Part shown: one piece after another, positions 1-64,000 of the stretch
Numbering within the stretch: position 1 is the first letter of the stretch
How the letters are laid out: each line of letters starts with the position of its first letter
Assembly: GCF_900240285.1 (NCBI RefSeq)
Contig: NZ_OESS01000003.1
Span: forward strand, 372,001 to 436,000
DNA: 64,000 nucleotides
Direction of reading: 5' to 3'
Source of the DNA: Halobacillus sp. Marseille-P3879
GTDB lineage: Bacteria; Bacillota; Bacilli; Bacillales; Halobacillaceae
Position numbers and translations under genes: made by a program
Notes under the pieces: model-generated
What the model was told of the DNA's origin: nothing
What the model saw: only the letters and a program-made list of their open reading frames with translations
Database searches by the model: none

Positions 1-2
1 AA

Positions 3-221
3 ACGATACCAGGCACGCTGCCGGAAGGAGTATCGGCACAGCAGAGGACGGACGGCAAATACGACTATATTTTCCTGATGAACTTTGGGGATGCCGAAAA
101 GAATTTAGAGATTCCAGGTAGTGGCTTCACTTATTTGATGGACGGGAAATCAGTGGAGGGGCAAGTAAACCTGTCTCCTTTTGGACTTTCAATTTTAAAA
201 AGGGAAAAAGGTGGATTATGA
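3..221 (+). CDS. C-terminal end of a GH42 beta-galactosidase (partial, runs off the left edge)
   Basis: Only the last 72 codons are visible, ending in TGA. Visible motifs such as GVSAQQR, YDYIFLMNF and LSPFGLSILKR fit the C-terminal beta-sandwich domain that closes GH42 beta-galactosidases of the GanA/BgaB type, where a short domain follows the trimerisation domain. The catalytic glutamates lie outside the window, so activity cannot be judged. The stop codon overlaps the ATG of the next gene (ATGA), so the two are translationally coupled, and two beta-galactosidases of different families probably act on the same galactoside. The family call rests on a short stretch and is moderately sure. Confidence 0.66.
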   Translation, partial: TIPGTLPEGVSAQQRTDGKYDYIFLMNFGDAEKNLEIPGSGFTYLMDGKSVEGQVNLSPFGLSILKREKGGL

Positions 222-1981
222 TGCTGCAAGCTAAAGACGGACAATTTTATTTAGATCAGGAACCCTTTCAAATTCTTTCCGGCGCCATGCATTATTTCCG
301 CACGGTCCCGGAACACTGGGAAGACAGGCTGCAGAAGCTTAAAGCGTTAGGATTAAATACAGTAGAGACTTATATCGCCTGGAATGTGCATGAACCGAAG
401 AAAGGAGATTTTCATTTTTCCGGTCTGGCCGATATCGAGCAGTTCATCCAGCTGGCCCAGGAGTTGGGATTGTATGTCATCATCCGCCCTTCTCCTTATA
501 TTTGTGCAGAGTGGGAAATGGGCGGGCTGCCCTCCTGGCTGCTGAAGGATCATTCGGTCGTGCTGCGCAGCAGTGACACTCGTTTCTTAACCCACGTAGA
601 AGATTATTATGATGTGCTGCTTCCTAAGTTCCGCCCTTACCTCTTTCAAAATGGCGGGCCTGTCATAGCGATGCAAATTGAAAATGAATACGGAGCTTAC
701 GGAGATGATCAAAGCTACCTTGATTTTTTCAAACAGCAGTATGAAAAACATGGAATCGATACGTTTCTTTTTACCTCAGATGGTCCTGAATTTATTACTC
801 AAGGCTCCCTGCCCGACGTAACAACCACGTTAAACTTTGGATCTAAGATGGAGGCTGCTTTTGAACAATTAGAAAAAATGAAGCCGGGTTCCCCTAAGAT
901 GGCAGCTGAATTCTGGATCGGCTGGTTTGACTATTGGACGGGGAAGCATCATACAAGAGAAGCAGAAGATGCAGCTGCTGTTTTTAAAGAGCTGATGGAG
1001 AAGAAGAGTTCGGTGAATTTTTATATGTTTCATGGAGGAACGAACTTCGGTTTCATGAATGGAGCAAATCATTACGATCTCTATTACCCTACGATTACAA
1101 GCTATGACTATGATAGTCTTCTGACGGAAAATGGAGACATTACAGAAAAGTACCGTGCAGTTAAACGAACCTTAAGCAACTATATAGACGTTCCTGAAGA
1201 TTATATCAGTACAGTTTCAGCAAAAAGTTACGGAACGGTCTCATTGCAGGAGTCTCTCAGTTTATTTGATACACTTGATCAGATCAGCCGTCGAGTGGAG
1301 AATGTTACGCCCCTTCCTATGGAAGCGATTGATCAGTCGTATGGTTATACACTTTATCGTACGACAGTCAACAGGCAGGGTGATTTAAGTATGGGAATCG
1401 ACGCGTTCCATGACCGGGCTTACGTTTATATTAATGGAAAATATGAGACCATTATTTATAAAAACGACTCAGAGCGGAAGGTGGTACTGACTTTTCCATC
1501 CGAAAGCAATACGCTCGAAATCTTAGTAGAAAACATGGGCAGAGCGAATTATGGAGAACACCTTTCAGACAGGAAAGGGATTACACACAACATTTGGCTT
1601 GGGGAGCAGTACTTTTTTCATTGGGAAATGTTTGTGATTGAATTAGACATTCTTCCTGACAGCTATGAAGGAGATGGAGATGCAAGGTATCCGAAGTTTT
1701 TCAGGGGAACCTTCGATGCTGAAGGCTTACACGACACATTTATTGACAGTGCCGGCTTTACGAAAGGAAATGTGTTTATCAATGGATTTAATTTGGGAAG
1801 GTATTGGAATACAGCCGGTCCCCAGCAAAGACTTTATCTTCCCGGCCCTTTATTAAAAGAAAAGGGGAATGAATTGGTCATTCTGGAGTTAGAGCAGACT
1901 TGCACCCAAGAAGTTCAGCTGCTTAAGCACCATAAGCTTAACTCAGAAAATTTAACAGTAAAAGGCAGTTCCATGGATTAA
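218..1981 (+). CDS. GH35 beta-galactosidase, cytoplasmic
   Basis: Releases beta-linked galactose from oligosaccharides by a retaining mechanism. The (beta/alpha)8 barrel starts at the N terminus with the GH35 hallmarks SGAMHYFR (21-28), ETYIAWNVHEP (50-60) and RPSPYICAEW (90-99). The acid/base is Glu157 in QIENEYGAYG and the nucleophile is Glu231 in AEFWIGWFDYW. The length (587 residues) equals that of short Bacillus GH35 enzymes of the BgaC type, which often prefer beta-1,3 linkages. The last third holds the galactose-binding-like beta domains. There is no signal peptide. It overlaps the upstream GH42 stop by four bases. The residue following the first Met is another Met; the first lies in the ATGA overlap and either could be used. 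Confidence 0.93.
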   Translation: MMLQAKDGQFYLDQEPFQILSGAMHYFRTVPEHWEDRLQKLKALGLNTVETYIAWNVHEPKKGDFHFSGLADIEQFIQLAQELGLYVIIRPSPYICAEWEMGGLPSWLLKDHSVVLRSSDTRFLTHVEDYYDVLLPKFRPYLFQNGGPVIAMQIENEYGAYGDDQSYLDFFKQQYEKHGIDTFLFTSDGPEFITQGSLPDVTTTLNFGSKMEAAFEQLEKMKPGSPKMAAEFWIGWFDYWTGKHHTREAEDAAAVFKELMEKKSSVNFYMFHGGTNFGFMNGANHYDLYYPTITSYDYDSLLTENGDITEKYRAVKRTLSNYIDVPEDYISTVSAKSYGTVSLQESLSLFDTLDQISRRVENVTPLPMEAIDQSYGYTLYRTTVNRQGDLSMGIDAFHDRAYVYINGKYETIIYKNDSERKVVLTFPSESNTLEILVENMGRANYGEHLSDRKGITHNIWLGEQYFFHWEMFVIELDILPDSYEGDGDARYPKFFRGTFDAEGLHDTFIDSAGFTKGNVFINGFNLGRYWNTAGPQQRLYLPGPLLKEKGNELVILELEQTCTQEVQLLKHHKLNSENLTVKGSSMD

Positions 1982-1999
1982 TGAGGAACTGCTTTTTTT
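1964..1999 (+). terminator. Rho-independent terminator after the beta-galactosidase pair
   Basis: GCAGTTCC (1965-1972) pairs with GGAACTGC (1985-1992), followed by seven T residues. The 5' arm lies inside the last codons of the GH35 gene. It separates the galactosidase transcript from the galactonate operon. Confidence 0.82.
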
Positions 2000-2017
2000 C
2001 TTGCTGTTTTCTATTGA

Positions 2018-2031
2018 TGAAAGCGTTTTAT
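2018..2031 (+). promoter_or_regulatory. cre-like CcpA site upstream of the galactonate operon
   Basis: TGAAAGCGTTTTAT matches the cre consensus TGWAARCGYTWNCW except for A at position 13. It stands 75 bp before the regulator gene, in the only promoter-bearing gap of the operon, so carbon catabolite repression of galactonate use is likely. Inference from motif match only. Confidence 0.5.
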
Positions 2032-2054
2032 TATGATAGAGTTATGGACAATTA

Positions 2055-2090
2055 TTCATATATGAAAATTCATTTTACATATGTGAATTT
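2055..2090. promoter_or_regulatory. Inverted repeats, candidate IclR operator
   Basis: Two dyads stand directly upstream of the ribosome binding site: TTCATATATGAA (2055-2066, a perfect 12-bp palindrome) and AAATTCA-N11-TGAATTT (2066-2090). Their position in front of the IclR-type gene that heads the operon makes them the best candidates for its autoregulatory operator. No footprint data are implied. Confidence 0.5.
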
Positions 2091-2105
2091 AGGAGGGGGT
2101 GCGGG

Positions 2106-2849
2106 ATGACGGTTAAATCAGCTGACCGTGTGATAGATATTATAAATTTATTAAAAGATTACCCGGGCGGACTCTCTTTAAAGGAAATTGCTGCTAAGCT
2201 CTCACTGCCGCAGAGCAGTACGTTTCATTTAATTCAGACGCTCCACAACAGACAGGTGCTGGCTGCGACAGAACGAAAAATGTACAAGCTGGGTCCGAAG
2301 CTGATTCAAATTGGAACAAAGGCACTGGAGACGCTCGACGTCAATGCGGAGGCTCAGCCTCATCTCCGCGAGTTAATGGAAAAGGTGGAAGAAACCGTCT
2401 TTATGGCTGTGCTGCTGGAGAAGGAGCTTGTCTACGTGGCCAAAGTAGATAACCACCGATCAGTGAGGACGAGCGCTCAAATCGGGATGAGGAAGCCGTT
2501 GTACTGTACTGGACTTGGTAAGGCGTTTTTAGCGTTTTTGCCGGATCGGGTAAGTGAAAATTTGCTCTCTTCTATTAATATGGAAGCAATCACGAATAAC
2601 ACGATTACAGATCCTGAAGTTCTTCAAGCTCAGTTTCCTAAGTTCCGGGAACAGGGATACGCAATTGATGATGAAGAAAATGAAAGCGGTTTATTCTGTC
2701 TCGCGGCTCCAATTTACAATGCAGCAGGTGAGATGATTGCCGCTGTCAGTGTGGCTGGGCCGAAGAGCAGAATGTCCCCTCGGCATTCGTTCATAGCAGA
2801 AGAACTGCTGCACACAGCGAAGGTCATCTCACAACGCAATGGATACTAG
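2106..2849 (+). CDS. IclR-family transcriptional regulator of the galactonate/KDG operon
   Basis: Residues about 4-60 form the winged helix-turn-helix (VIDIINLL, GLSLKEIAAKLSLPQSSTFH). Residues about 75-245 form the GAF-like effector domain with the usual IclR features (YVAKVD, LYCTGLGKAFLAF, GYAIDDEE, GLFCLAAPI). The length of 247 residues is normal for the family. It opens an operon with kinase, aldolase, dehydratase and permease genes, which suggests that its effector is a sugar acid such as galactonate or a 2-keto-3-deoxy sugar acid (KdgR-like). The start follows AGGAGGGGG. The effector is inferred from context only. Confidence 0.9.
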   Translation: MTVKSADRVIDIINLLKDYPGGLSLKEIAAKLSLPQSSTFHLIQTLHNRQVLAATERKMYKLGPKLIQIGTKALETLDVNAEAQPHLRELMEKVEETVFMAVLLEKELVYVAKVDNHRSVRTSAQIGMRKPLYCTGLGKAFLAFLPDRVSENLLSSINMEAITNNTITDPEVLQAQFPKFREQGYAIDDEENESGLFCLAAPIYNAAGEMIAAVSVAGPKSRMSPRHSFIAEELLHTAKVISQRNGY

Positions 2850-2863
2850 AAAGGAAGGGTAAT

Positions 2864-3817
2864 GTGGATGTGATCACACTGGGGGAGACGATGGTTTTAT
2901 TCACCTCAAAGTCATCAGGGTTGATGCGCTATGCAGGTGATTTTTCTACAAAAATTGCCGGAGCCGAGTCGAATGTCGCGATTGCTTTATCGAGACTTGG
3001 CCACAAGTCAGGCTGGATCAGCAGGCTGGGAAAGGACGAGTTTGGAGAAAAGGTGCGCGCCTTTATCCGCGGGGAAGGAGTGGATGTTAGTCAGGTGACC
3101 TTAGATGAAGAAGCCGACACAGGGATTTTTTTCAAAGAAAGACTGACACCTGAGGAAATCAGGGTGAAGTATTACCGGCGACATTCGGCTGCGAGCCGTA
3201 TGAGAGCTGAAGACATCGATGAAGAGTACATTGCAGGTGCGAAATATTTACATGTTACGGGCATTACTCCGGCACTTAGTGACAGCTGTTATGAAACCGT
3301 TTTAAAAGCGGTGAATTGCGCGAAACGAAATGGAGTTCCGGTAATTTTTGATCCGAATCTGCGCCGTAAACTGTGGACAGAAGCGAAAGCACGCGAAGTT
3401 TTGCTTAAGCTGTCGGGTCTTGCAGACATCGTGCTGCCGGGAATTGACGAAGCTGAATTTTTATTTGGGCGAGCAAGTCATGAGCAATTAGCGCAGCAGT
3501 TTGTTGAAAATGGAGCCGCTGCCGTCGTTATGAAGCTTGGTGAAAAGGGTGCTTATGTGTACGAGAAGCAAAGTTCTGGCTACGTCGAAGGGTTCCCTGT
3601 AGAGCAAGTAGTAGATCCGGTCGGAGCCGGGGATGGATTTGCTGCCGGCTGCATCTCGGGTCTGCTTGACGGTTTAGAACTACAGGAAGCTGCCAGACGT
3701 GGAAATGCTGTTGGGGCAATGGTAACGATGGTCGATGGAGATGTCGAAGGGCTGCCGGATAAGAAGAGACTTATTGATTTTCAGAACCAGACTAGTAAAG
3801 AAGATGTAGACCGATAG
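2864..3817 (+). CDS. kdgK: 2-keto-3-deoxygluconate/galactonate kinase (PfkB family)
   Basis: Phosphorylates the 2-keto-3-deoxy sugar acid made by the dehydratase encoded two genes downstream. The PfkB fold is clear: ITLGETMVLFTS at the N terminus, the glycine-rich AGAESNVAIALSRLG near residue 32, and the ATP/anion-hole signature DPVGAGDGFAAG with catalytic base Asp257. It starts with GTG after AAGGAAGG; an ATG two bases upstream is in another frame. The aldolase gene follows after 12 bp. KdgK-type rather than DgoK-type sequence implies that an enzyme of the pectin/glucuronate KDG route also serves the galacto epimer here; that part is inference. Confidence 0.88.
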   Translation: MDVITLGETMVLFTSKSSGLMRYAGDFSTKIAGAESNVAIALSRLGHKSGWISRLGKDEFGEKVRAFIRGEGVDVSQVTLDEEADTGIFFKERLTPEEIRVKYYRRHSAASRMRAEDIDEEYIAGAKYLHVTGITPALSDSCYETVLKAVNCAKRNGVPVIFDPNLRRKLWTEAKAREVLLKLSGLADIVLPGIDEAEFLFGRASHEQLAQQFVENGAAAVVMKLGEKGAYVYEKQSSGYVEGFPVEQVVDPVGAGDGFAAGCISGLLDGLELQEAARRGNAVGAMVTMVDGDVEGLPDKKRLIDFQNQTSKEDVDR

Positions 3818-3829
3818 GAGGGAGCATGT

Positions 3830-4483
3830 GTGGAAAACACTTTTCAAAAAATGCTGAATCATAAACTGGTTGCCGTTGTTCGGGGAGCGGCAGGGGAAGA
3901 TGTGTTATCGATCGCCCGCGCGCTGAATGAAGGCGGAATTCACATTATGGAAATCACTGCAGACACCCCCGGGTGCAACGATTTAATCAGACAGGTAAGC
4001 GATGAATTCGGTGAAGAGATGGTGGTTGGCGCAGGTACAGTGCTGGACCCTGAAACAGCGAAAGCAGCGATTACGGCGGGAGCCGACTTTATTTTTTCAC
4101 CAACTGTTGATAAGGAAACCATCCGGATCACGAAGCGGTACGGTGTTGTCAGCATTCCGGGTGCGATGACTCCGACTGAAATTTTAACTGCTTATGAACA
4201 AGGTGCTGATTTAATTAAAGTTTTTCCGGCAGGAGTTATGGGTCCGGGCTACATGAAGGATGTTCACGGGCCGCTTCCTCATATTCCCTTAATGCCGACC
4301 GGCGGAGTGAATTTGTCTAATGTACGGGAGTATTTTGCTAAAGGTGCGGTTGCTGCAGGACTTGGGAGTGCCCTGGTAAATACAAATCAAACGATAGATA
4401 ACGAGGCACTGAAGGATATAACGATGAAGGCTCAACAATTCGTAGAAGCGATAAAGGATGTGGAAAGTTATGAAAATAATTGA
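3830..4483 (+). CDS. eda: 2-keto-3-deoxy-6-phosphogluconate/galactonate aldolase
   Basis: Class I aldolase that splits the 6-phosphorylated 2-keto-3-deoxy acid into pyruvate and glyceraldehyde 3-phosphate. The Schiff-base lysine is Lys130 in [10 protein letters not shown]; the general acid/base Glu41 lies in [10 protein letters not shown] and Arg18 in AVVRGA. The length (217) is typical. It starts with GTG (VENTFQ read as Met) after AGGAGGGAGC. Its 3' end overlaps the dehydratase start by 14 bp, so expression is coupled. Whether it prefers the gluco or galacto substrate cannot be read from sequence. Confidence 0.9.
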
Positions 4484-5618
4484 TTTTAAGCTTTATCAGG
4501 TACCGCCGCGCTGGTTATTTTTAAAAATCGAAACGGATGTAGGAATCAGCGGCTGGGGAGAACCTGTGGTTGAAGGACGTTCTCATACAGTGGAGGCTTG
4601 TGTCACGGAATTGATGGATTATTTGGTGGGCAAAGATCCCCGTCAAATAGAAGATCACTTTCAAGTATTGTATCGTGGGGGATTCTATCGAGGCGGCCCC
4701 ATTCTCATGAGCGCCATTTCAGGGATTGAACAGGCCCTCTGGGATATTAAAGGAAAGTATCACGATATGCCTGTTTATGAAATGCTGGGCGGAGCGGTAC
4801 GCGACAATATTCAGGTGTATTCCTGGATCGGCGGTGACCGCCCGAGTGATGTCGGCGCAGCTGCTAAAGAAAAAGCAGATGCCGGATTTACCGCGATTAA
4901 AATGAATGGCACGGAAGAAATGAATTATATTGACACTTACACGAAGGTCGATGCAGCTGTCGAGCGTGTGGCGGCGATCCGCGAAGCTGTTGGTAATAAT
5001 TTTGGAATTGGAATTGATTTTCACGGTCGTGTGCATAAAGGAATGGCGAAGATTCTTGTGAAAGAATTAGAACCTTATCGTCCGATGTTTATCGAAGAGC
5101 CTGTTCTCGTAGAAAACCTTGAAGCCTTTAAGGACGTCGCCAATCATACAACGACCCCTATTGCGACGGGTGAACGAAATTATACGCGCTGGGGATTTAA
5201 ACAAATGCTGATGGATGGAGTAGTGGATATCGTCCAGCCAGATCTTTCCCATGCCGGCGGTATATTAGAGACTAAGAAAATCGCAGCCATGGCTGAGACA
5301 TTTGATGTGGCAGTGGCCCCTCATGCCCCGCTCGGTCCGATCAACCTTGCTGCTTCCCTGCAGGTGGATGCGTGCACACCTAACTGTATTATTCAGGAGC
5401 AGAGCCTGGGAATCCACTACAACAAAGGAAGTGACCTTTTGGATTATCTTGTAGACCAGGAAGTATTCCACTATCAATCTGGAGCGGTCAACATGCCTGA
5501 AGGGCCCGGGCTTGGAATTGAAATCGATGAAGAACGAGTGAAAGAAGCATCGAAAGAAGCCCATCAATGGAAGAATCCGATTTGGCGTCATGCCGATGGC
5601 ACAGTCGCTGAATGGTAG
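4470..5618 (+). CDS. dgoD: D-galactonate dehydratase (enolase superfamily)
   Basis: Dehydrates D-galactonate to 2-keto-3-deoxy-D-galactonate. From the chosen ATG the sequence runs almost in register with E. coli DgoD: metal ligands Asp183, Glu209 and Glu235 and catalytic His185 and His285 fall at the same residue numbers as in the E. coli enzyme, and the C terminus ends in WRH...GTVAEW as there. An ATG 12 bp upstream would only add four residues (MWKV); the register argues for the internal start. This is the gene that fixes galactonate as the operon's substrate. It follows the aldolase gene with overlap and precedes the permease gene by 61 bp. Confidence 0.94.
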
Positions 5619-5679
5619 AAAATGTACGTTAGCAGATTATGAAACTAGTTCCATTAATTAATGAAAGGAGCGCGTTATA

Positions 5680-7041
5680 ATGTCTACTGCAGGTTTAATA
5701 TTGCTTGCCGCTTTCGGTGTAGCTTTATTACTTTTTCTTGTCATACGAACAAAATTGCAAGCATTTCTAGCCTTAATCCTCGTCAGTTATATCGTAGGAC
5801 TTCTCTCTGGAATGAGTTCTGGAGAAGTATTGGAGGCGGTCTCCGAAGGAATGGGAGGCACGGTCGCTGAAGTTGCTATTATTATCGGGATTGGCGCTAT
5901 GTTCGGTGAGATCCTGAAAGCCTCCGGCGGTGCAGAACGTTTAGCTTTGACGCTTATGAATAAATTTGGAGAAAAGCGTGTGAACTGGGCAATGGTGCTG
6001 ACAGGGTTTATCATTTCTATTCCTGTTTTTCTTGATGTCGCTTTTGTTATTTTAGTACCTATCCTGTACAGCCTCGCTCAGAAAACAGGTAAATCACTCT
6101 TATACTACGGAATTCCATTGCTGGCCGGTTTAGCTGTTACCCACAGCTTCATACCTCCTACACCAGGGCCTATTTCAGTGGCCTCCCTGCTGGGTGCTAA
6201 TCTTGGCTGGGTTATCCTGTTCGGTTTCTTAGCGGGAATACCGTCAGCGATTCTTGCGGGGCCGGTCTTTGGTACGTATATTGCTAAGAAAATTCATGCT
6301 ACCGTTCCAAAAGAAATGATGAGAAATATGGCGGAAGAAGCGAAAGGAAAGCAATACGATAAAGACTTACCGAGCTTTCGAATGATTGCAGGCCTGATTT
6401 TGCTTCCGTTGTTTCTTATTCTATTAAATACATTTGGTTCTCTATTATTGCCGGAAGACAGTACTTGGGTGGCCGTTTTCACCTTCATCGGTGATCCGGG
6501 TGTGGCATTAACGATCACTGCGTTAGTCACGTTCTATCTATTAGGTACACGCCGTGGTTATTCGAAAGAAGAGATTCAGGAAATTGCCACTAAATCCCTG
6601 GAGCCTGCAGGTGTTATTATCCTGATTACCGGGGCCGGTGGTGTATTTGGAACTGTACTGGTTGAAACCGGAATCGGCGATGTTCTCGCCAACACAATGA
6701 GTGACTTGAATATGCCGATCGTAGTATTTGCCTTCCTTGTAGCTTCAGCCGTACGGATTGCTCAAGGGTCGGCCACAGTAGCGATGGTGACAGCGGCCAG
6801 TCTTATTTCACCAATTATTGATTCACTCGGTATTGAAGGTCCAATGCTGGCTCTGCTCGTAATTACAATAGCCTCTGGTGCGACAATTGCTTCCCATGTA
6901 AACGATTCAGGCTTCTGGATGGTGAACCGATTCTTCGGACTATCTGAGAAGGACACGTTAAAGTCCTGGACGGTGATGGAGACGATTATCGCCCTTGTCG
7001 GATTTAGTATCACTCTCGTTATAAGCTTCTTTATTTCATAA
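5680..7041 (+). CDS. GntP-family sugar-acid/H+ permease (probable galactonate importer)
   Basis: Polytopic membrane protein of 453 residues with about 12 hydrophobic segments and the typical GntP features: a hydrophobic N terminus (LLAAFGVALLLFLVIR), THSFIPPTPGP near residue 155, GSATVAMVTAAS and the C-terminal ASHVNDSGFW motif. The family imports gluconate and related hexonates by proton symport. As last gene of the dgoD operon it is most likely the galactonate importer. It is preceded by GAAAGGAGCG and followed by a terminator. The substrate is inferred from the operon. Confidence 0.9.
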   Translation: MSTAGLILLAAFGVALLLFLVIRTKLQAFLALILVSYIVGLLSGMSSGEVLEAVSEGMGGTVAEVAIIIGIGAMFGEILKASGGAERLALTLMNKFGEKRVNWAMVLTGFIISIPVFLDVAFVILVPILYSLAQKTGKSLLYYGIPLLAGLAVTHSFIPPTPGPISVASLLGANLGWVILFGFLAGIPSAILAGPVFGTYIAKKIHATVPKEMMRNMAEEAKGKQYDKDLPSFRMIAGLILLPLFLILLNTFGSLLLPEDSTWVAVFTFIGDPGVALTITALVTFYLLGTRRGYSKEEIQEIATKSLEPAGVIILITGAGGVFGTVLVETGIGDVLANTMSDLNMPIVVFAFLVASAVRIAQGSATVAMVTAASLISPIIDSLGIEGPMLALLVITIASGATIASHVNDSGFWMVNRFFGLSEKDTLKSWTVMETIIALVGFSITLVISFFIS

Positions 7042-7055
7042 AAAGGAAGCAGCAT

Positions 7056-7086
7056 GGGTCCTCTTCTTTAGGGGGCCCTATTCTTT
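7056..7086 (+). terminator. Terminator of the galactonate operon
   Basis: GGGTCCTC (7056-7063) pairs with GGGGGCCC (7071-7078) with three G-T wobbles, followed by TATTCTTTTT. It lies 15 bp after the permease stop codon. Confidence 0.75.
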
Positions 7087-7222
7087 TTAGTTTTTGAGAA
7101 TATACACTTTAAATATTTTTCGACTGTCAGGTTGTTATTGTTATCAATTAGAAATGGAGGGTTAAAAGAGGCGAGCCCTGGATTAATAGGACGAGTAACA
7201 AAGAAACATCCAAATTGCTGAA

Positions 7223-7315
7223 GCTCCTAAGGAAAGATTTACACTATAGGAGCAAATAAATTAATAGATTGAGTATGCACAAGAGGGAACATCGATAACA
7301 AGGTGTTCTTTTTTT
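7223..7315 (+). ncRNA. Orphan hairpin plus terminator, possible small RNA or decayed leader
   Basis: The 460-bp gap between the permease and ROK genes holds no convincing ORF. It does contain a perfect stem GCTCCTA/TAGGAGC (7223-7229 with 7247-7253) and then an intrinsic terminator GAACATC/GGTGTTC (7287-7293 with 7302-7308) followed by seven T residues. The operon upstream already has its own terminator, so this second terminator with no gene in front may end a short untranslated RNA. A T-box was considered, but its conserved core is absent. No promoter could be placed confidently. Confidence 0.3.
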
Positions 7316-7431
7316 GTGAAGAAAAAGAACGAGACTTCCATGAAATACGTAACAGAGCATGAAACTCCTATTATTATCTGTTTTTTAAAATGTTTAGTGT
7401 TTGAGCGTAGGAAAAAACGTAGAGAAACTGG

Positions 7432-7461
7432 TTGACTTCATCTAAATGAAAGCGTTAACAT
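7432..7461 (+). promoter_or_regulatory. Promoter with a perfect cre box overlapping the -10 region (ROK regulator/mannoside locus)
   Basis: TTGACT (7432-7437), an 18-bp spacer and TAACAT (7456-7461) form a plausible sigma-A promoter. TGAAAGCGTTAACA (7447-7460) fits the cre consensus TGWAARCGYTWNCW at every position and covers the -10 element, a placement expected for CcpA repression. Confidence 0.66.
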
Positions 7462-7501
7462 GTAGATACTTATTAAAATGAATTTAAAAAGTATAGGTGA
7501 C

Positions 7502-8674
7502 ATGATGGGGATAACAAATGCAAACATGTTGAAAACTGCGAATCGCAGACGAATTTTTGATTTACTGCATCGCAGCCATTCGCCGATGACGAAGCAGGAA
7601 ATGGCAAAAAAAACGGGTCTTACAATTGCTTCTGTTGGAAATATATTGAACCATTTAGAAAAGGCCCGCCTTGTTCAAGAAGCAGGACAGGCATTATCAA
7701 ATGGAGGAAGAAAGCCAACTTTATACACCCTTGACACCGAATGCCACTATGTGGTTGGTGTCAGTATTGCAATACGAGAAATTATCGTTCTCATTACTAA
7801 CTTGAAAGGGGAGATAAAGTATCAAAGAAAGGAATTCTTTTCTCTAGAAGAGAGACCAGAGAATGTGATGGATAGAATACTACATTACCTGGAGGAGGTG
7901 GTACATCATCCTTCATTTATCTCAAAAGCAATGGTGGGAATAGGAGTCAGTGCTCCGGGTCCGATTGATTCTGACAATGGGATCATCTTATCTCCTCCTC
8001 ACCTACCTTTATGGAACAACGTGCCTATTGTTGAGGTTTTCCAACAATTCTTTCAAACGAAAGTAGAATTAGAAAAAGATTCGAATTGTATGTTACTTGG
8101 GGAGCGGTACTATGGGCAGGCAAGAGAAGTCCAACACGCTTTATATTTTATGGTGGATGCCGGTATAGGAAGCAGCTACATTGTGAACGGCGAATTATAC
8201 AGGGGTGCTACTCAATTAGCCGGGGAAGTTGGCTTTGGTAATCATTCTCTGTATCAGAGAGGAAACCTTTCACGAAAAGCGTTAAATTCTATTCTGCCTA
8301 TTGTGGAAGAAACCAAAGAGCGAATACAACAAGGTGCTCTTACTTCACTTCCGAAAGACCTCGATACTTTCGAAGACTTTGTGGAGGGTTATTACGAACA
8401 GGACAAGCTTGCACAGGAATTGGTTCAACTTAGTATTGAAGAAGTCAGTTATGCTATCGCTGACAAAGTAAATTTTTTAAACCCAGAGCTAGTAATAATT
8501 GGAGGGAGGTTGATTACGGCTATTCCTGAAATTAAAGAAAGAGTAGAACAAATCGTTTTAGATTGCGTCTACCCAGAAACGGCTGAAGCTATGACGTTTA
8601 TTACGTCTACTTTCAAGCAAGAAGCAGAAGCGATTGGGGCGACTACATTAATTTTGAAGCAAGTGATGCGTTGA
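7502..8674 (+). CDS. ROK-family (NagC/XylR-type) sugar-responsive repressor
   Basis: An N-terminal winged helix (MLKTANRRRIFDLLH, MTKQEMAKKTGLTIASVGNIL) is joined to a ROK sugar-kinase-like domain (GIGVSAPGPID, DSNCMLLGE, DAGIGSSYIVNGELYRG, LAGEVGFG, NPELVIIGGRL). The zinc-binding cysteine cluster usual after the GEVG motif in ROK kinases is not evident (the stretch reads HSLYQRGNLS), as in many ROK repressors. An in-frame ATG at 7478 has no ribosome binding site; AGGTGA at 7495-7500 favours ATG 7502 or 7505. It probably controls the importer and alpha-mannosidase genes that follow. The inducer, perhaps mannose or a mannoside, is inferred. Confidence 0.86.
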   Translation: MMGITNANMLKTANRRRIFDLLHRSHSPMTKQEMAKKTGLTIASVGNILNHLEKARLVQEAGQALSNGGRKPTLYTLDTECHYVVGVSIAIREIIVLITNLKGEIKYQRKEFFSLEERPENVMDRILHYLEEVVHHPSFISKAMVGIGVSAPGPIDSDNGIILSPPHLPLWNNVPIVEVFQQFFQTKVELEKDSNCMLLGERYYGQAREVQHALYFMVDAGIGSSYIVNGELYRGATQLAGEVGFGNHSLYQRGNLSRKALNSILPIVEETKERIQQGALTSLPKDLDTFEDFVEGYYEQDKLAQELVQLSIEEVSYAIADKVNFLNPELVIIGGRLITAIPEIKERVEQIVLDCVYPETAEAMTFITSTFKQEAEAIGATTLILKQVMR

Positions 8675-8760
8675 TTAAGAATCGTACTTTCTTTAGCCTC
8701 TTTTTAAAAGAGTTTTAATAAGGGGGCACATTTCACACTGGGGATTGGAGGCCGGGCTCC

Positions 8761-10065
8761 ATGAAAAAAACAATAATAACGGGAATAACCTGTCTCATGC
8801 TTGCAGGAGCAGCAGGGTGCAGTGGAGAGGATTCATCTGCAAAAGATCAAGATACGCTTACATGGCTGACAACTTCGGGATATTCTCCAGACGCACCCTC
8901 TGAAGGGACTGCTGATTATATTTCCGAAAAAGTGCAGAAGTTTGAAGAGACTCATCCTGACATGAATATGAAAATAAGCCTGCAGTCGAGTAATATTGAT
9001 GAAGCAATGGCGCGATTGTTAGAGCAGGCTAATACCGGAAGAGCTCCAGATATGGCAGCAATTGATGGGTATATGCTCGACCGTTATATGGAATATTTAC
9101 AGCCTTTAGATGAGCTCATGGAAGAGAGGGGATTGGAGCCGAATGATTTCTTACCATTTGCAGAAGAGGTCATTCGAGGAGAAGATGGACAGATTTACGG
9201 ACTCTACATGAGTACAGATACAAGGATGCTTTACTATAACAAAGAAGTGATTGAAGAACCGCCTGAAACGTGGGAGGAAGTAATAGAGGTTTCTAAAGAG
9301 GTTCAGAAAGAAGGCTATCAAGGGCTGGTACTGCCTGTCGGTATAGGAGAAGGTACCACTGTTACCTCCATCCTGCCTTTGTTTTGGTCTCAAGGTGGAG
9401 AATTAGTCGATGAAGCTGGCAATCCAAGCTTTGGAAAAGGCAAAAACAGAGAAGCCATGATAAAAACCTTTGATACACTATACCGTGCCCGGGAGGAAGG
9501 GGCAATTTCTAAAAGGATGGCAAGCTCTGGTCAGGAGAACGATGCTAATGGAGAAGTAGCCGCTGGCAATACAGCGATGTTTCTTGGGGGAAGCTGGCAG
9601 GCAGCAACGATTGAAGAGACGTTAGGAGACGACTTTGAAAACTGGGAGGTTGCTTCTTTGCCAATGATTGAAGAAGGAGATGAAACGGCATCCAGCGCAG
9701 GGGGATGGGCGTGGGGAATATTTGCAGAGGATCCCGAAAAACAGGAGGCAGCTTTTGATTTTCTAATGGATTCCTTTATTAGTGAGCAAGGTATGGGAGA
9801 GTTTACGTCTCTGCAAGGTTCGCTGCCAGCAAGAGAATCTGTGTATGATTCAGAGTATTATGACCCGGGTCCGTTCAATGATGAGTTTTTAGAATCATTG
9901 GAAACGGAAGCACGGGCAAGACCTGGGGCACCATCCTACAATGAGATTTCAGTACAGCTGCAAACGTCGATTTCTCAAGTGATTTCTGGAAGCAAAGAGC
10001 CTGAACAAGCAGTAGATGATGCTTGGGAAATTGTCACTTTCGGAGAAAGCGAGGATGACAAATGA
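8761..10065 (+). CDS. ABC sugar importer, substrate-binding lipoprotein (family 1)
   Basis: Extracellular binding protein of the MalE/UgpB class. The signal peptide ends in the lipobox-like AAGC with lipidated Cys20, followed by an acidic linker. The mature part shows binding-protein landmarks: APDMAAIDGYM, LQPLDELMEE, IYGLYMSTDTRMLYYNKE, ETWEEVIEVSKEV, GGSWQAATIE and AGGWAWGIF. The gene starts after TTGGAGG and overlaps the first permease gene by four bases. Together with GH38 downstream it probably captures alpha-mannosides; the exact ligand is not readable. Confidence 0.92.
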   Translation: MKKTIITGITCLMLAGAAGCSGEDSSAKDQDTLTWLTTSGYSPDAPSEGTADYISEKVQKFEETHPDMNMKISLQSSNIDEAMARLLEQANTGRAPDMAAIDGYMLDRYMEYLQPLDELMEERGLEPNDFLPFAEEVIRGEDGQIYGLYMSTDTRMLYYNKEVIEEPPETWEEVIEVSKEVQKEGYQGLVLPVGIGEGTTVTSILPLFWSQGGELVDEAGNPSFGKGKNREAMIKTFDTLYRAREEGAISKRMASSGQENDANGEVAAGNTAMFLGGSWQAATIEETLGDDFENWEVASLPMIEEGDETASSAGGWAWGIFAEDPEKQEAAFDFLMDSFISEQGMGEFTSLQGSLPARESVYDSEYYDPGPFNDEFLESLETEARARPGAPSYNEISVQLQTSISQVISGSKEPEQAVDDAWEIVTFGESEDDK

Positions 10066-11000
10066 GCGTACATGATACTGCTGTAAGTCAGGATAAAATG
10101 GATAGACCACTTAAAAAGAAGAAAACAGTATGGGATACACCTTATCCGTGGCTTATTCCGCTGCTGGTCATTTTAACAGCGGTTTTTCTTTATCCTATTA
10201 TTCAGATTGTTCATTTAAGCTTTACAGACGCCAACATGATCCAAATTGGTCATGATTACACCTTTGAATCGTACTTGCGTATGTTCACACTGCCCGGATT
10301 CATCCCTATGATTTCGGCCACAGGCTTCTTTGTGTTTTTTAGTGTAATATTTCAGCTCATTTGCGGATTCATTATTGCCCTGTTGATTGTGCAGGGAGAA
10401 AAAATGAAACTGAGGGGCACGGTTGTTGTGCGTACGTCAGTGTTAGTGGCCTGGGCCATACCTGGCGTCATCATAGGTGTAATATGGGGGATGCTTTATA
10501 ATGAAACAGATGCTGGCATCATTAACTATATGCTTGGAATAGCTGGTATAGGGCCGATTCCGTTTTTATCTGATCCAACAATGGCATTACTATCTGTTAC
10601 TCTTGCAAATATCTGGCGCGGAACTGCATTTAGCATGATTTTAATGTACGCAGGTTTGAAAACGGTTTCAAAGGATTTAATAGAAGCTGCTATCATTGAT
10701 GGGGCTAATGGGTTCCAGCGAATGAAGAGTATTATTTTACCAGCGATGGCGCCGATTATGCTAGTGAACCTTATCATTATCTCCATCGATACTTTTAACA
10801 CCTTTGACATGGTAATGGCCTTAACAAGCGGCGGACCGGGAAATAGTACGGAAGTTATCGCGCTAAGCATTTACACAGCAATTTTTCGGGAATTTAATTT
10901 AGGTGAAGGTGCAGCTACGGCTGTGATGTTATTAATCATAAATGTTGTGATGACAATTATTTACTTGAAAGTGCTCGGCAGAAGGGGGCAGGTGGAATGA
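10062..11000 (+). CDS. ABC sugar importer permease (MalF-like)
   Basis: Inner permease subunit with six predicted membrane segments. A cytoplasmic N-terminal tail rich in Lys/Asp is followed by a first segment (WLIPLLVILTAVFLYPII). The EAA loop that docks the ATPase reads EAAIIDGANGFQRMKSIILP. It starts in the ATGA overlap with the binding-protein gene and its stop overlaps the next permease gene by four bases. No ATPase gene is present in this operon, so a shared MsmX-type ATPase elsewhere must energise transport (inference). Confidence 0.92.
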   Translation: MSVHDTAVSQDKMDRPLKKKKTVWDTPYPWLIPLLVILTAVFLYPIIQIVHLSFTDANMIQIGHDYTFESYLRMFTLPGFIPMISATGFFVFFSVIFQLICGFIIALLIVQGEKMKLRGTVVVRTSVLVAWAIPGVIIGVIWGMLYNETDAGIINYMLGIAGIGPIPFLSDPTMALLSVTLANIWRGTAFSMILMYAGLKTVSKDLIEAAIIDGANGFQRMKSIILPAMAPIMLVNLIIISIDTFNTFDMVMALTSGGPGNSTEVIALSIYTAIFREFNLGEGAATAVMLLIINVVMTIIYLKVLGRRGQVE

Positions 11001-11839
11001 GTAAAGAAAACAAGAGAACATGGACAAAAGCTGGCTTATACTTCAGTTTTTTTCTAGTAGTGATTAGTTTTTTGTTCCCGCTTCTATGGGTGCTGTCTCT
11101 CTCCTTGCAGACACCGTTTGAAGTGTTACAAGTGCCTCCAAATATTATCCCTACAAGCTTTGCTATTGAAAATTATCGAGACGTGCTTGATTCAGCTCCG
11201 GTGTTGCAATATTTATGGAACTCTTTTCGAATTGTTGTTTCAACAGTTGTATTAACCTTGTTAATCGCGATACCAGCTGCATTTGCTTTATCCAGGTACC
11301 AAATGAAATTTAAAAATCACTTGCTTATTGCTATATTAATGACCCAAATGATGTCAGCAGTCGTCATTACAATCCCGATTTATCGTTTATTTGCCAGCTG
11401 GGGGTTATTAAACCAGCTTGGACTGGTTGTTATTGTTTATGTAGCGGCAGTTCTTCCGTTTTCTACGTGGTTCTTAAAAAATTATATTGATACAATTCCA
11501 AAGGATATAGATGAAGCAGCTATTATTGACGGCTGCAATAAATGGCAGATGCTAAGACGTGTTCTGCTTCCGGTTAGTCTGCCTGGCATCGTCTCTGTTG
11601 TAATTATTGTGGCGGTACAAAGCTGGTCTCAATTTGTCATACCATTTATTTTAATTGATGATTCATCTTTATATCCTGTTTCGGTCGGAGTCGTTAATCT
11701 GCAGTCTACTCAAACTCAAATTACGACTCACCTATTAGCGGCGGGAAGCATTATGTCCATCATTCCGGTGGTTATATTGTTTGTGGTACTGCAGCGTTAT
11801 ATCGTAGGGGCTCTTACAAACGGGGCTGTAAAAGGATAA
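10997..11839 (+). CDS. ABC sugar importer permease (MalG-like)
   Basis: Second permease subunit, 280 residues, with six hydrophobic segments and the EAA loop EAAIIDGCNKWQMLRRVLLP near residue 175. The N terminus follows the MalG pattern, with one membrane anchor and then a periplasm-type loop (SLQTPFEVLQVPPNIIP). It forms the heterodimeric channel with the preceding gene product. The alpha-mannosidase gene follows after 37 bp in the same direction, with no terminator between. Confidence 0.92.
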   Translation: MSKENKRTWTKAGLYFSFFLVVISFLFPLLWVLSLSLQTPFEVLQVPPNIIPTSFAIENYRDVLDSAPVLQYLWNSFRIVVSTVVLTLLIAIPAAFALSRYQMKFKNHLLIAILMTQMMSAVVITIPIYRLFASWGLLNQLGLVVIVYVAAVLPFSTWFLKNYIDTIPKDIDEAAIIDGCNKWQMLRRVLLPVSLPGIVSVVIIVAVQSWSQFVIPFILIDDSSLYPVSVGVVNLQSTQTQITTHLLAAGSIMSIIPVVILFVVLQRYIVGALTNGAVKG

Positions 11840-11876
11840 CTGTAATTATCTTCAGTTTGAGAAAGGGTTGATAGAT

Positions 11877-14800
11877 ATGTTTTGGAAACAAGAGAAGCTG
11901 GCGCAGAGAGTAATAGAATTAGAGCCGTATCGTTATAAAGATCACATTCCTGTAGAGCGTTTTGACGCTATTGAAGAATCTCACAGCGAGGAAATAACCA
12001 AAGCCGTTCCTCAGGGAGAACGAAAACCAATGCTTCTAGGGGACCGCTGGGAAGGCAGAGACAAATATATTTGGTTAACCGCAAAGGTTCACATCCCTGA
12101 AAACTGGGAACACGAAACAGTCGTGGGAGTGTTTGACTTTGGGAAAACAGGAGGTGGGCACAACTCTGGTTTTGAATCTCTCTTGTATGTAAACGGTGAA
12201 CCTCTGCAGGCTGTAGACGGCAATCATAAGGAAGTATTTTTCCCCGAAAAGGTGATTGGACAATCACTTCAGTTAGAGTTTCGATTATGGTCAGGACTAG
12301 AAGGAATAAAAGGGAATCACGAGCTGCAGGAGCACCGGCTTCAAACAAGTTTTATTGCCTGCCTTGATAAACAAACGGATGATCTTTACTATACAGCAAA
12401 GGCAGCGCTAGAAACAATAGAAGTGCTGAGCGAATATCACGAAAAACGAGAGCCATTATTACAGGCAGTAGATCGTTCTTTTATTGAAGTTGACTGGCGC
12501 GATCCCGGAAAAGAGGAATTCTACCATTCTATAGAAACTGCGAATAATCTGCTTCAAAAAGAAATACTTGAATTGAAGGACGAACATCCATTAACCGTTA
12601 GAGCTGTAGGGCACACACATATTGACGTTGCCTGGTTATGGCGGCTGAAACATACTAGGGAAAAAGCCGGTCGTTCTTTTACAACCGTTTTGAAATTAAT
12701 GGAACAATACCCCGATTACTGGTTTGTACAAACGCAGCCCCAGTTATATGAATATATTCAACAAGATTACCCGGAGATTTTTAAAAAAATAAAAAATAAT
12801 ATTCACGATGGCCGTTGGGAAGCAGGCGGTGCGATGTGGTTAGAAGCAGATTGCAATATTCCATCAGGGGAGTCTCTCACCCGGCAGATTTTATACGGGC
12901 AGCAGTTTTTAACAGACGAATTAGAAGTATCCCCATGCCGGTATCTTTGGCTTCCGGACGTTTTTGGTTACTCGTGGGCACTTCCACAAATCTTAAAGAA
13001 ATCAGGTATCGATACCTTTATTACGACAAAAATAAGCTGGAATCAATATAACCGTATGCCACATGACACGTTTGTGTGGAAAGGGATCGATGGAAGTGAA
13101 GTATTAGCTCATTTTATTACTACTCCGGACGGGTCTGAGAAATATACCTATAACGGAGAGATAGAAGCAAGAAGCATTCAGGGCATATGGGATCAGTACA
13201 GGGATCGTGCCTTTAACGATGAACTGCTGCTATCGTATGGATACGGAGACGGTGGAGGAGGGGTGAACCGTGATATGCTGGAAAATATCCGTCGTCTAGA
13301 TGCCATGCCCGGCATTCCAAATGTAAAAACCGGGAGGGTCGATGACTTTCTTGAAGGTTTACATCAACGCGTCAAGGAGACCGATCAGTACGTACACAAG
13401 TGGGACGGGGAACTCTATTTAGAATATCATCGGGGCACATATACGAGCCAGGCCTATAATAAAAAAATGAACAGAACAGCAGAACTGCAGTATCGCAGGG
13501 CAGAATGGCTGGATACCCTGGCTTTTTTGAAAACTAAAGAATGGAATAAGGCAAGATTTCACCGTTTCCATGAAGGGTGGAAAATTATCCTTAGAAATCA
13601 GTTTCACGATATCATTCCAGGTTCCTCCATTAAAGAAGTGTACGAAGACAGTACAAGGGAATATGCAGAGGCGCTGGAGCTTGCATCTACCAATGAACGG
13701 GAAGTGCTGGAAGAACTGCTTCATGATAACGAAAATACATGGACTGTTTTTAATCCTGCTTCTCATCAAAGGTCGGTTCTGGTGGAAATACCAGCTAGGG
13801 AAGGAAGCTGGAAGGACAGTGACGGAAAAGAGTTAATAGTCCAGAAAGAAACAGGAGGGGAAAAGGATTTACTCCTTGTTCCTGCCGTACCAGCATTAGG
13901 GTATAAAACGATTGGTTTACATTCAACTAAAACCTACCCAGAACGTTCTCCCTTTCAATATTCCAGTGGTCGTCTATCAACACCATTTTATGATATTGAG
14001 TGGAACGAGCAGGGGCAGCTCAGCAGCATTTATGATAAGGATCATGCCAAGGAGGTATTATCCGCTCCTGCAAATGTTTTGGAGGTATTTGAGGATAAGC
14101 CAATGGCGTATGACGCATGGGATATTGATATATTTTATAAGGAAAAATGTTATCCGGTAACAGAGTTAGAGAAGATGGAACTGGTGGAGGCAGGAAGACT
14201 TCGAGCAGTGATAGAGATGCGCTGGCGCTATCAAACTTCTACAATTCGACAACGATTTATAGTATATTCTCATTCTCGTCGGTTGGATTTTGAAACCGTA
14301 CTAGATTGGCATGAACAGCAGCAATTATTAAAAGCTGCGTTTCCGGTAAACATTCGCTCCAACGAAGCTACGTATGATATTCAGTACGGTAACGTAAAAC
14401 GCCCTACGCACTGGAACACGAGCTGGGATATGGCAAGATTTGAGACCGTAGGGCATCAATGGGCGGATATCTCAGAAAGAGCCTATGGAGTAAGTCTTTT
14501 AAATAATTGCAAATACGGTTATGACATTAAGGATAATATTATGAAATTGACATTGCTGAAGTCAGCTATTCAACCTGATCCGACTCAAGATCAAGGAGAG
14601 CACCTCTTCTCTTACAGTCTCTATCCTCATAAAGGCGATTGGTTTGAAGGGAATACGGTCCAGGAAGGTATGGATTTAAACATTCCTCCTATTATAACGA
14701 AGGGCACTACGGAAAAAAGCCCATACTGCTTCCTCCAGCCCGAAGCCTCTAATATTACGGTGGATGCAGTGAAACAATCAGAAGAAGGAAATGCCGTCAT

Positions 14801-14981
14801 AGTACGATGTCATGAACATGGAGGGATCAGAGGCCCCGTTACGTTTAAGAGTGATCACCCTCTTGAGGGCATCATAGAGTGTAACCTTCTGGAACAAGAA
14901 CTTGAGGAAGAGAAACATGTAGATGGTCAGCTTGTACTTGAATTTCATCCTTATGAAATAAAGACTATAAAGCTAAAGTAA
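11877..14981 (+). CDS. GH38 alpha-mannosidase, cytoplasmic
   Basis: Cleaves alpha-linked mannose from imported glycans. The GH38 catalytic domain starts near residue 240 with the zinc-binding GHTHIDVAWLW (His248, Asp250 from the chosen start). The presumed nucleophile is Asp325 in AMWLEADCNIPSGE. Further family blocks are RYLWLPDVFGYSWALPQ, YGYGDGGGG and ILRNQFHDIIPGSSI. The C-terminal half is the usual beta-sandwich. At about 1034 residues it matches the bacterial/cytosolic type of alpha-mannosidase. A TTG codon nine bases upstream is in frame, but GAAAGGG is ideally spaced for the ATG chosen here. There is no signal peptide, so it acts on sugars brought in by the importer encoded just upstream. 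Confidence 0.94.
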   Translation: MFWKQEKLAQRVIELEPYRYKDHIPVERFDAIEESHSEEITKAVPQGERKPMLLGDRWEGRDKYIWLTAKVHIPENWEHETVVGVFDFGKTGGGHNSGFESLLYVNGEPLQAVDGNHKEVFFPEKVIGQSLQLEFRLWSGLEGIKGNHELQEHRLQTSFIACLDKQTDDLYYTAKAALETIEVLSEYHEKREPLLQAVDRSFIEVDWRDPGKEEFYHSIETANNLLQKEILELKDEHPLTVRAVGHTHIDVAWLWRLKHTREKAGRSFTTVLKLMEQYPDYWFVQTQPQLYEYIQQDYPEIFKKIKNNIHDGRWEAGGAMWLEADCNIPSGESLTRQILYGQQFLTDELEVSPCRYLWLPDVFGYSWALPQILKKSGIDTFITTKISWNQYNRMPHDTFVWKGIDGSEVLAHFITTPDGSEKYTYNGEIEARSIQGIWDQYRDRAFNDELLLSYGYGDGGGGVNRDMLENIRRLDAMPGIPNVKTGRVDDFLEGLHQRVKETDQYVHKWDGELYLEYHRGTYTSQAYNKKMNRTAELQYRRAEWLDTLAFLKTKEWNKARFHRFHEGWKIILRNQFHDIIPGSSIKEVYEDSTREYAEALELASTNEREVLEELLHDNENTWTVFNPASHQRSVLVEIPAREGSWKDSDGKELIVQKETGGEKDLLLVPAVPALGYKTIGLHSTKTYPERSPFQYSSGRLSTPFYDIEWNEQGQLSSIYDKDHAKEVLSAPANVLEVFEDKPMAYDAWDIDIFYKEKCYPVTELEKMELVEAGRLRAVIEMRWRYQTSTIRQRFIVYSHSRRLDFETVLDWHEQQQLLKAAFPVNIRSNEATYDIQYGNVKRPTHWNTSWDMARFETVGHQWADISERAYGVSLLNNCKYGYDIKDNIMKLTLLKSAIQPDPTQDQGEHLFSYSLYPHKGDWFEGNTVQEGMDLNIPPIITKGTTEKSPYCFLQPEASNITVDAVKQSEEGNAVIVRCHEHGGIRGPVTFKSDHPLEGIIECNLLEQELEEEKHVDGQLVLEFHPYEIKTIKLK

Positions 14982-15017
14982 AAGATCAAGAATTTCAATA
15001 GGCTTTCCTTGGGAGCC

Positions 15018-15061
15018 TTTAAGAAGTAAGAGGCTAGTAACGTCGTCTCTTGCTTCTTAAA
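15018..15061 (+). terminator. Strong hairpin after the alpha-mannosidase gene
   Basis: TTTAAGAAGTAAGAG (15018-15032) pairs over 15 bp with CTCTTGCTTCTTAAA (15047-15061), with one G-T wobble and a 14-nt loop. The A-rich 5' and T-rich 3' flanks fit a bidirectional terminator, though the T run after the stem is weak. Confidence 0.6.
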
Positions 15062-15162
15062 TTATCTGGAGCGATTGTTAACTGGAGGGCTCCCTTCATT
15101 TTAGTTGAAGTACTTTTTATAAGATTTTTTAATTATATAAATGTTGAGTTTAAGGTTCCAGA

Positions 15163-15339
15163 GTGCAAGAAGTAGAAAAGCAATACGATGTGGAGCTTTC
15201 AATAAGCGGACTTAAAAAGAAGACAAACGTGATTTTAAACCTAATATCAACAGCATCATTTCACATAGCCTTCTTTGTAGTGGGAAAGATGTTCCCTCGA
15301 CTGTATGCTAAGCTAATGAAAAAAGGAGGCAGTTTATGA
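15163..15339 (+). CDS. Short unidentified ORF, possible 3' remnant of a lost gene
   Basis: A 58-codon frame begins with GTG and ends in a TGA that overlaps the ATG of the oxidoreductase gene (ATGA). The product has a hydrophilic N-terminal part (EVEKQYDVEL), a hydrophobic stretch (FHIAFFVVGKMF) and a basic tail. I do not recognise it. There is no ribosome binding site before the GTG, so it may be the surviving end of a truncated gene whose translation was once coupled to the next gene. The rest of this 354-bp gap holds only the terminator described upstream. Confidence 0.25.
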   Translation: MQEVEKQYDVELSISGLKKKTNVILNLISTASFHIAFFVVGKMFPRLYAKLMKKGGSL

Positions 15340-16352
15340 AAAATCATAAAATCATTCTGGCGGGATGCGGAACGATGGCTCATACATGGTTAGACTACGC
15401 TTCTAATCGTAATAGCGCAGAGATTGTAGGGTTTGTTGATGTAAATGCAGCAACAGCAAAAGCATTAGCTGAGAGACGAAGCTTACAAGTCCCTGTTTTC
15501 ACTGATCTTTCCGACGCCCTTGACCAGACGGATGCCAGCCTTGTTTTTGATGTGACTATACCAGCTGCTCACAAACAAGTGGTGACGACAGCACTTGAAA
15601 GAGGCTGTCATGTATTTGGAGAGAAACCGATGGCTGAATCTTTGAAAGATGCAAGAGAAGTAGTAAAGACAGCCCAGCGAACCGGATTGAACTATTTTGT
15701 AATGCAAAACCGCAGATACCAAAAAGAAATACGAGCGTTTAAACAACTGTTAGCCACCCAGACGATCGGTCAGGTAGGGTCGATCCACGCTGACTTTTTC
15801 CTGGGACCTCACTTTGGAGGTTTTCGTGAAGCTATGGAAAGCCCGCTCATTATGGATATGGCCATACATACATTCGACCAGGCACGATTTCTTACGGGAG
15901 CTGATGCGGTTTCTGTGTATTGTCACGAATATAATCCGCCCGGCTCTTGGTATGAAGGCAATTCATCGGCTGTCTGTATTTTTGAGATGAGTGACGGCTC
16001 CGTATTTACCTATCGTGGCTCGTGGTCGGCTGTTGGTCACTCAACTTCGTGGGAATCGGACTGGCGAGTGACAGGAAGTAAAGGGACGGCCCGGTGGAAT
16101 GGCAGCGACAATCCTGTTTGTGAGGTTATCGATAAGTCTCGTGATCACGGTTTTATGGATCACGTGAAAGTGATAGAACCAGCGAGTACATGGCCAGGGC
16201 AAGAAGGGCATTTCGGCTGCCTGGATGAAATGTTCTCCGCTCTCGAAGAAGAGCGGCTAGCAGAAACGGATTGCCAGGATAACTTTAAAAGTATGTCAAT
16301 GGTGTTTAAGGCAATGGAAAGTGCAGGGTCTGGAAAGAAAATTTTCTTTTAA
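15336..16352 (+). CDS. Gfo/Idh/MocA-family NAD(P)-dependent oxidoreductase
   Basis: The N-terminal Rossmann fold begins at residue 4 (KIILAGCGTMAHTW). The catalytic-lysine motif of the family is GEKPMAESL near residues 93-101, and a substrate-side block IMDMAIHTFDQARFL follows near 170. The length (338) is standard. Members oxidise or epimerise sugars, inositols or sugar acids. Lying after the alpha-mannosidase gene it may process the released sugar or a related polyol, but the substrate is not predictable. The start is well supported by AAAAGGAGG six bases upstream. Confidence 0.85.
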   Translation: MKNHKIILAGCGTMAHTWLDYASNRNSAEIVGFVDVNAATAKALAERRSLQVPVFTDLSDALDQTDASLVFDVTIPAAHKQVVTTALERGCHVFGEKPMAESLKDAREVVKTAQRTGLNYFVMQNRRYQKEIRAFKQLLATQTIGQVGSIHADFFLGPHFGGFREAMESPLIMDMAIHTFDQARFLTGADAVSVYCHEYNPPGSWYEGNSSAVCIFEMSDGSVFTYRGSWSAVGHSTSWESDWRVTGSKGTARWNGSDNPVCEVIDKSRDHGFMDHVKVIEPASTWPGQEGHFGCLDEMFSALEEERLAETDCQDNFKSMSMVFKAMESAGSGKKIFF

Positions 16353-16363
16353 TTCAGAGCAGC

Positions 16364-16407
16364 AAAGCCTCTTATACGTTCATTTAGAACGTTTGAGAGG
16401 CTTTTTA
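16364..16407 (+). terminator. Terminator after the oxidoreductase gene
   Basis: AAAGCCTCT (16364-16372) pairs with AGAGGCTTT (16396-16404), with a nested ACGTTC/GAACGT stem, and is followed by a T-rich tract. Confidence 0.85.
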
Positions 16408-16505
16408 TTTTCGGTCAATTATGTAACATGCATCCATTATATAAATTTTCAAAAAAATTATTGTGTTCATCTCCAGGCTTTGATAGTATATTAATTAACA
16501 TACAA

Positions 16506-16522
16506 TGTTAGAAAATATAACA
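16506..16522 (+). promoter_or_regulatory. GlnR/TnrA box in front of the ammonium transporter gene
   Basis: TGTTAGAAAATATAACA matches the GlnR/TnrA consensus TGTNAN7TNACA at every fixed position. It lies only 20 bp before the start codon, overlapping the 5' untranslated region. This links the operon to nitrogen control. Its closeness to the start codon is more compatible with repression than with the far-upstream activation known for nrgAB in Bacillus subtilis. Confidence 0.8.
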
Positions 16523-16541
16523 TGAAGGAGACGGAAATAAT

Positions 16542-17804
16542 ATGGATGCTGCTTTTTTGATGAACAACTTATGGATTATTGTCTGTACGGTACTTGTTTT
16601 GCTGATGCAGGGTGGATTTATTTTACTTGAGGCTGGTTCGACGAGAATGAAGAACGCTGGTCATATCGCAGGTAAGACGGTATTTACAGTGGGCATTGTA
16701 TCGCTTGTATTCTGGGCGGTAGGCTATGGGCTAATCTATGGTGAAGGTAATGCTGTTATAGGTTTTTCTGATTTCTTTTATGGTGATGCTTCTACGATGG
16801 GAGAAGGGCTGGCAGGATCAGTTGATTTCATGTTCCAGCTTGCATTTGCGGCAATTGCGATGACCGTTGCTTTTGGTGGTTTTGCTGAGCGGGCGAAATT
16901 GATTGCTTATGTGATTTTTGCTTTATTGTTTTCGGTTGTCATTTACCCGGTGATTGCTCACTGGATCTGGGGAGGCGGCTGGCTGGCTGATCACGGGAAG
17001 CAGGATTTTGCGGGATCTACAGTCGTTCATTTAACAGGTGCAATGGCTGCGCTTGCGGCGACGATTATACTTAAACCGCGTATTGGGAAATACAATAAAG
17101 ATGGTTCCTCGAATGAAATTGCAGGCCACAACCAGGTATTTACAGCGTTAGGTGTGCTGCTCTTATGGGTCGGCTGGTTCGGATTTAACGCAGGGAGTAC
17201 CTTTGGCGTGGAAGATGCGTTCTTTGGTTACGTTGCTCTCAATACGCAATTAGCAGCTGGTGCCGGGGCTATTGGTGCGATGCTGATGGTATGGGCGGTA
17301 TCTGGTAAAGCCGATGTACCGACAACGTTGAATGGAGCGTTGGCGGGACTTGTGGCCATTACAGCGTCTTGTGCATTTGTAGAGCCTTGGGCAGCTGTAC
17401 TTATAGGGTTAATTGGTGGAGCTTTCGTATTCTTTAGTATGAGATTCTTTGATAAGAAAAAAATTGACGACCCGATTTTTGCGCTTTCTGTTCACGGAAC
17501 CGTGGGTATATGGGGAACGTTATCCAATGGACTGTTTGCTACGCCGGAATTAGCTTCTGTCGGAAGGCCGGGATTGTTTTACGGCGGTGGCTTTGAGCAG
17601 CTTGGTGTGCAGCTATTAGGAGTGGTGGCCTGCGGACTTTATGCGTTTATTGTTTCCTGGATTATCCTGAAGGTGATGGATAAAACAATGGGAAGCATCC
17701 GTGTCACGGAAGAAGAAGAAATTATGGGTCTTGATATTAGTGAACACGGGGGATATGGTTACCCGGAAAACCTCACCTCATCTCATAGTAAAACGGGAGC
17801 TTAA
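16542..17804 (+). CDS. amt: Ammonium transporter (Amt/NrgA family)
   Basis: Ammonium/ammonia channel with 11 predicted membrane segments. Family signatures are LMQGGFILLEAGSTR near residue 22, DFAGSTVVHLTGAMAALAA near residue 160 with the twin-His pore region, LLWVGWFGFNAGS near residue 207, and SVHGTVGIWG near residue 315 carrying the second pore His. The C-terminal tail is cytoplasmic and acidic. At 420 residues it is a single-domain Amt. No PII (GlnK/NrgB) gene follows; instead two genes for a nucleotidyltransferase and an exonuclease are cotranscribed. Confidence 0.96.
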   Translation: MDAAFLMNNLWIIVCTVLVLLMQGGFILLEAGSTRMKNAGHIAGKTVFTVGIVSLVFWAVGYGLIYGEGNAVIGFSDFFYGDASTMGEGLAGSVDFMFQLAFAAIAMTVAFGGFAERAKLIAYVIFALLFSVVIYPVIAHWIWGGGWLADHGKQDFAGSTVVHLTGAMAALAATIILKPRIGKYNKDGSSNEIAGHNQVFTALGVLLLWVGWFGFNAGSTFGVEDAFFGYVALNTQLAAGAGAIGAMLMVWAVSGKADVPTTLNGALAGLVAITASCAFVEPWAAVLIGLIGGAFVFFSMRFFDKKKIDDPIFALSVHGTVGIWGTLSNGLFATPELASVGRPGLFYGGGFEQLGVQLLGVVACGLYAFIVSWIILKVMDKTMGSIRVTEEEEIMGLDISEHGGYGYPENLTSSHSKTGA

Positions 17805-17828
17805 ACACGTGAAAAGGAATGGATAGGT

Positions 17829-18791
17829 ATGTTTCAAACTTATGAAGAAATTAGGCAATGGCGGAATGAAACGATGCCCTCCGTTGCAGCTGATCACTTC
17901 CAATTGAATGCCTTTCACGATCAGGTAATGAATCATACCGTTCAACTGGCAAAGGAGAAAACAGCAAAAGAGCAGGGGATACCACCTGCTCCTTTTGCGT
18001 TTTTTTTAATGGGTAGCGCAGGGCGATATGAGCAATCGGTATGGAGTGATCAGGACCATGGCATTGTCTTTAAGGGAGCAGATCAGAAGTATTTTTTACA
18101 CCTGGGTGAAGAAATAAGCCGCGGACTGGAGATCACTGGTTATGAGTTATGTGAAGGCAGAGTAATGGCTTCTAATCCGTTATGGTGTCAGTCCATTGAC
18201 TCGTTTAAAAAGCAAATTACGAAATGGCTTGAGGAAGCAAGCTGGCAGTCGCTTCGTAATTTTTCTATTCTTTTGGACTCCAGGGTTTTAAATGGTAAGG
18301 AAGAGTTATTGCTTGAAACAAAGCGATACGCTTTCTCCAGGCTGGAGGAGGAACCTCGTCTATATTCCCGGCTGGTTGAAAATTTCGAGTTTATCAAAAA
18401 AGGCATTGGAGTCTTTGGGCAGCTGCTTCCGGATCAACGGCAGGGTTTAAGGGGCGAGATTCATCTTAAGGAAACGGCTTATTTTCCATACGTGAATGCG
18501 TTGCGAATCTTGGCCATGAGAAAGGGAGTAAGTGCCGCTTCTACATTGAATCGGTTCATATCGCTTGCCGATACGCTTCCTTTTCTTAAAGATTATGAGC
18601 AGGATTTCCTTCAGTTGCTTGAGTTCCGGCTCAGATTTCAAAATGATGCGGACAACTACGGGAAAGTGCACTTACTTTCAATTGAACAGTTATCCAGAAA
18701 TGAAAAGCAGGAGCTTAAATACTTGATCAAACGAGGCAATCAGCTTTTTGACAAAGTAAGATGCCTCCTTAAAGAAGAAGGTGCCTTATGA
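17829..18791 (+). CDS. DUF294-type nucleotidyltransferase-like protein
   Basis: Residues about 55-160 hold the nucleotidyltransferase core with GSAGRYEQSVWSDQDHG. Gly62-Ser63 and Asp74/Asp76 match the GS/GG and DxD metal-binding positions of the GlnD-related DUF294 family. The C-terminal half is helical and fits the DUF294 C-terminal domain; no CBS or cNMP-binding domain precedes the core. The gene sits 24 bp after the amt gene and overlaps the exonuclease gene by four bases. Since GlnD uridylylates PII in other bacteria, a role in nitrogen signalling is tempting but unproven. Confidence 0.8.
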   Translation: MFQTYEEIRQWRNETMPSVAADHFQLNAFHDQVMNHTVQLAKEKTAKEQGIPPAPFAFFLMGSAGRYEQSVWSDQDHGIVFKGADQKYFLHLGEEISRGLEITGYELCEGRVMASNPLWCQSIDSFKKQITKWLEEASWQSLRNFSILLDSRVLNGKEELLLETKRYAFSRLEEEPRLYSRLVENFEFIKKGIGVFGQLLPDQRQGLRGEIHLKETAYFPYVNALRILAMRKGVSAASTLNRFISLADTLPFLKDYEQDFLQLLEFRLRFQNDADNYGKVHLLSIEQLSRNEKQELKYLIKRGNQLFDKVRCLLKEEGAL

Positions 18792-19510
18792 ATCCATTTT
18801 TCCAATTTGTTAAAGATTTGTCTGATCGGCTCGGCAGCGGTTTCTCTTCTTTAAATCAGAACGATCCATCTAAAATTGCTTATATGCGTAACCTGGAACG
18901 TGAAATGAAATACAGGGAGGTCCTCGATATTCCGTTTGATGAACTAAATGTTGTCGTATTTGATTTAGAAACGACAGGATTCTATCCGTATAAAGGGGAT
19001 GAGATCCTTTCGATAGGAGCTGTTAAGGTACAAGGAACAAATATATTAGACGAGGAAACCTTTTATTCCCTGGTATATAGCGATACAGGTCCGTCACAAG
19101 AGGTGGAGGAATTAACCGGAATTACCCAGGAAATGCTCAAAGAGGCTGATTCTCTGCGCGATGTGCTTAAGGGTTTTTATTCTTTTATCCGAAGTGATGT
19201 GCTTGTAGCACATCACGCCAATCATGAGAAGCAATTCATGAACCACGCCACTTGGCTGGCGTTGAGGAAGAAGTTCCAACACCGGATTGTCGATACAAAT
19301 TTTTTAACAAAAATTGCTCATCAGGAACTGAGCAGCCTTGATGAATGCTGTGCGCATTACGATATTTCTATTGAGCAGCGTCACCATGCATTGGACGATG
19401 CAAAGGCAACAGCTAAGCTGTGGGTAGAATGTATTCGGGAAATCAAATCGCTGAATTTTATGAACCTGCAGGATGTGTATACTTACCTAGCCACGTCCTC
19501 CTCACGTTAG
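18788..19510 (+). CDS. DEDDh 3'-5' exonuclease (DnaQ-like)
   Basis: Exo I motif FDLETTG carries Asp59 and Glu61, and Exo III motif HHALDDAKATA carries His199 and Asp204. The Exo II block reads AHHANHEKQF, where the usual catalytic Asp of the FD pair is Glu147. The N-terminal 45 residues are extra and helical. The product may degrade RNA or DNA ends; the Asp-to-Glu change could lower activity. It is the last gene of the amt operon and its start overlaps the preceding gene by four bases. Confidence 0.84.
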   Translation: MNPFFQFVKDLSDRLGSGFSSLNQNDPSKIAYMRNLEREMKYREVLDIPFDELNVVVFDLETTGFYPYKGDEILSIGAVKVQGTNILDEETFYSLVYSDTGPSQEVEELTGITQEMLKEADSLRDVLKGFYSFIRSDVLVAHHANHEKQFMNHATWLALRKKFQHRIVDTNFLTKIAHQELSSLDECCAHYDISIEQRHHALDDAKATAKLWVECIREIKSLNFMNLQDVYTYLATSSSR

Positions 19511-19565
19511 ACTAAAAATACTAAAATGTGATTTCCCGGGAAATATTACTCGATTTCTCGACAAT

Positions 19566-19601
19566 AACCGCTTTTCTTTAAAAGGAGAGCGGTTTTATTT
19601 T
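19566..19601 (+). terminator. Terminator of the amt operon
   Basis: AACCGCT (19566-19572) pairs with AGCGGTT (19588-19594), extended inward by weaker pairs and followed by TTATTTTTTA. A separate 14-bp palindrome ATTTCCCGGGAAAT (19531-19544) lies between it and the last stop codon. Confidence 0.85.
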
Positions 19602-19774
19602 TTATACTTTATGAAGGTTTAACTTTGTTAAAGGACTAATGTATAACAAAAACTACGACTTCAGTGATTGGACTAGGCGGTAGGCCGTGTTATCTTAATA
19701 GTTCTTAGTGGACACGTATGACACTAAACCATCAAAATATAAACAGAATCGAAATAATAAAGGTGATGAATACA

Positions 19775-20311
19775 ATGAGCAAAGATTATGCAGAAGTAAT
19801 CAATATAGAAGAAATCGGGGAAGGGATGAGGGTATGCCTCGACTTTATTGATGTGCTGCAGCCTACAGACGGGTTGTATATCGGTAATACAGGACACGGA
19901 TATCTTAAAGTCCTTGCTGAGAACCGGGAGTCAAGAGATTATCCTGCTCGTCCGTTTCGTATCAATTGCGGCGCTTTTCATCAGTATTTATATCAAGAAA
20001 AGAAAACACACTATCTTCACGAACTGTCTCCAGGGGAAAAGCTGGTACTGACAGATGAAGGTTCAGAGCGTGAAATTGCCATTGGCCGAGTAAAGATTGA
20101 AAAGCGGCCGTTTGTTAGAGTGGAATGTAGAATTGAAGGTCACATAGTTTCTGCTACTCTGCAAAAATCCTCCAGTGTTTATTTAGTAGAAGAGAATGAA
20201 GGGGAGATTTCCATCCTGGATCTTAAAGAAGGACATCATGTTCTAGGGCTTATGGACAAGCCGGGGCGTCATTTAGGTGAGCAGATTGATGAAGTGATTG
20301 TGGAAAAATAA
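19775..20311 (+). CDS. Stand-alone C-terminal domain of the 3-dehydroquinate synthase II family
   Basis: The product resembles the second half of archaeal-type 3-dehydroquinate synthase II. Blocks such as GMRVCLDFIDVLQPTDG, LYIGNTGHGYLKV, PARPFRINCGAFHQY, GRVKIEKRP and a C-terminal GRHLGEQIDEVI follow that family in order. The complete enzymes are about 320-370 residues, while this product has about 178 and nothing upstream encodes the missing half. ATG 19775 is preceded by AAAGGTG at good spacing; an in-frame ATG at 19718 lacks one. Shikimate synthesis by it alone seems unlikely. It stands just before a YueI-like gene and the thiamine operon. The function is unknown. Confidence 0.6.
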   Translation: MSKDYAEVINIEEIGEGMRVCLDFIDVLQPTDGLYIGNTGHGYLKVLAENRESRDYPARPFRINCGAFHQYLYQEKKTHYLHELSPGEKLVLTDEGSEREIAIGRVKIEKRPFVRVECRIEGHIVSATLQKSSSVYLVEENEGEISILDLKEGHHVLGLMDKPGRHLGEQIDEVIVEK

Positions 20312-20397
20312 GAAAGGGCCTCTTCTTTGATGGTTTTTACTGAATGTGGGAGGATATAAGGTGAATAATAGGAGCAGCACAGAATGAGGTGGATGAC

Positions 20398-20844
20398 ATG
20401 AAAAAAGCAAACGTTGATGATTACTTGCAGGAAGGAATATACGGAAGCCGTCAGACAAAACCTGCTGAACGAAAGAAATACCTTGGTACTTTACGTGAGC
20501 GTGTTGTGCTTGTTTTAACAAAGGGCCAGGTGATGCAGGAAGAAGGGATTGAAGAGTTTGCGGGTCAGATGAAACAGCACAAGGATGCCAGTTTATTACT
20601 AAACGGGGAGATCAGCTACCGGTTTCGAAAACCCTACCGGAGCCTGGCGGACGAACACAATATCCATCACACAACGGTCTCCGATCAGGAGACGGATACT
20701 GATATCGGAGCGGTGTTGACGGTGGATTATGCGATAGAAAAAGAACAAATACATGTTCAACCGAAAGAAGCACGTAAAGAAGATCATGAGGAAAGCGGCG
20801 GAATTAAAGGTTTCCTAAAATCGCTGTTTAAACCTTTGAACTAG
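20398..20844 (+). CDS. YueI-like protein (DUF1694)
   Basis: A small cytoplasmic protein of 148 residues. The pattern VDDYLQEGIYGSRQTKPAERKKYLGTL at the N terminus (given here as short blocks VDDYLQEGIYG and KYLGTLRERV), LTKGQVM, and SYRFRKPYRSLADEHNI-like blocks are those of the YueI/DUF1694 family of Bacilli. The fold resembles ribosomal protein L7Ae-like proteins, but no function is established. An in-frame GTG nine bases upstream exists; GAGGTGG spaced five bases before ATG 20398 favours the start given. Confidence 0.82.
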   Translation: MKKANVDDYLQEGIYGSRQTKPAERKKYLGTLRERVVLVLTKGQVMQEEGIEEFAGQMKQHKDASLLLNGEISYRFRKPYRSLADEHNIHHTTVSDQETDTDIGAVLTVDYAIEKEQIHVQPKEARKEDHEESGGIKGFLKSLFKPLN

Positions 20845-20970
20845 TTTTTTACCGTTTTTTGTAATGAGTCCTTAGGCCTAATGGTTAAAAAATTTTAAGT
20901 TTTTAATAGACCTGGTTTAATAAATAAGGTAAAGTAGATGATAAATCAATGCCAAAATTTAATAGTAGAT

Positions 20971-21064
20971 TCACTAGGGGTGCCTTTACTTAAGGGCTGA
21001 GATCAAAGTGCAACTTTGGGACTCTTTGAACCTGAACTGGCTTTACACCAGCGGAGGAAAGTGA
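20971..21064 (+). promoter_or_regulatory. TPP (thi-box) riboswitch aptamer
   Basis: The conserved thi-box blocks occur in order: CACTAGGGGTGCC, GGGCTGAGA, CTTTGAACCTGAACTGG and ACACCAGCGGAGGAAAGTG. Helix P1 is formed by TCACT (20971-20975) and AGTGA (21060-21064). It stands upstream of five thiazole-synthesis genes and is followed by a terminator, so TPP binding should switch the operon off. Confidence 0.97.
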
Positions 21065-21124
21065 CGGACGACTAATAGGATATAGAAGTGATCTATATTC
21101 TGTATCGTGTACATTCAAAGACAT

Positions 21125-21157
21125 GCCACTTTCCTTTCTGGAGAGTGGTATTTTTTT
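21125..21157 (+). terminator. Riboswitch-controlled terminator with matching antiterminator
   Basis: GCCACTTTCC (21125-21134) pairs with GGAGAGTGGT (21140-21149), followed by seven T residues. CACTTTCC (21127-21134) is also exactly complementary to GGAAAGTG (21056-21063), which contains the 3' strand of the aptamer P1 helix. TPP-bound P1 and the antiterminator are therefore mutually exclusive, giving classical OFF-switch attenuation. Confidence 0.9.
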
Positions 21158-21246
21158 ATACTTAAAAAATGTTTACCTGTGTTAAAGTGCCGCCATTGGA
21201 CTTGGCGGTAAGCCAGGTTTTTCTAATGGACAAGGAGGAGGGTATT

Positions 21247-21858
21247 ATGAAGCTTATCGCAGTGACTAACGGCGCTATGAAGGAGGAGGTTCTGAGTGCC
21301 GTCATTCAGGAAGTCGTATCGTTCGTAGATGCCGTTATATTACGGGAAAAGCAAAAATCAGCTCAAGCCTACCTGGAGTTTGTCAAAGAACTATTGAATG
21401 CAGGAGTATCCAGGGAAAAGCTATGGATCCATGATCGCGCCGATATTGCCTGGCTTACAGGAGTGGATAACCTCCACCTTCCTGAAGCAGGACTTCCGGT
21501 AGAGGAGGTGAAAAAGCATTTTCCTTTTATGAAAGTTGGCAAATCTGTTCATTCGCTGAAGTCTGCGCACCAGGCACAGAATCAGGGGGCAGATTACGTA
21601 ATGTTCGGTCACGTTTTTCCTACAGCCAGCAAGCAGGGATTGAACGCAAGGGGGATTGATCAGCTGAAAGAATTGACCTCTACTCTTCATATTCCAGTCA
21701 TCGCTATCGGAGGAATTACAAGCGGGAGAATGGGTGATATATCTGCTTCAGGAGCAGAGGGGGCGGCTGTCATGTCTGGAATTTTCAACGCCGCCACCCC
21801 GCTTGAGGCAGCTCGGCAGTACCAAAAGGAGGCTGTGACTAATGACTCGGCATTATGA
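21247..21858 (+). CDS. tenI: Thiazole tautomerase TenI (thiamine phosphate synthase family)
   Basis: TIM-barrel protein of the ThiE/TenI family. MKLIAVTNG opens the barrel, and the TenI-type catalytic region reads VMFGHVFPTASKQG with the His of GHVF matching the histidine used in thiazole tautomerisation. IPVIAIGGI and the final phosphate-binding loop (GAEGAAVMSGIF) are present. TenI converts the ThiG product to the aromatic thiazole carboxylate. A frame extending upstream to 21169 lacks a ribosome binding site; AAGGAGGAGG before ATG 21247 decides the start. Its 3' end overlaps thiO by 17 bp. An alternative is a ThiE-like enzyme, but the operon context favours TenI. Confidence 0.9.
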   Translation: MKLIAVTNGAMKEEVLSAVIQEVVSFVDAVILREKQKSAQAYLEFVKELLNAGVSREKLWIHDRADIAWLTGVDNLHLPEAGLPVEEVKKHFPFMKVGKSVHSLKSAHQAQNQGADYVMFGHVFPTASKQGLNARGIDQLKELTSTLHIPVIAIGGITSGRMGDISASGAEGAAVMSGIFNAATPLEAARQYQKEAVTNDSAL

Positions 21859-22975
21859 AACAGTAATTATAGGCGGCGGTATTATCGGTCATTCGATTTC
21901 CTATTATTTAAATAAAAGCGGTGTTCATACAGCAGTTGTAGAGAAACAGACGAGCGGCAGGAAATCCACACGTGCCGCAGCCGGGATGCTTGGAGTGCAT
22001 ACGGAAAATGAAGGGAGTGGTACCTATCATCAATTTTGCGAGACAAGCCGTTCTTTATACGATGAATTAAACGAGCAATTAAGAGAGCTTACTTCAATTG
22101 ATATAGGTTTATCCAAATTTGGCATGGTGGAATTGGCTGGCAGTCAGGAGGAGAAGGAAAGGTTACTAGTGAAAAAAACAGCTTTCCCTAATTTGGAATG
22201 GGTAGAAAGCCCGACGTTAAGGGAAATGGTCCCGTCTCTTTCCACCAAAGCATTAGGGGGTCTCTATATGAAAAGGGATGGCCATGTTGAGCCCCGAAAT
22301 GCTTGTGAAGCTTTTAAAAGAGCTGCCTTACGTTATGGAGGAGAATTAGTGGAGGATTGTACAGTGTTAGAGGTGAAAAAGAACCGTGAAATTTTCACTG
22401 TATACCTGGATAGTCATTTGCTTACAGCGGATCATGTGGTAATTGCGTCCGGTGCTGAAAGCGGCAGATGGTTTGAAACCACGGGTCTCACCAATCCAAT
22501 TGTCCCAACAAAAGGGGAATGCTTTTCGATCAAGTTAAGAGAGAACCCCTTTAAAGAGGCGTTGTTTTTCAGTGATTTCTACATCGTCCCTAAGCCTGAC
22601 GGGCGGTACATTGTCGGAGCGACTTCAAAGGCAGGTGATCAAACCTCCCATACGACGGCAGGGGGGATAGCTGAAATCATGAAAAGGCTGTTTTCCTTTT
22701 TTCCAGAGTGGAGGTCGGCGGAATTACACGATTTCTGGTCCGGAGTCCGGCCGGGTACAAAGGATGGTGTCCCTGTGATAGGAGAGCATCCAACAACCTC
22801 AGGCCTTTATTTTGCCACGGGCCATTACCGAAATGGGATCTTACTGGCTCCGGCCACCGGGCACCTGGTCGCTAACATGATCACAAAGAAACCAATTGAG
22901 CCTTCCGTTCAGAAGTTATTTTCTCCAGGACGCTTAACTAAGAAAGGAGAGGAGATCTATGAATATTCAAATTAA
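21842..22975 (+). CDS. thiO: Glycine oxidase ThiO
   Basis: FAD-dependent amine oxidase that makes dehydroglycine (iminoacetate) for thiazole formation. The FAD-binding dinucleotide fold is at the N terminus (VIIGGGIIGHSISYYL), followed by STRAAAGMLG, VEPRNACEAFKRAA, HVVIASGAESG, and the C-terminal FWSGVRPGTKDGVPVIGE and ATGHYRNGILLAPATG, all typical of ThiO/DAO proteins. The length (377) is normal. It starts within the end of tenI, with an AAGGAGG ribosome binding site inside that gene, and ends 17 bp into thiS. Confidence 0.95.
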   Translation: MTRHYETVIIGGGIIGHSISYYLNKSGVHTAVVEKQTSGRKSTRAAAGMLGVHTENEGSGTYHQFCETSRSLYDELNEQLRELTSIDIGLSKFGMVELAGSQEEKERLLVKKTAFPNLEWVESPTLREMVPSLSTKALGGLYMKRDGHVEPRNACEAFKRAALRYGGELVEDCTVLEVKKNREIFTVYLDSHLLTADHVVIASGAESGRWFETTGLTNPIVPTKGECFSIKLRENPFKEALFFSDFYIVPKPDGRYIVGATSKAGDQTSHTTAGGIAEIMKRLFSFFPEWRSAELHDFWSGVRPGTKDGVPVIGEHPTTSGLYFATGHYRNGILLAPATGHLVANMITKKPIEPSVQKLFSPGRLTKKGEEIYEYSN

Positions 22976-23162
22976 CGGCCGTCCGATTGATTTTCCGAAA
23001 AATGAAGCCACGATTGCAGAGCTGCTCGAAAGCTACAATATCCAGAAGAAAATTTCGATCGTTGAGCATAACAAGGAAATTGTGAAAAAAACAGACTACG
23101 AGTATACGAAGTTGAACGACGGTGATCATCTGGAAATCGTCCACTTCGTAGGAGGAGGATAA
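22959..23162 (+). CDS. thiS: Sulfur carrier protein ThiS
   Basis: Ubiquitin-like protein of 67 residues ending in VGGG; the terminal Gly-Gly is adenylated by ThiF and then carries sulfur as a thiocarboxylate. The sequence [20 protein letters not shown] and [16 protein letters not shown] is typical. It has one extra Gly at the end compared with the usual terminal GG. It overlaps thiO by 17 bp and shares a base with thiG (TAATG). Confidence 0.95.
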
Positions 23163-23929
23163 TGATGTTAAAAATTGGAGAACACAGCTTTCAGTCTCGA
23201 TTAATGTTAGGAACAGGCAAATACCCGGACTTTGGGAGTCAAAAGGAAGCGGTAAATGTGTCAGGAACGGAGATTCTAACGTTTGCTGTCCGCCGCATGG
23301 ATATTTTCGATTCAAATGAACCTAATCTGCTGGAGGAGCTTGATTTAGAGAAGTACTCGCTGCTTCCGAATACTGCCGGTGCAAAAACGGCAGAGGAAGC
23401 GGTGCGGATCGCCCGACTAGCCAAAGCTTCAGAGCTATGCGACATGATTAAAGTAGAAGTCATTGGCTGTGATAAGACACTTCTTCCTGATCCTTTCGAA
23501 ACGATGAAGGCCTCAGTCCAGCTTCTTGAAGAAGGATTTACCGTTCTGACGTATACGTCTGATGATGTGGTGCTGGCACGGCGTTTAGAGGAAGAAGGAG
23601 TCCATGCAATTATGCCGGGAGCTTCACCGATCGGCTCCGGGCAGGGGATTGTGAACCCGTTAAATCTTAAATTTATTATTGAACAGTCGAACGTCCCGGT
23701 GATTGTAGACGCAGGAATTGGATCCCCAAGCGATGCTTCCTGTGCGATGGAAATGGGCGCGGATGGAATTTTGTTAAATACGGCCGTTTCAGGAGCGGAG
23801 GATCCGGTGAAAATGGCAAAAGCGATGAAGCTTGCCATCGAGTCAGGCCGCTTAGGTTATGAAGCCGGCCGAATTCCGAAGAAAACATTTGCAGTAAAAA
23901 GCAGTCCGGAAAGCGGGATGATTGGCTGA
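23162..23929 (+). CDS. thiG: Thiazole synthase ThiG
   Basis: Condenses deoxyxylulose 5-phosphate, dehydroglycine and ThiS-thiocarboxylate to the thiazole. Signatures are [13 protein letters not shown], the Schiff-base lysine in [22 protein letters not shown] (here [14 protein letters not shown]) and [15 protein letters not shown]. The lysine is residue 97 from the first ATG and 96 from the second ATG at 23165, the number known for B. subtilis ThiG, so the second Met may be the true start. GGAGGAGG precedes both. The stop overlaps the thiF start. Confidence 0.96.
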
Positions 23930-24945
23930 TGAGCGAGCGATATTCCCGCCAGGAGCGCTTTGCTCCAATTGGACGGGAGGGACAGGCCCAGCTTAAGCAT
24001 AAGAACGTATTTATTGTCGGGGCCGGGGCTTTAGGCAGCGCCAATGCCGAAATGTTAGTTCGGGCTGGTGTTGGCAAAATTACGATCATTGACCGTGATT
24101 ATATCGAATGGAGCAACCTGGGACGCCAGCAGCTTTATATTGAGGAAGATGCCAATTCGTTACGAACGAAAGCATCAGCAGCAGAAGAGCGGCTGCGCGC
24201 AATTAACTCGGACATTGAAATTCGCGGCCTAGCCCGGGAATTTGATGCCGAAAATGCAGAGGAGCTCCTGAAAGGCGTTGATTTTCTAATCGATGGCACC
24301 GATAATTTTCAAACACGCTTCATCATAAATGATATTACAGCAAAGCTTAAAGTGCCCTGGGTGTACGGTGGGTGCCTGAAAAGTTATGGACTTGTCCTTC
24401 CTGTGGTTCCTGGAAAAACCCCTTGCTTACAGTGTTTAATCAATCATATACCGCAGGAAGGAGGCACGTGTGATACTGTTGGAATCATTGGCCCGGCTGT
24501 TCAAATGACTGCTGCTTATCAGACCAGCGAATGTTTGAAATACCTGACCGGACATGCCATGTGTGAAGAGCTCATATATGTTGACGTATGGAGCCGTGAG
24601 TATTCGTCCATCAACGTTAGTAAGCTTCTCGATCCAGAGTGTCCCTCCTGCTCCCGTGAGCCGGTTTTTCCGTATATGAGAAAGGAAAAAGGCTTGAAGA
24701 CGGCGATGCTGTGCGGAAGAAACACCGTACAAGTAAGACCAGACCAATTATCAGCACTTTCCTTGTCAGAGTTAAGCAGCCACTTAGCCCCTGTCACAGA
24801 AAAAGTGAAAGAAAATGGAGAATTACTTACGTTTCATGTGGAAAATGTTCGATTTGTCGTCTTCAAGGATGGACGAACGTTGATTCATGGAACGGAAGAT
24901 GTTCAAGAAGCGAAGAAACTGTATCAGCGCTATATTGGAGCTTAA
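23929..24945 (+). CDS. thiF: ThiF/MoeB-type adenylyltransferase for ThiS
   Basis: E1-like enzyme that adenylates the ThiS C terminus. RYSRQERFAPIG opens the protein, then the nucleotide-binding FIVGAGALGSANAEML, DRDYIEWSNLGRQQL with the conserved Arg, and GTDNFQTRFIINDI. Zinc cysteines are CLQC near residue 165 and CPSC near residue 240. The last 75 residues form an extra domain without the rhodanese active-site loop found in some MoeB proteins. It may also serve MoaD in molybdopterin synthesis. Final gene of the thiazole operon. Confidence 0.92.
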   Translation: MSERYSRQERFAPIGREGQAQLKHKNVFIVGAGALGSANAEMLVRAGVGKITIIDRDYIEWSNLGRQQLYIEEDANSLRTKASAAEERLRAINSDIEIRGLAREFDAENAEELLKGVDFLIDGTDNFQTRFIINDITAKLKVPWVYGGCLKSYGLVLPVVPGKTPCLQCLINHIPQEGGTCDTVGIIGPAVQMTAAYQTSECLKYLTGHAMCEELIYVDVWSREYSSINVSKLLDPECPSCSREPVFPYMRKEKGLKTAMLCGRNTVQVRPDQLSALSLSELSSHLAPVTEKVKENGELLTFHVENVRFVVFKDGRTLIHGTEDVQEAKKLYQRYIGA

Positions 24946-24970
24946 CTTTTAATGAAGCTTCTAATTTAAA

Positions 24971-25007
24971 ACAGGAATCCCCGGGTCTGATGGGATTTCT
25001 GTTTTTT
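24971..25007 (+). terminator. Terminator of the thiazole operon
   Basis: ACAGGAATCCC (24971-24981) pairs with GGGATTTCTGT (24992-25002) over 11 bp with one wobble, followed by a T run. Confidence 0.9.
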
Positions 25008-25020
25008 ATTTTTTGATTTT

Positions 25021-25049
25021 TTTGACAACTTTATTGTCAAAGTTATAAA
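25021..25049 (+). promoter_or_regulatory. Promoter with a perfect inverted repeat, candidate MarR operator
   Basis: TTTGACAA-N5-TTGTCAAA (25021-25041) is an uninterrupted 8-bp dyad. It contains the -35 element TTGACA (25022-25027), with TATAAA as -10 at 25044-25049 (16-bp spacing). A dimer bound here would block RNA polymerase, so the MarR gene directly downstream is probably autorepressed. Confidence 0.7.
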
Positions 25050-25072
25050 ATTATAGAAGAGGAGGGCTGAAT

Positions 25073-25522
25073 ATGGGTGCGGATGGAAGAGAGAAGCAAG
25101 CCTTTGATCTGCTCATTGAAGAGACAGGTGCCATGTACCACTGCTTTAAAACAATGGTAGAAGACACACATACAGGGAGCGCACTGAGTACCAATGAGCT
25201 GGGAGTTCTTTTGTGCTTATCGAACGGTCCTCTGACCATACCCCAGATTGTCAAAAGGTCTCCCTTTTCCCGGCAGTATGTGCAAAAGGTAGTGCAGCAG
25301 TTAAAGGACAAGGCCTTCATTCAGCGACTGGAGAATCCAAAACACAAACGGTCTTTCCTTATCAAGCTTACGGAAGATGGGGAAAACCAAATGAACCAAG
25401 TCAGACAAGAAGGCTATCATACTTTAGAACGGATGAGGAATAACGTTAATATTGAACAAGTTTTCGAATTGGCTTACTCATTAAGGAATTTTCGCAAGAA
25501 CCTGGAAAGAATAAAGGAGTAA
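25073..25522 (+). CDS. MarR-family transcriptional regulator
   Basis: A 149-residue winged-helix protein. The recognition region is LSNGPLTIPQIVKRSPFSRQYVQKVVQQL-like, seen as blocks LTIPQIVKRS and RQYVQKVVQQL, and the wing region reads RLENPKHKRSFLIKLTEDGE. Helices at both ends form the dimer interface. The ribosome binding site is GGAGGG. It is followed after five bases by a methyltransferase gene, its most likely target. No redox-sensing cysteine pattern of the OhrR type is obvious. Confidence 0.88.
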   Translation: MGADGREKQAFDLLIEETGAMYHCFKTMVEDTHTGSALSTNELGVLLCLSNGPLTIPQIVKRSPFSRQYVQKVVQQLKDKAFIQRLENPKHKRSFLIKLTEDGENQMNQVRQEGYHTLERMRNNVNIEQVFELAYSLRNFRKNLERIKE

Positions 25523-25527
25523 TATAG

Positions 25528-26145
25528 ATGGGATTGCTAAATAAATTTTCTCAACAATTCAGGCTTCCGTCGGGAGTATTGGGAGAAGCAGCTGGCTATT
25601 TGATGGCAGCTACGACAAAAGGAAGAAACCAATGGACCATTTCTCAGTTAGACATAAAGCCGGAAGATATCCTTTTAGAAATTGGTTATGGACCTGGAGT
25701 TGGAATAAAGGAGTGCAGTGCCCTAATTGAAAGTGGAAAAATAGAAGGAATTGATATTTCAACCACAATGAAGAAGCAGGCAGAGCGAAAGAATAAGCAG
25801 TTTATCAAACAAGGCAAAGTAAAGCTCCTTTCAGGGACAGTAAACGATCTACCGTCAGAAGAGAATACCTATGATAAAATTTTCTCCGTAAATTCCGTTA
25901 TGTTCTGGGAGGATCAAGCAGAGGCTTTCAATAAGCTGTATACTCTTTTGAACGAAGGCGGGAAAATAGCTGTCACCTATCAGCCGATGTTTAAAGGAGC
26001 CAAAGAAAAAGACGCTGTTCATTACGGCGAAGAACTTCAAGGGATTATGAAATCGGCCGGGTTTAGAGATATCAGGACAGAATTAAAGCAATTTAAGCCT
26101 GTTGCGGCGATATGTGTGATTGGTTGTAAAGGTAGGGAAGGCTAA
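25528..26145 (+). CDS. Class I SAM-dependent methyltransferase
   Basis: The SAM-binding motif I is LLEIGYGPGVGI near residue 49, with motif II in IEGIDISTTMKKQA and the post-II block FSVNSVMFWED. The length (205) and order fit small UbiE/Methyltransf_11-type enzymes. The N terminus (LNKFSQQFRLPSGVLGEAAGYLMA) is the pattern seen in Bacillus small-molecule methyltransferases. The substrate is unknown; pairing with a MarR regulator suggests detoxification of a small compound. Confidence 0.85.
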   Translation: MGLLNKFSQQFRLPSGVLGEAAGYLMAATTKGRNQWTISQLDIKPEDILLEIGYGPGVGIKECSALIESGKIEGIDISTTMKKQAERKNKQFIKQGKVKLLSGTVNDLPSEENTYDKIFSVNSVMFWEDQAEAFNKLYTLLNEGGKIAVTYQPMFKGAKEKDAVHYGEELQGIMKSAGFRDIRTELKQFKPVAAICVIGCKGREG

Positions 26146-26211
26146 GCATAAAAAACAAACGGTGATGTTAATTCTGTTATTCTAGTAACAAAGAAAGGAG
26201 ACAGTAAATAA

Positions 26212-26835
26212 ATGGTGGCTCACAAAATTGTTATGATTGGCGATAGTATTACAGATTCCAACAGATTGGAAGACCCAGAAGGAATGGGAGGAGGCTACGT
26301 ACGGTTACTGCGGGATTATTACATAACAGAGGACCCGGAAGCCAGGGTCGAGTTCGTGAATAAAGGGGTGTCGGCGAATCGAATCACTGATCTTGAAGAA
26401 AGATGGCAGCGGGACGTGATGGATGAGAAGCCGGAGTGGGTTTCAATATCGATTGGAATTAATGACGTTTGGCGTCAGCTGGACAACCAGGAGATGGACC
26501 AGGTGCTCCCGGATCGCTTTCTATCAATCTATCGCAGACTCCTGAACTGGACGAGCGAAGAAACGGGAAGCAATCTTATTCTCATGCAGCCCACGATTAT
26601 TGAAGAAGAGGTGTTCTCTCGAGGCAATCAAATGTTAAAAAGCTATGTTGAAATTGTCAATCAGCTGGCGGGAGAGTTCGACGCAATTCTAGTACCTGCT
26701 CACGAAGCATTTCTTAAACATTTAAAGAAAAATTCAAAATCTAACTTAACGACAGATGGAGTTCATATGACGTCGACCGGGAATATGCTGATGGCGAAGA
26801 CCTGGATACGGGCAGTTGAGAGGTCGATCATTTAA
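26212..26835 (+). CDS. SGNH/GDSL-family esterase
   Basis: All SGNH blocks are visible: Ser12 in MIGDSITDSNR, Gly52 in NKGVSANR, Asn84 in SIGINDVW, and Asp182/His185 in DGVHMTSTGN. At 207 residues it is a single-domain cytoplasmic enzyme without a signal peptide. Such proteins deacetylate sugars or hydrolyse simple esters. It stands alone, preceded by AAAGGAGA, so the substrate is unknown. The closely packed sugar loci make an acetylated oligosaccharide a reasonable guess. Confidence 0.88.
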   Translation: MVAHKIVMIGDSITDSNRLEDPEGMGGGYVRLLRDYYITEDPEARVEFVNKGVSANRITDLEERWQRDVMDEKPEWVSISIGINDVWRQLDNQEMDQVLPDRFLSIYRRLLNWTSEETGSNLILMQPTIIEEEVFSRGNQMLKSYVEIVNQLAGEFDAILVPAHEAFLKHLKKNSKSNLTTDGVHMTSTGNMLMAKTWIRAVERSII

Positions 26836-26887
26836 TTCTATTAAATACTCTCTTGTAAATTTATTGTATACGACGCACAAAACTAAG

Positions 26888-27541
26888 TCATTCCCTAAAC
26901 CTTTCTTCTTCACTCTCCATAAAAATATTAATTTTAATTTTGCTTTCTGGATTTCCTTTTTGGAATTTGTCATAATCAGTCTTTCCTTGGACCTTATGCG
27001 TATTCCCCTGCTGAATCGCTTTGTATCTCCACCACAAGAATTTAAGATAGGTAGGGTGTAACATCCATAATTGCTTAGCTGGTTGGACAAATCTTAGATG
27101 ATCATCTATGTTAGGTGCTGCTTCTCCTTCTGTTACTCCATTTGAAGTATATTTTTTGCCGAAATAATCCACATACACGAGCAGAAATTCTGCATTTTCA
27201 TCCCAGTCAGGTCCTTTACTAACGGTGAATTCTATTACTTCCTCAGAATTAATTTCTCTAATTGGTTCGGAGAGGTAATAGTTTATTCTAGTATCCTTCC
27301 CTTTTTCTCGTAGTAATAGAAAAGAGTCAATGCACACTCCATTTCCTATATTTTTTACTGTGATTGTAAAAGTGTTCTTCTTCTCCCCGTTTGATATACG
27401 ATACTTTCTGTTCTGTATCGCAATAATTGGCGCATGACTTGCTCTGTAATTAAGCCTGGATAACATAAAGGTAATGATGGAGACAATTAGGAGTAATAAA
27501 CTGATGACTTCAGATGTACTTAAAGAAAAATCTAAATTCAT
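26888..27541 (-). CDS. Hypothetical membrane-anchored protein
   Basis: An unrecognised protein of 217 residues. A single membrane segment (VISLLLLIVSIITFMLS) near residues 11-27 is followed by a mainly beta domain with NTFTITVKNIGNGVCIDSF, which resembles the Ig-like 'non-identical conserved' domains of phage or membrane accessory proteins. A longer frame exists upstream, but TAGGAGG-type sequence (complement of 27551-27556) in front of the ATG at 27541 decides the start. The gene is visibly more AT-rich than its neighbours, is on the opposite strand, and is flanked by a repeat, which suggests later acquisition. Confidence 0.6.
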   Translation of the reverse strand: MNLDFSLSTSEVISLLLLIVSIITFMLSRLNYRASHAPIIAIQNRKYRISNGEKKNTFTITVKNIGNGVCIDSFLLLREKGKDTRINYYLSEPIREINSEEVIEFTVSKGPDWDENAEFLLVYVDYFGKKYTSNGVTEGEAAPNIDDHLRFVQPAKQLWMLHPTYLKFLWWRYKAIQQGNTHKVQGKTDYDKFQKGNPESKIKINIFMESEEERFRE

Positions 27542-27709
27542 CTTAACTAACCTCCTCATTTTTCTATTTATTGAAACACTTCTACAGCGTTTATTAAAAC
27601 CCTTTAAAAACATATAGTGTGATAAGATTGATCAAATTCAAAGAAGCTGAGACATAAGTCCAGCAATGAACGACAATAAAAATGGAATTATATAAACTCA
27701 GCTCATTAG

Positions 27710-27802
27710 CGTAGTCAAAATGCCTAGACTCCTCTGGGTACAGCACGAGTCCGAGGAAGCTTAGGCCGTCCCCGCGAAAAAGCGAAGTGTTTTGACGGAG
27801 CG
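27710..27802. repeat. Structured intergenic repeat element of Bacillaceae type
   Basis: The element is bounded by GTCAAAA (27714-27720) and TTTTGAC (27790-27796), and carries the blocks AGACTCCT, CAGCACGAGTCCGAG, CTTAGGCCGTCCCCGCG and AGCGAAGTGTTTTGAC. Very similar GC-rich 'ACTCCTGCGGG...GCGAAG' elements are scattered through intergenic regions of Bacillus relatives (recalled, not searched). Only one copy occurs in this window. It fills most of a 373-bp gap between two minus-strand genes; nothing else was seen there apart from the adjacent terminator. Confidence 0.5.
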
Positions 27803-27828
27803 ATGTTAAAAATCTTTTCTTGGCAATA

Positions 27829-27868
27829 AATAATCCGAACTGATTTCAACAAAATCGTTCGGATTATT
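27829..27868. terminator. Hairpin terminator downstream of the pyruvyl transferase-like gene
   Basis: AATAATCCGAAC (27829-27840) pairs perfectly over 12 bp with GTTCGGATTATT (27857-27868). It lies 46 bp beyond the 3' end of the minus-strand gene that ends at 27915. On the plus strand it is followed by TTATG, on the minus strand by TTATTG. Confidence 0.72.
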
Positions 27869-27914
27869 TTATGCTTTATTCTTTTTTGTCCTAACCTTTT
27901 AATTCAATAAATAA

Positions 27915-29039
27915 TCAAGGAAGTTGTTCGAGTAAAGGACGCATTTTCTCCTTCCAGAGCTGGTCAATCTTTGCGAGCGATTCCACTGTAACTGGATATC
28001 CCGATTCCTGCTCTTTTCTAAACATTTGAACCGCTTTACTAATAGGAGGCGTATTCTGCTTTTCCTTTACCATTTCCTCTTTTGTAAATGTAATTTGCTC
28101 TTTTGCTTTCTGCCGTGTGGTTTTAGAAGCGGCTGAGTAACCGAGTCCGTTTAATGTTAATAGATATCCCATTCCGCGTCCATCTTCGGCGATCAGTAGG
28201 CTTGGTTTTCTATTGCGCAGAAACCATATATGGGCGTGTAAGCGAAAGCCGATATGCACATCGATCGTTTCATAAAAGCTGAGATTCCTGGCTCCTCCTG
28301 ATAAGTCCATGATCATAAAGTGATTGTGATTCCAATTTGAATTCACGATATTGGAAAATTCACCATAGTATCCATGCACCGTTAAGTAGATCGGACAGGA
28401 GTAGGTCTTCTTTAGTTCAAGGGCCAGTTGATAGGTGGCTTCCCAGTGCTGCTGATTATGAGGCAGGGATACAGCGATGCTTTTGATCACTTTAGGCAGC
28501 TTTGCCTTTCTGCCGATCTTATTAACATCAAACAATGCACAGTCTCCTGTGGTTCCTTTGCACTGGATGCCGTTGTTTTTCAATAAGATCTCCGTTGTTA
28601 GATCTCTACACGAAATCCACCCTTTTGCTGCTGTGCCGGGTTGCCCGAAGTGGTAAAGAAGCTGAGCTTTGTCCTTCTGATCGAGCGTCTGATGTTTTGC
28701 CTGCTTAATAATGCCGGGATAGCTTCCCCAGCCTGCACCGATTGCAAATACAGGAATATTGTGATTCCTTGCTTTGTCTAAGAGGAGGGGTCTTTTCAAA
28801 GGGAAGATCGTTTGATCCTGCCGTTCTACGCTGGGACGTAATGCGGGAGCCAGGACGGCTTTATATTGATGCATATCGGTTAAGTCAGCTAATTGATTAT
28901 CCCTGTAGCTGAACACGTCATAAGTAATTTCTTCCCCTTTTAGTTTCTTAAGCATATCGATAAGACTTTTGTTTATTAAATCGTCTCCTGAATTTCTTGA
29001 ACCTGTTTTTGCATGAGAAGATAGAATTAAGTAAGACAT
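27915..29039 (-). CDS. Polysaccharide pyruvyl transferase-family protein
   Basis: Family PF04230 features are visible: the N-terminal SSHAKTGSRNSGDDLINKSL (a glycan-transferase-like NxGD loop), PVFAIGAGWGSY, ISCRDLTTEILLKNNGI, GDCALFD and GFRLHAHIWFLRNRKPSLLIAEDGRGMG. Members such as CsaB add ketal-pyruvate to cell-wall sugars. The start at 29039 is set by AGGAGGGAG immediately upstream; a longer frame to 29075 lacks one. It reads away from the large glycan locus that begins on the other side of the promoter region. A cell-envelope role is likely, but the acceptor is unknown. Confidence 0.82.
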   Translation of the reverse strand: MSYLILSSHAKTGSRNSGDDLINKSLIDMLKKLKGEEITYDVFSYRDNQLADLTDMHQYKAVLAPALRPSVERQDQTIFPLKRPLLLDKARNHNIPVFAIGAGWGSYPGIIKQAKHQTLDQKDKAQLLYHFGQPGTAAKGWISCRDLTTEILLKNNGIQCKGTTGDCALFDVNKIGRKAKLPKVIKSIAVSLPHNQQHWEATYQLALELKKTYSCPIYLTVHGYYGEFSNIVNSNWNHNHFMIMDLSGGARNLSFYETIDVHIGFRLHAHIWFLRNRKPSLLIAEDGRGMGYLLTLNGLGYSAASKTTRQKAKEQITFTKEEMVKEKQNTPPISKAVQMFRKEQESGYPVTVESLAKIDQLWKEKMRPLLEQLP

Positions 29040-29163
29040 CGACTCCCTCCTGAATTCATAGTACATTGTTATCATTTTATGCGGAGGGTCGCCTCTTAAG
29101 AATAAAAGGATCCTCAGAATTATGGTTTACAAACTACATTTTTTAAAATTTCAGAAAAATATA

Positions 29164-29210
29164 TTGTAATCGCTTTCACACTTCGTTATAATTTTATTGA
29201 AACGTTTCAA
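29164..29210 (+). promoter_or_regulatory. LacI promoter with cre-like box and TTGAAACGTTTCAA operator
   Basis: TTGTAA (29164-29169), 17 bp and TATAAT (29187-29192) form a strong promoter. TGTAATCGCTTTCA (29165-29178) is a cre box with one mismatch covering the -35 region. TTGAAACGTTTCAA (29197-29210) is a perfect palindrome at the expected transcription start. The arrangement predicts autorepression by the LacI protein plus catabolite repression. Confidence 0.82.
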
Positions 29211-29257
29211 CCAGAAAGAAAAATTGGCGCCGTTAAGGTAAGAGAAGAGGAAAAAGC

Positions 29258-30226
29258 TTGGCTACGTTAAAGGATGTTGCAAAGAAAGCGAATGTGAGTG
29301 TGGCGACTGCCTCTTATGTTATGAATGGCAGTGAGCTGATCACGAAACCGACGAAGGACAAAGTGATGCTGGCAGCTAAAGAGCTTGGATACCGACCGAA
29401 TGGAAATGCAAAGAATTTAAAGAAAAACAAAAGTAATATCATTGGGTTTTTCTTAAGTGGCTTTACAGGTCCGTTCTTCAATGAGCTGCTGGAAGGAATT
29501 CAGCGTACGGTGATCAAGAGAGGGTATGAGATGGTAGTATGTGCCTCGGATCATAAGCATCGTCTGCTGCTTGAGCAATATGTGGACGGGGCGATTATTC
29601 TTAACTACCACATTGGTGACGAGTTATTAGACAGCCTGGCAAATGATAAGTTTCCGATTGTTGTGCTGGATAGAGAGTTAGAGAATCCGCATATTAATCA
29701 AATATTACTGCCAAATAAGCTTGGTATGGAGCAGGCGGTTAACCATCTCGTCGATCAGGGTCATCAGCGTATCGGCTTTATTGCTGGGTCAATTGAATCC
29801 TTTGATGGGGAGAGTCGGCTAGAAGGTTTTAAAGAGTCTCTGGCAGAGAAAGGTCTGACGTTATATGATGGTGACTTGATCAGGGCTGACTTTACTGAAA
29901 TCAGCGGCCTGCTCAGCATGAATAAGTTTCTGGAGGAGAACTCGGACTATCCGACGGCTTTTGTGTCAGCCAACGATGAAATGGCGATGGGAGCAATTAA
30001 GGCCATTCAGCAAAAAGGACGAAAGGTGCCCGAAGATATAGCGCTGGTCGGTTTTGATGATATTGATTTAGCTCGTTATGCTCAGCCATCCCTAACAACC
30101 ATTCGCGTTCAAAAAAAACAATGGGGGCAGACGGCCGCTGAAACCCTTTTTGACATGCTGGAGAATAAAGAGGAGTTTAAAGAGGCGGAAATTCCGATTG
30201 AATTTATTCACCGGCACTCAAGCTAA
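29258..30226 (+). CDS. LacI-family repressor of the large glycan locus
   Basis: The N-terminal headpiece ATLKDVAKKANVSVATASYVMNG-type sequence (blocks LKDVAKKANVS and VATASYVMN) and the hinge with GYRPNGNAKNLKK are followed by a periplasmic-binding-like domain (IIGFFLSGF, LLEGIQRTVIKRGYEMVV, DQGHQRIGFIAGS, FVSANDEMAMGAIKAI, LVGFDDIDLARYAQPSLTTI). It begins with TTG after a GAAGAGG sequence. The ligand is presumably an oligosaccharide or sugar phosphate from the locus. A shared operator indicates that it also controls the phosphorylase gene about 16 kb downstream. Confidence 0.92.
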   Translation: MATLKDVAKKANVSVATASYVMNGSELITKPTKDKVMLAAKELGYRPNGNAKNLKKNKSNIIGFFLSGFTGPFFNELLEGIQRTVIKRGYEMVVCASDHKHRLLLEQYVDGAIILNYHIGDELLDSLANDKFPIVVLDRELENPHINQILLPNKLGMEQAVNHLVDQGHQRIGFIAGSIESFDGESRLEGFKESLAEKGLTLYDGDLIRADFTEISGLLSMNKFLEENSDYPTAFVSANDEMAMGAIKAIQQKGRKVPEDIALVGFDDIDLARYAQPSLTTIRVQKKQWGQTAAETLFDMLENKEEFKEAEIPIEFIHRHSS

Positions 30227-30264
30227 AGAGAGGTGTAATTATCGAAGTAAAAGATGAAAAATTA

Positions 30265-32565
30265 ATGATTAATGGAAAGGAAACGTGTGTATTTGGAGCT
30301 GAGCTTCATTACTTTCGGATTCCTAAAGAACAGTGGAGAACACGTATTCAACAGGTGAAGGAAGCCGGGATCAATATGATCAGTACTTATGTTCCATGGA
30401 CTTTTCATGAATATGAAGAAGGATTCATCGACTTAACGGGCGAGACGCGGGCAGAGCGTGATTTTCAAAGCTTTTTGCAGATCGTTTCTGAAGAAGAGAT
30501 GTATTGCCTCGTACGTCCTGGACCTTACGTCATGGCTGAAATTAAGGATCACGGAGTCCCGCCCTGGTTGATTGAACGTTATCCTGAAGCTCTGGCAAAG
30601 ACGGAGAAGGGAGCCAATCATCCAACCCGAGTGGTCAGTTACATGCACCCGACTTTTCTGGAAAAAGCGGAAAACTGGTATCACTCGGTCTGTAGAATCA
30701 TTGAGCCCTTCCAGATTGAGCACGGTGGTCCGGTGATCATGTTTCAGGTCGATAATGAAGTCGGAATGTTCCACTGGGTGACAAACGAAGGTGATTTTAA
30801 TGAAGTGACGAAGCAGCAATTTCAGACGTACTTAGAAGAAAATAAGATTGAGATTGATAACCCCTTTAATTACATGAAGGACAATCCAGGAGAGCATGAG
30901 GCAGAGATTCTCAAGCATGAATACTATTTATTTATGCGGGAGCATTACCGTGACTATCTGGAACATGTGAAGAAGATGGCCCGGCAAGGGGGGATTTCTA
31001 TTCCATTTATTATTAATATTCATGGCTTTCATACAATTGACTACTTAAAACGAGGAACGAGATATCCTATTGGAATTGGCCAGCTGATCGAAGCAGCAAA
31101 AATGGAGGATACGCTTGTAGCGGGAGACTATTACATCGGCAATATTGATTTTGATAACTATGTCGATATTGTTCTTGCGAATGCATTTACAAAAGCAATC
31201 CAGTCTCCGGAACAGCCATTGTTTTCTGCTGAATTCCAGGGCGGATCGGCCTCGGACAAGCCGAGACTGCAGCCGAGTACCTTCGATCTGACAACCCGGC
31301 TCTGCTTCGCGAATGGGATGAATGCGGTAAATTATTACATGTTTGCCGGAGGAGAGAATTATGAACAGATCGGTTTAAACGGGAGAAGACATGAATGGCA
31401 GGCACCATTATCTTCTTCAGGGGAAAAGAGGCCTCATTTTCACGTGATTCAGCATTTAGGTCACATGTACCGCACGTTTGAAAAACCGCTAATGAATGCG
31501 AAGCAGAAGACGCAGACATGCTTTGCTTTTTATCCGGATTACTACAAGACAGAGTATAGTAATCTCTTTTCTTCACCTTTAATTGAAACGTTTCAAAAAG
31601 AGCGTGATATGAACATATATAATGGTGTTGCCAAAGGGCTTCGTGTTAATCGAATCGTTTATGATAGTTTAAACATTCAAAATGGCGAACGTATCGATGT
31701 AGAAAAAGCACCGACACTGTGGATGTTTTCGATAGACTGGATGGACCCGAATGTTCAGCAAAAGTTGATCGATTATTTGGAGGGCGGAGGTAAGCTTGTT
31801 CTTTTTCCAACGATTCCAACAAAGGATTTGCTTGGCAGAGAATGTACCCTGCTAAAGGACTACATCGGCGTTAGCAGTAGGGGAAGAAAAGATGGGTTCG
31901 CGAAGGTAGGCAAGATTGACAGTGTCCAAACGAAATATATGGAAAGGTTTGAAGTGGAGGAAGGAGCGTTTGCCTGGTCAGAGGATGAATTACAAGAAGT
32001 CGCTGCGTTTGAGAAAAAACTGGGCCGGGGGAAGGTGGTTGTCTTTGGTATTGGCATGGAGCTGGATTTCGATTATAAATACGAGGTAATCCGGGAGCTT
32101 GCTGAAAGAACAGGCGTGGTGAGTGAATTTGCTGTTGAGCAGGAATTAGACGTTTCAGTTCGGGAGATTTCCGAGCAAAGCTATTTTGTTTTTCTTCACA
32201 ATCTGGATGAATATGAAAAAGAAACCGCCATTCAACGGAATAACGAGTTTCTATTCGGAGGAAATGCTGTGAGTGTCCCGGGCAGAAGCGGCCTTATGCT
32301 TCCGGTGAACATACAGCTTACTGATGAAGTAAAGATCGCTTATGCCACGGCAGAAGTATTTGATTTAACAGAATCGCCTGAAGCTTTGGAGGTAAAAGTG
32401 AAATTAAAACAGGCAGAAGACTGGATTGTTTTTGAAACGTTTAAATGGAGACCTGTAGAAACAACCGGGGTAAAAGTGAGCGAGGAAAAGGATGGGCGTT
32501 TTAAGGTTCATTTGCTTCCTACTTTAGAAAAAGAAGTGACAATTGAGTTTGTGAAATCAAGCTGA
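30265..32565 (+). CDS. GH35-like glycoside hydrolase, paralogue 1
   Basis: The catalytic barrel has GAELHYFRIP, STYVPWTFHEY and RPGPYVMAE. The presumed acid/base is Glu165 in QVDNEVGMF and the nucleophile Glu323 in SAEFQGG, positions that align with the paralogue at 48.5 kb. The rest (to 766 residues) is a glutamine-amidotransferase-like and beta-rich tail, longer than in classical GH35 beta-galactosidases. No signal peptide. The first ATG lacks a good ribosome binding site; homology with the paralogue extends nine codons further upstream, to an ATT codon at 30238 near AGAGGTG. GH35 includes beta-galactosidases and also a beta-1,2-glucan-active branch, so the linkage is open. Confidence 0.82.
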   Translation: MINGKETCVFGAELHYFRIPKEQWRTRIQQVKEAGINMISTYVPWTFHEYEEGFIDLTGETRAERDFQSFLQIVSEEEMYCLVRPGPYVMAEIKDHGVPPWLIERYPEALAKTEKGANHPTRVVSYMHPTFLEKAENWYHSVCRIIEPFQIEHGGPVIMFQVDNEVGMFHWVTNEGDFNEVTKQQFQTYLEENKIEIDNPFNYMKDNPGEHEAEILKHEYYLFMREHYRDYLEHVKKMARQGGISIPFIINIHGFHTIDYLKRGTRYPIGIGQLIEAAKMEDTLVAGDYYIGNIDFDNYVDIVLANAFTKAIQSPEQPLFSAEFQGGSASDKPRLQPSTFDLTTRLCFANGMNAVNYYMFAGGENYEQIGLNGRRHEWQAPLSSSGEKRPHFHVIQHLGHMYRTFEKPLMNAKQKTQTCFAFYPDYYKTEYSNLFSSPLIETFQKERDMNIYNGVAKGLRVNRIVYDSLNIQNGERIDVEKAPTLWMFSIDWMDPNVQQKLIDYLEGGGKLVLFPTIPTKDLLGRECTLLKDYIGVSSRGRKDGFAKVGKIDSVQTKYMERFEVEEGAFAWSEDELQEVAAFEKKLGRGKVVVFGIGMELDFDYKYEVIRELAERTGVVSEFAVEQELDVSVREISEQSYFVFLHNLDEYEKETAIQRNNEFLFGGNAVSVPGRSGLMLPVNIQLTDEVKIAYATAEVFDLTESPEALEVKVKLKQAEDWIVFETFKWRPVETTGVKVSEEKDGRFKVHLLPTLEKEVTIEFVKSS
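31583..31596. promoter_or_regulatory. Third copy of TTGAAACGTTTCAA, inside the GH35-like gene
   Basis: The same 14-bp perfect palindrome as at the lacI promoter and before the phosphorylase gene. An internal copy 2.4 kb from the promoter copy could act as an auxiliary operator for DNA looping or as a roadblock. A degenerate copy (TTGAAACGTTTAAA) also occurs at 32432. Confidence 0.6.
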
Positions 32566-32598
32566 TGGTTTACTAAAAAAATAGAAGAGGTGGATGAA

Positions 32599-33975
32599 AT
32601 GAAAAAATGGTTTTCTATTGTGGCGTTGTTTACTATCTTTACCATTCTGGCTGCGTGCTCTGACGATTCTTCATCAGATGGAGAAGGCGATTCAGGCGGT
32701 AGTGAAGACGGCGACAAAGTAACAATCAGCATTGCCAGCTGGGCTTTTGGATCTGAAGGGGAAACGAACCTCAACCGTTTGATGGTGGATGCATTTATGG
32801 AGGAGAACCCAGATATCAATGTGGAGATTGACGAATCAATCAGTGATCCCTGGGAAGAATCTCTAGCTTCTGCTGCGAGTGCCGGGGAGATGCCGGATGT
32901 TTTTTCTGTCTCTCATGTGCCCACGGGGATGGCAAATGACTGGATGATGGAGGTCAGTGAATTTGTTGGCGAAGACGAAGAGTATGAAATGCTGCCTGAT
33001 GCTGTAAAAGAAGCGGTTACTTACGACGACAGCATTTATGCTGTTCCTTCTTCACAGAATATTCTTGGATACTTCGTCAATCAAGACTTATATGAAGAGG
33101 CAAACCTGGATGTACCCTCAATAGGTATGAGCATTGATGAATTTGAAACCGCTGTCAGTGATATTACCAATGTTAATCAAGGCGTAATAGGGCTGAATGA
33201 AGCCAACGCGATTCCTGAATGGTATCCGGCTGCTGCTAGTGAAGATTTGGGCTGGTATACGTTTAACGACGGTTTTCACTTAGATAGTAATGAATTTATC
33301 GCCGGTGTTGATCTTGCCAATAACATCAACACAAACGGATATGCTTATGCGACGCTGTCAGAAGATGAAATGGCTAACTTCAACGGTGAAGACGCCAATG
33401 AAGTATGGATGAACAGTGAAATTGGCATGAGATGGGATGGGACATGGGCGATCGAAGCCTACGAGCAAAATGCGGACTTTGAATGGGATTTTGTCGGTAT
33501 CCCTGGAGACAGAACCGTAATTACACACGATTTCTATGGGATCTCAAGCTCTACTGAGCATCCTGAAGAAGCATATAAGCTAGCGAAATGGATGGGCTTC
33601 GGTAAGGAAGGGTACATGAAACGCATGGAACTTGCTGATGAGGAAGAAGAAGTAGGCTTATCTGGTGTACCGCTGATTACGGATGAAGAAGTACTAGACG
33701 AATACTTTGAAAGAGTAGACGTGCCGGGTCTAGAAGAAGCTTACGACAATATTGAGAATGCTGTAATCGAGCCGTTTAAGACTACTCCGGGCTATGGACA
33801 AGCTCGCTGGGAAGCCCCGACCGGCGTAGAGGTGGGCGATGAATCCAACGCGACCATGGGTGCATTAATTGATGCCAGCGTCTCAGGTCAGGTAAATATT
33901 GAGGACTACGCAAGTCAAATTAATGATTTAGCGAATCAGAAATATGAAGAAGAGCTAGAGACGATCGGTGAATAA
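32599..33975 (+). CDS. ABC importer substrate-binding lipoprotein (family 1), glycan locus
   Basis: The signal peptide ends in the lipobox LAAC (Cys20-21 region), followed by a Ser/Asp/Gly-rich linker. The mature domain has binding-protein landmarks: ISIASWAFGSEGE, GEMPDVFSVSHVP, DSIYAVPSSQNILGYFVNQDLYEE-type blocks, GMRWDGTWAIEAYEQ and GISSSTEHPEEAYKLAKWMG. AGAGGTGG five bases before the ATG chosen decides against an in-frame GTG nine bases upstream. It is the conventional binding protein of the locus; a second, much larger one follows. Confidence 0.92.
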   Translation: MKKWFSIVALFTIFTILAACSDDSSSDGEGDSGGSEDGDKVTISIASWAFGSEGETNLNRLMVDAFMEENPDINVEIDESISDPWEESLASAASAGEMPDVFSVSHVPTGMANDWMMEVSEFVGEDEEYEMLPDAVKEAVTYDDSIYAVPSSQNILGYFVNQDLYEEANLDVPSIGMSIDEFETAVSDITNVNQGVIGLNEANAIPEWYPAAASEDLGWYTFNDGFHLDSNEFIAGVDLANNINTNGYAYATLSEDEMANFNGEDANEVWMNSEIGMRWDGTWAIEAYEQNADFEWDFVGIPGDRTVITHDFYGISSSTEHPEEAYKLAKWMGFGKEGYMKRMELADEEEEVGLSGVPLITDEEVLDEYFERVDVPGLEEAYDNIENAVIEPFKTTPGYGQARWEAPTGVEVGDESNATMGALIDASVSGQVNIEDYASQINDLANQKYEEELETIGE

Positions 33976-34009
33976 AACGTTTATGGAAATAAGTTGAGGA
34001 GGTAACATC

Positions 34010-36943
34010 ATGAAGTCTAAAGTGCTTATATGGTCGCTGTTGATCTTGTTTTTCATCCCTCATATGCTCGTACATGCAAATGAAGGAGACGAAATGAATG
34101 CTGAAGAGCAGATCGAAGAGCAGAGTTATCACCTCGAACTCAACGAATGGAAGGAACAAGGTCTGGACAGCCCTGCTGATTTCAAGCAGGCTGTCTCCCC
34201 TTCTTCATTTACGAATATAGATGAAGGTGAGTGGCTGTCTTCATCGGAAAGCCAGGGTTATGGGGATCGCGTTTTCTATTGGCGTAATCAAGAGTCATTA
34301 ACGGTTGAAGTCGAGGTTGAAGAAGAAGGTTTATACGAGATAGGGTTTGATTATTTGCCACAAGGTGACTTGATCATGCCAATAGAGGGTGCAATCCAGG
34401 TTAACGGAGAGTATCCGTTTGCAGAAAGCCGGCAAATTGAGTTCCCGAGTAAATGGAAGAATGAAACGGAGGATTTTGAAATTGATCGATTAGGGAATGA
34501 CATCATTCCTGACCAGCAGCCTATCGAAGAATGGTCACATGTTAAAGCGGAAGATTCTACATATATGTACAAGCGGCCGCTTCAGTTTCATTTAGAAGAG
34601 GGTCAAAATACAATTACCCTGACGAACTTACGGGGAGAAATGCTCGTAGGGAATGTTCACATTACTTCTCAAACCTCAATACCTGAGTATGAGGATTACG
34701 TGGATGACTACCCTGATGCTGAAGAACAGGAAGACCTGCTCACCATTGAAGCAGAGCATCCTTCAGAGAAGAACAGTTCCTACATTCGACCTGAATCAAC
34801 AGAGGACCCATCCGTTCATCCCTATGACAGTGAGCACCTTATGTTGAATTCATTAGGGGGAGATTCGTGGAGTGAACCGGGTCAAACGGTCAGCTGGGAG
34901 GTTGAAGCAGAAGAGGCAGGGTTTTACCAGCTGTCTTTTAAGACGCAACAGGATAACGAATCCCGTTCCCCTGTATACCGAAAATTACTCATTAATGATC
35001 AAGTGCCTTTTAAGGAAGTAGAGTCGTATCAATTTCCCTACAATAAAGAATGGACGAATGAGACTGTAGGCAGCGAGGAAGGAGAACCTTTTCTCTTTTA
35101 TTTGGAGGAAGGGACGAATAAAGTCAGCCTGAAAGCCGATCCGTCTCCTCACGCTGATGTGTTATTTACGATCGATGAGGTAATGCAGGAAATTGACGAA
35201 CTGTCGCTTTCCATTCGTAAGCTTGTAGGGAATCAACAGGGTTCTCGTGACTGGGACATTGAGGAATATATCCCTGATATTGAGGAGCAGCTGCTGGGCT
35301 GGGCAGACAGGCTGAACGAAAAAGTAGAGTACCTGCAAACTTTAAACGATGGGGAAGAGTCTACTGAAGTCGCATCGTTAAAAATCGCAATTGACAAACT
35401 AGAGAACTTAGCAGACAACCCGGATGAAATTCCTAACCGTTTGAACCAATTGTCCACTGGATCCAATTCATCAGCGCAGCTACTGGGGGATATCTCTATG
35501 GACCTCTCCGCCCAGCCGCTGCTGCTCGACCGATTTTATGTTCATGGCGGTGATGAGAATCCACCAGGAGCAGAGGCTGATTTTTTTACAAAAACCAAGG
35601 ATTCTATCTCTGGATTCTTCCAATCCTTTACTGACGATAACCTGGCAACTTCCGATGTTGAGGATGACACGATCGAAGTATGGGTGAACCGACCGAGACA
35701 ATACGTAGAGCAGCTGCAAAATATGACGGATCAAAATTTCACCCCGGAAACAGGGATTAAGGTGAAGTATTCATTAATGCCGGATGAGCAGAAGCTTGTG
35801 CTGGCAAGCGCGGCCGACACGCAGCCGGACTTAGCATTTGGGATAAGCAACTGGGTTCCTTATGAGCTTGCGATTCGAGGATCTGCCGTTGATTTAAGGG
35901 AATTTGATGATTTCGGCGAAACAGGAGAGCAGTTCTCACCTGGTGCGTTTCTGCCTTTAACCATTGATGATAGCGTCTATGCTCTGCCTGAGACTCAGGA
36001 TTTCTTTGTTCAATTTTATCGAAAGGACATTGTGGAAGAGCTGGATATTCCCGTCCCTGACACATGGGATGAGGTGACTGACATTCTGCCTGAATTGCAG
36101 CGCTATGGGATGAACTATTATACGCCGTTAGCGGAAGAGTCTGCGTTCAAGCCGTTTCAGACGACTTCCCCGTTTATTTATCAATTTGGCGGAGGGCTAT
36201 ACGAGGATGATGGCACTGGAACAACGATAGATGAAGAAGAGGCTCTCGAAGGCATTCAGTTCATGGCTGACTTAAGTACAGTTTACAGTATGCCGCTTCA
36301 AGTCCCTAGATTTTATAACCATTTCAGGTATTCAACGCTGCCGATAGGTGTCGCACCATTTGGTACGTATGTTGAGCTTACAACGGCTGCTCCTGAAATT
36401 TCCGGGTGGTGGGATATTACCCCGCAGCCTGGAGTGGAACAGGAGGACGGCACTGTGGAACGCTGGGCTCCTGGATCGGGGCAGGCTTCGATGATGTTTG
36501 ATAAAAGCGGAAAGAAGGAGGACTCCTGGGAGTTATTGAAATGGTGGATGTCATCTGAGACACAGACAGAATTTGCTGCCACCTTACAGACGTTATACGG
36601 CCCTGAATACATGTGGAATACAGCTAACTTGGATTCCTTTGAACAATTGCCCTTGCCAGAAGAACATAAAGAAGTAATTCTTGAGCAGTGGGAGTATATG
36701 AAGGAAGTACCGAAGACGCCATATTCTTACATGGTGGAGCGTGAGATTAGTAATGTATGGAACAAAGTGGTATTTGATGGAGAAAATGCCCGCGCATCTG
36801 TTGATGACAGTGTGATTCTAATTAATCGTGAAATGCGGAGAAAGCTGGAAGAATTCGATTATATGGAAGACGGAGAACTCGTGAAGCCTTATGAAATTCC
36901 AACGATCGAAAAGATAGAAAGGTGGATGGAGACTGATGAATAA
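34010..36943 (+). CDS. Giant secreted substrate-binding protein with carbohydrate-binding-like N-terminal modules
   Basis: A 977-residue protein with a signal peptide (cleavage near VHA-NE, residues 23-24) and no lipobox. Two similar beta-rich modules (about 55-215 and 240-390) each contain 'YxxxGxxxSWxVEVEEAGxYxLxF' type repeats such as [13 protein letters not shown] and [13 protein letters not shown], resembling carbohydrate-binding modules. A helical section (about 395-540) follows. From about 552 to the end is a complete family 1 binding-protein domain ([55 protein letters not shown]). Its gene overlaps the next permease gene by eight bases. Such a fusion could hold a polymer while delivering ends to the permease. 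Confidence 0.85.
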
Positions 36944-37823
36944 CAGAGAACATTTAAGTACATCTGTGTTTCTAGCGCCCTATTTAATCTTGTTTTCGAT
37001 GTTCATCATCATTCCGGTGGTGGTTGCCGTCGGATTATCCTTTACGTACTTCAATACAATCGAATTCCCCTCCTTCATTGGACTTTCGAACTATGTGAAT
37101 ATCATTACGCAGGATAATACCTTTATGCAGTTTGTGCTGCCTAATACCTTAATTTTCTCACTGATTGTAGGTCCCGGCGGCTATATAATGGCCTTCTTAT
37201 TAGCCTGGATGCTGGCGCAAATATCGAAGGGGCCCCGCACCATTCTCGCTTTAATTCTTTTCTCACCGTCGATGACAGCGGGAGTAGCGATGGGGGTCGT
37301 ATGGAAAATCATTTTCAGCGGAGACCAGACAGGCTATTTAAATAATCTTTTAATATCGATGGGTTTTATTACCGAACCCATTCAGTTCCTTCAATCCCCT
37401 GAATACTTAATGATCATTATGATTCTCGTAACCTTATGGGGCAGTATGGGCGTTGGGTTTCTCGCGATGTTGTCAGGGGTGCTGAATATTGATAAGGAAA
37501 TCTATGAAGCGGCTTATATTGACGGAATTAGAAACCGCTTCCAGGAAATCATCTACATCACGATTCCTTCGATGAAGCCGCAAATGCTCTTTGGAGCGGT
37601 GATGGCTGTTGTGACGACATTCCAGGCGGGGTCAATCGGGGTTGAGCTATCAGGACAAAACCCGACACCGCAAAATGCTGGGCAGTTAATTGTAAACCAC
37701 TTAGAAGATTTCGGGTTCATCCGCTATGAAATGGGGTATGCGGCTGCCTTGTCTGTGTTACTGCTCTTATTTATTTACGGATTCTCGCGGGTTGCTATGA
37801 AGCTGTTCGCCGAAAAAGATTAA
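36936..37823 (+). CDS. ABC sugar permease, first pair (MalF-like)
   Basis: 295 residues with six membrane segments, starting [24 protein letters not shown]. The EAA loop reads [23 protein letters not shown], with an extra residue compared with the usual spacing. It follows the giant binding-protein gene with an eight-base overlap, which argues that those two work together. It pairs with the permease encoded next. Confidence 0.92.
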
Positions 37824-37853
37824 TAGATTACTAACTTACCAGGGGGTGTGAAC

Positions 37854-38732
37854 ATGGCATCTTTTCATGGCACAAAAATTAATCCAGATAAGTTCCATAA
37901 AAGTCAATTGAAGTTCTACTGCGTGTTGATCCCAATGGCGCTGTTAATGATGATTCCAATTGTCTATATTTTCTCGCATGCGTTTAAGCCAATTGATGAG
38001 TTGTTTGCTTATCCGCCAAGATTCTTCGTGCAGAAGCCGACGCTTGAAAACTTTACCGACTTAGCCTCTAACACAAATGCCACGGGTGTTCCGATGACGA
38101 GGTATCTATTCAACAGTGTCGTCGTTACTGTAATCGTTGTTTTCTTAACGGTCCTGATCAGTACTATGGCTGGATATGTTTTTTCCAAGAAACAATTCAA
38201 GTTTAAGAAAACGATTTTTGAAATCAATACACTGGCATTAATGTTTGTTCCTGCCGCTGTAGTGATTCCGCGTTATCTGCTAATAGATGAAGTAGGGCTG
38301 CTCGATACATTTTTCGCTCATATCCTTCCTCTTTTAGCAATGCCGGTCGGGTTGTTTTTAGTCAAACAGTTTATTGATCAAATCCCGGATGAATTGATTG
38401 AAGCGGCAAAGATTGATGGAGCCAATGATTTTCAAATATTTCTCAAGGTCATCATTCCTTTAGTAAAACCAGCCATTGCCACGATTTCCATTCTGGCGTT
38501 CCAGGCTGTATGGAATAACGCAGAGACCTCTACGTTGTTTGTGGATGATGAAAACTTAAAGACGTTTGCCTTTTTCATGTCTACGTTAGCGGCCGATACG
38601 GAAGGGAACACGGTTGCTGGTCAAGGGATGGCAGCAGCAGCGTCGTTGATCATGTTTGTACCTAACTTGATCATTTTCATCTTTATGCAGAGTAAAGTCA
38701 TGAACACGATGGCACATTCGGGTATTAAGTAA
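37854..38732 (+). CDS. ABC sugar permease, first pair (MalG-like)
   Basis: 292 residues with six membrane segments. A 20-residue cytoplasmic tail ([13 protein letters not shown]) precedes the first segment ([20 protein letters not shown]). The EAA loop is [28 protein letters not shown] spaced five bases before ATG 37854 is preferred to the in-frame GTG at 37848. It completes the first permease pair of the locus. Confidence 0.92.
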
Positions 38733-38750
38733 CGATTAGGAGGAAGGGAA

Positions 38751-40772
38751 ATGAGGGGATTTATTACTGCTGTCATCTGTTTTTGGTTAACCATATTGTT
38801 TCCCGCACTTTCTTCTGCTTCCGTTTCTGTGCCCTACGATACAGAAACTTTAACAGCTGATGGAAATGATATTGAAACACAGACGGCCTATACACCTATC
38901 GGATTATTTGCCAAAGAAACGGAAATCGTCAACCCCGAAGACATTTATATCGATGGGGAAGGCAGTATTTATATCGCTGATTCCGGCACGCAGCGGGTAA
39001 CGAAATTTGATGAAGAAGGAAATGAGCTTGAGGTTTACGGCGCAGAGGAATTAAACCAGCCCTTAGGCGTGTATGCCGATGAGAACGGCGAGGTTTATGT
39101 CGCCGACTATGGCAGCGAAAAAGTAGTAAAGTTCCAGGAGAACGGAGAGATTCTCGATGAATTTGAGCGGCCGGAATCCCCGTTATTCGGGAACAGTGCC
39201 CCGTATAAGCCGGAAAAAGTTTCGGTAGACACGCGGGGAAATATATACATTATCGGTGAAAGTGCGACGAACGGCATTATTCAATTAAGCGAGGATGGGA
39301 CTTTTCTAGGCTACTACGGAGCGAATACACTGGCGCCGTCTGTAGGAACTTTTCTTCAAGAAATGGCGACTACGCAAAGGCAGAAAGCCAATCTATTTAT
39401 GAAAGAACCGCCGGCCCCCGGAAATATTTCCATCGATGATCAGGGGCTGGTCTACACGATAACTTCCGGTACAACGTGGGAAGCGATTCGTAAATTGAAT
39501 ATTGAAGGTGGCAACATCTTACCCCCTGCGATGACAGAGGAAACCAACTTAGTCGATATCGCTGTAGGATCGATCGGAAATATTTACACCGTTGGCAGCG
39601 ATGGCATCATTTATGAGTATGACAGCTCTGGTAACCAGTTGTTCTCCTTTGGTGGGAAGACGAATGAAAACAACCGACTCGGCCTGACGACTCAGCCGTC
39701 CAGTATCGAAGTAGATGATGTCGGCAGGCTTTATGTAACAGACAGGGAGCAGGGAAACATTCAAGTGTACGAACCTACGGAATTCACGTCTGTTCTTCAT
39801 CAAGGGTTAGCCCTTTTTGAAGAAGGCTTTTACGTCGAGAGTGAAGACTATTGGAACGAGATTCTGCGGTTAAATTCTTCGTTCGGCCTGGCTCATACAG
39901 CGAAAGGGGAAGCCTTGTATAAACAACAGGAGTACGATGAGGCGCTGAAGGAGTTCAAATTAGCTAACGATAAAGACGGCTATTCCAATGCTTTTTGGGA
40001 AATTCGCTATCGGTGGATGGAAAACAATTTAGCTGGTGCTTTTATGATCGTTTTCGCTTTCTTCACAGTAAGGTATACCGTGAAATTCACAGATCGCAAG
40101 AAAAACATTCTCGATCCAGTCCGGAATACGACCGGTCAGATAAAGCGGGTCCCACTCGTAAATCAGCTTGTGTTTTTAACCCGGTTTCTTAAGAAGCCGA
40201 TCGACAGCGTCTATTATTTAAAAAATGGTGAAAGAGTTTCGCTTATATCTGCGACCGTCTTGTATCTTGTGCTCGTCTTTGAATACTTACTGCGGATTTA
40301 CTGGACAGGTTTTCTTTTTACAGACCGTGTATTAGAAGATGTAAACCTATTCTTTGAAATAGGAACTGTGCTCCTTCCTCTGCTCTTGTTTATCGTCGTT
40401 AATTATTTAGTCAGTACGATTACAGAAGGAGAAGGCAGGTTTAGGGACATTTATATTGGAACGATTTACTCATTGGCACCAATCCTGTTGTTTCTAATCC
40501 CTGTTACGCTCGTTTCTAACATTCTTACCTTTAACGAAGCTTTTGTTTACACGTTCTCGATGCAGATCATCATCGTGTGGTCGATCATCATTTTATTCAC
40601 AACGATTAAAGAAATACATGATTATTCCTTCTGGGGGACAGTCAGGAATTTATTCGTTACATTGTTTGGGATGTTTCTTACTGTATTAATATTCTTTGTC
40701 CTCTACGTACTGTTTGATCAATTGTATGACTTTGTCAGCTCGATCATTGAGGAGGTGATGCTGCGTGTTTAA
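38751..40772 (+). CDS. Exported NHL-repeat/TPR protein with a C-terminal Yip1-type membrane domain
   Basis: A signal peptide (about 1-24) is followed by NHL-type beta-propeller blades from about 50 to 345, each with a 'GxIYIADxGxxRVxKF' pattern (GSIYIADSGTQRVTKF, GEVYVADYGSEKVVKF, GRLYVTDREQGNIQVY). A TPR-like pair (about 350-415) comes next, then a membrane segment near 428-446 and a Yip1-like domain with five or six segments (about 485-665). The topology places propeller and TPR outside the cell. It is encoded between permease genes and overlaps the DUF5696 gene by eight bases. It has no known transport role; it may be a sensor or an assembly platform for the importer. Confidence 0.8.
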   Translation: MRGFITAVICFWLTILFPALSSASVSVPYDTETLTADGNDIETQTAYTPIGLFAKETEIVNPEDIYIDGEGSIYIADSGTQRVTKFDEEGNELEVYGAEELNQPLGVYADENGEVYVADYGSEKVVKFQENGEILDEFERPESPLFGNSAPYKPEKVSVDTRGNIYIIGESATNGIIQLSEDGTFLGYYGANTLAPSVGTFLQEMATTQRQKANLFMKEPPAPGNISIDDQGLVYTITSGTTWEAIRKLNIEGGNILPPAMTEETNLVDIAVGSIGNIYTVGSDGIIYEYDSSGNQLFSFGGKTNENNRLGLTTQPSSIEVDDVGRLYVTDREQGNIQVYEPTEFTSVLHQGLALFEEGFYVESEDYWNEILRLNSSFGLAHTAKGEALYKQQEYDEALKEFKLANDKDGYSNAFWEIRYRWMENNLAGAFMIVFAFFTVRYTVKFTDRKKNILDPVRNTTGQIKRVPLVNQLVFLTRFLKKPIDSVYYLKNGERVSLISATVLYLVLVFEYLLRIYWTGFLFTDRVLEDVNLFFEIGTVLLPLLLFIVVNYLVSTITEGEGRFRDIYIGTIYSLAPILLFLIPVTLVSNILTFNEAFVYTFSMQIIIVWSIIILFTTIKEIHDYSFWGTVRNLFVTLFGMFLTVLIFFVLYVLFDQLYDFVSSIIEEVMLRV

Positions 40773-43035
40773 GAAGTGGAAATGGGTACTTGCCCTGTTG
40801 ATTTTATTATTTCCTGTCACGGTAATTGCTAATACGCTGTCTGACAGTGATCCAGATACAGATGTGAAAGAAGAGGAAGAAAAACGTGCGAATGACATGC
40901 TGCGCTATCAATCGAATCAGTTCACCCAGCCCGAGAATGAAGAAGGACTTGTGAGGGAGACGTCGTTATCTGCTGGATATGAGAAGGTGGCAGAGAATGA
41001 GGATCTGGCTCTATATGTGGAAGAAGAATCGCTGGCGCTGCAGATTGAAAACAAACAGACGGGATATATTTGGAGCTCCGGACTGAGTGAAGATAAAGAA
41101 TACAACTTAAATGAAACGTGGTCGGACATGGCTCATTCGGCTGTCACGATTGATTATGTTGATGGAGAGGATAAAACTTCTTCAGAAAGCATTCTTACCA
41201 ATGAATCCGAGGTATCTGTAACCGAGCAGGAGGATGGTTTTTCGGCAGTGATTGCTTTCGAAGAAGCGGCCATTACGATGGAGCTTGAAGTACAGTTAGA
41301 CGGCGATTCTATTGAAATCCATGTTCCTCAAAGCGAAATCACAGAGGAAGAAAGAAAGCTGGCTGCGGTGCGTGTGTATCCTTTCTTAGGAGCCTCTGAA
41401 GGGACGGAGATGGACGGCTATACGTTTATTCCTGACGGCAGCGGTGCTCTTATGCGATTTAACGAAAAGCAGCCATCATCCATGGCTCCTTTTCAGGCTT
41501 CCATCTATGGAGAAGATGAAGGGTTTAAACGAAGTGGCTCTGAAGAAGAGGAAGTCCGTACCAACAAAGCGCATAAGATTACGATGCCTGTCTATGGAAT
41601 GACAAATGGAGTCGATGAGAATGGTTACGTCGCTGTGATTGATGAAGGGGAGACCTTTGCGGATCTGATCGCTTATCCATCCGGTATCGCGACAGACTTT
41701 CACTGGGTTACGGCGCAATATAATTATCGTTACCAATATTATCAGCCGACAAGTCAAGATATGAGCGGCTACAACGTCTTTCAGGAAGAAATGAATGAAT
41801 TCGATATCAAGGAACGCATTACTTTTCTTAATGAGGATAAGGCAAATTATGTAGGTATGGCCCAAACCTACCAGCAGTATCTGCTCGACCGCGATATGCT
41901 GAAATCAGGGAATGATCAAGTGGATGTCCGTCTGGAATTCTTAGGCGGGGAAGTAAAAAGCGGACTGCTGCGAGATTCTGTGCAGCCGATGACCGCAGTG
42001 ACTGACCTGCCTGATTATGTGGAACGATTGCAGCAGCAAGGTGTGGACGATATGCATGCCGTATACCGAGGCTGGACTGAAGGTGGATATACCGGTACGC
42101 TTCCTCAGAAATTTCCTTATGAAAATAAATTAGGGAGTGACAGGAATTTTGAAGAAGTAAATAACTACTTTGACCAAAATGATATCCCGCTTTACTACTA
42201 CACGGACTACACAAAGGCATATGAAGGGGCTTCAGGATTTTCAGGTCAGACGGATGTAGCAAGAAAAATCAATGCTCAGACGATTAAGAGTGAAGGTGAA
42301 GCTGACGAGTATTATTATTTAAGCCCTGAAAAGTCACTCGAAATGGCAATAGAAGATCGTAATGAATATGAAGAGCGGCAGATCGCAAATTTAGCTGTAG
42401 ACTCGAGTGGAAATAAACTGTTCTCCGACTTTACCAGTGATTCACTAAGAACTGAAGTAGTGGATGTCTTTCAGGATATGGCGGAGGAATTAAAAGCAGG
42501 CTTGGATTCTCTTTCTTTCTATCAGCCGAATGACTACATGCTCGCTCAATCGGACCGGTACCTGGATATCCCGATGTACTCGTCGAACTATAGTTTCGTT
42601 ACGGATACGGTGCCATTTTTACAAATTGTATTAAAAGGGCATGTGCCTTATTACGCCTCTTTTTCCAATTTTCATAACAGTCCGGACGATGAGCTCCTGC
42701 GCATGATTGAATATGGTGCTAATCCATCGTTCTATTTGACGACAGAGCCTTCGCACGAATTAATGCATACGCCATCCGAAGATTTATATACCTCTCAATT
42801 TGATAATTGGGAAAGCGAGATTATTCACCAATATGAAACCGTGAAGCAAAGCTTAGGCCAGGTTGAAGGGGAAACGATTACAGACCGGACGGTACATGAG
42901 CCCGACCTTGTGGAAGTCCATTACTCAAACGGAAAATCCATTCTTATCAACTACAAAAGTAAGGACGTTGAGCTGGATGGAGTAGAAATAGAAGCAAAAA
43001 GCTATCAGGTAATCGACAGGGGGGATCCATCGTGA
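40765..43035 (+). CDS. DUF5696-type exported protein, possible glycosidase-like barrel
   Basis: An N-terminal signal anchor (WVLALLILLFPVTVIANT) is followed by a beta-sandwich region to about residue 230 (ALQIENKQTGYIWSSG, VYPFLGA, YTFIPDGSGALMRF). A region of about 390-660 then looks like a glycoside-hydrolase barrel (DDMHAVYRGWTEGGYTG near 430-445, IPLYYYTDYTKAYEG, LSFYQPNDYM). This matches what I know as DUF5696 proteins found beside sugar ABC permeases in Paenibacillus-type genomes. Catalytic residues cannot be assigned. It starts with GTG after GGAGG and ends four bases into the next permease gene. Confidence 0.72.
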   Translation: MFKKWKWVLALLILLFPVTVIANTLSDSDPDTDVKEEEEKRANDMLRYQSNQFTQPENEEGLVRETSLSAGYEKVAENEDLALYVEEESLALQIENKQTGYIWSSGLSEDKEYNLNETWSDMAHSAVTIDYVDGEDKTSSESILTNESEVSVTEQEDGFSAVIAFEEAAITMELEVQLDGDSIEIHVPQSEITEEERKLAAVRVYPFLGASEGTEMDGYTFIPDGSGALMRFNEKQPSSMAPFQASIYGEDEGFKRSGSEEEEVRTNKAHKITMPVYGMTNGVDENGYVAVIDEGETFADLIAYPSGIATDFHWVTAQYNYRYQYYQPTSQDMSGYNVFQEEMNEFDIKERITFLNEDKANYVGMAQTYQQYLLDRDMLKSGNDQVDVRLEFLGGEVKSGLLRDSVQPMTAVTDLPDYVERLQQQGVDDMHAVYRGWTEGGYTGTLPQKFPYENKLGSDRNFEEVNNYFDQNDIPLYYYTDYTKAYEGASGFSGQTDVARKINAQTIKSEGEADEYYYLSPEKSLEMAIEDRNEYEERQIANLAVDSSGNKLFSDFTSDSLRTEVVDVFQDMAEELKAGLDSLSFYQPNDYMLAQSDRYLDIPMYSSNYSFVTDTVPFLQIVLKGHVPYYASFSNFHNSPDDELLRMIEYGANPSFYLTTEPSHELMHTPSEDLYTSQFDNWESEIIHQYETVKQSLGQVEGETITDRTVHEPDLVEVHYSNGKSILINYKSKDVELDGVEIEAKSYQVIDRGDPS

Positions 43036-43901
43036 TAAAACAAATGTCGCTGCAAAAGAAAAAAAGTGTCCTTGGGCTGACGTTCTTATCCCCCTGGATC
43101 CTTGGCTTTCTCGTTTTTACAGCTTTTCCGTTGTTTTATTCCTTGTTCTTAAGCTTCCAGAAAGTGAAAATTACGCCTAATGGCATTCAAACCGATTTTA
43201 TTAAATTTGAAAACTATATGTATGCATTTACGGTAGATTCGCAGTTTACCCAAGTACTGCTCCGTTTCTTACGAGAACTCGTCATATCGACACCGATTAT
43301 CATCGTTTTTTCCCTCATCATTGCTTTGCTCCTTAATCAGCCGATTATGATGAGGGGATTCTTCCGGACGATCTTTTTTCTTCCCGTCATCATAGCCAGC
43401 GGGCCCGTTATTACGGATTTAATGGATCAGGATGTAACTTCGATTCCTTCGATTGAAGAGTATGCAATTTTTGCCGTGTTTTTATCAAATACTGACGGGT
43501 TCCTCAATACGGTGTTGACGTATTTAATGGATAACTTAATTATCATTCTATGGTACTCAGGCGTACAAATCTTAATTTTCCTGGCAGCCCTGCAGAAAAC
43601 CGACAAGCAGATCTATGAAGCTGCCAAAATAGACGGTGCTTCTAATTGGGAGTGTTTCTGGAAGGTCACTTTACCCACGCTGTACCCGATGATTATTGTT
43701 AATTTGATCTATACGATAGTGACGTATTCGATTTTTGCCTTGAATCCTGTGGTGGATCATATTCAAAGCAACATGTTTGAAGTCTCAACAGGATTTGGGT
43801 ATGCATCTGCCCTTTCATGGATGTACTTTCTTGTCATTGCGGTCGTATTAGCTTTCAGTGTAGGAATTATGGTGTTTAGAGGAAATAAAAAGTACAGGTA
43901 A
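43032..43901 (+). CDS. ABC sugar permease, second pair (MalF-like)
   Basis: 289 residues with six membrane segments; the first is LGLTFLSPWILGFLVFTAFPLFYSLFLS-like (blocks PWILGFLVFTAFP and FYSLFLSF). The EAA loop is [20 protein letters not shown]. An unusual loop of about 30 residues (DLMDQDVTSIPSIEEYAIF) stands between segments 3 and 4. GTG start overlapping the DUF5696 stop. It forms the second permease pair with the next gene product. Confidence 0.9.
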   Translation: MIKQMSLQKKKSVLGLTFLSPWILGFLVFTAFPLFYSLFLSFQKVKITPNGIQTDFIKFENYMYAFTVDSQFTQVLLRFLRELVISTPIIIVFSLIIALLLNQPIMMRGFFRTIFFLPVIIASGPVITDLMDQDVTSIPSIEEYAIFAVFLSNTDGFLNTVLTYLMDNLIIILWYSGVQILIFLAALQKTDKQIYEAAKIDGASNWECFWKVTLPTLYPMIIVNLIYTIVTYSIFALNPVVDHIQSNMFEVSTGFGYASALSWMYFLVIAVVLAFSVGIMVFRGNKKYR

Positions 43902-43915
43902 AGGAGGGATAACGA

Positions 43916-44875
43916 ATGCTCGATACTAAGCTGACTCCTGTTCAGAAGAAAAGACTAGATAAGTACTCTTCCAAAACCAAAAGCTTTCTGCTTGGAGTAC
44001 AAGGGAATAATGGCTTTTTGTTTAAGCTTTGTGTTTACGGACTGTTAATTGTCATTGGGTTTGTCTATTTATACCCAATCATATATATGGGCTCGTACAG
44101 CTTCAAGTCGCTGGAGGATCTATTAAATCCATTGATCAGCTGGATTCCGTCCGCCTTTTATGTAGAGAACTATGAGGTAGCCTACCGGGTGCTGGATTTA
44201 TTCCCGACCCTGCTGGAAACCTTGTATGTCACCGTCATCCCGTCGATTGCGCAGACGGCTGTCGCAGCTGTGATCGGCTACGGTTTTGCAAGGTTCGAGT
44301 TTCCCTTTAAAAAGATTTTGTTCGGGCTGGTCTTAATCACATTTATCATTCCGCCTCAGGTGCTGCTCATTCCAAGGTATGTTTTCTTTAATGAACTTGA
44401 GCTGATTGGAAGTATCTTATCGTTTCTACTGCCGGCTTTATTCGGTCAGGGGTTAAACAGTGCGATTTTTATTCTGATTTTCTATCAATTTTTCCGAATG
44501 CTTCCTAAAGCTCTAGAAGAAGCGGCTCATTTAGATGGAGCGGGTCACTTCCGTATCTTCATGACAATCGCTATTCCTATGGCAGTGCCGGCCATCATAA
44601 TTTCCTTCTTGTTCTCATTTGTTTGGTATTGGAACGAGACGGCGCTTGCCAGCCTCTACTTTGGGAATGAACTGACAACACTGCCGATTGAGTTAGGGAA
44701 GTTCAACGCCACCTTTGATCAAATGTACACCGGCGATACAGAAGCAGCGAATATAAACGAAGGAATCAGCATGGCTGGGACGATGTTATCAATACTGCCG
44801 CTGCTGATAGTGTATTTCTTTACGCAGCGCTGGTTCGTAGAGGGTGTGGACCGTTCCGGGATTACGGGCGAATAA
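43916..44875 (+). CDS. ABC sugar permease, second pair (MalG-like)
   Basis: 319 residues. A long basic cytoplasmic N-terminal tail of about 37 residues precedes six membrane segments (LCVYGLLIVIGFVYLYPIIY first). The EAA loop is EAAHLDGAGHFRIFMTIAIP. It is preceded by AAAGGAGGG. Like the other pairs in the window it has no ATPase gene nearby. It closes the transport part of the glycan locus; a 160-bp gap with an operator follows. Confidence 0.91.
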   Translation: MLDTKLTPVQKKRLDKYSSKTKSFLLGVQGNNGFLFKLCVYGLLIVIGFVYLYPIIYMGSYSFKSLEDLLNPLISWIPSAFYVENYEVAYRVLDLFPTLLETLYVTVIPSIAQTAVAAVIGYGFARFEFPFKKILFGLVLITFIIPPQVLLIPRYVFFNELELIGSILSFLLPALFGQGLNSAIFILIFYQFFRMLPKALEEAAHLDGAGHFRIFMTIAIPMAVPAIIISFLFSFVWYWNETALASLYFGNELTTLPIELGKFNATFDQMYTGDTEAANINEGISMAGTMLSILPLLIVYFFTQRWFVEGVDRSGITGE

Positions 44876-44998
44876 TTCTATGATAGTGCGCTGCACGAGA
44901 TCGATTCAATTGCCTCCGGGAAGATATCAAGTCTCTGGATTATTTCATAAACATGAAAGAAGTAAACCCATTTTAAAAAAGTACTTTTTAAGTCTAAA

Positions 44999-45012
44999 TT
45001 GAAACGTTTCAA
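44999..45012. promoter_or_regulatory. LacI operator TTGAAACGTTTCAA before the phosphorylase gene
   Basis: A perfect 14-bp palindrome identical to the copy at the lacI promoter, placed 24 bp before the phosphorylase start. It implies a second promoter for the catabolic half of the locus, regulated by the same repressor. The -35/-10 elements are not clear; TCTAAAT just upstream may be the -10. Confidence 0.75.
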
Positions 45013-45035
45013 TAATTTAGTTGGAGGTATGTGAA

Positions 45036-48000
45036 GTGACACTCACGAAAGACTCAACCATTACATTAACAGCAGGAGAATATCAATTTTCATTCTTAAC
45101 GAGTGGAGATCTGTCAGAAGCTGCTTATAAAGGCATTATGATTAACCAATTAATGACCAATCCGTTAGATGGATCGCTCAATAACTTGTATTTGCGCGTC
45201 CACCGGGACGATAACATTCATGCTTACCCACTGCTCGGGATCAATTCTAGAAGTGATGTAGCCTTCGGTAATCGCCATGCGGTATGGACAGGTACAGTTG
45301 ATGACATACATTATGAAGTGGTTTTCCATTTAACCGACCGTGGCGTTTGGTTCTGGGATGTGAAAGCAGAGGGACAGGAGGCCGAAATTGACATTGTTTA
45401 CGGCCAGGACCTCGGTGTCGCGGATAAAGGAGCATTAAGAAATAATGAAGCCTACATCTCCCAGTACTTAGACCACCAGATTTTTGAGGATGAGGAAAAA
45501 GGCTGGATCGTCTGTTCACGTCAGAATCAGCAGCAGTCGACGGGTTTTCCGTATGTACAGCAGGGATCACTTACCCGCGCTGCTGGCTATTCAACAGATG
45601 GTTTTCAATTCTTTGGACAGTCGTACAAAGAAACAAACCAGCCGGTAGTATTAGCTGAATCTTCGCTCGCTAATGAAGTCTATCAATATGAGTTCGCCTA
45701 TACGGCCCTTCAATCTGAAAAGGTAAAGCTTTCAGGAGAAGAGCAGTTTATCTTTTATGGAGCTTTGATGGAAAACCATGAAGCGGCCGTAAGCGAGCCT
45801 GCCTATCAAGAGACTATTCAAGAAGCATGGGATGAGGTAAAAGCTAGTGAGCCTCAGGATGAAGAGCCTGTGGAAAAAATAGAAAAAACTCCTAGCATCG
45901 GCGACGTATTATGCGGGGAATCCATGCCTCTTTCTGAGATTGAGAGCCTGTACCCAAACCGTCATCAGGAGGAATGGGACGGAGACAGGCTGCTTTCTTT
46001 TTTCACTGACAGCTATGAACACGTCGTTTTAAAAGAAAAAGAAAAGCTGGTAGAGCGTCCGCATGGTCATATCGTGATGTCAGGTAAGAACGACCGGTTG
46101 AAGGAGAATACGATTACCTCTACGTCATGGATGTATGGGATCTTCAATGCCCAGCTCGTTGTAGGAAATACGAACTTTAATAAGCTTTTAACCAATGCCC
46201 GAAATGCTCTTAACATCTTAAAAACGTCCGGTCAGCGCATCTATGTAGAGATGGATGGCACCTATCAGCTGCTGACTATGCCTTCTTTATATGAAGTGGG
46301 CTTTAACTACGCCCGTTGGTATTACAAAACAGAAGACGAGACGTTCATAATTACAAGCTACACGACTGTCGATTCACCAGAGGTCCGGCTTACCGTAAAG
46401 GCAGCAGGAGGAGGGGAATATCGGTACTTAGTGACGAATCAAGTAGTTATGCATCCGAATGAATATGAAGTCCCTTTTCATGTTCGTCGGGAGGGGCAGA
46501 CTCTTACGGTAACCGCGGATGAAACAGCGATGAATACAGGGGTCTATCCGGATTTATTGTACAAAATTCATATCAACGGAGCCACTTTTGACACAGCCGA
46601 TGAACAAAAGCTTGTTACTAACGTAAAGCCGGGATGTGCTTCCCTTGTAGTATGTGACCTTGATCCAGCAGATGAATGGGAAATGATTATTCAGGGATTG
46701 CTGCATGGAGAAGACCTCGAGGTAGAGGAGAGGTCAACTGAGAGTGAAATAGAGCGTTACCGCGAGTACTACCGCAGCGTCATGAACGGCTTTCACCTTT
46801 CTGAAAAAGGGATAGAGACCGAGCAGCTAAATAAAGTGAACGCCCTCGCCTGGTGGTATACCCATAACATGCTTGTGCACTTTTCCGTGCCGCATGGTCT
46901 TGAGCAATACAGCGGGGCAGCCTGGGGGACCCGTGATGTGTGTCAGGGACCAATGGAATATTTTATGGCGACGCAAAACTATGAATCTGTAAAAGAAATC
47001 ATAAAAACGGTCTACACCCATCAATTTGCGGAAGATGGCAATTGGCCGCAATGGTTCATGTTTGATAAGTATTCCCATATTCAGGCTGGAGAAAGTCATG
47101 GAGATATTATCGTCTGGCCGCTGAAAGCGTTAAGTGACTATTTAACAGTGACAAAGGATTATCAGATTTTACAGGAGAAGGTCCCTTATACGAAACGGGG
47201 GGACGGGTTTGACTTGACGGAAGAAAAAGCGACCATCTACGAGCACGCAAAGAAAGAAATTAACTATATTAAAGAACACTTTTTACATGATACGTATTTA
47301 TCCTCTTATGGAGACGGTGACTGGGACGATACGCTCCAGCCGGCTAACGCGCAGCTGAAGCAGTATATGGTCAGCAGCTGGACGGTGGCCTTGACGTATC
47401 AAGTGGTTACAAGATTGGCAGACGTATTGGAGTCATTCGATCTCCGGCACGCTTCTGAACTTGCTTCACTGGCTTCCGGGATAGAAGGAGATTTTAAGAA
47501 ATATATGCTGCAAACGGAAGTTCTGCCTGGTTTTGTATATATGGAAGAGCCGGGAGAGCCTGAGCTGATGCTTCATCCAGAGGATAATACTACAGGGATC
47601 GATTATAGGCTGCTGCCGATGCAGCGGAGTATTATTAGTGAACTGCTAACGGCTGAGCAGGCCGAGCAGCACTATCAAATCATTAAAGAAAAACTGTCCT
47701 GCCCGGATGGTGTGCGTTTAATGAATCGTCCTGCTCATTACGATGGCGGGGTGAGCACCCATTTCAAACGGGCTGAGCAAGCGTCCAATTTCGGCCGGGA
47801 AATCGGCTTGCAATATGTCCACGCCCATATCCGTTTCGTCGAAGCAATGGCAAAACTCGGGAAGAAAGAGGAAGTATGGCAGGGGCTGCAGAAAATTAAT
47901 CCAATCAACATTCAGGAAGTAGTACCTAACGCAGAAATCAGACAGAGCAATGCCTATTTCAGCAGCTCGGATGGGAAATTTAATACACGTTATGAGGCCG

Positions 48001-48386
48001 AAGAGAATTTTGGCAAGCTGCGTGATGGGTCCGTTGCTGTAAAAGGGGGATGGCGAATTTATTCCAGCGGTCCTGGAATTTATATGAATCAGCTTATCTC
48101 GAATTGCTTAGGCATTCGTTTAGAAGGTGAGCATCTAGTAATTGATCCCGTTCTCACGGACGAGTTTGATGGCTTATGCTTTGATTTTCAAATCAATGAT
48201 AAACCTGTCACCTTTGTCTATTCGCTTGGAAAAGGAGAGAAGCGCGTCACCATTAATAATCAGCCGGTAGAAAAAGTGGAATTTGCCAAAAATACCTATC
48301 GTGAAGGCGGGTTTCGTATCGAACAGAAGGAGCTCGAGCAGCTGTGCAGGGAGAAAGCGAATGTGATCGAGATTTTTCTTCCTTAA
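45036..48386 (+). CDS. GH94-type (clan GH-Q) disaccharide/oligosaccharide phosphorylase
   Basis: About 1116 residues, no signal peptide. The N-terminal half is the beta-sandwich of GH94-like enzymes (GVWFWDVKAEG, VYGQDLGVADKGALRNNEAY, CSRQNQQQSTGFPYVQQGS). The helical barrel follows with AAWGTRDVCQGPMEYFM (near 630) and YGDGDWDD (Asp762/Asp764-765), equivalent to the GDWND block that carries the catalytic acid. Size and N-terminal pattern fit the GH94 branch of 1,2-beta-oligoglucan phosphorylases, known to be about 1.1 kilo-residues; GH149 and GH161 enzymes are alternatives of similar size. GGAGGT before GTG 45036 favours this start over an in-frame TTG at 45021. Phosphorolysis would yield a sugar 1-phosphate and conserve energy. 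Confidence 0.8.
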   Translation: MTLTKDSTITLTAGEYQFSFLTSGDLSEAAYKGIMINQLMTNPLDGSLNNLYLRVHRDDNIHAYPLLGINSRSDVAFGNRHAVWTGTVDDIHYEVVFHLTDRGVWFWDVKAEGQEAEIDIVYGQDLGVADKGALRNNEAYISQYLDHQIFEDEEKGWIVCSRQNQQQSTGFPYVQQGSLTRAAGYSTDGFQFFGQSYKETNQPVVLAESSLANEVYQYEFAYTALQSEKVKLSGEEQFIFYGALMENHEAAVSEPAYQETIQEAWDEVKASEPQDEEPVEKIEKTPSIGDVLCGESMPLSEIESLYPNRHQEEWDGDRLLSFFTDSYEHVVLKEKEKLVERPHGHIVMSGKNDRLKENTITSTSWMYGIFNAQLVVGNTNFNKLLTNARNALNILKTSGQRIYVEMDGTYQLLTMPSLYEVGFNYARWYYKTEDETFIITSYTTVDSPEVRLTVKAAGGGEYRYLVTNQVVMHPNEYEVPFHVRREGQTLTVTADETAMNTGVYPDLLYKIHINGATFDTADEQKLVTNVKPGCASLVVCDLDPADEWEMIIQGLLHGEDLEVEERSTESEIERYREYYRSVMNGFHLSEKGIETEQLNKVNALAWWYTHNMLVHFSVPHGLEQYSGAAWGTRDVCQGPMEYFMATQNYESVKEIIKTVYTHQFAEDGNWPQWFMFDKYSHIQAGESHGDIIVWPLKALSDYLTVTKDYQILQEKVPYTKRGDGFDLTEEKATIYEHAKKEINYIKEHFLHDTYLSSYGDGDWDDTLQPANAQLKQYMVSSWTVALTYQVVTRLADVLESFDLRHASELASLASGIEGDFKKYMLQTEVLPGFVYMEEPGEPELMLHPEDNTTGIDYRLLPMQRSIISELLTAEQAEQHYQIIKEKLSCPDGVRLMNRPAHYDGGVSTHFKRAEQASNFGREIGLQYVHAHIRFVEAMAKLGKKEEVWQGLQKINPINIQEVVPNAEIRQSNAYFSSSDGKFNTRYEAEENFGKLRDGSVAVKGGWRIYSSGPGIYMNQLISNCLGIRLEGEHLVIDPVLTDEFDGLCFDFQINDKPVTFVYSLGKGEKRVTINNQPVEKVEFAKNTYREGGFRIEQKELEQLCREKANVIEIFLP

Positions 48387-48392
48387 ATTAAA

Positions 48393-48521
48393 GGGGAGAC
48401 AGCGCCCTAACTTAAGGGGGTAGCGCCCTAACGAGGAAGGACAAAGCTCTAACGTGGCAGGGTAACACCCTAACGACAAAGGATAACACTCTATCGAAAG
48501 AGATAACAGCTTAACGCTAAA
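48393..48521. repeat. Six tandem degenerate 20-23-bp repeats
   Basis: Units begin at 48393, 48416, 48439, 48460, 48481 and 48502 with a consensus close to GGRTAACRCYCTAACGA. They fill the whole gap between the phosphorylase gene and the second GH35-like gene, ending just before the latter's ribosome binding site. The repeat spacing of 21 bp (7 codons) makes an opposite-strand frame look like a repetitive peptide, but no gene is indicated. Confidence 0.85.
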
Positions 48522-48539
48522 GAAAGGAGAGATTTGTGC

Positions 48540-50945
48540 ATGATTGAAATCACGGATAAGCAAATATTGATTGATGGCAAGCCACAAATCATCATGTGTG
48601 GCGAGATCCATTATTACCGGCTCGACCGCTCCCAGTGGCAGGACCGGATTGATAAGCTGAAGGAGGCAGGCTGCAATGCTGTCGCCTCCTATGTTCCATG
48701 GCTTTGTCATGAAGAATTCGAAGGTACGATCGATTTAGAAGGAAAGACACGTCCTGAACTGGATTTGGCTGGGTTTATTGACCTATGTGCTCAAAATGAT
48801 CTTTACTTCTTCTTACGTCCCGGGCCGTTCATTATGGCAGAAATGAAAAATGAGGGCATTCCTTACTGGGTAATTGACAAGCATCCCGACATCGTTCCAG
48901 TTACATGGGACGGAAAGCAGACGTTAGCGAAAACGCTGGATTATACGGCCCCTGCTTTTTTACAGGAGACGAAGAAATGGTATGCCGCCGTTATGGAGGT
49001 GGCAGCACCGAGATTACAGCCGAATGGAGGAAATATCATTGGTGTCCAATTGGATAATGAGGTGGGGATGCTCTCCTGGGTGAGTAATTGTCCGGACTTA
49101 ACCGACCATGTGCTGAATGATTTCACAGAGTGGCTGCGCGAGCGCTATGGCGAAGAAGCGCTGAGAGAGCGTTATCCATTTGAGCTGAAAGGAAGTTATT
49201 CTTCCTTCCGTTCTCCAGAAGAAAGCTATGTATCAGAGCTGCATTTTGATCTAGGTTATTTTATGCGTCACAGGTTTGCAGGGTATATTGCGGAATTAAG
49301 AAGCTATGCGGAGGAATTCGGAGTAAAAGGTGTGCCATTTGTTGTTAATATTCACGGAACCGGCGGCGGGCGAGGGTTTACGTACCCAATTGGAATCAGC
49401 CAGCTGTATGAGTCATATACCCAGGATCCGGGGTATTTATCGGGATCAGACATTTATTTTGGCGATTTAAATATGAATACCTTTCAGGACCTCTACGTCA
49501 TCAATGGCTTTATGGATGCAGTTCATCGGCCGGAGCAGCCTTTAACGTCTGTGGAGTTTAACTGCGGGGATGGCAATTTCGGCAATAATTACAGCGGCCG
49601 ACTTGACCCTTCAGCTTCGGACTTTAAAGCACGTATGTGCATTGCGCAGGGGAACCGGCTCATTAATTATTATTTAATGACCGGAGGAAAAAATTATCGC
49701 CTCAGCGATCAGCGAGACGATGGGAATGACCGGATTGCTTCCACAGGAGAGCGCCATGGGTTTGCGGCCCCTATCAGTCCGGAAGGGGAGCTGAATTATA
49801 CTTTTCCAAGAATGGCGCGATCGATTCAAACGATCATGGCAGTTTCAGATAAGCTGTCTGTAATGCATGAGGAGAGAGATGACGTTGCCTTTGCCTTTAT
49901 CCCTGACTATTACATGACCGAAGCTCGTTATCCGCACAGTTCAAAGATGAAAGAAATTTATCAAAATATAGAGGCTAATCGATCGACTGCCGCGTGGGAA
50001 AATATGGCCCGTGCAATGCTTCTGGCGGGCTATAGATATGGCTCTGTCGATATTCAAAACAAACCAGTCGATCCAGCAGTCAGCTCCGTTTTAGCCGTAC
50101 CATCCGCCCGGTACATGGCCAAAAAGGTACAGCTGAAATTAGCAGACTACGTAACAAACGGGGGCAGCTTAGTAGTGTATGGGGAGCTCCCGGCTTACGA
50201 TATGGAAGGAAAATCATGCCGCATTCTGGAGGAAACGTTGGATGTAAAAGCTGCAAACACCCGCCTGGCAGGCCCGGATCATCACTTATCAGTTTACACC
50301 GATGGTTGGGCGCAGGGCAGAGCTGAAGTAAGAGTTCATAAAGCCCAGGTATTTGAATTAGGGGCACAAGCTGAACCTTTGCTTCGGGTGTATGGAACGG
50401 ATGAACCGTGTGGTTTTGATACTAAAGCAGGAAAGGGAAGAGCTGTAGTCATCGCTGCACCTTATCCGTGTGATCCTGGCTTATTTCAAAAAGCATTAGA
50501 GAGACTGGGCTCAAAACCTGCCTTAACGAATGATAGTAAATACTATGGTGTTTTCATGACATCCACGGCTTCTAAAGAAGGTGAGAGATTTCTTCATATC
50601 CTTAATTTAGATGGATTTGATAAAGAAATACATGTTTATGAAGAGGGAAGCGAGTTGTTTAATGGCCGGAAGCTTGAGCTGCAAGCAAAGGAGGGTGTAA
50701 TGCTTCCTGTGAATGTTGGAATTGGAGACGTGACGATCGAATATGCCACTGCTGAAATTAATAAGATTAACACCGATTCGATTCGTTTCCGACTTACCCA
50801 GTCAGAAGATGTAATCGCTTTAAGAACTGACAGGAAAATAGCTCCGAGTGAAGAGTACACCGTTCATCAAGAGAATGAAGTAACTTACCTATTTTCAAAA
50901 AAACACGCAAAAATAGATGATCAGCTCACGGTAAACTTTAATTAG
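48540..50945 (+). CDS. GH35-like glycoside hydrolase, paralogue 2
   Basis: 801 residues, clearly paralogous to the enzyme encoded at 30.3 kb. Shared blocks are GEIHYYRLDRSQW, ASYVPWLCHEEFEG and RPGPFIMAEMKNEG. The acid/base is Glu174 in QLDNEVGMLSW and the presumed nucleophile Glu339 in SVEFNCGDGNF. The C-terminal part has the same amidotransferase-like and beta domains (YVTNGGSLVVYGELP, NLDGFDKEIHVYEEG, VMLPVNVGIGDVTIEYATAE). Cytoplasmic. AAAGGAGAG favours ATG 48540 over an in-frame TTG six bases upstream. Two paralogues in one locus suggest different linkages or positions of the same glycan. Confidence 0.85.
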   Translation: MIEITDKQILIDGKPQIIMCGEIHYYRLDRSQWQDRIDKLKEAGCNAVASYVPWLCHEEFEGTIDLEGKTRPELDLAGFIDLCAQNDLYFFLRPGPFIMAEMKNEGIPYWVIDKHPDIVPVTWDGKQTLAKTLDYTAPAFLQETKKWYAAVMEVAAPRLQPNGGNIIGVQLDNEVGMLSWVSNCPDLTDHVLNDFTEWLRERYGEEALRERYPFELKGSYSSFRSPEESYVSELHFDLGYFMRHRFAGYIAELRSYAEEFGVKGVPFVVNIHGTGGGRGFTYPIGISQLYESYTQDPGYLSGSDIYFGDLNMNTFQDLYVINGFMDAVHRPEQPLTSVEFNCGDGNFGNNYSGRLDPSASDFKARMCIAQGNRLINYYLMTGGKNYRLSDQRDDGNDRIASTGERHGFAAPISPEGELNYTFPRMARSIQTIMAVSDKLSVMHEERDDVAFAFIPDYYMTEARYPHSSKMKEIYQNIEANRSTAAWENMARAMLLAGYRYGSVDIQNKPVDPAVSSVLAVPSARYMAKKVQLKLADYVTNGGSLVVYGELPAYDMEGKSCRILEETLDVKAANTRLAGPDHHLSVYTDGWAQGRAEVRVHKAQVFELGAQAEPLLRVYGTDEPCGFDTKAGKGRAVVIAAPYPCDPGLFQKALERLGSKPALTNDSKYYGVFMTSTASKEGERFLHILNLDGFDKEIHVYEEGSELFNGRKLELQAKEGVMLPVNVGIGDVTIEYATAEINKINTDSIRFRLTQSEDVIALRTDRKIAPSEEYTVHQENEVTYLFSKKHAKIDDQLTVNFN

Positions 50946-50996
50946 ATTCCTTGTTGCTCTAAAGCAAATTCTATTTTAAAAGAAAGGAAGATTCAT

Positions 50997-52466
50997 ATGA
51001 AAATTCTTTACATTGATATTGACTCTCTTCGCCCAGACCACCTGGGGTCTTATGGTTACCACCGCAACACATCACCTAACATGGACCGGATTGCTGAGAA
51101 GGGTGTCAGGTTTACAAATTATTATGCTTCGGACGCGCCCTGTGCTCCTTCTAGAAATGCGATGTTTAATTCTAGATTTGGAATTCATACAGGCTCCATT
51201 AACCACGGCGGATTGGATGCCGATGTACGGCCGATAGGCGAGGATCGTCCTTTCAATCATCATCATAGTCCTTATCAGGCTTGGGTAGAGGAACTGCGCT
51301 TTAAAGGTCATCATACGGCAATGATCAGTCCATTTCCTGGCCGCCATGCCAAGTGGAATGTACTCGAAGGCTTTCTGGAAATGCATGATACCGGCAAGCA
51401 TGCAGGTGAAACGGCTGGTGACGTCTCAAGGGAAGCTTTACGCTGGATTAAAGGAAGAGGGACGGAAAAAGAGGACTGGTTCCTGTATTTGAATTTCTGG
51501 GATCCGCACACACCTTACCGTACGCCTGAGGAATATGGCAATCCATTTGAAAACGACCCGGCCCCTGATTGGCTGACGGATGAGATCATTGCTGAACACC
51601 GAGAAAGTTATGGACCGATGAGTGCTAGGGAGATTCCAGACCGCAACCAATGGCCGAATCTGCCTGAGGAAATCGCGTCGGTAGAAGATTTCAAGCGCTG
51701 GATTGATGGATATGATACGGCGATCCGCCATGTAGATGATCATATCGGCAAGCTGCTTCAAGCTTTAGAAGAAGAAGGGATGCTGGAGGAAACAACAATT
51801 ATTCTATCTGCGGATCATGGGGAAAACCAGGGAGAATTAAACGTTTATGGAGACCACCAGACAGCTGACCATATTACAAGTCGTATACCTCTGATTATGG
51901 CAGGTCCGGATTTAAAAGAAGGTCATGTTGATGAAGATTTTCATTACCAGATTGACCTTGGTCCGACATTGATTGAACATGTTGGAGGAAAACAGAGCGA
52001 GCGCTGGGATGGGACAAGTTTTCTGCCTGCAATAACTGAGGGCGCCGAAGCCGGCCGTCCGTACCTCGTGGTCAGTCAGGCTGCATGGAGCTGCCAGCGT
52101 GGCGTTCGGTTTGACAATTGGATGCTGATTCGTACGTATCACGATGGGTTGAAGGATTTCCCTGATCTGATGCTGTTTGATATAGAGATAGATCCTCATG
52201 AAACGAACAATCTAGTTGATGAGAAACCGGAGATTGTAGGTAAAGGGCTTAGGCTGCTGGATGAGTGGGTGGCCGAACAAATGGCAACTTCAGATTCTCC
52301 GACAGATCCTATGTGGAATGTCATTCAAGAAGGCGGACCATTTCATACAAAAGGTGATTATCACGGCTATGTGAAGAGGCTGCGCAATGAAGGCAGGAAT
52401 GAAGCGGCCGACCGTCTGGAACGAAGGCACCAGAAATTTATAAAAATCTATCAGAGGGAGGGATAA
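50997..52466 (+). CDS. Formylglycine-dependent sulfatase (alkaline phosphatase superfamily), cytoplasmic
   Basis: N-terminal metal motif IDIDSLRPDHLGSYGY, then the activation signature CAPSR at residues 49-53, whose Cys49 is to be converted to formylglycine. Further metal ligands lie in LSADHGENQGEL near residue 272. The C-terminal subdomain is short (489 residues in total). It lacks a signal peptide, unlike most bacterial glycan sulfatases. The gene for a formylglycine-generating enzyme lies 2.1 kb downstream in the same direction. Formylglycine enzymes of this fold can also be phosphodiesterases or phosphonate hydrolases, so the ester cleaved could be sulfate or a substituted phosphate. Confidence 0.88.
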   Translation: MKILYIDIDSLRPDHLGSYGYHRNTSPNMDRIAEKGVRFTNYYASDAPCAPSRNAMFNSRFGIHTGSINHGGLDADVRPIGEDRPFNHHHSPYQAWVEELRFKGHHTAMISPFPGRHAKWNVLEGFLEMHDTGKHAGETAGDVSREALRWIKGRGTEKEDWFLYLNFWDPHTPYRTPEEYGNPFENDPAPDWLTDEIIAEHRESYGPMSAREIPDRNQWPNLPEEIASVEDFKRWIDGYDTAIRHVDDHIGKLLQALEEEGMLEETTIILSADHGENQGELNVYGDHQTADHITSRIPLIMAGPDLKEGHVDEDFHYQIDLGPTLIEHVGGKQSERWDGTSFLPAITEGAEAGRPYLVVSQAAWSCQRGVRFDNWMLIRTYHDGLKDFPDLMLFDIEIDPHETNNLVDEKPEIVGKGLRLLDEWVAEQMATSDSPTDPMWNVIQEGGPFHTKGDYHGYVKRLRNEGRNEAADRLERRHQKFIKIYQREG

Positions 52467-52470
52467 GTCT

Positions 52471-53748
52471 TTGAAAAATACTACTGAGCTTTATGACACG
52501 CTTCCTGATCAAGTGAAGGATTTTTTCGACAAACAGTATGAGGCGGCCTACCGCTTGCTTGAGGCTTCCCGTCATCCTGAGACTGGCTTATATGCAGATA
52601 GTTATAAAACGTTTGAAGACAATCCAGAACGAAAATGCTCAATTGCAGCTACGGGAGTCGGACTGATCGGACTTTGCGTGGCGGATATTGAAGGCTGGGA
52701 GCAGGATGCCGCAGCTAAAGTGAAGCTCACTTTAAATGCAGCCATGGGAAATATTGAAGGGTGCCGCCCAGCTCGCGATCCGAAAACAGGCTTTTTTGCC
52801 CACTTTGTCGATATGAAAACAGGAGAGAATATGCAGTCTGAGATTTCGACGATTGACACTTCCTTATTAGTAGCTGGGGCCCTGTTTGCCGGCCAGCATT
52901 TTATAGAGAAAGATCCGGAGATTGAAAAGATGGCACGTGCATTGTTAAAAGAAATTGACTGGAACGTTATAGTTGCTGATAAAGAGAAAGGGTCAATCAA
53001 TATGGTGGTTAAAGACGGGGAAGGTATTATGCCGCTCCCCGCCTTTAACGAATATGTACTGGCAGCTCACCTGGCGCTGCTTGGACAGCCGGAAAATGAA
53101 GCGATACAAGACTTGTGGTATCAAAACTTTTCCGAGGACAAAATCCCGGACTTACCTCAAGTTCATTATCGCGATATTCCTGTTTTGACAGACATGAATG
53201 GAGCACATGGACGGGCATCTTTTTTATCTTCTTTCGTCCATCAATTTCCTTTTTACCTCGTTCCTGAATATGCAGACAGTCCAGTCTATAGGGATTACTA
53301 TAAAAATGCTTGTCTCGCCGATCAGTTAAAATGGAAAGAACTTGGTGACGTTCCCTCTTATGTGTGGGGATATGGAGCAGGGCCAAATGACGGACTGCAT
53401 GGCGGTTATCATGCTGATCAAATCAACAACTCCCCGGGAGATATAGCCTCCGCTTATATCGTGGCCGGCTTTTTGCCCGTTAATCCGGCGGGAATTTATG
53501 ATTTGTATGCTTTATATCGTCTTCACCTTCCGTTTGATACCTATGAAAACAGGGAAGATCATGAAGATGAGAAAAAATTACGTGCGGCATACCGCTACGG
53601 TCTGCATCGCTGCTCGTGGTGGCATTTAGAACAGCCGGAAAGATGGTATCCAACGAAGGTGACGTTAATTGACTGGAGTTCCATGCTGTACGGGTTGACA
53701 GCTTATAAACGTGGCATGTCCTTTTTTACCGACCGTCTTATCCGATGA
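52471..53748 (+). CDS. (alpha/alpha)6-barrel glycoamylase/GH144-like protein
   Basis: 425 residues, helical-repeat pattern, no signal peptide. Blocks such as CSIAATGVGLIGLCVA, TGFFAHFVDMKTG, EISTIDTSLLVAGALFAGQHF-type helices, NEYVLAAHLALLG and the late YVWGYGAGPNDG with PVNPAGIYDLYALY recall the glycoamylase-like domain (PF10091) that includes GH144 endo-beta-1,2-glucanases. Similarity is by pattern only; acidic candidates are in IDTSL and EY. It starts with TTG after GAGGGAGGG, five bases after the sulfatase stop, so the two are surely cotranscribed. Other helical-barrel glycosidases are possible. Confidence 0.6.
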   Translation: MKNTTELYDTLPDQVKDFFDKQYEAAYRLLEASRHPETGLYADSYKTFEDNPERKCSIAATGVGLIGLCVADIEGWEQDAAAKVKLTLNAAMGNIEGCRPARDPKTGFFAHFVDMKTGENMQSEISTIDTSLLVAGALFAGQHFIEKDPEIEKMARALLKEIDWNVIVADKEKGSINMVVKDGEGIMPLPAFNEYVLAAHLALLGQPENEAIQDLWYQNFSEDKIPDLPQVHYRDIPVLTDMNGAHGRASFLSSFVHQFPFYLVPEYADSPVYRDYYKNACLADQLKWKELGDVPSYVWGYGAGPNDGLHGGYHADQINNSPGDIASAYIVAGFLPVNPAGIYDLYALYRLHLPFDTYENREDHEDEKKLRAAYRYGLHRCSWWHLEQPERWYPTKVTLIDWSSMLYGLTAYKRGMSFFTDRLIR

Positions 53749-53754
53749 ACTAAC

Positions 53755-53790
53755 AAAGGATCAACTAGATGATTAGTTGGTCCTTTTATT
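53755..53790 (+). terminator. Terminator-like hairpin between the GH144-like and EEP genes
   Basis: AAAGGATCAACTA (53755-53767) pairs over 13 bp with TAGTTGGTCCTTT (53774-53786), with one wobble and a 6-nt loop, followed by TATT. It probably ends or reduces the main transcript before the last two genes. Confidence 0.82.
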
Positions 53791-53813
53791 CATAAGAGAA
53801 AGAAGGTGTGATA

Positions 53814-54587
53814 ATGGAATTTAAAATCGGTACCTTCAATGTAAGGGTGAATTTAGAGCAGGATGGGGAAGATTCATGGCCACATAGAGCCGACAAGGTT
53901 ACACAGATGGTTCGCTGCCACCAGCCCGATGTTCTTGGCATTCAGGAAGCCTTGATTGACATGACAAGAGATATTGAGGAAGCCTTATCCGATTATAAAT
54001 GGATCGGGGAAGGAAGACGAGGTGGACTCTCTGATGAACTGTGCCCGATTTTCTATAACGATCTTACAGTAGAATGCAGGCACTATGGCCAGTTCTGGCT
54101 TTCTGAACAGCCTGAGCTTGCTGGAAGCATCAGCTGGGGCAGTGATTTTCCGAGAATTTGTACGTGGGGGCACTTCCGTTTCAGGCAGGCGCCTTATGAA
54201 GAGTTTATAGTTTACAACACTCATCTCGACCATATCAGTTCTTCAGCGAAAGAAAACGGGTCCGCATTACTCTGGCAAAGGCTTTATGCTCATTATATAA
54301 GGAAAAAGGTTCCGATCATCTTGACGGGGGACTTCAACAGTGAACCAGAGAGTAGAGTCATTCGAAGTTTAAGAGGAAAACTAATCCTGCAAGATGCATT
54401 TTCCTCTCTGGATGGTGCTCCGGGACGAACATTCCATCATTTTAAAGGCGGCACAGAAGGGGAACCCATTGATTATATCTTCTGCACGACAGATGTTAAG
54501 ATTGGACAAACAGAGATTGATCGAAAGACAGTGAATGGCCGTTATCCATCTGATCATTATCCCGTTTTTACCACTTTAGATTTATGA
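53814..54587 (+). CDS. Endonuclease/exonuclease/phosphatase (EEP)-family protein
   Basis: A 257-residue metal-dependent phosphodiester/phosphomonoester hydrolase. Fold motifs in order: IGTFNVRVN with the first metal-site Asn, DVLGIQEAL with the metal-binding Glu, YNTHLDHISS with the catalytic His/Asp, LTGDFNSEPES with the Asp-x-Asn pair, and PIDYIFCT and SDHYPVFTTL at the end. AAGGTG five bases before ATG 53814 decides the start. No signal peptide. In a sugar locus it may remove a phospho-substituent rather than act on nucleic acid; that is inference. Confidence 0.88.
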   Translation: MEFKIGTFNVRVNLEQDGEDSWPHRADKVTQMVRCHQPDVLGIQEALIDMTRDIEEALSDYKWIGEGRRGGLSDELCPIFYNDLTVECRHYGQFWLSEQPELAGSISWGSDFPRICTWGHFRFRQAPYEEFIVYNTHLDHISSSAKENGSALLWQRLYAHYIRKKVPIILTGDFNSEPESRVIRSLRGKLILQDAFSSLDGAPGRTFHHFKGGTEGEPIDYIFCTTDVKIGQTEIDRKTVNGRYPSDHYPVFTTLDL

Positions 54588-54600
54588 AGGGAGAAGTCTC

Positions 54601-55548
54601 ATGAAGGAAGAGAATGTACGACCCTGCTGTCAGGCCAGCCGGGCTGATGTTGAAGCAGGTACGAAAAAAACAAAAGCGTCAAAGGTAACGCTGGCAGATA
54701 AGAAGGTGAAGTTAAAAGAAAGAATGGTCCGCCTGCCTGGCGGAGAATTTTTAATGGGGACGGATGATAAAGATGGATTTCCATTTGACGGAGAAGGTCC
54801 TGTCAGAGAAGTGAAAATCGACCCTTTTTATATCGACTCGCACACGGTAAGTAATGCCGATTTCAAGCAATTTGTAGAAGAGACAGGCTATATGACAGAG
54901 GCCGAGCAATATGGCTGGTCGTTTGTTTTCTACCAATTTATCGCCCCTGATCCTAAATTTAAGGTCCAGAAGCTGCCGCAGACACCCTGGTGGCTTGCGG
55001 TCGAAGGGGCATATTGGTACCAGCCGGAGGGACCGGGTTCATCAATAGACGACCGTCTTGACCATCCTGTTATTCATGTTTCCTGGAATGATGCTGAAGC
55101 CTTCTGCAAATGGGCTGGAAAAAGGCTGCCGACGGAAGCAGAATGGGAATACGCAGCACGTGGCGGCCTTGAACAAAAGAAATATCCGTGGGGAGATGAG
55201 TTGATGCCAGACGGAGAACATTACTGCAACATCTGGCAGGGTAAATTTCCCCGTGAGAATACCGAGGAAGATGGTTATTTCGGCACTGCCCAGGTGCAGG
55301 CATTTCCGACCAACGACTATGGCTTGTATCATATGGCTGGAAATGTATGGGAATGGTGCTCAGATTCGTTTGCTGTACCCGGCAGGCCGAACAATCCGTC
55401 TTCCAAAGTGATGAGAGGCGGATCCTACCTGTGCCACCACTCTTATTGCAATCGCTACCGGGTTGCAGCCCGCAGCTCGAACACAATGGACAGCTCCACA
55501 GGCAATATGGGTTTTCGATGTGTAACGGATCATCTGGCGGACTTTTAA
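54601..55548 (+). CDS. Formylglycine-generating enzyme (sulfatase activator)
   Basis: Oxidises the Cys of the CxPSR motif in the sulfatase to formylglycine using O2 and copper. The FGE-sulfatase fold is complete: RLPGGEFLMGTD, PFYIDSHTVSNADFKQFVEETGY, HPVIHVSWNDAEAFCKWAG, LPTEAEWEYAARGG, GNVWEW, and the active-site block GGSYLCHHSYCNRYR with Cys278 and Cys283 spaced exactly as Cys336/Cys341 of the human enzyme. This separates it from the many FGE-fold proteins without such cysteines. An N-terminal CC pair (9-10) is typical of bacterial FGE. It follows the EEP gene by 13 bp and is cytoplasmic, matching its cytoplasmic client. Confidence 0.95.
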   Translation: MKEENVRPCCQASRADVEAGTKKTKASKVTLADKKVKLKERMVRLPGGEFLMGTDDKDGFPFDGEGPVREVKIDPFYIDSHTVSNADFKQFVEETGYMTEAEQYGWSFVFYQFIAPDPKFKVQKLPQTPWWLAVEGAYWYQPEGPGSSIDDRLDHPVIHVSWNDAEAFCKWAGKRLPTEAEWEYAARGGLEQKKYPWGDELMPDGEHYCNIWQGKFPRENTEEDGYFGTAQVQAFPTNDYGLYHMAGNVWEWCSDSFAVPGRPNNPSSKVMRGGSYLCHHSYCNRYRVAARSSNTMDSSTGNMGFRCVTDHLADF

Positions 55549-55560
55549 CGAATAACGAGG

Positions 55561-55618
55561 AATCAGCCTTTAATGTAATTCTGAGATCTGACTCAGATGC
55601 AAAAAGGCTGATTTTTTT
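55561..55618 (+). terminator. Terminator at the end of the glycan locus
   Basis: AATCAGCCTTT (55561-55571) pairs perfectly with AAAGGCTGATT (55603-55613), with a nested CTGAG/CTCAG stem, and is followed by a run of T residues. Confidence 0.92.
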
Positions 55619-56048
55619 ATAATCCTTTAATTAACATGCTGTCTTTCTCCCGCAACAGGTCATACGTCGGCAGCAATCTTTCAGGCACAAGTGTCCGACC
55701 GTAATCCCAGGCATTTCTTTCAATCTCCGCTTTAAGTTCTTCGATTTCTTCATCTTCCCCGTACATAAGCGTGCGCAGATCATGCTTGTGCTTCTTAAAG
55801 GTTAAATAATACCCAATCTCATGATAAACCATAATCTGAACGATGTTCTTTTTCGATTCATTGATTTTAATTTTACCTATATATCCGTTAACTTCTAAGT
55901 AGTTAAAACTGATTGTGTTTGTCGATACGTTATAGCTCATGGGTGCCGGAAGTTCGTTGTTGAATTCGGTATGGATCGCTAATTGGTGCTCGTGCAAGAT
56001 ATTTTTAATGATGTCTTCGATATGCCAAATGTAGAGCATCTTCTTCAT
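55617..56048 (-). CDS. Small ImmA/IrrE-like protein with an altered zinc motif
   Basis: A protein of 143 residues. The segment VYHEIGYYLTFKKHKHD looks like the HExxH helix of IrrE/ImmA-type metallopeptidases, but the second His is Tyr (TAT instead of CAT). Downstream Glu-rich sequence (ELKAEIERNAWDYGRTLVP) carries the usual third-ligand region. If the family assignment is right the protein may be inactive or use other ligands. The start at 56048 follows AAAGGA. It stands alone, on the opposite strand to its neighbours. The 255-bp gap upstream of it holds the divergent promoters and nothing else that I see. Confidence 0.5.
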   Translation of the reverse strand: MKKMLYIWHIEDIIKNILHEHQLAIHTEFNNELPAPMSYNVSTNTISFNYLEVNGYIGKIKINESKKNIVQIMVYHEIGYYLTFKKHKHDLRTLMYGEDEEIEELKAEIERNAWDYGRTLVPERLLPTYDLLREKDSMLIKGL

Positions 56049-56306
56049 CACTATCCTTTTTGTACTTATTTCCCATCACCTGGATTAAATGTATTCTTAT
56101 TTAAACAATATAATAGAATTTTGCGTTAATTTAAACTATTTAAGGTATTGGTAGGAACTTTAGTCGGCTTTTTAAATAGTAGAAATAGACAGGCATTTGA
56201 AGTTCCCGATTCTATGGATCTATAATCATTTGAAAATGCTTAAACATTAGACTCAAAAAAGAAGCAGGAATATAATAGAAGTTATTCAAGAGAGTCAGGA
56301 GTTTTA

Positions 56307-57719
56307 ATGATGAAGAAAGTTTCGACCTACGCTTATGCCGCCATCGTAAATTTATATATCCTATTGTTTTATGTCTCCCTTCAGGTGGAAAGTGATTTTT
56401 TACTGAGTATATTGTCAATCTTCGGAGTGTTATCACTGATATTCTCGCTGTTCTATTTACCAGCGAGCAAGAGAATGCTGCCGTTCTTTTTGATTGTGTT
56501 AGCTTTTTTAATTTTAATCATGTCCGATTCGTCTATAACAGTTGGAATTTTTGAAGGCTTTCGTCAAATGACGAGTTTGATCGCAATTTTGCTGATCGTA
56601 CCGATTATCAGCTGGATACTTAGGGAAGAACCCTATATTGAAAAGATTATGTCCTTTGCGGGGGATTTCTTAAATACCAGCCGCAGGTTCTACTTCGGTA
56701 TTATGGTCATTACTCAGATTCTATCATTCTTCCTCCTGTTCGGTTCCATTCAGACGGTGTATCAGTTCATTCAGCAGCTGCTCGGTGAACGAAAAGGAGA
56801 AGCGTGGGAGAACTTTAAAGGAACAGCTCTGTTGCGCGCGTTCTCGCTTTGTACGCTGTGGGTTGTCAGCATACCGAGCTTTGTATTTATCGTCAACTTT
56901 CTCGATGCTTCTTTATGGCTGTCTATGCTGCAGGGCGGGGTGATTTCTCTATGTGCCGTACTGTTGGCTGTTTTGTTTTCTTATTTTGAAGAGAAGCATT
57001 ATAAAATTGATATTACGTCGGCGTTAAAAGAAGAAATTGATAGAGCGATTGGAGGAGGAGACAGGGGCCATCTGAGTCGTGAAGTGGTTGAGTTCGCTAG
57101 CTTGTTTGTGCTGATATTTGGAACGATATTCTTCCTGCATGGCGTGTTTGGCCTTGAGATTCTTGAAATTATTCCACCTGTTATTCTTACGTATACGCTG
57201 CTTTACTTTATTTTAAAAAACAAGGTAAAGAGCTTGAAGAAAAACATGGAATTTTACTTTACAGGCTATGCTCGTGGAAAGGCACAACAGTTCAGTATTC
57301 TGCTGTCGGTTGGGCTCGTTATTGTGGCGCTTAATCTCTCCGGCTGGGGGGAAACGATGATTGACGGAATTATAGCAATTGAGGGAGCCGTGCCATTTGT
57401 CAATCTTCTAACGTTACTACCTTTTATTCCAATGATTTTAAGTTTCTTTGGCATTGGACCGCTTCCTGTGCTTGTGCTCGTCGGCGGGGTATTGCAAAAC
57501 GTGTCTCTGCCGTATCCACCAGAACTTCTGGTGCTGTCCATTACATCGGGCAGCGTAATCTCTGCGCTCCTTTCGCCTTTTATCCTCCCTGCGATTGTGC
57601 TCAGCAGTGAGAATGGGTTAAGCATCTTTAAGAACGGGTTCCAATTTAATATTGTTTATGCGGCGGCTTTTTATTTGTTTGTTCAAATGTATTTGCAACT
57701 CGTTTCCGTGGCACTCTAA
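56307..57719 (+). CDS. Polytopic membrane protein, unidentified transporter-like
   Basis: 470 residues with about 11-12 hydrophobic segments, no recognised signature. A cytoplasmic loop with EEIDRAIGGGDRGHLSREVVEF divides the protein into two halves, and the C-terminal half holds ILSFFGIGPLPVLVLVGGVL and SGSVISALLSPFILPAIVL, helix-breaking loops as in ion-transporter-type permeases of the divalent-anion/nucleoside-recognition groups. CAGGAG precedes two adjacent ATG codons. It is a single-gene unit. The substrate cannot be guessed. Confidence 0.7.
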   Translation: MMKKVSTYAYAAIVNLYILLFYVSLQVESDFLLSILSIFGVLSLIFSLFYLPASKRMLPFFLIVLAFLILIMSDSSITVGIFEGFRQMTSLIAILLIVPIISWILREEPYIEKIMSFAGDFLNTSRRFYFGIMVITQILSFFLLFGSIQTVYQFIQQLLGERKGEAWENFKGTALLRAFSLCTLWVVSIPSFVFIVNFLDASLWLSMLQGGVISLCAVLLAVLFSYFEEKHYKIDITSALKEEIDRAIGGGDRGHLSREVVEFASLFVLIFGTIFFLHGVFGLEILEIIPPVILTYTLLYFILKNKVKSLKKNMEFYFTGYARGKAQQFSILLSVGLVIVALNLSGWGETMIDGIIAIEGAVPFVNLLTLLPFIPMILSFFGIGPLPVLVLVGGVLQNVSLPYPPELLVLSITSGSVISALLSPFILPAIVLSSENGLSIFKNGFQFNIVYAAAFYLFVQMYLQLVSVAL

Positions 57720-57864
57720 GTGTAAGTGTTTGCCAAATAAGGGTTTTACACACAATTTCCACATTTAATATATTTTTTACTAAATGGGCTGATAAATCCC
57801 TATATGGCGGCTTTTAGAGGGCGTTATCGGGAGGAGAAGTTCATTTGTGTGACAATTGTGGTAT

Positions 57865-57892
57865 TTTACATGGGACAGACAAGTGATACAAT
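57865..57892 (+). promoter_or_regulatory. Sigma-A promoter of the SurA-N lipoprotein gene
   Basis: TTTACA (57865-57870), 16 bp and TACAAT (57887-57892), with an extended -10 TG two bases upstream. It lies inside a longer frame that continues upstream of the lipoprotein signal sequence, which supports the downstream TTG start for that gene. Confidence 0.65.
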
Positions 57893-57926
57893 GACAATCA
57901 CCATGAATCGGAAAGGGGTTTACATT

Positions 57927-58700
57927 TTGAATAAAAAATGGTTATTGAGTTTACTTTTAGCAGCGTTCGTAATGTTCCTGGCTGCCTGCAATAGTGATGA
58001 TTCAGCAGAAGGTGACGAGGGCGGAAATGAAGAAGAAAATCAGGAGGAACAGGAGAGCGGTGAAGGTGAAGGCGAGCAAGCTGAAATGCCTGAGCCGGAC
58101 CTAGAGGATGTTCCTGATGTTGTAGCTGATGTAAATGGAGAAGAAATTGGAAAAGAAGAATTTAAATCAACCTATGAGCAGCAGTTTCAGCAAATGGCGA
58201 TGCAATCTCAAATGTCTGGGGAAGAGGTTGATCAGGATCAGTTGAAAGAGCAAACAGCTGAGAGTCTGGTCGGTCAGGAGCTTCTCATTCAAAAAGCAGA
58301 AAGTGAAGGCTATGAAGCTTCAGAAGATGAAGTAAATCAAACACTTGAAGATCTTGCGGAACAAAACCAGCTCGAATCTACAGATGAATTCCTCTCTGCA
58401 TTGGAAGAGCAGGGGATGAGTGAAGATGAAGTTATGTCTCAAATTGAAACACAAGTGAAAGTCGATCAGCTGATCGCAAGTGAAGCAGGAGATACTGAAC
58501 CAACAGAAGAAGAGCTTAAAGAAGCCTATGAGCAGATGAAAGCTCAGCAGGAGCAGATGGGCGGCGAAGGTGAAATGCCTTCCTATGAAGACGCTAAGCC
58601 GGATCTTGAAGAGCAAGTGAAGACTCAGAAGGAATCTGAAGCGACGCAAACACTAGTTGAAGAACTACGCGAAGATGCAGATGTAACGGTACACCTATAA
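57927..58700 (+). CDS. SurA N-terminal-domain lipoprotein (PrsA-like chaperone without PPIase domain)
   Basis: The lipoprotein signal KKWLLSLLLAAFVMFLAAC ends in lipobox LAAC, then a strongly acidic linker rich in Glu, Gly and Asp. The mature part (about 80-250) is the helical SurA_N domain (VADVNGEEIGKEEFKSTYEQ-type block, ESLVGQELLIQKAESEGYEAS, DEVNQTLEDLAEQN). No parvulin domain follows, unlike PrsA. The frame extends upstream to 57804, but AAAGGGG spaced eight bases before TTG 57927, a promoter just upstream and the signal peptide fix the start. It probably assists folding of exported proteins at the membrane surface. Confidence 0.86.
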   Translation: MNKKWLLSLLLAAFVMFLAACNSDDSAEGDEGGNEEENQEEQESGEGEGEQAEMPEPDLEDVPDVVADVNGEEIGKEEFKSTYEQQFQQMAMQSQMSGEEVDQDQLKEQTAESLVGQELLIQKAESEGYEASEDEVNQTLEDLAEQNQLESTDEFLSALEEQGMSEDEVMSQIETQVKVDQLIASEAGDTEPTEEELKEAYEQMKAQQEQMGGEGEMPSYEDAKPDLEEQVKTQKESEATQTLVEELREDADVTVHL

Positions 58701-58711
58701 GTTAGATAATT

Positions 58712-58744
58712 AAACCAGATCCTACTACGGATCTGGTTTTTTTA
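58712..58744 (+). terminator. Terminator after the SurA-N lipoprotein gene
   Basis: AAACCAGATCC (58712-58722) pairs perfectly with GGATCTGGTTT (58729-58739), followed by T residues. Confidence 0.93.
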
Positions 58745-58858
58745 TGTTTTGGTAAAAACCGAACATTTTTTATATATTTTCATAAAAAATTCGTTTTTAG
58801 CGTTGATTAACGTTCGCTGGTTTGCTATAGTTGGCAACGTACTTATTTTAGAATAAGA

Positions 58859-58934
58859 AAACTCGTATATCCTCGGTAATATGGTCTGAGTGTTTCTACC
58901 TGGTTCCCGCTGAAAAGAACCAGACTACGGGTTA
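58859..58934 (+). promoter_or_regulatory. Purine riboswitch, guanine/hypoxanthine class
   Basis: P1 is AACTCGT (58860-58866) with ACGGGTT (58927-58933). The junction blocks ATAT...TAATATGG and GTTTCTACC and the P3 stem CTGGTTC/GAACCAG are all present. The specificity nucleotide in AGACTACGG (58925) is C, which pairs with guanine; adenine switches have U there. It lies 130 bp upstream of two nucleosidase-like genes. No clear intrinsic terminator follows, so the expression platform may act on translation or is not obvious by eye. Confidence 0.92.
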
Positions 58935-59063
58935 AAGGAATTTTTAAATTTATTGTCAAGCAGGTTAGCTGCCTGCAAATGTTTCAATTCATATAACAAA
59001 TTCCCCATCATTAACCTTCCTGCCAGACACCGAGGATGCGACACCATCAAGGAGGAAAACCAC

Positions 59064-59930
59064 ATGACAAAGAGATTTGGGTTACTGGTTGTGCTTTTTA
59101 CAGCGATAGCCATAGCCGCAGCTGGATGCAGTTCAGCAAGTGAGAGTGAAGAGTCCCAAGAAGAAGAACAGCAGCCGATCCTCATTCAAGGACCAATGCC
59201 GATAGAAGCAGAAGAGTTTGCGGATAGGCTCGACAATGTGGAGGAAGAGACTTCGGGGAATTTTGTTTTTTATAAAGGTACAGTCAATGATTATCCTGTT
59301 ATTGTTGTGAAAACAGGAAAAGGAATGGAAAATACAGCGGCTGCCACAACGCTTGCGATTGAAAAGTATGACCCAAAAGCAATCATTAACCAGGGCACGT
59401 CTGGTGGACATGATCCTGACCTTCACGTCTATGACATTGTACTTGGCGAACGCACGACGAACATTGGCGCGCTAAAAACAGGAGACCGTGATGAAGGGGA
59501 AGGAATTAAACCGAAAGATTGGATTCCAATGGATTTAATGGCTTCTGAAGGAAGTGCGGGAGAAGATCCTGACGCTGAGAACATTCGTTATTATGAGGGA
59601 GATGAAGATCTTCTGGATGCCGCTAAGGCTGTTAAAGATACGCATCAAGAAGGGAAGGTCGTTGAAGGAACAATCGGATCAGCTGACCTATGGAATAATG
59701 AAGTGGACCGTATCAAGTGGTTCCACGAGAAATATGAGACTTCTGTAGAAGAAATGGAAGGTGCAGCAGGTGCGCAGATGGCTGATGCCTATGATGTGCC
59801 TTATTTAGGGATTCGTATTTTGTCCAATAACAAGACCAATGACGGAGAATATGATCCTGATACCGCAGCATCTAATCAAGATTACGTTTATGAAGTTGTA
59901 CAGAAGTATATCTCAGAATTAGAAGAGTAA
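59064..59930 (+). CDS. Nucleosidase/phosphorylase-like lipoprotein, divergent active site
   Basis: The signal peptide ends in AAGC (Cys22), followed by an acidic linker. The mature domain belongs to the PNP/MTAN (nucleoside phosphorylase-like) superfamily: ILIQGPMPIEAEEFADRL, VVKTGKGMENTAAATTLAIEKY, INQGTSGGHDPDLHVYDIVLGE and VEEMEGAAGAQMADAY with the ribose-binding Glu232. The usual catalytic S-D pair is replaced by Ser254-Asn255-Asn256 (ILSNNKTN), so purine protonation would differ. GGAGG decides ATG 59064; an upstream extension overlaps the riboswitch leader. It sits under the riboswitch and next to a paralogue with intact residues. Confidence 0.82.
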   Translation: MTKRFGLLVVLFTAIAIAAAGCSSASESEESQEEEQQPILIQGPMPIEAEEFADRLDNVEEETSGNFVFYKGTVNDYPVIVVKTGKGMENTAAATTLAIEKYDPKAIINQGTSGGHDPDLHVYDIVLGERTTNIGALKTGDRDEGEGIKPKDWIPMDLMASEGSAGEDPDAENIRYYEGDEDLLDAAKAVKDTHQEGKVVEGTIGSADLWNNEVDRIKWFHEKYETSVEEMEGAAGAQMADAYDVPYLGIRILSNNKTNDGEYDPDTAASNQDYVYEVVQKYISELEE

Positions 59931-59950
59931 CAGCGTTGAGGAGGATACAG

Positions 59951-60760
59951 ATGAGTACATTTATGAAGAACGTCTTAGGATTGATATTGGCAGCTCTTGT
60001 TTTAACGGGGTGCGGTCAGCAACCTGACAACACATCGGAAGCAAAAGAAGACGAGAAAGAAGGCAGCACCATTGGTATTATTGGACCGATGGAGGTAGAA
60101 ATCGATCTTTTACGCTCCAATATGGAGGTTGAGGAAAAAACAGAAAAAGGCGAATTAACTTTTTATGAAGGGGAACTGAAAGGTCAGGATATTGTCCTCG
60201 TCCAATCAGGAATCGGAAAAGTAAATGCCACAGTAGCAGCACAAATGCTGATTAGTGAATTTGGTGTAGACCAGCTTATTAATTCAGGCGTTGCTGGAGG
60301 TATTCATCCTGACTTAGGACTTGGAGACATCGTCATTTCGACTGAAACTGTGCATCACGATATGGATGAAACAGCCAAAGGATTTAAACCTGGTCAGATC
60401 CCGGACATGGATACGAGATTTTTTGAAGCAGATGAAGAACTGATCGATTTAGCTAGAGAAGGAACAAAGAACTTACCAGATTATGTCGATGTATTTGAAG
60501 GGCGTATTGCCACGGGTGATCAATTTATCGCAAGTGAAGAAAAAACAGAGTGGATCTACGATACGTTTGATGCTTATGTAGTTGAAATGGAAGGGGCAGC
60601 AGTAGGACAGGTTGCTTATCTTAATGAGATTCCTTATGTCGTCATTCGTTCAGCTTCTGATGATGCGGGAGAAGAAGCATCCGATATTCAGGAGAACTTT
60701 GTAGAAGAAGCTGCTAAAAACTCCAGTGATGTAATTGAAAAAATTCTTGAAAATATGTAA
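59951..60760 (+). CDS. Secreted 5'-methylthioadenosine/S-adenosylhomocysteine nucleosidase-like lipoprotein
   Basis: Lipobox LTGC with Cys21, a short acidic linker, then a full MTAN-like domain: GIIGPMEVEIDLL, LVQSGIGKVNATVAAQML, INSGVAGGIHPDLGLGDIVIST, ATGDQFIAS, VEMEGAAVGQVAYL with Glu214, and IRSASDDAGE with catalytic Asp237. Cytoplasmic MTAN/Pfs proteins have the same motifs without a signal peptide; here the enzyme would act outside the membrane, freeing purine bases from extracellular nucleosides. GAGGAGG precedes ATG 59951. Cotranscribed with the previous gene under the guanine riboswitch. Confidence 0.88.
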   Translation: MSTFMKNVLGLILAALVLTGCGQQPDNTSEAKEDEKEGSTIGIIGPMEVEIDLLRSNMEVEEKTEKGELTFYEGELKGQDIVLVQSGIGKVNATVAAQMLISEFGVDQLINSGVAGGIHPDLGLGDIVISTETVHHDMDETAKGFKPGQIPDMDTRFFEADEELIDLAREGTKNLPDYVDVFEGRIATGDQFIASEEKTEWIYDTFDAYVVEMEGAAVGQVAYLNEIPYVVIRSASDDAGEEASDIQENFVEEAAKNSSDVIEKILENM

Positions 60761-60778
60761 TGTGTACGGTTAACTTAT

Positions 60779-60826
60779 GGCCATCACTCTATTCTCGTTA
60801 TGGAATAGAGTGATGGCCTTTCTTTA
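60779..60826 (+). terminator. Terminator of the nucleosidase operon
   Basis: GGCCATCACTCTATTC (60779-60794) pairs perfectly over 16 bp with GAATAGAGTGATGGCC (60803-60818), followed by TTTCTTT. The remaining 160 bp up to the next promoter hold nothing recognisable. Confidence 0.95.
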
Positions 60827-60985
60827 TGAAAGATACGGAAGGGGGGGATGACGGGTATGGCAACTACTTCTTAAGGTACATCCACAATACTTTCATCCTT
60901 TATCCTTGCATTGGCGTGTTGTCGCCCTGCAGTATTTTATCAGACAGTTAGGAAATAATCGTTTACAGAATAGTGTATAGTGGAA

Positions 60986-61038
60986 TTGACACCCCTGTCT
61001 ACATATCGTACGATACAGCCAAATAGAAAACGTTTACT
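60986..61038 (+). promoter_or_regulatory. Promoter and operator of the second lacI gene
   Basis: TTGACA (60986-60991), 17 bp and TACGAT (61009-61014) form a near-consensus promoter. AGAAAACGTTTACT (61025-61038), just after the expected start point, matches 13 of 14 bases of the AGTAAACGTTTACT palindrome found twice downstream, so autorepression is likely. Confidence 0.78.
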
Positions 61039-61062
61039 TTTATAAGAAAAGGGAGTAAGGAT

Positions 61063-62073
61063 ATGAATCCAACCATAAAAGATGTAGCCAATTATGCCAA
61101 TGTCTCAATTGCTACAGTATCGAGAATCTTAAATAGTACTACTGCCGGGTATTCAGAGAAGACAAGAGAACTAGTAATGGAGGCTGTTGAAGAACTGGGA
61201 TATAAACCGAATGCTGTTGCCCGGGGACTAAAAAATACCAGGACCCAAACTATTGGGGTGCTTTTTCCAGACATTTCTGGCATGGTATCATCTGAGTTGT
61301 TGCATGGAATAGAAAAAGTGACGCATAACTTAGGACATAGTGTAATTGTTTGCAATACGGCCTCGCAAGGAAAGAAAACACTCGATTATTTGAAGTTGTT
61401 GAGTGAAAAAAGGGTCGAGGGCATATTATTTGCCAGTGAAGAAATTAAGGATGAATATTATGAAGCCATAAAAGGAATGAACATACCCGCCATTTTGGTT
61501 TCCACAAAGTCTCCCAAACATCCTCTCCCTTATGTGAAAGTCGATGATCGCGATGCTGCGTATACAGCGACATCTTATTTAATAGAAAAAGGACATAAGA
61601 ATATTGGGATGATCAGCGGAATAAAACAAGATCCCATAGCTGGATCTCCGCGCATTGAAGGTTTTCAAACGGCGATGCGAGATCAGTTAGGTAATGATTC
61701 ACCTGTGATCGTATCAGCTCAAGGTTTTTCTTACGAACATGGTGTGGAAATGTTTGGGAAATTGATGAAAGCTGCCCCTCATACAACGGCAATCTTTGCA
61801 GCCAGTGATGAAATGGCGATTGGGGCAATGGCTTCAGCTTATCGCATGAATATTAAGGTGCCCGATGATATTTCAGTTGTCGGTTATGATAACCTGAAAA
61901 TATCTGAAATGGCCATCCCTCCGCTTACAACCCTTTCTCAGCCTTTAAGGAAAATGGGAGAAAAAGCAACAGAGTTATTGTTTGAAGCTTTAAATGATAA
62001 GACCTCCACACAAAGTAGTATTATCATGCCTCATCAGATTATTGAGCGTGAATCCGTAAAAGATATGGCGTAA
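61063..62073 (+). CDS. LacI-family repressor 2
   Basis: The headpiece has TIKDVANYANVSIATVSRIL and the hinge GYKPNAVARGLKN, followed by a binding-protein-like core: IGVLFPDISGMVSSELLHGIEK-type block, VEGILFASEEI, YLIEKGHKNIGMISG, AIFAASDEMAIGAMASAY, VVGYDNLKISEMAIPPLTTLSQ. 336 residues, normal for the family. Operators in its own promoter and in front of the secreted glycosidase gene show the likely regulon. The ribosome binding site is AAGGGAG-like. The ligand is unknown, presumably a product of that glycosidase. Confidence 0.92.
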   Translation: MNPTIKDVANYANVSIATVSRILNSTTAGYSEKTRELVMEAVEELGYKPNAVARGLKNTRTQTIGVLFPDISGMVSSELLHGIEKVTHNLGHSVIVCNTASQGKKTLDYLKLLSEKRVEGILFASEEIKDEYYEAIKGMNIPAILVSTKSPKHPLPYVKVDDRDAAYTATSYLIEKGHKNIGMISGIKQDPIAGSPRIEGFQTAMRDQLGNDSPVIVSAQGFSYEHGVEMFGKLMKAAPHTTAIFAASDEMAIGAMASAYRMNIKVPDDISVVGYDNLKISEMAIPPLTTLSQPLRKMGEKATELLFEALNDKTSTQSSIIMPHQIIERESVKDMA

Positions 62074-62094
62074 GCCTTCTTTTACGGTTTTTTT
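62054..62094 (+). terminator. Terminator overlapping the lacI-2 stop codon
   Basis: CCGTAAAAGA (62054-62063), inside the last codons of the gene, pairs with TCTTTTACGG (62078-62087), followed by seven T residues. Confidence 0.85.
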
Positions 62095-62105
62095 ATGTGA
62101 AATAA

Positions 62106-62119
62106 AGTAAACGTTTACC
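62106..62119. promoter_or_regulatory. LacI-2 operator, upstream copy
   Basis: AGTAAACGTTTACC contains the 12-bp palindrome GTAAACGTTTAC. It lies about 160 bp before the main promoter operator and could serve as an auxiliary site for looping. Confidence 0.6.
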
Positions 62120-62225
62120 TAACGGTGGTGAGAAGTGGTTTCTAAGGCTTGTATATATAGTATGGACTTTATAAATACAGATTTAAAAAGAAATGCAGAA
62201 TCATTTTAATTTTCAAAAAAAGTAC

Positions 62226-62281
62226 TGGACTTCAAAAATGTAAACGCTTATAATGACTTTAAATGAGTAAACGTTTACTCA
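62226..62281 (+). promoter_or_regulatory. Promoter of the secreted glycosidase gene with cre-like box and LacI-2 operator
   Basis: TGGACT (62226-62231), 17 bp and TATAAT (62249-62254) form a good promoter. TGTAAACGCTTATA (62239-62252) is a cre box with one mismatch lying between -35 and -10. TGAGTAAACGTTTACTCA (62264-62281) is a perfect 18-bp palindrome at the start point. Combined specific and catabolite repression is predicted. Confidence 0.82.
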
Positions 62282-62299
62282 AATCTAAACTAATTCTGA

Positions 62300-62370
62300 G
62301 GGGAGAGAAAGGAGGACGTATTACGAAGCTATTTTCTCCCGTTTTTCTTTGGCTTTCGGTACTTCTTTAA
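62300..62370 (+). promoter_or_regulatory. Leader hairpin with possible attenuator or leader peptide
   Basis: GGGAGA (62301-62306) pairs with TCTCCC (62335-62340), extended by AAA/TTT across a bulge, and is followed by GTTTTTCTTT, a terminator-like layout between promoter and gene. The 5' arm runs into AAAGGAGG (62308-62315), a strong ribosome binding site followed by ATT (62320) and 15 further sense codons to TAA (62368). This may be a relic or a non-AUG leader peptide. Weakly supported. Confidence 0.3.
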
Positions 62371-62392
62371 AAATTATAAAAGGAGAGATCAA

Positions 62393-64000
62393 ATGATCAA
62401 ACGTCCACGAAAACGGATTTCTAAAAATAAGAGCTTAGTAAGTAAACAAGGAGTTTTTTGTGTGCTTTCCACTTTAGCTCTATCGTCCTTACTGGCCACG
62501 ACTGTTTCTGCTCAAGACAGTGAGTTTACTAGAGAGGGATCTGGTCCCATGTATTTTTCAACTTACGAGCACCAGCATGACAAAAATACATACATGCCTG
62601 AAGACAGGTTTAAGGAAAATATTGATTGGATGGCAGAAAATTTTCAGCCTTATGGATATGACATGATCGCGACGGATGGATGGATCGAAGGAGCGACGTT
62701 ATTAAATAAAAATGGTTATGTGGTGAGTCATAACGATAATTGGATGTCGCGTCCCCTGAATATGGATGGAAGTGAGGAAGAAGCAGAAGGATTGTTAATC
62801 AATGGGGATTTTGAGTCAGGAGGTACAGAGGGATGGACCATCGATACGGATGCATCTACGGGTGTCGATGCGAACGATGCCTATGATGGGTTAAAATTAT
62901 ATGTCTATGATCCTGAACCCCATACAGCCAAAATCTCGCAAACAGTAGAGGGATTAGAAGATGGCAATTATACCGTTGAAGCTCGAGTGAAGTTTCCAAA
63001 TGACGTTGAAAATTATCTGGATGGTACGAGTTCAGCTAATATGAAATTAACCGATTATGAAGATGTTGCTGATGGCGAGAATGTACCTGAACAGATCGTT
63101 GAATTAAATGATGGAATAGCCAATGAATACGGGGAAGCACGCTATGGACTTTTTGAACTTCAGGCCGAAGTAACCAATGGTCAGCTGACAGTAGAATTTA
63201 ATGTAGATGCAGCAGGAGAGCACAGTTCCTTCCAGTTGGATGACGTGAAATTATACAAGACTGGAGAAAAGCCTGAGGAGGATGGAAGCGAAGAGGAATT
63301 CCAGTATCCATCTGAAAAATACCCGGATGGCCATACTTGGAAATTCTGGGGTGACTATATTAACGAGCAGGGCATGGATTTTGGAATCTATTATAATCCG
63401 CTTTGGGTAAGTCCGGAAGTTGTAAAAAATCCAGATAAATATATCGTAAAAGGAACGGAAGATGATCCAGATGGCCCCACTTATGTCGCAGATTTAATTG
63501 ATCAGGGTGACCCTGACGACCCGACTGATGGTGATCGCTTTAATGGCGGACAGGGAAATGAACGTGCTCTTTACTGGATAGACGTGGAACATCCAGATGC
63601 TGAAAAATATGTGAAAGGGTATATCGACTTTTTCAAAGAACAAGGCGCTGATTTCTTACGTGTTGACTTTATCTCATGGTATGAAGATGGAATGGACCCG
63701 AACCTTGGGAAAGTGGGAGATCCGCATGGCAGAGACAACTACGAAACGCATTTAAAATGGATGTCTGAAGCAGCCGAAGAGAATGATATGTTCTTAAGTT
63801 TGGTTATGCCTCACTTATATAATCATGGAGAACTTGAACAAAAGTATGGAGATATGATTCGAATTAATGAAGATGCATTTGGCGGCGGCTGGGACCATAT
63901 TAGTGAAAGGCGCCAAGAATGGCAGGAAGGCTGGTCGCAGTGGGCCAACTCTTTCCAAGGTTTTACTGGTTTCTCTGATATCAGCGGACGCTCCAGCATG
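62393..64000 (+). CDS. Secreted clan GH-D (GH27/GH36-like) glycoside hydrolase with inserted carbohydrate-binding-like module (partial, runs off the right edge)
   Basis: 536 codons are visible without a stop. A long basic signal peptide ends near VSA-QD (residues 40-41). The barrel starts with FKENIDWMAENFQPYGYDMIATDGW, given here in short blocks IDWMAENFQPYGYD and IATDGWIEG, then is interrupted by a beta-rich insert (about 130-300: LLINGDFESGGTEGWTI, SFQLDDVKLYKTG) like CBM modules. The barrel resumes with HTWKFWGDYINEQGMDFGIYYNP and the nucleophile-type block GADFLRVDFISW. This recalls alpha-galactosidase/isomalto-dextranase relatives. AAAGGAGAG precedes the ATG. Regulated by LacI-2. Confidence 0.72.
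   Translation, partial: MIKRPRKRISKNKSLVSKQGVFCVLSTLALSSLLATTVSAQDSEFTREGSGPMYFSTYEHQHDKNTYMPEDRFKENIDWMAENFQPYGYDMIATDGWIEGATLLNKNGYVVSHNDNWMSRPLNMDGSEEEAEGLLINGDFESGGTEGWTIDTDASTGVDANDAYDGLKLYVYDPEPHTAKISQTVEGLEDGNYTVEARVKFPNDVENYLDGTSSANMKLTDYEDVADGENVPEQIVELNDGIANEYGEARYGLFELQAEVTNGQLTVEFNVDAAGEHSSFQLDDVKLYKTGEKPEEDGSEEEFQYPSEKYPDGHTWKFWGDYINEQGMDFGIYYNPLWVSPEVVKNPDKYIVKGTEDDPDGPTYVADLIDQGDPDDPTDGDRFNGGQGNERALYWIDVEHPDAEKYVKGYIDFFKEQGADFLRVDFISWYEDGMDPNLGKVGDPHGRDNYETHLKWMSEAAEENDMFLSLVMPHLYNHGELEQKYGDMIRINEDAFGGGWDHISERRQEWQEGWSQWANSFQGFTGFSDISGRSSM

Follow-up and report, generated by a model that had tools for sequence, protein, structure and literature searches.

A block of 16 genes in Halobacillus sp. 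Marseille-P3879, lying within the 64,000-nucleotide stretch of DNA analysed here (the window), is probably a LacI-controlled locus for the consumption of β-1,2-glucans with anionic substituents, most likely glucans of bacterial envelopes. β-1,2-Glucan is best known from Gram-negative envelopes. The backbone chemistry and the gene set are supported by homology and co-inheritance; the regulation, mode of transport, identity of the substituent and order of steps are what we infer. The block runs from 29258 (LacI) to 55548 (FGE) on the + strand throughout, and the single direction described in the initial annotation was borne out for every gene, with Pfam/NCBIfam in agreement. The genes and three exact copies of a 14-bp palindrome are as follows (positions in the window).

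29197 to 29210, no strand: perfect palindrome TTGAAACGTTTCAA, preceding lacI and probably a LacI operator
29258 to 30226, + strand: LacI-family regulator (Pfam LacI 6e-17, Peripla_BP_3 3e-37)
30265 to 32565, + strand: GH35 enzyme A, β-1,2-glucosyltransferase (IaSGT) type (PDB 7vkx 1.6e-84)
31583 to 31596, no strand: second exact palindrome, within gh35A (G000:C7:403583-403596)
32590 to 33975, + strand: solute-binding protein 1, lipoprotein-type (SBP_bac_8 1e-21; hydrophobic N-terminus)
34010 to 36943, + strand: giant binding protein, 977 aa, SBP domain within the C-terminal half
36936 to 37823, + strand: permease A1 (Pfam score under the cut-off, 23.4 vs 26.4 bits)
37848 to 38732, + strand: permease A2 (Pfam/NCBIfam)
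38751 to 40772, + strand: NHL-TPR-Yip1-like membrane protein (Yip1 27.5, slightly below the cut-off of 28.6)
40765 to 43035, + strand: DUF5696 protein, predicted to be exported, modelled with a GH129-like fold (DUF5696 E=4e-185)
43032 to 43901, + strand: permease B1 (Pfam/NCBIfam)
43916 to 44875, + strand: permease B2 (Pfam/NCBIfam)
44999 to 45012, no strand: third exact palindrome, upstream of SOGP
45036 to 48386, + strand: SOGP, 1,2-β-oligoglucan phosphorylase (GH94) (SOGP_N 9e-105, SOGP_2nd 1e-116; PDB 5h3z 6e-298)
48534 to 50945, + strand: GH35 enzyme B, IaSGT type (PDB 7vkw/7vkx about 1e-56)
50997 to 52466, + strand: formylglycine-dependent sulfatase-superfamily hydrolase (Pfam Sulfatase 4e-38; C49-A-P-S-R53)
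52471 to 53748, + strand: GH194-type endo-β-1,2-glucanase, 425 aa, without export signal (PDB 8xuk 8.8e-32)
53808 to 54587, + strand: EEP hydrolase, mannosyl-6-phosphatase subfamily (profile match 4c1r 9.3e-52)
54601 to 55548, + strand: formylglycine-generating enzyme, FGE (PF03781 3e-82; PDB 5nxl 8e-114, 6s07 2e-113)

For SOGP the GTG at 45036 is the likelier start, since the listed TTG at 45021 overlaps what is probably a ribosome-binding site. Scans for promoters (28 vs 23.0, sd 3.6) and terminators (12 vs 11.6) gave counts close to chance. A simple hydropathy scan of N-termini agreed with the earlier statement that the enzymes lack signal peptides and the transport proteins are exported or membrane-bound: hydrophobic N-terminal stretches were present in both solute-binding proteins, the NHL protein and DUF5696, and absent from LacI, both GH35s, SOGP, the formylglycine hydrolase, GH194, EEP and FGE.

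Judged by homology, the locus is one for β-1,2-glucan and not for galactan, a linkage on which five proteins agree: SOGP, the two IaSGT-type GH35s, GH194 and the Lin1841-like binding domain. SOGP has all of its domains (SOGP_N, SOGP_2nd, GH94 catalytic, SOGP_4th), aligns with 5h3z over nearly its full length and is predicted to phosphorolyse β-1,2-glucooligosaccharides with at least three units. The GH35 genes had been taken as a pointer to galactan, which did not hold, as both products are nearest to the β-1,2-glucosyltransferase IaSGT and, in alignments read by eye, keep 7/7 of its listed -1-site and catalytic residues (Y52, E102, N175, E176, N275, E343 and Y378, from the accessible text of PMC8861115). 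Arg349 of IaSGT subsite +1 is kept in neither GH35, and the same text describes it as not conserved in many homologs. A sulfated galactan or other β-galactoside was rejected as substrate on two grounds: both GH35s are β-1,2-glucosyltransferase-type enzymes, and the remaining backbone enzymes also indicate β-1,2-glucan.

The 425-aa protein has no Pfam match. It was assigned to GH194 rather than GH144 because PgSGL3 (8xuk) scores 8.8e-32 and XcSGL (8xul, GH144) only 5.6e-9; the protein labelled "GH144-like" is GH194-like. The match to PgSGL3 is near full-length and includes both catalytic residues, given as D148 and E214 in the accessible part of PMC12102758 and found here as D129/E194 (counted in the alignment; chain numbers 128, 194, offset 20). 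PgSGL3 has a signal peptide according to that source, whereas the hydropathy scan shows none here. Only 6/16 genomes have GH194 no more than 25 kb away from DUF5696. GH144-type genes, identified through the Pfam Glycoamylase family, which we take to correspond to GH144, are present elsewhere in this genome and in relatives, including inside their loci. Several relatives also have a GH3-type gene immediately before SOGP; GH3 is absent from the 16 genes here by Pfam/NCBIfam, and a 67-68% homolog of the GH3 of locus L023 lies on a different contig of this genome (G000:C5).

The palindrome TTGAAACGTTTCAA is, from its sequence and position, a probable LacI operator. It occurs exactly three times in the 4.17-Mb assembly, with all three copies in this locus, and is found upstream of lacI in the 3/3 relatives checked (G011, G001, G009). 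Exact copies were present in 10 of 16 chosen genomes, at 24 sites, each no more than 20 kb from DUF5696; they were absent from G027 and G193, though both have the transport module. A one-mismatch copy adjoins an unlinked locus with GH3 and an exported GH144-type gene. This locus could supply the missing steps; it also encodes a separate LacI protein (39% identity), which may be the one that uses this operator copy.

We asked of gene neighbourhoods whether the genes travel together. All 16 are retained in the same order and orientation in four relatives, which makes the block more than chance and upheld the view of the locus as one glycan-utilisation unit. A fifth relative, G027, lacks the sulfatase, EEP, FGE and GH35A within 40 kb. 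Among 299 genomes of the order, DUF5696 occurred in 44, SOGP in 56 and both in 33 (Fisher 1e-19). The sulfatase (>=70% identity) was found in 11 genomes, all with DUF5696 (11/11), and 10 of its 12 places were within 25 kb of it; sulfatases of 47-49% identity were found in other settings too. Sixteen sulfatase loci were read: FGE lay inside the flank at 7/16, L027 and L033 had FGE only, and L030 had no gene of the locus. L087 is a separate arrangement, with SOGP-GH35-sulfatase-FGE and EEP-sulfatase, and its genome gave no match to DUF5696. A broken sulfatase gene in G049 was ruled out by an open 482-aa frame there.

Seven of the genes form a transport module: the giant binding protein, four permeases, the NHL/Yip1 protein and DUF5696. 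The module was complete and in order in 32/39 neighbourhoods read in Bacillota, with NHL immediately preceding DUF5696 in 18/18 phylum neighbourhoods. Some copies adjoin GH10/GH43 genes and not β-1,2-glucan enzymes, an ordinary ABC transporter accompanies SOGP in G240, G245 and G281, and permease B2 and SOGP are parted here by a gap and the palindrome, as expected of two neighbouring operons, one for transport and one for enzymes, that serve different substrates. We regard such a division as very improbable, given the four relatives that hold the 16 genes together, the identical palindrome preceding both lacI and SOGP, and the β-1,2-glucan enzymes in 9/13 module neighbourhoods, the remaining four being distant copies.

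The giant binding protein is nearest to Listeria Lin1841 (family profile vs 5ysb, 2.1e-21); the profile takes in distant module copies as well, and further SBPs for sugars match it too (CbpB, 1.8e-17). The model of DUF5696, an exported protein, has a GH129-like fold, shared with NagBb (5wzn) and ZgGH129 (5opq) at only 12-14% identity (Foldseek E 3e-33, TM to target about 0.7); the profile match to GH129 is weak. Only D555 and E649 of its barrel acids are invariant, D555 in 22/22, and N589 may stand at the acid/base place, the fold search having given no residue map. Searches of the open-licence literature returned nothing on DUF5696, only an unrelated paper on NHL/Yip1 transport, and no description of an importer of this make-up; the module looks new.

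The formylglycine hydrolase, its activator FGE and the EEP protein, which resembles sugar phosphatases, are found repeatedly with β-1,2-glucan enzymes. This implies that anionic groups are removed, and it looks like a new part of such systems. The motif C49-x-P51-x-R53 (CxPxR) is present in 20/20 homologs of the hydrolase, a set that leaves out the broken copy L033. The best matches of the FGE are true FGEs, and it has both cysteines of the FGE motif L-C-x-x-S-Y-C. The EEP protein, from its sequence a predicted phosphatase, belongs to the subfamily of mannosyl-6-phosphatase 4c1r (presumably of Bacteroides origin) and has two other close chains without known function; its context here is glucan, vs mannan for 4c1r. 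As no sulfatase was found in the literature on known β-1,2-glucan clusters, the substituent is deduced from the enzymes only.

Between sulfate and a phosphodiester, a phospho-type substituent is slightly favoured. S1 sulfatases have active-site lysines in a G-K-W-H motif and after the DHG motif. An ordinary S1 sulfatase that desulfates β-1,2-glucan, with the EEP phosphatase doing an unrelated job, is a plausible reading that we hold at somewhat less than even. Pfam Sulfatase (4e-38) agrees with it, and Foldseek of the model puts carbohydrate 6-O-sulfatases first (7lha, 7lj2, 7snj) and phosphonate monoester hydrolase 2vqr only 32nd. However, confidence in the model is low (mean pLDDT 66; below 50 at the active-site loops, residues 42-52 and 275-295), so the ranking says little on specificity, and structure gave no decision between sulfatase and phosphodiesterase. 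No Lys occurs at residues 281-297 in 20/20 homologs; the loop Lys of five structures among the matches listed is replaced by an invariant His in all 20, and the alignment with 2qzu has a gap at the G-K-W-H motif. The accessible text of the review PMC11842490 contains no word starting "sulfat"; the substituents it names are succinyl, acetyl, phosphoglycerol and phosphoethanolamine.

These known phospho-groups fit a phosphodiesterase that would cut phosphoglycerol or phosphoethanolamine off glucose, the EEP protein then clearing the phosphate, and we give this close to an even chance. Besides the subfamily of the EEP protein (4c1r), sequence matches of the hydrolase to phosphonate monoester hydrolases and "phosphoric/sulfuric ester hydrolase PehA" about equal those to sulfatases. 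The structure search favours sulfatases, and no glycerol-phosphate gene was found by Pfam among the 16. Phosphonate hydrolases also share an active-site Lys, so its loss here counts against this assignment too. Open-licence literature gave no "oligoglucan phosphorylase" together with a sulfatase, no paper on BT3783, and no account of decoration removal by bacteria eating periplasmic glucans, with sulfatase absent among the matches listed.

In the pathway we propose, the glucan would possibly be cut first, outside the cell, by an exported GH144-type enzyme whose gene lies in another part of the genome. It would be bound extracellularly by the giant binding protein together with NHL/Yip1 and the GH129-like DUF5696, the surface proteins of the module, and the four permeases would import it with an ATPase encoded outside the locus. 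Once the glucan is in the cytoplasm, the formylglycine enzyme, which the FGE of the locus would activate, would take off the anionic ester group, the EEP protein would clear phosphate from the sugar, and GH194 would cut the chain. SOGP would yield glucose-1-phosphate and sophorose by phosphorolysis, the two GH35s would move or release glucose, and the unlinked GH3 β-glucosidase would finish the sophorose. A substituted glycan "imported intact" had been suggested; the substrate is probably substituted, but "intact" is too strong, because the genome has an exported GH144-type protein with a one-mismatch operator at its locus, and because DUF5696, which has a glycosidase-like fold, is exported as well.

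The initial annotation knew of no characterised system with this set. As far as the literature was searched this holds for the whole set, but not for the backbone enzymes, which match the characterised β-1,2-glucan clusters of Listeria and Ignavibacterium. The Listeria innocua SOGP cluster is presumably under LacI control, as here. Like our locus it has SOGP, a related oligosaccharide-binding protein and ABC transport (Lin1839, Lin1840, Lin1841; accessible parts of PMC3960220, PMC4757417 and PMC8861115), whereas here GH3 lies outside the locus, elsewhere in the genome, and the seven-gene module, two GH35s, GH194, formylglycine enzyme, FGE and EEP are added. The Ignavibacterium album IaSGT cluster likewise has a GH35 β-1,2-glucosyltransferase, an SOGP-related GH94 and ABC transport, but it has GH144 where this locus has GH194, and its transport differs; sulfatase occurs 0 times in the main text of that paper as available (PMC8861115).

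Through the module, DUF5696 becomes one component of an importer that recurs across several Bacillota groups and is coupled to different polysaccharides. A bolder reading, which we consider rather doubtful, is a new class of Bacillota polysaccharide importer with DUF5696 as receptor or feeder, the NHL protein as a β-propeller membrane component and exchangeable substrates, together with the first stripping of phospho-decorations from β-1,2-glucans. If true, the GH129-derived DUF5696 would be a receptor or feeder and not a classic hydrolase, and the module would be exchanged among systems for different substrates (β-1,2-glucan, arabinoxylan); a formylglycine phosphodiesterase and, after it, an EEP sugar phosphatase would enable Gram-positive bacteria to eat Gram-negative periplasmic glucans. 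These glucans matter for virulence and symbiosis, according to the accessible parts of the sources, and for the removal of their decorations the locus supplies enzymes that form a defined, testable group.

Family scans bore out, with refinements, the gene families that the initial annotation had proposed for the 16 genes of the locus. The export split that it had proposed was also found by N-terminal hydropathy, with a hydrophobic start in both solute-binding proteins (SBPs), the NHL protein and the DUF5696 protein, and none in the enzymes. The family scans named no family for the 425-aa protein. The locus and other features of the window are as follows:

29258-55548, + strand: 16 genes in the order LacI; GH35 (gh35A); SBP; giant SBP (977 aa); two permeases; NHL-TPR-Yip1; DUF5696; two permeases; 1,2-β-oligoglucan phosphorylase (SOGP, GH94); GH35 (GH35B); formylglycine-dependent sulfatase-superfamily hydrolase ("sulfatase"); 425-aa protein; EEP; formylglycine-generating enzyme (FGE)
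27915-29075, - strand: polysaccharide pyruvyl transferase-like gene, just upstream of the locus
8761-14981: second sugar locus, with an SBP, two genes positioned as a permease pair and a GH38 α-mannosidase
58953-60760: two neighbouring phosphorylase-superfamily (PNP_UDP) proteins, the second with a lipoprotein-like N-terminus (LTGC), odd for a nucleoside phosphorylase

The encoded proteins predict that the backbone substrate of the locus is β-1,2-glucan. SOGP has the full domain set and matched LpSOGP (5h3z) at 6e-298. By family profile, the SBP domain of the giant SBP was nearest to Listeria Lin1841 (5ysb; 2.1e-21), which we take, in the light of one passage of PMC8861115, to be the Sop-n-binding protein meant there. 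Both GH35s had the β-1,2-glucosyltransferase IaSGT as best match, and alignments read by eye indicated that both keep the seven conserved residues listed in the excerpt of PMC8861115 consulted; IaSGT Arg349 is kept in neither. The 425-aa protein matched PgSGL3 (8xuk), described in the consulted part of PMC12102758 as the founding enzyme of GH194, and the PgSGL3 catalytic residues D148 and E214 align with D129 and E194, both kept. By analogy, the locus would work like the β-1,2-glucan utilisation systems of the Listeria/Ignavibacterium kind, from which it differs by its importer module and decoration-removing set.

Steps missing from the locus may be encoded elsewhere in the genome. Another contig of the assembly (G000:C5) carries a LacI (39% to that of the window), an esterase, a plain ABC importer, a GH3 and a Pfam Glycoamylase protein with an export-like start. 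This GH3 has 67-68% identity to the GH3 preceding SOGP in neighbourhood L023, and in three other genomes (G240, G245, G281) a GH3 of this type directly precedes SOGP, adjoining a similar plain ABC importer.

Neighbourhood comparison supported the view that the genes travel together: four relatives (G001 and G009, both of the same genus, and G003 and G011) have all 16 in the same order and strand, at 58-97% identity. In G003 the first SBP gave two overlapping matches, possibly because of a frameshift. G027, the fifth relative, retains the SBP, module and SOGP, with GH35B separate on the opposite strand; within 40 kb we found no sulfatase, GH194, EEP, FGE, GH35A or close lacI, and its GH194 lies elsewhere in the genome. 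Scanning the genome collection for the sulfatase gave 16 loci in 15 genomes, 15 of the loci in genera that we take to be in or near Bacillaceae and one titled Paenibacillus bovis. At least one locus gene other than FGE accompanied the sulfatase in 13 loci, FGE alone in two and nothing in one. Among 299 genomes of the order, in counts that ignore shared ancestry, DUF5696 occurred in 44, SOGP in 56 and both in 33; 20 of 58 DUF5696 places were within 25 kb of SOGP. A sulfatase of at least 70% identity was present in 11 of these genomes (one a fragment), with DUF5696 in 11/11 and SOGP in 10/11, again ignoring shared ancestry; 10 of its 12 places were within 25 kb of DUF5696 and seven within 25 kb of SOGP. 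On the same basis, all 16 genomes with GH194 had DUF5696 and 15 had SOGP, with GH194 near DUF5696 in just six.

Exact copies of TTGAAACGTTTCAA lie upstream of lacI, within gh35A and upstream of SOGP, with no further exact copy in the 4.17-Mb assembly. One mismatch added five sites (one for the reversed-pattern control): one again in gh35A (window 32432), one adjoining the GH3 locus on the other contig and three elsewhere. In 16 hand-picked genomes, coordinate comparison placed 24 exact sites in 10 genomes, every one within 20 kb of DUF5696, and the reversed control gave none in all 16. Exact copies were absent from four same-genus genomes without a full DUF5696 match (G002, G004, G005, G010) and from G027 and G193, although both have the module. 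We infer that the window's LacI binds this palindrome. A separate LacI is encoded at G000:C5, so an operator common to both loci is no proof of control by a single regulator.

The locus likely also removes anionic or ester groups from the glucan, as suggested by the sulfatase with its FGE, the EEP, esterase genes recurring in clusters of relatives (two Pfam-tested), a set in another arrangement (L087), and the β-1,2-glucan substituents named in the consulted part of review PMC11842490 (succinyl, acetyl, phosphoglycerol, phosphoethanolamine). The formylglycine motif was present in 20/20 sulfatases, and the FGE of the locus is a true FGE, cognate to the sulfatase. L087, in a genome without DUF5696, has SOGP, GH35, sulfatase-family genes (27% and 39%), FGE and EEP. 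A phospho-type group (phosphodiester) is slightly favoured as the one removed, on the basis of the EEP, which groups with a mannosyl-6-phosphatase and with two functionally uncharacterised chains, the natural glucan substituents and the missing lysines in the sulfatase; sulfate, for which the fold ranking speaks, comes slightly behind. The sulfatase of genome G049 is intact. In L033 (10001-12041, Peribacillus frigoritolerans) sulfatase and FGE are both fragmented, indicating that this step can decay. L023 and L031 have two or three adjacent sulfatase-family genes, which share 77-81% and 49% identity with that of the window and may serve more than one substituent position. A DUF2961 protein lies within the β-1,2-glucan cluster of L022 (7728-8807, Gracilibacillus), and a similar-looking one in L057.

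The AlphaFold model of DUF5696 (pLDDT 79, pTM 0.83) matched GH129 first, then GH101 and GH36, in fold search, and the family profile matched GH129 chains at 6e-6 to 5e-5. The only invariant acids of the barrel region are D555 and E649 (22/22). N589, also invariant, lies 34 residues past D555, a spacing like that of the GH101 acids named in structure titles (D764 and E796, 32 residues apart). DUF5696 may therefore be related to GH129 but altered or without hydrolytic activity.

The module, in the order giant SBP, two permeases, NHL/Yip1, DUF5696 and two permeases, was complete and in order in 32 of 39 neighbourhoods, several from related genomes or from one and the same genome (the window; 5/5 relatives of the locus comparison; 13/13 of a further set; 2/2 DUF5696 places; 11/18 phylum-wide). 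In the remaining seven a piece was missing, relocated or without a called open frame. Three of them (L100, L101, L110) have just NHL, DUF5696 and permeases B1 and B2 in place. NHL was immediately upstream of DUF5696 in all 18 phylum-wide neighbourhoods, and several distant versions, which adjoin the GH10, GH43 and arabinose-type genes given below, have NHL and Yip1 as two separate genes. DUF5696 occurred in 26/299 genomes of the phylum sample. Pfam places GH10 genes next to the distant modules of L072 and L073, with GH43 genes as well in L072; those of L074 and L085 have neighbours judged by eye to be of arabinose type. The importer is thus not confined to β-1,2-glucan. The importer module is worth study in its own right.
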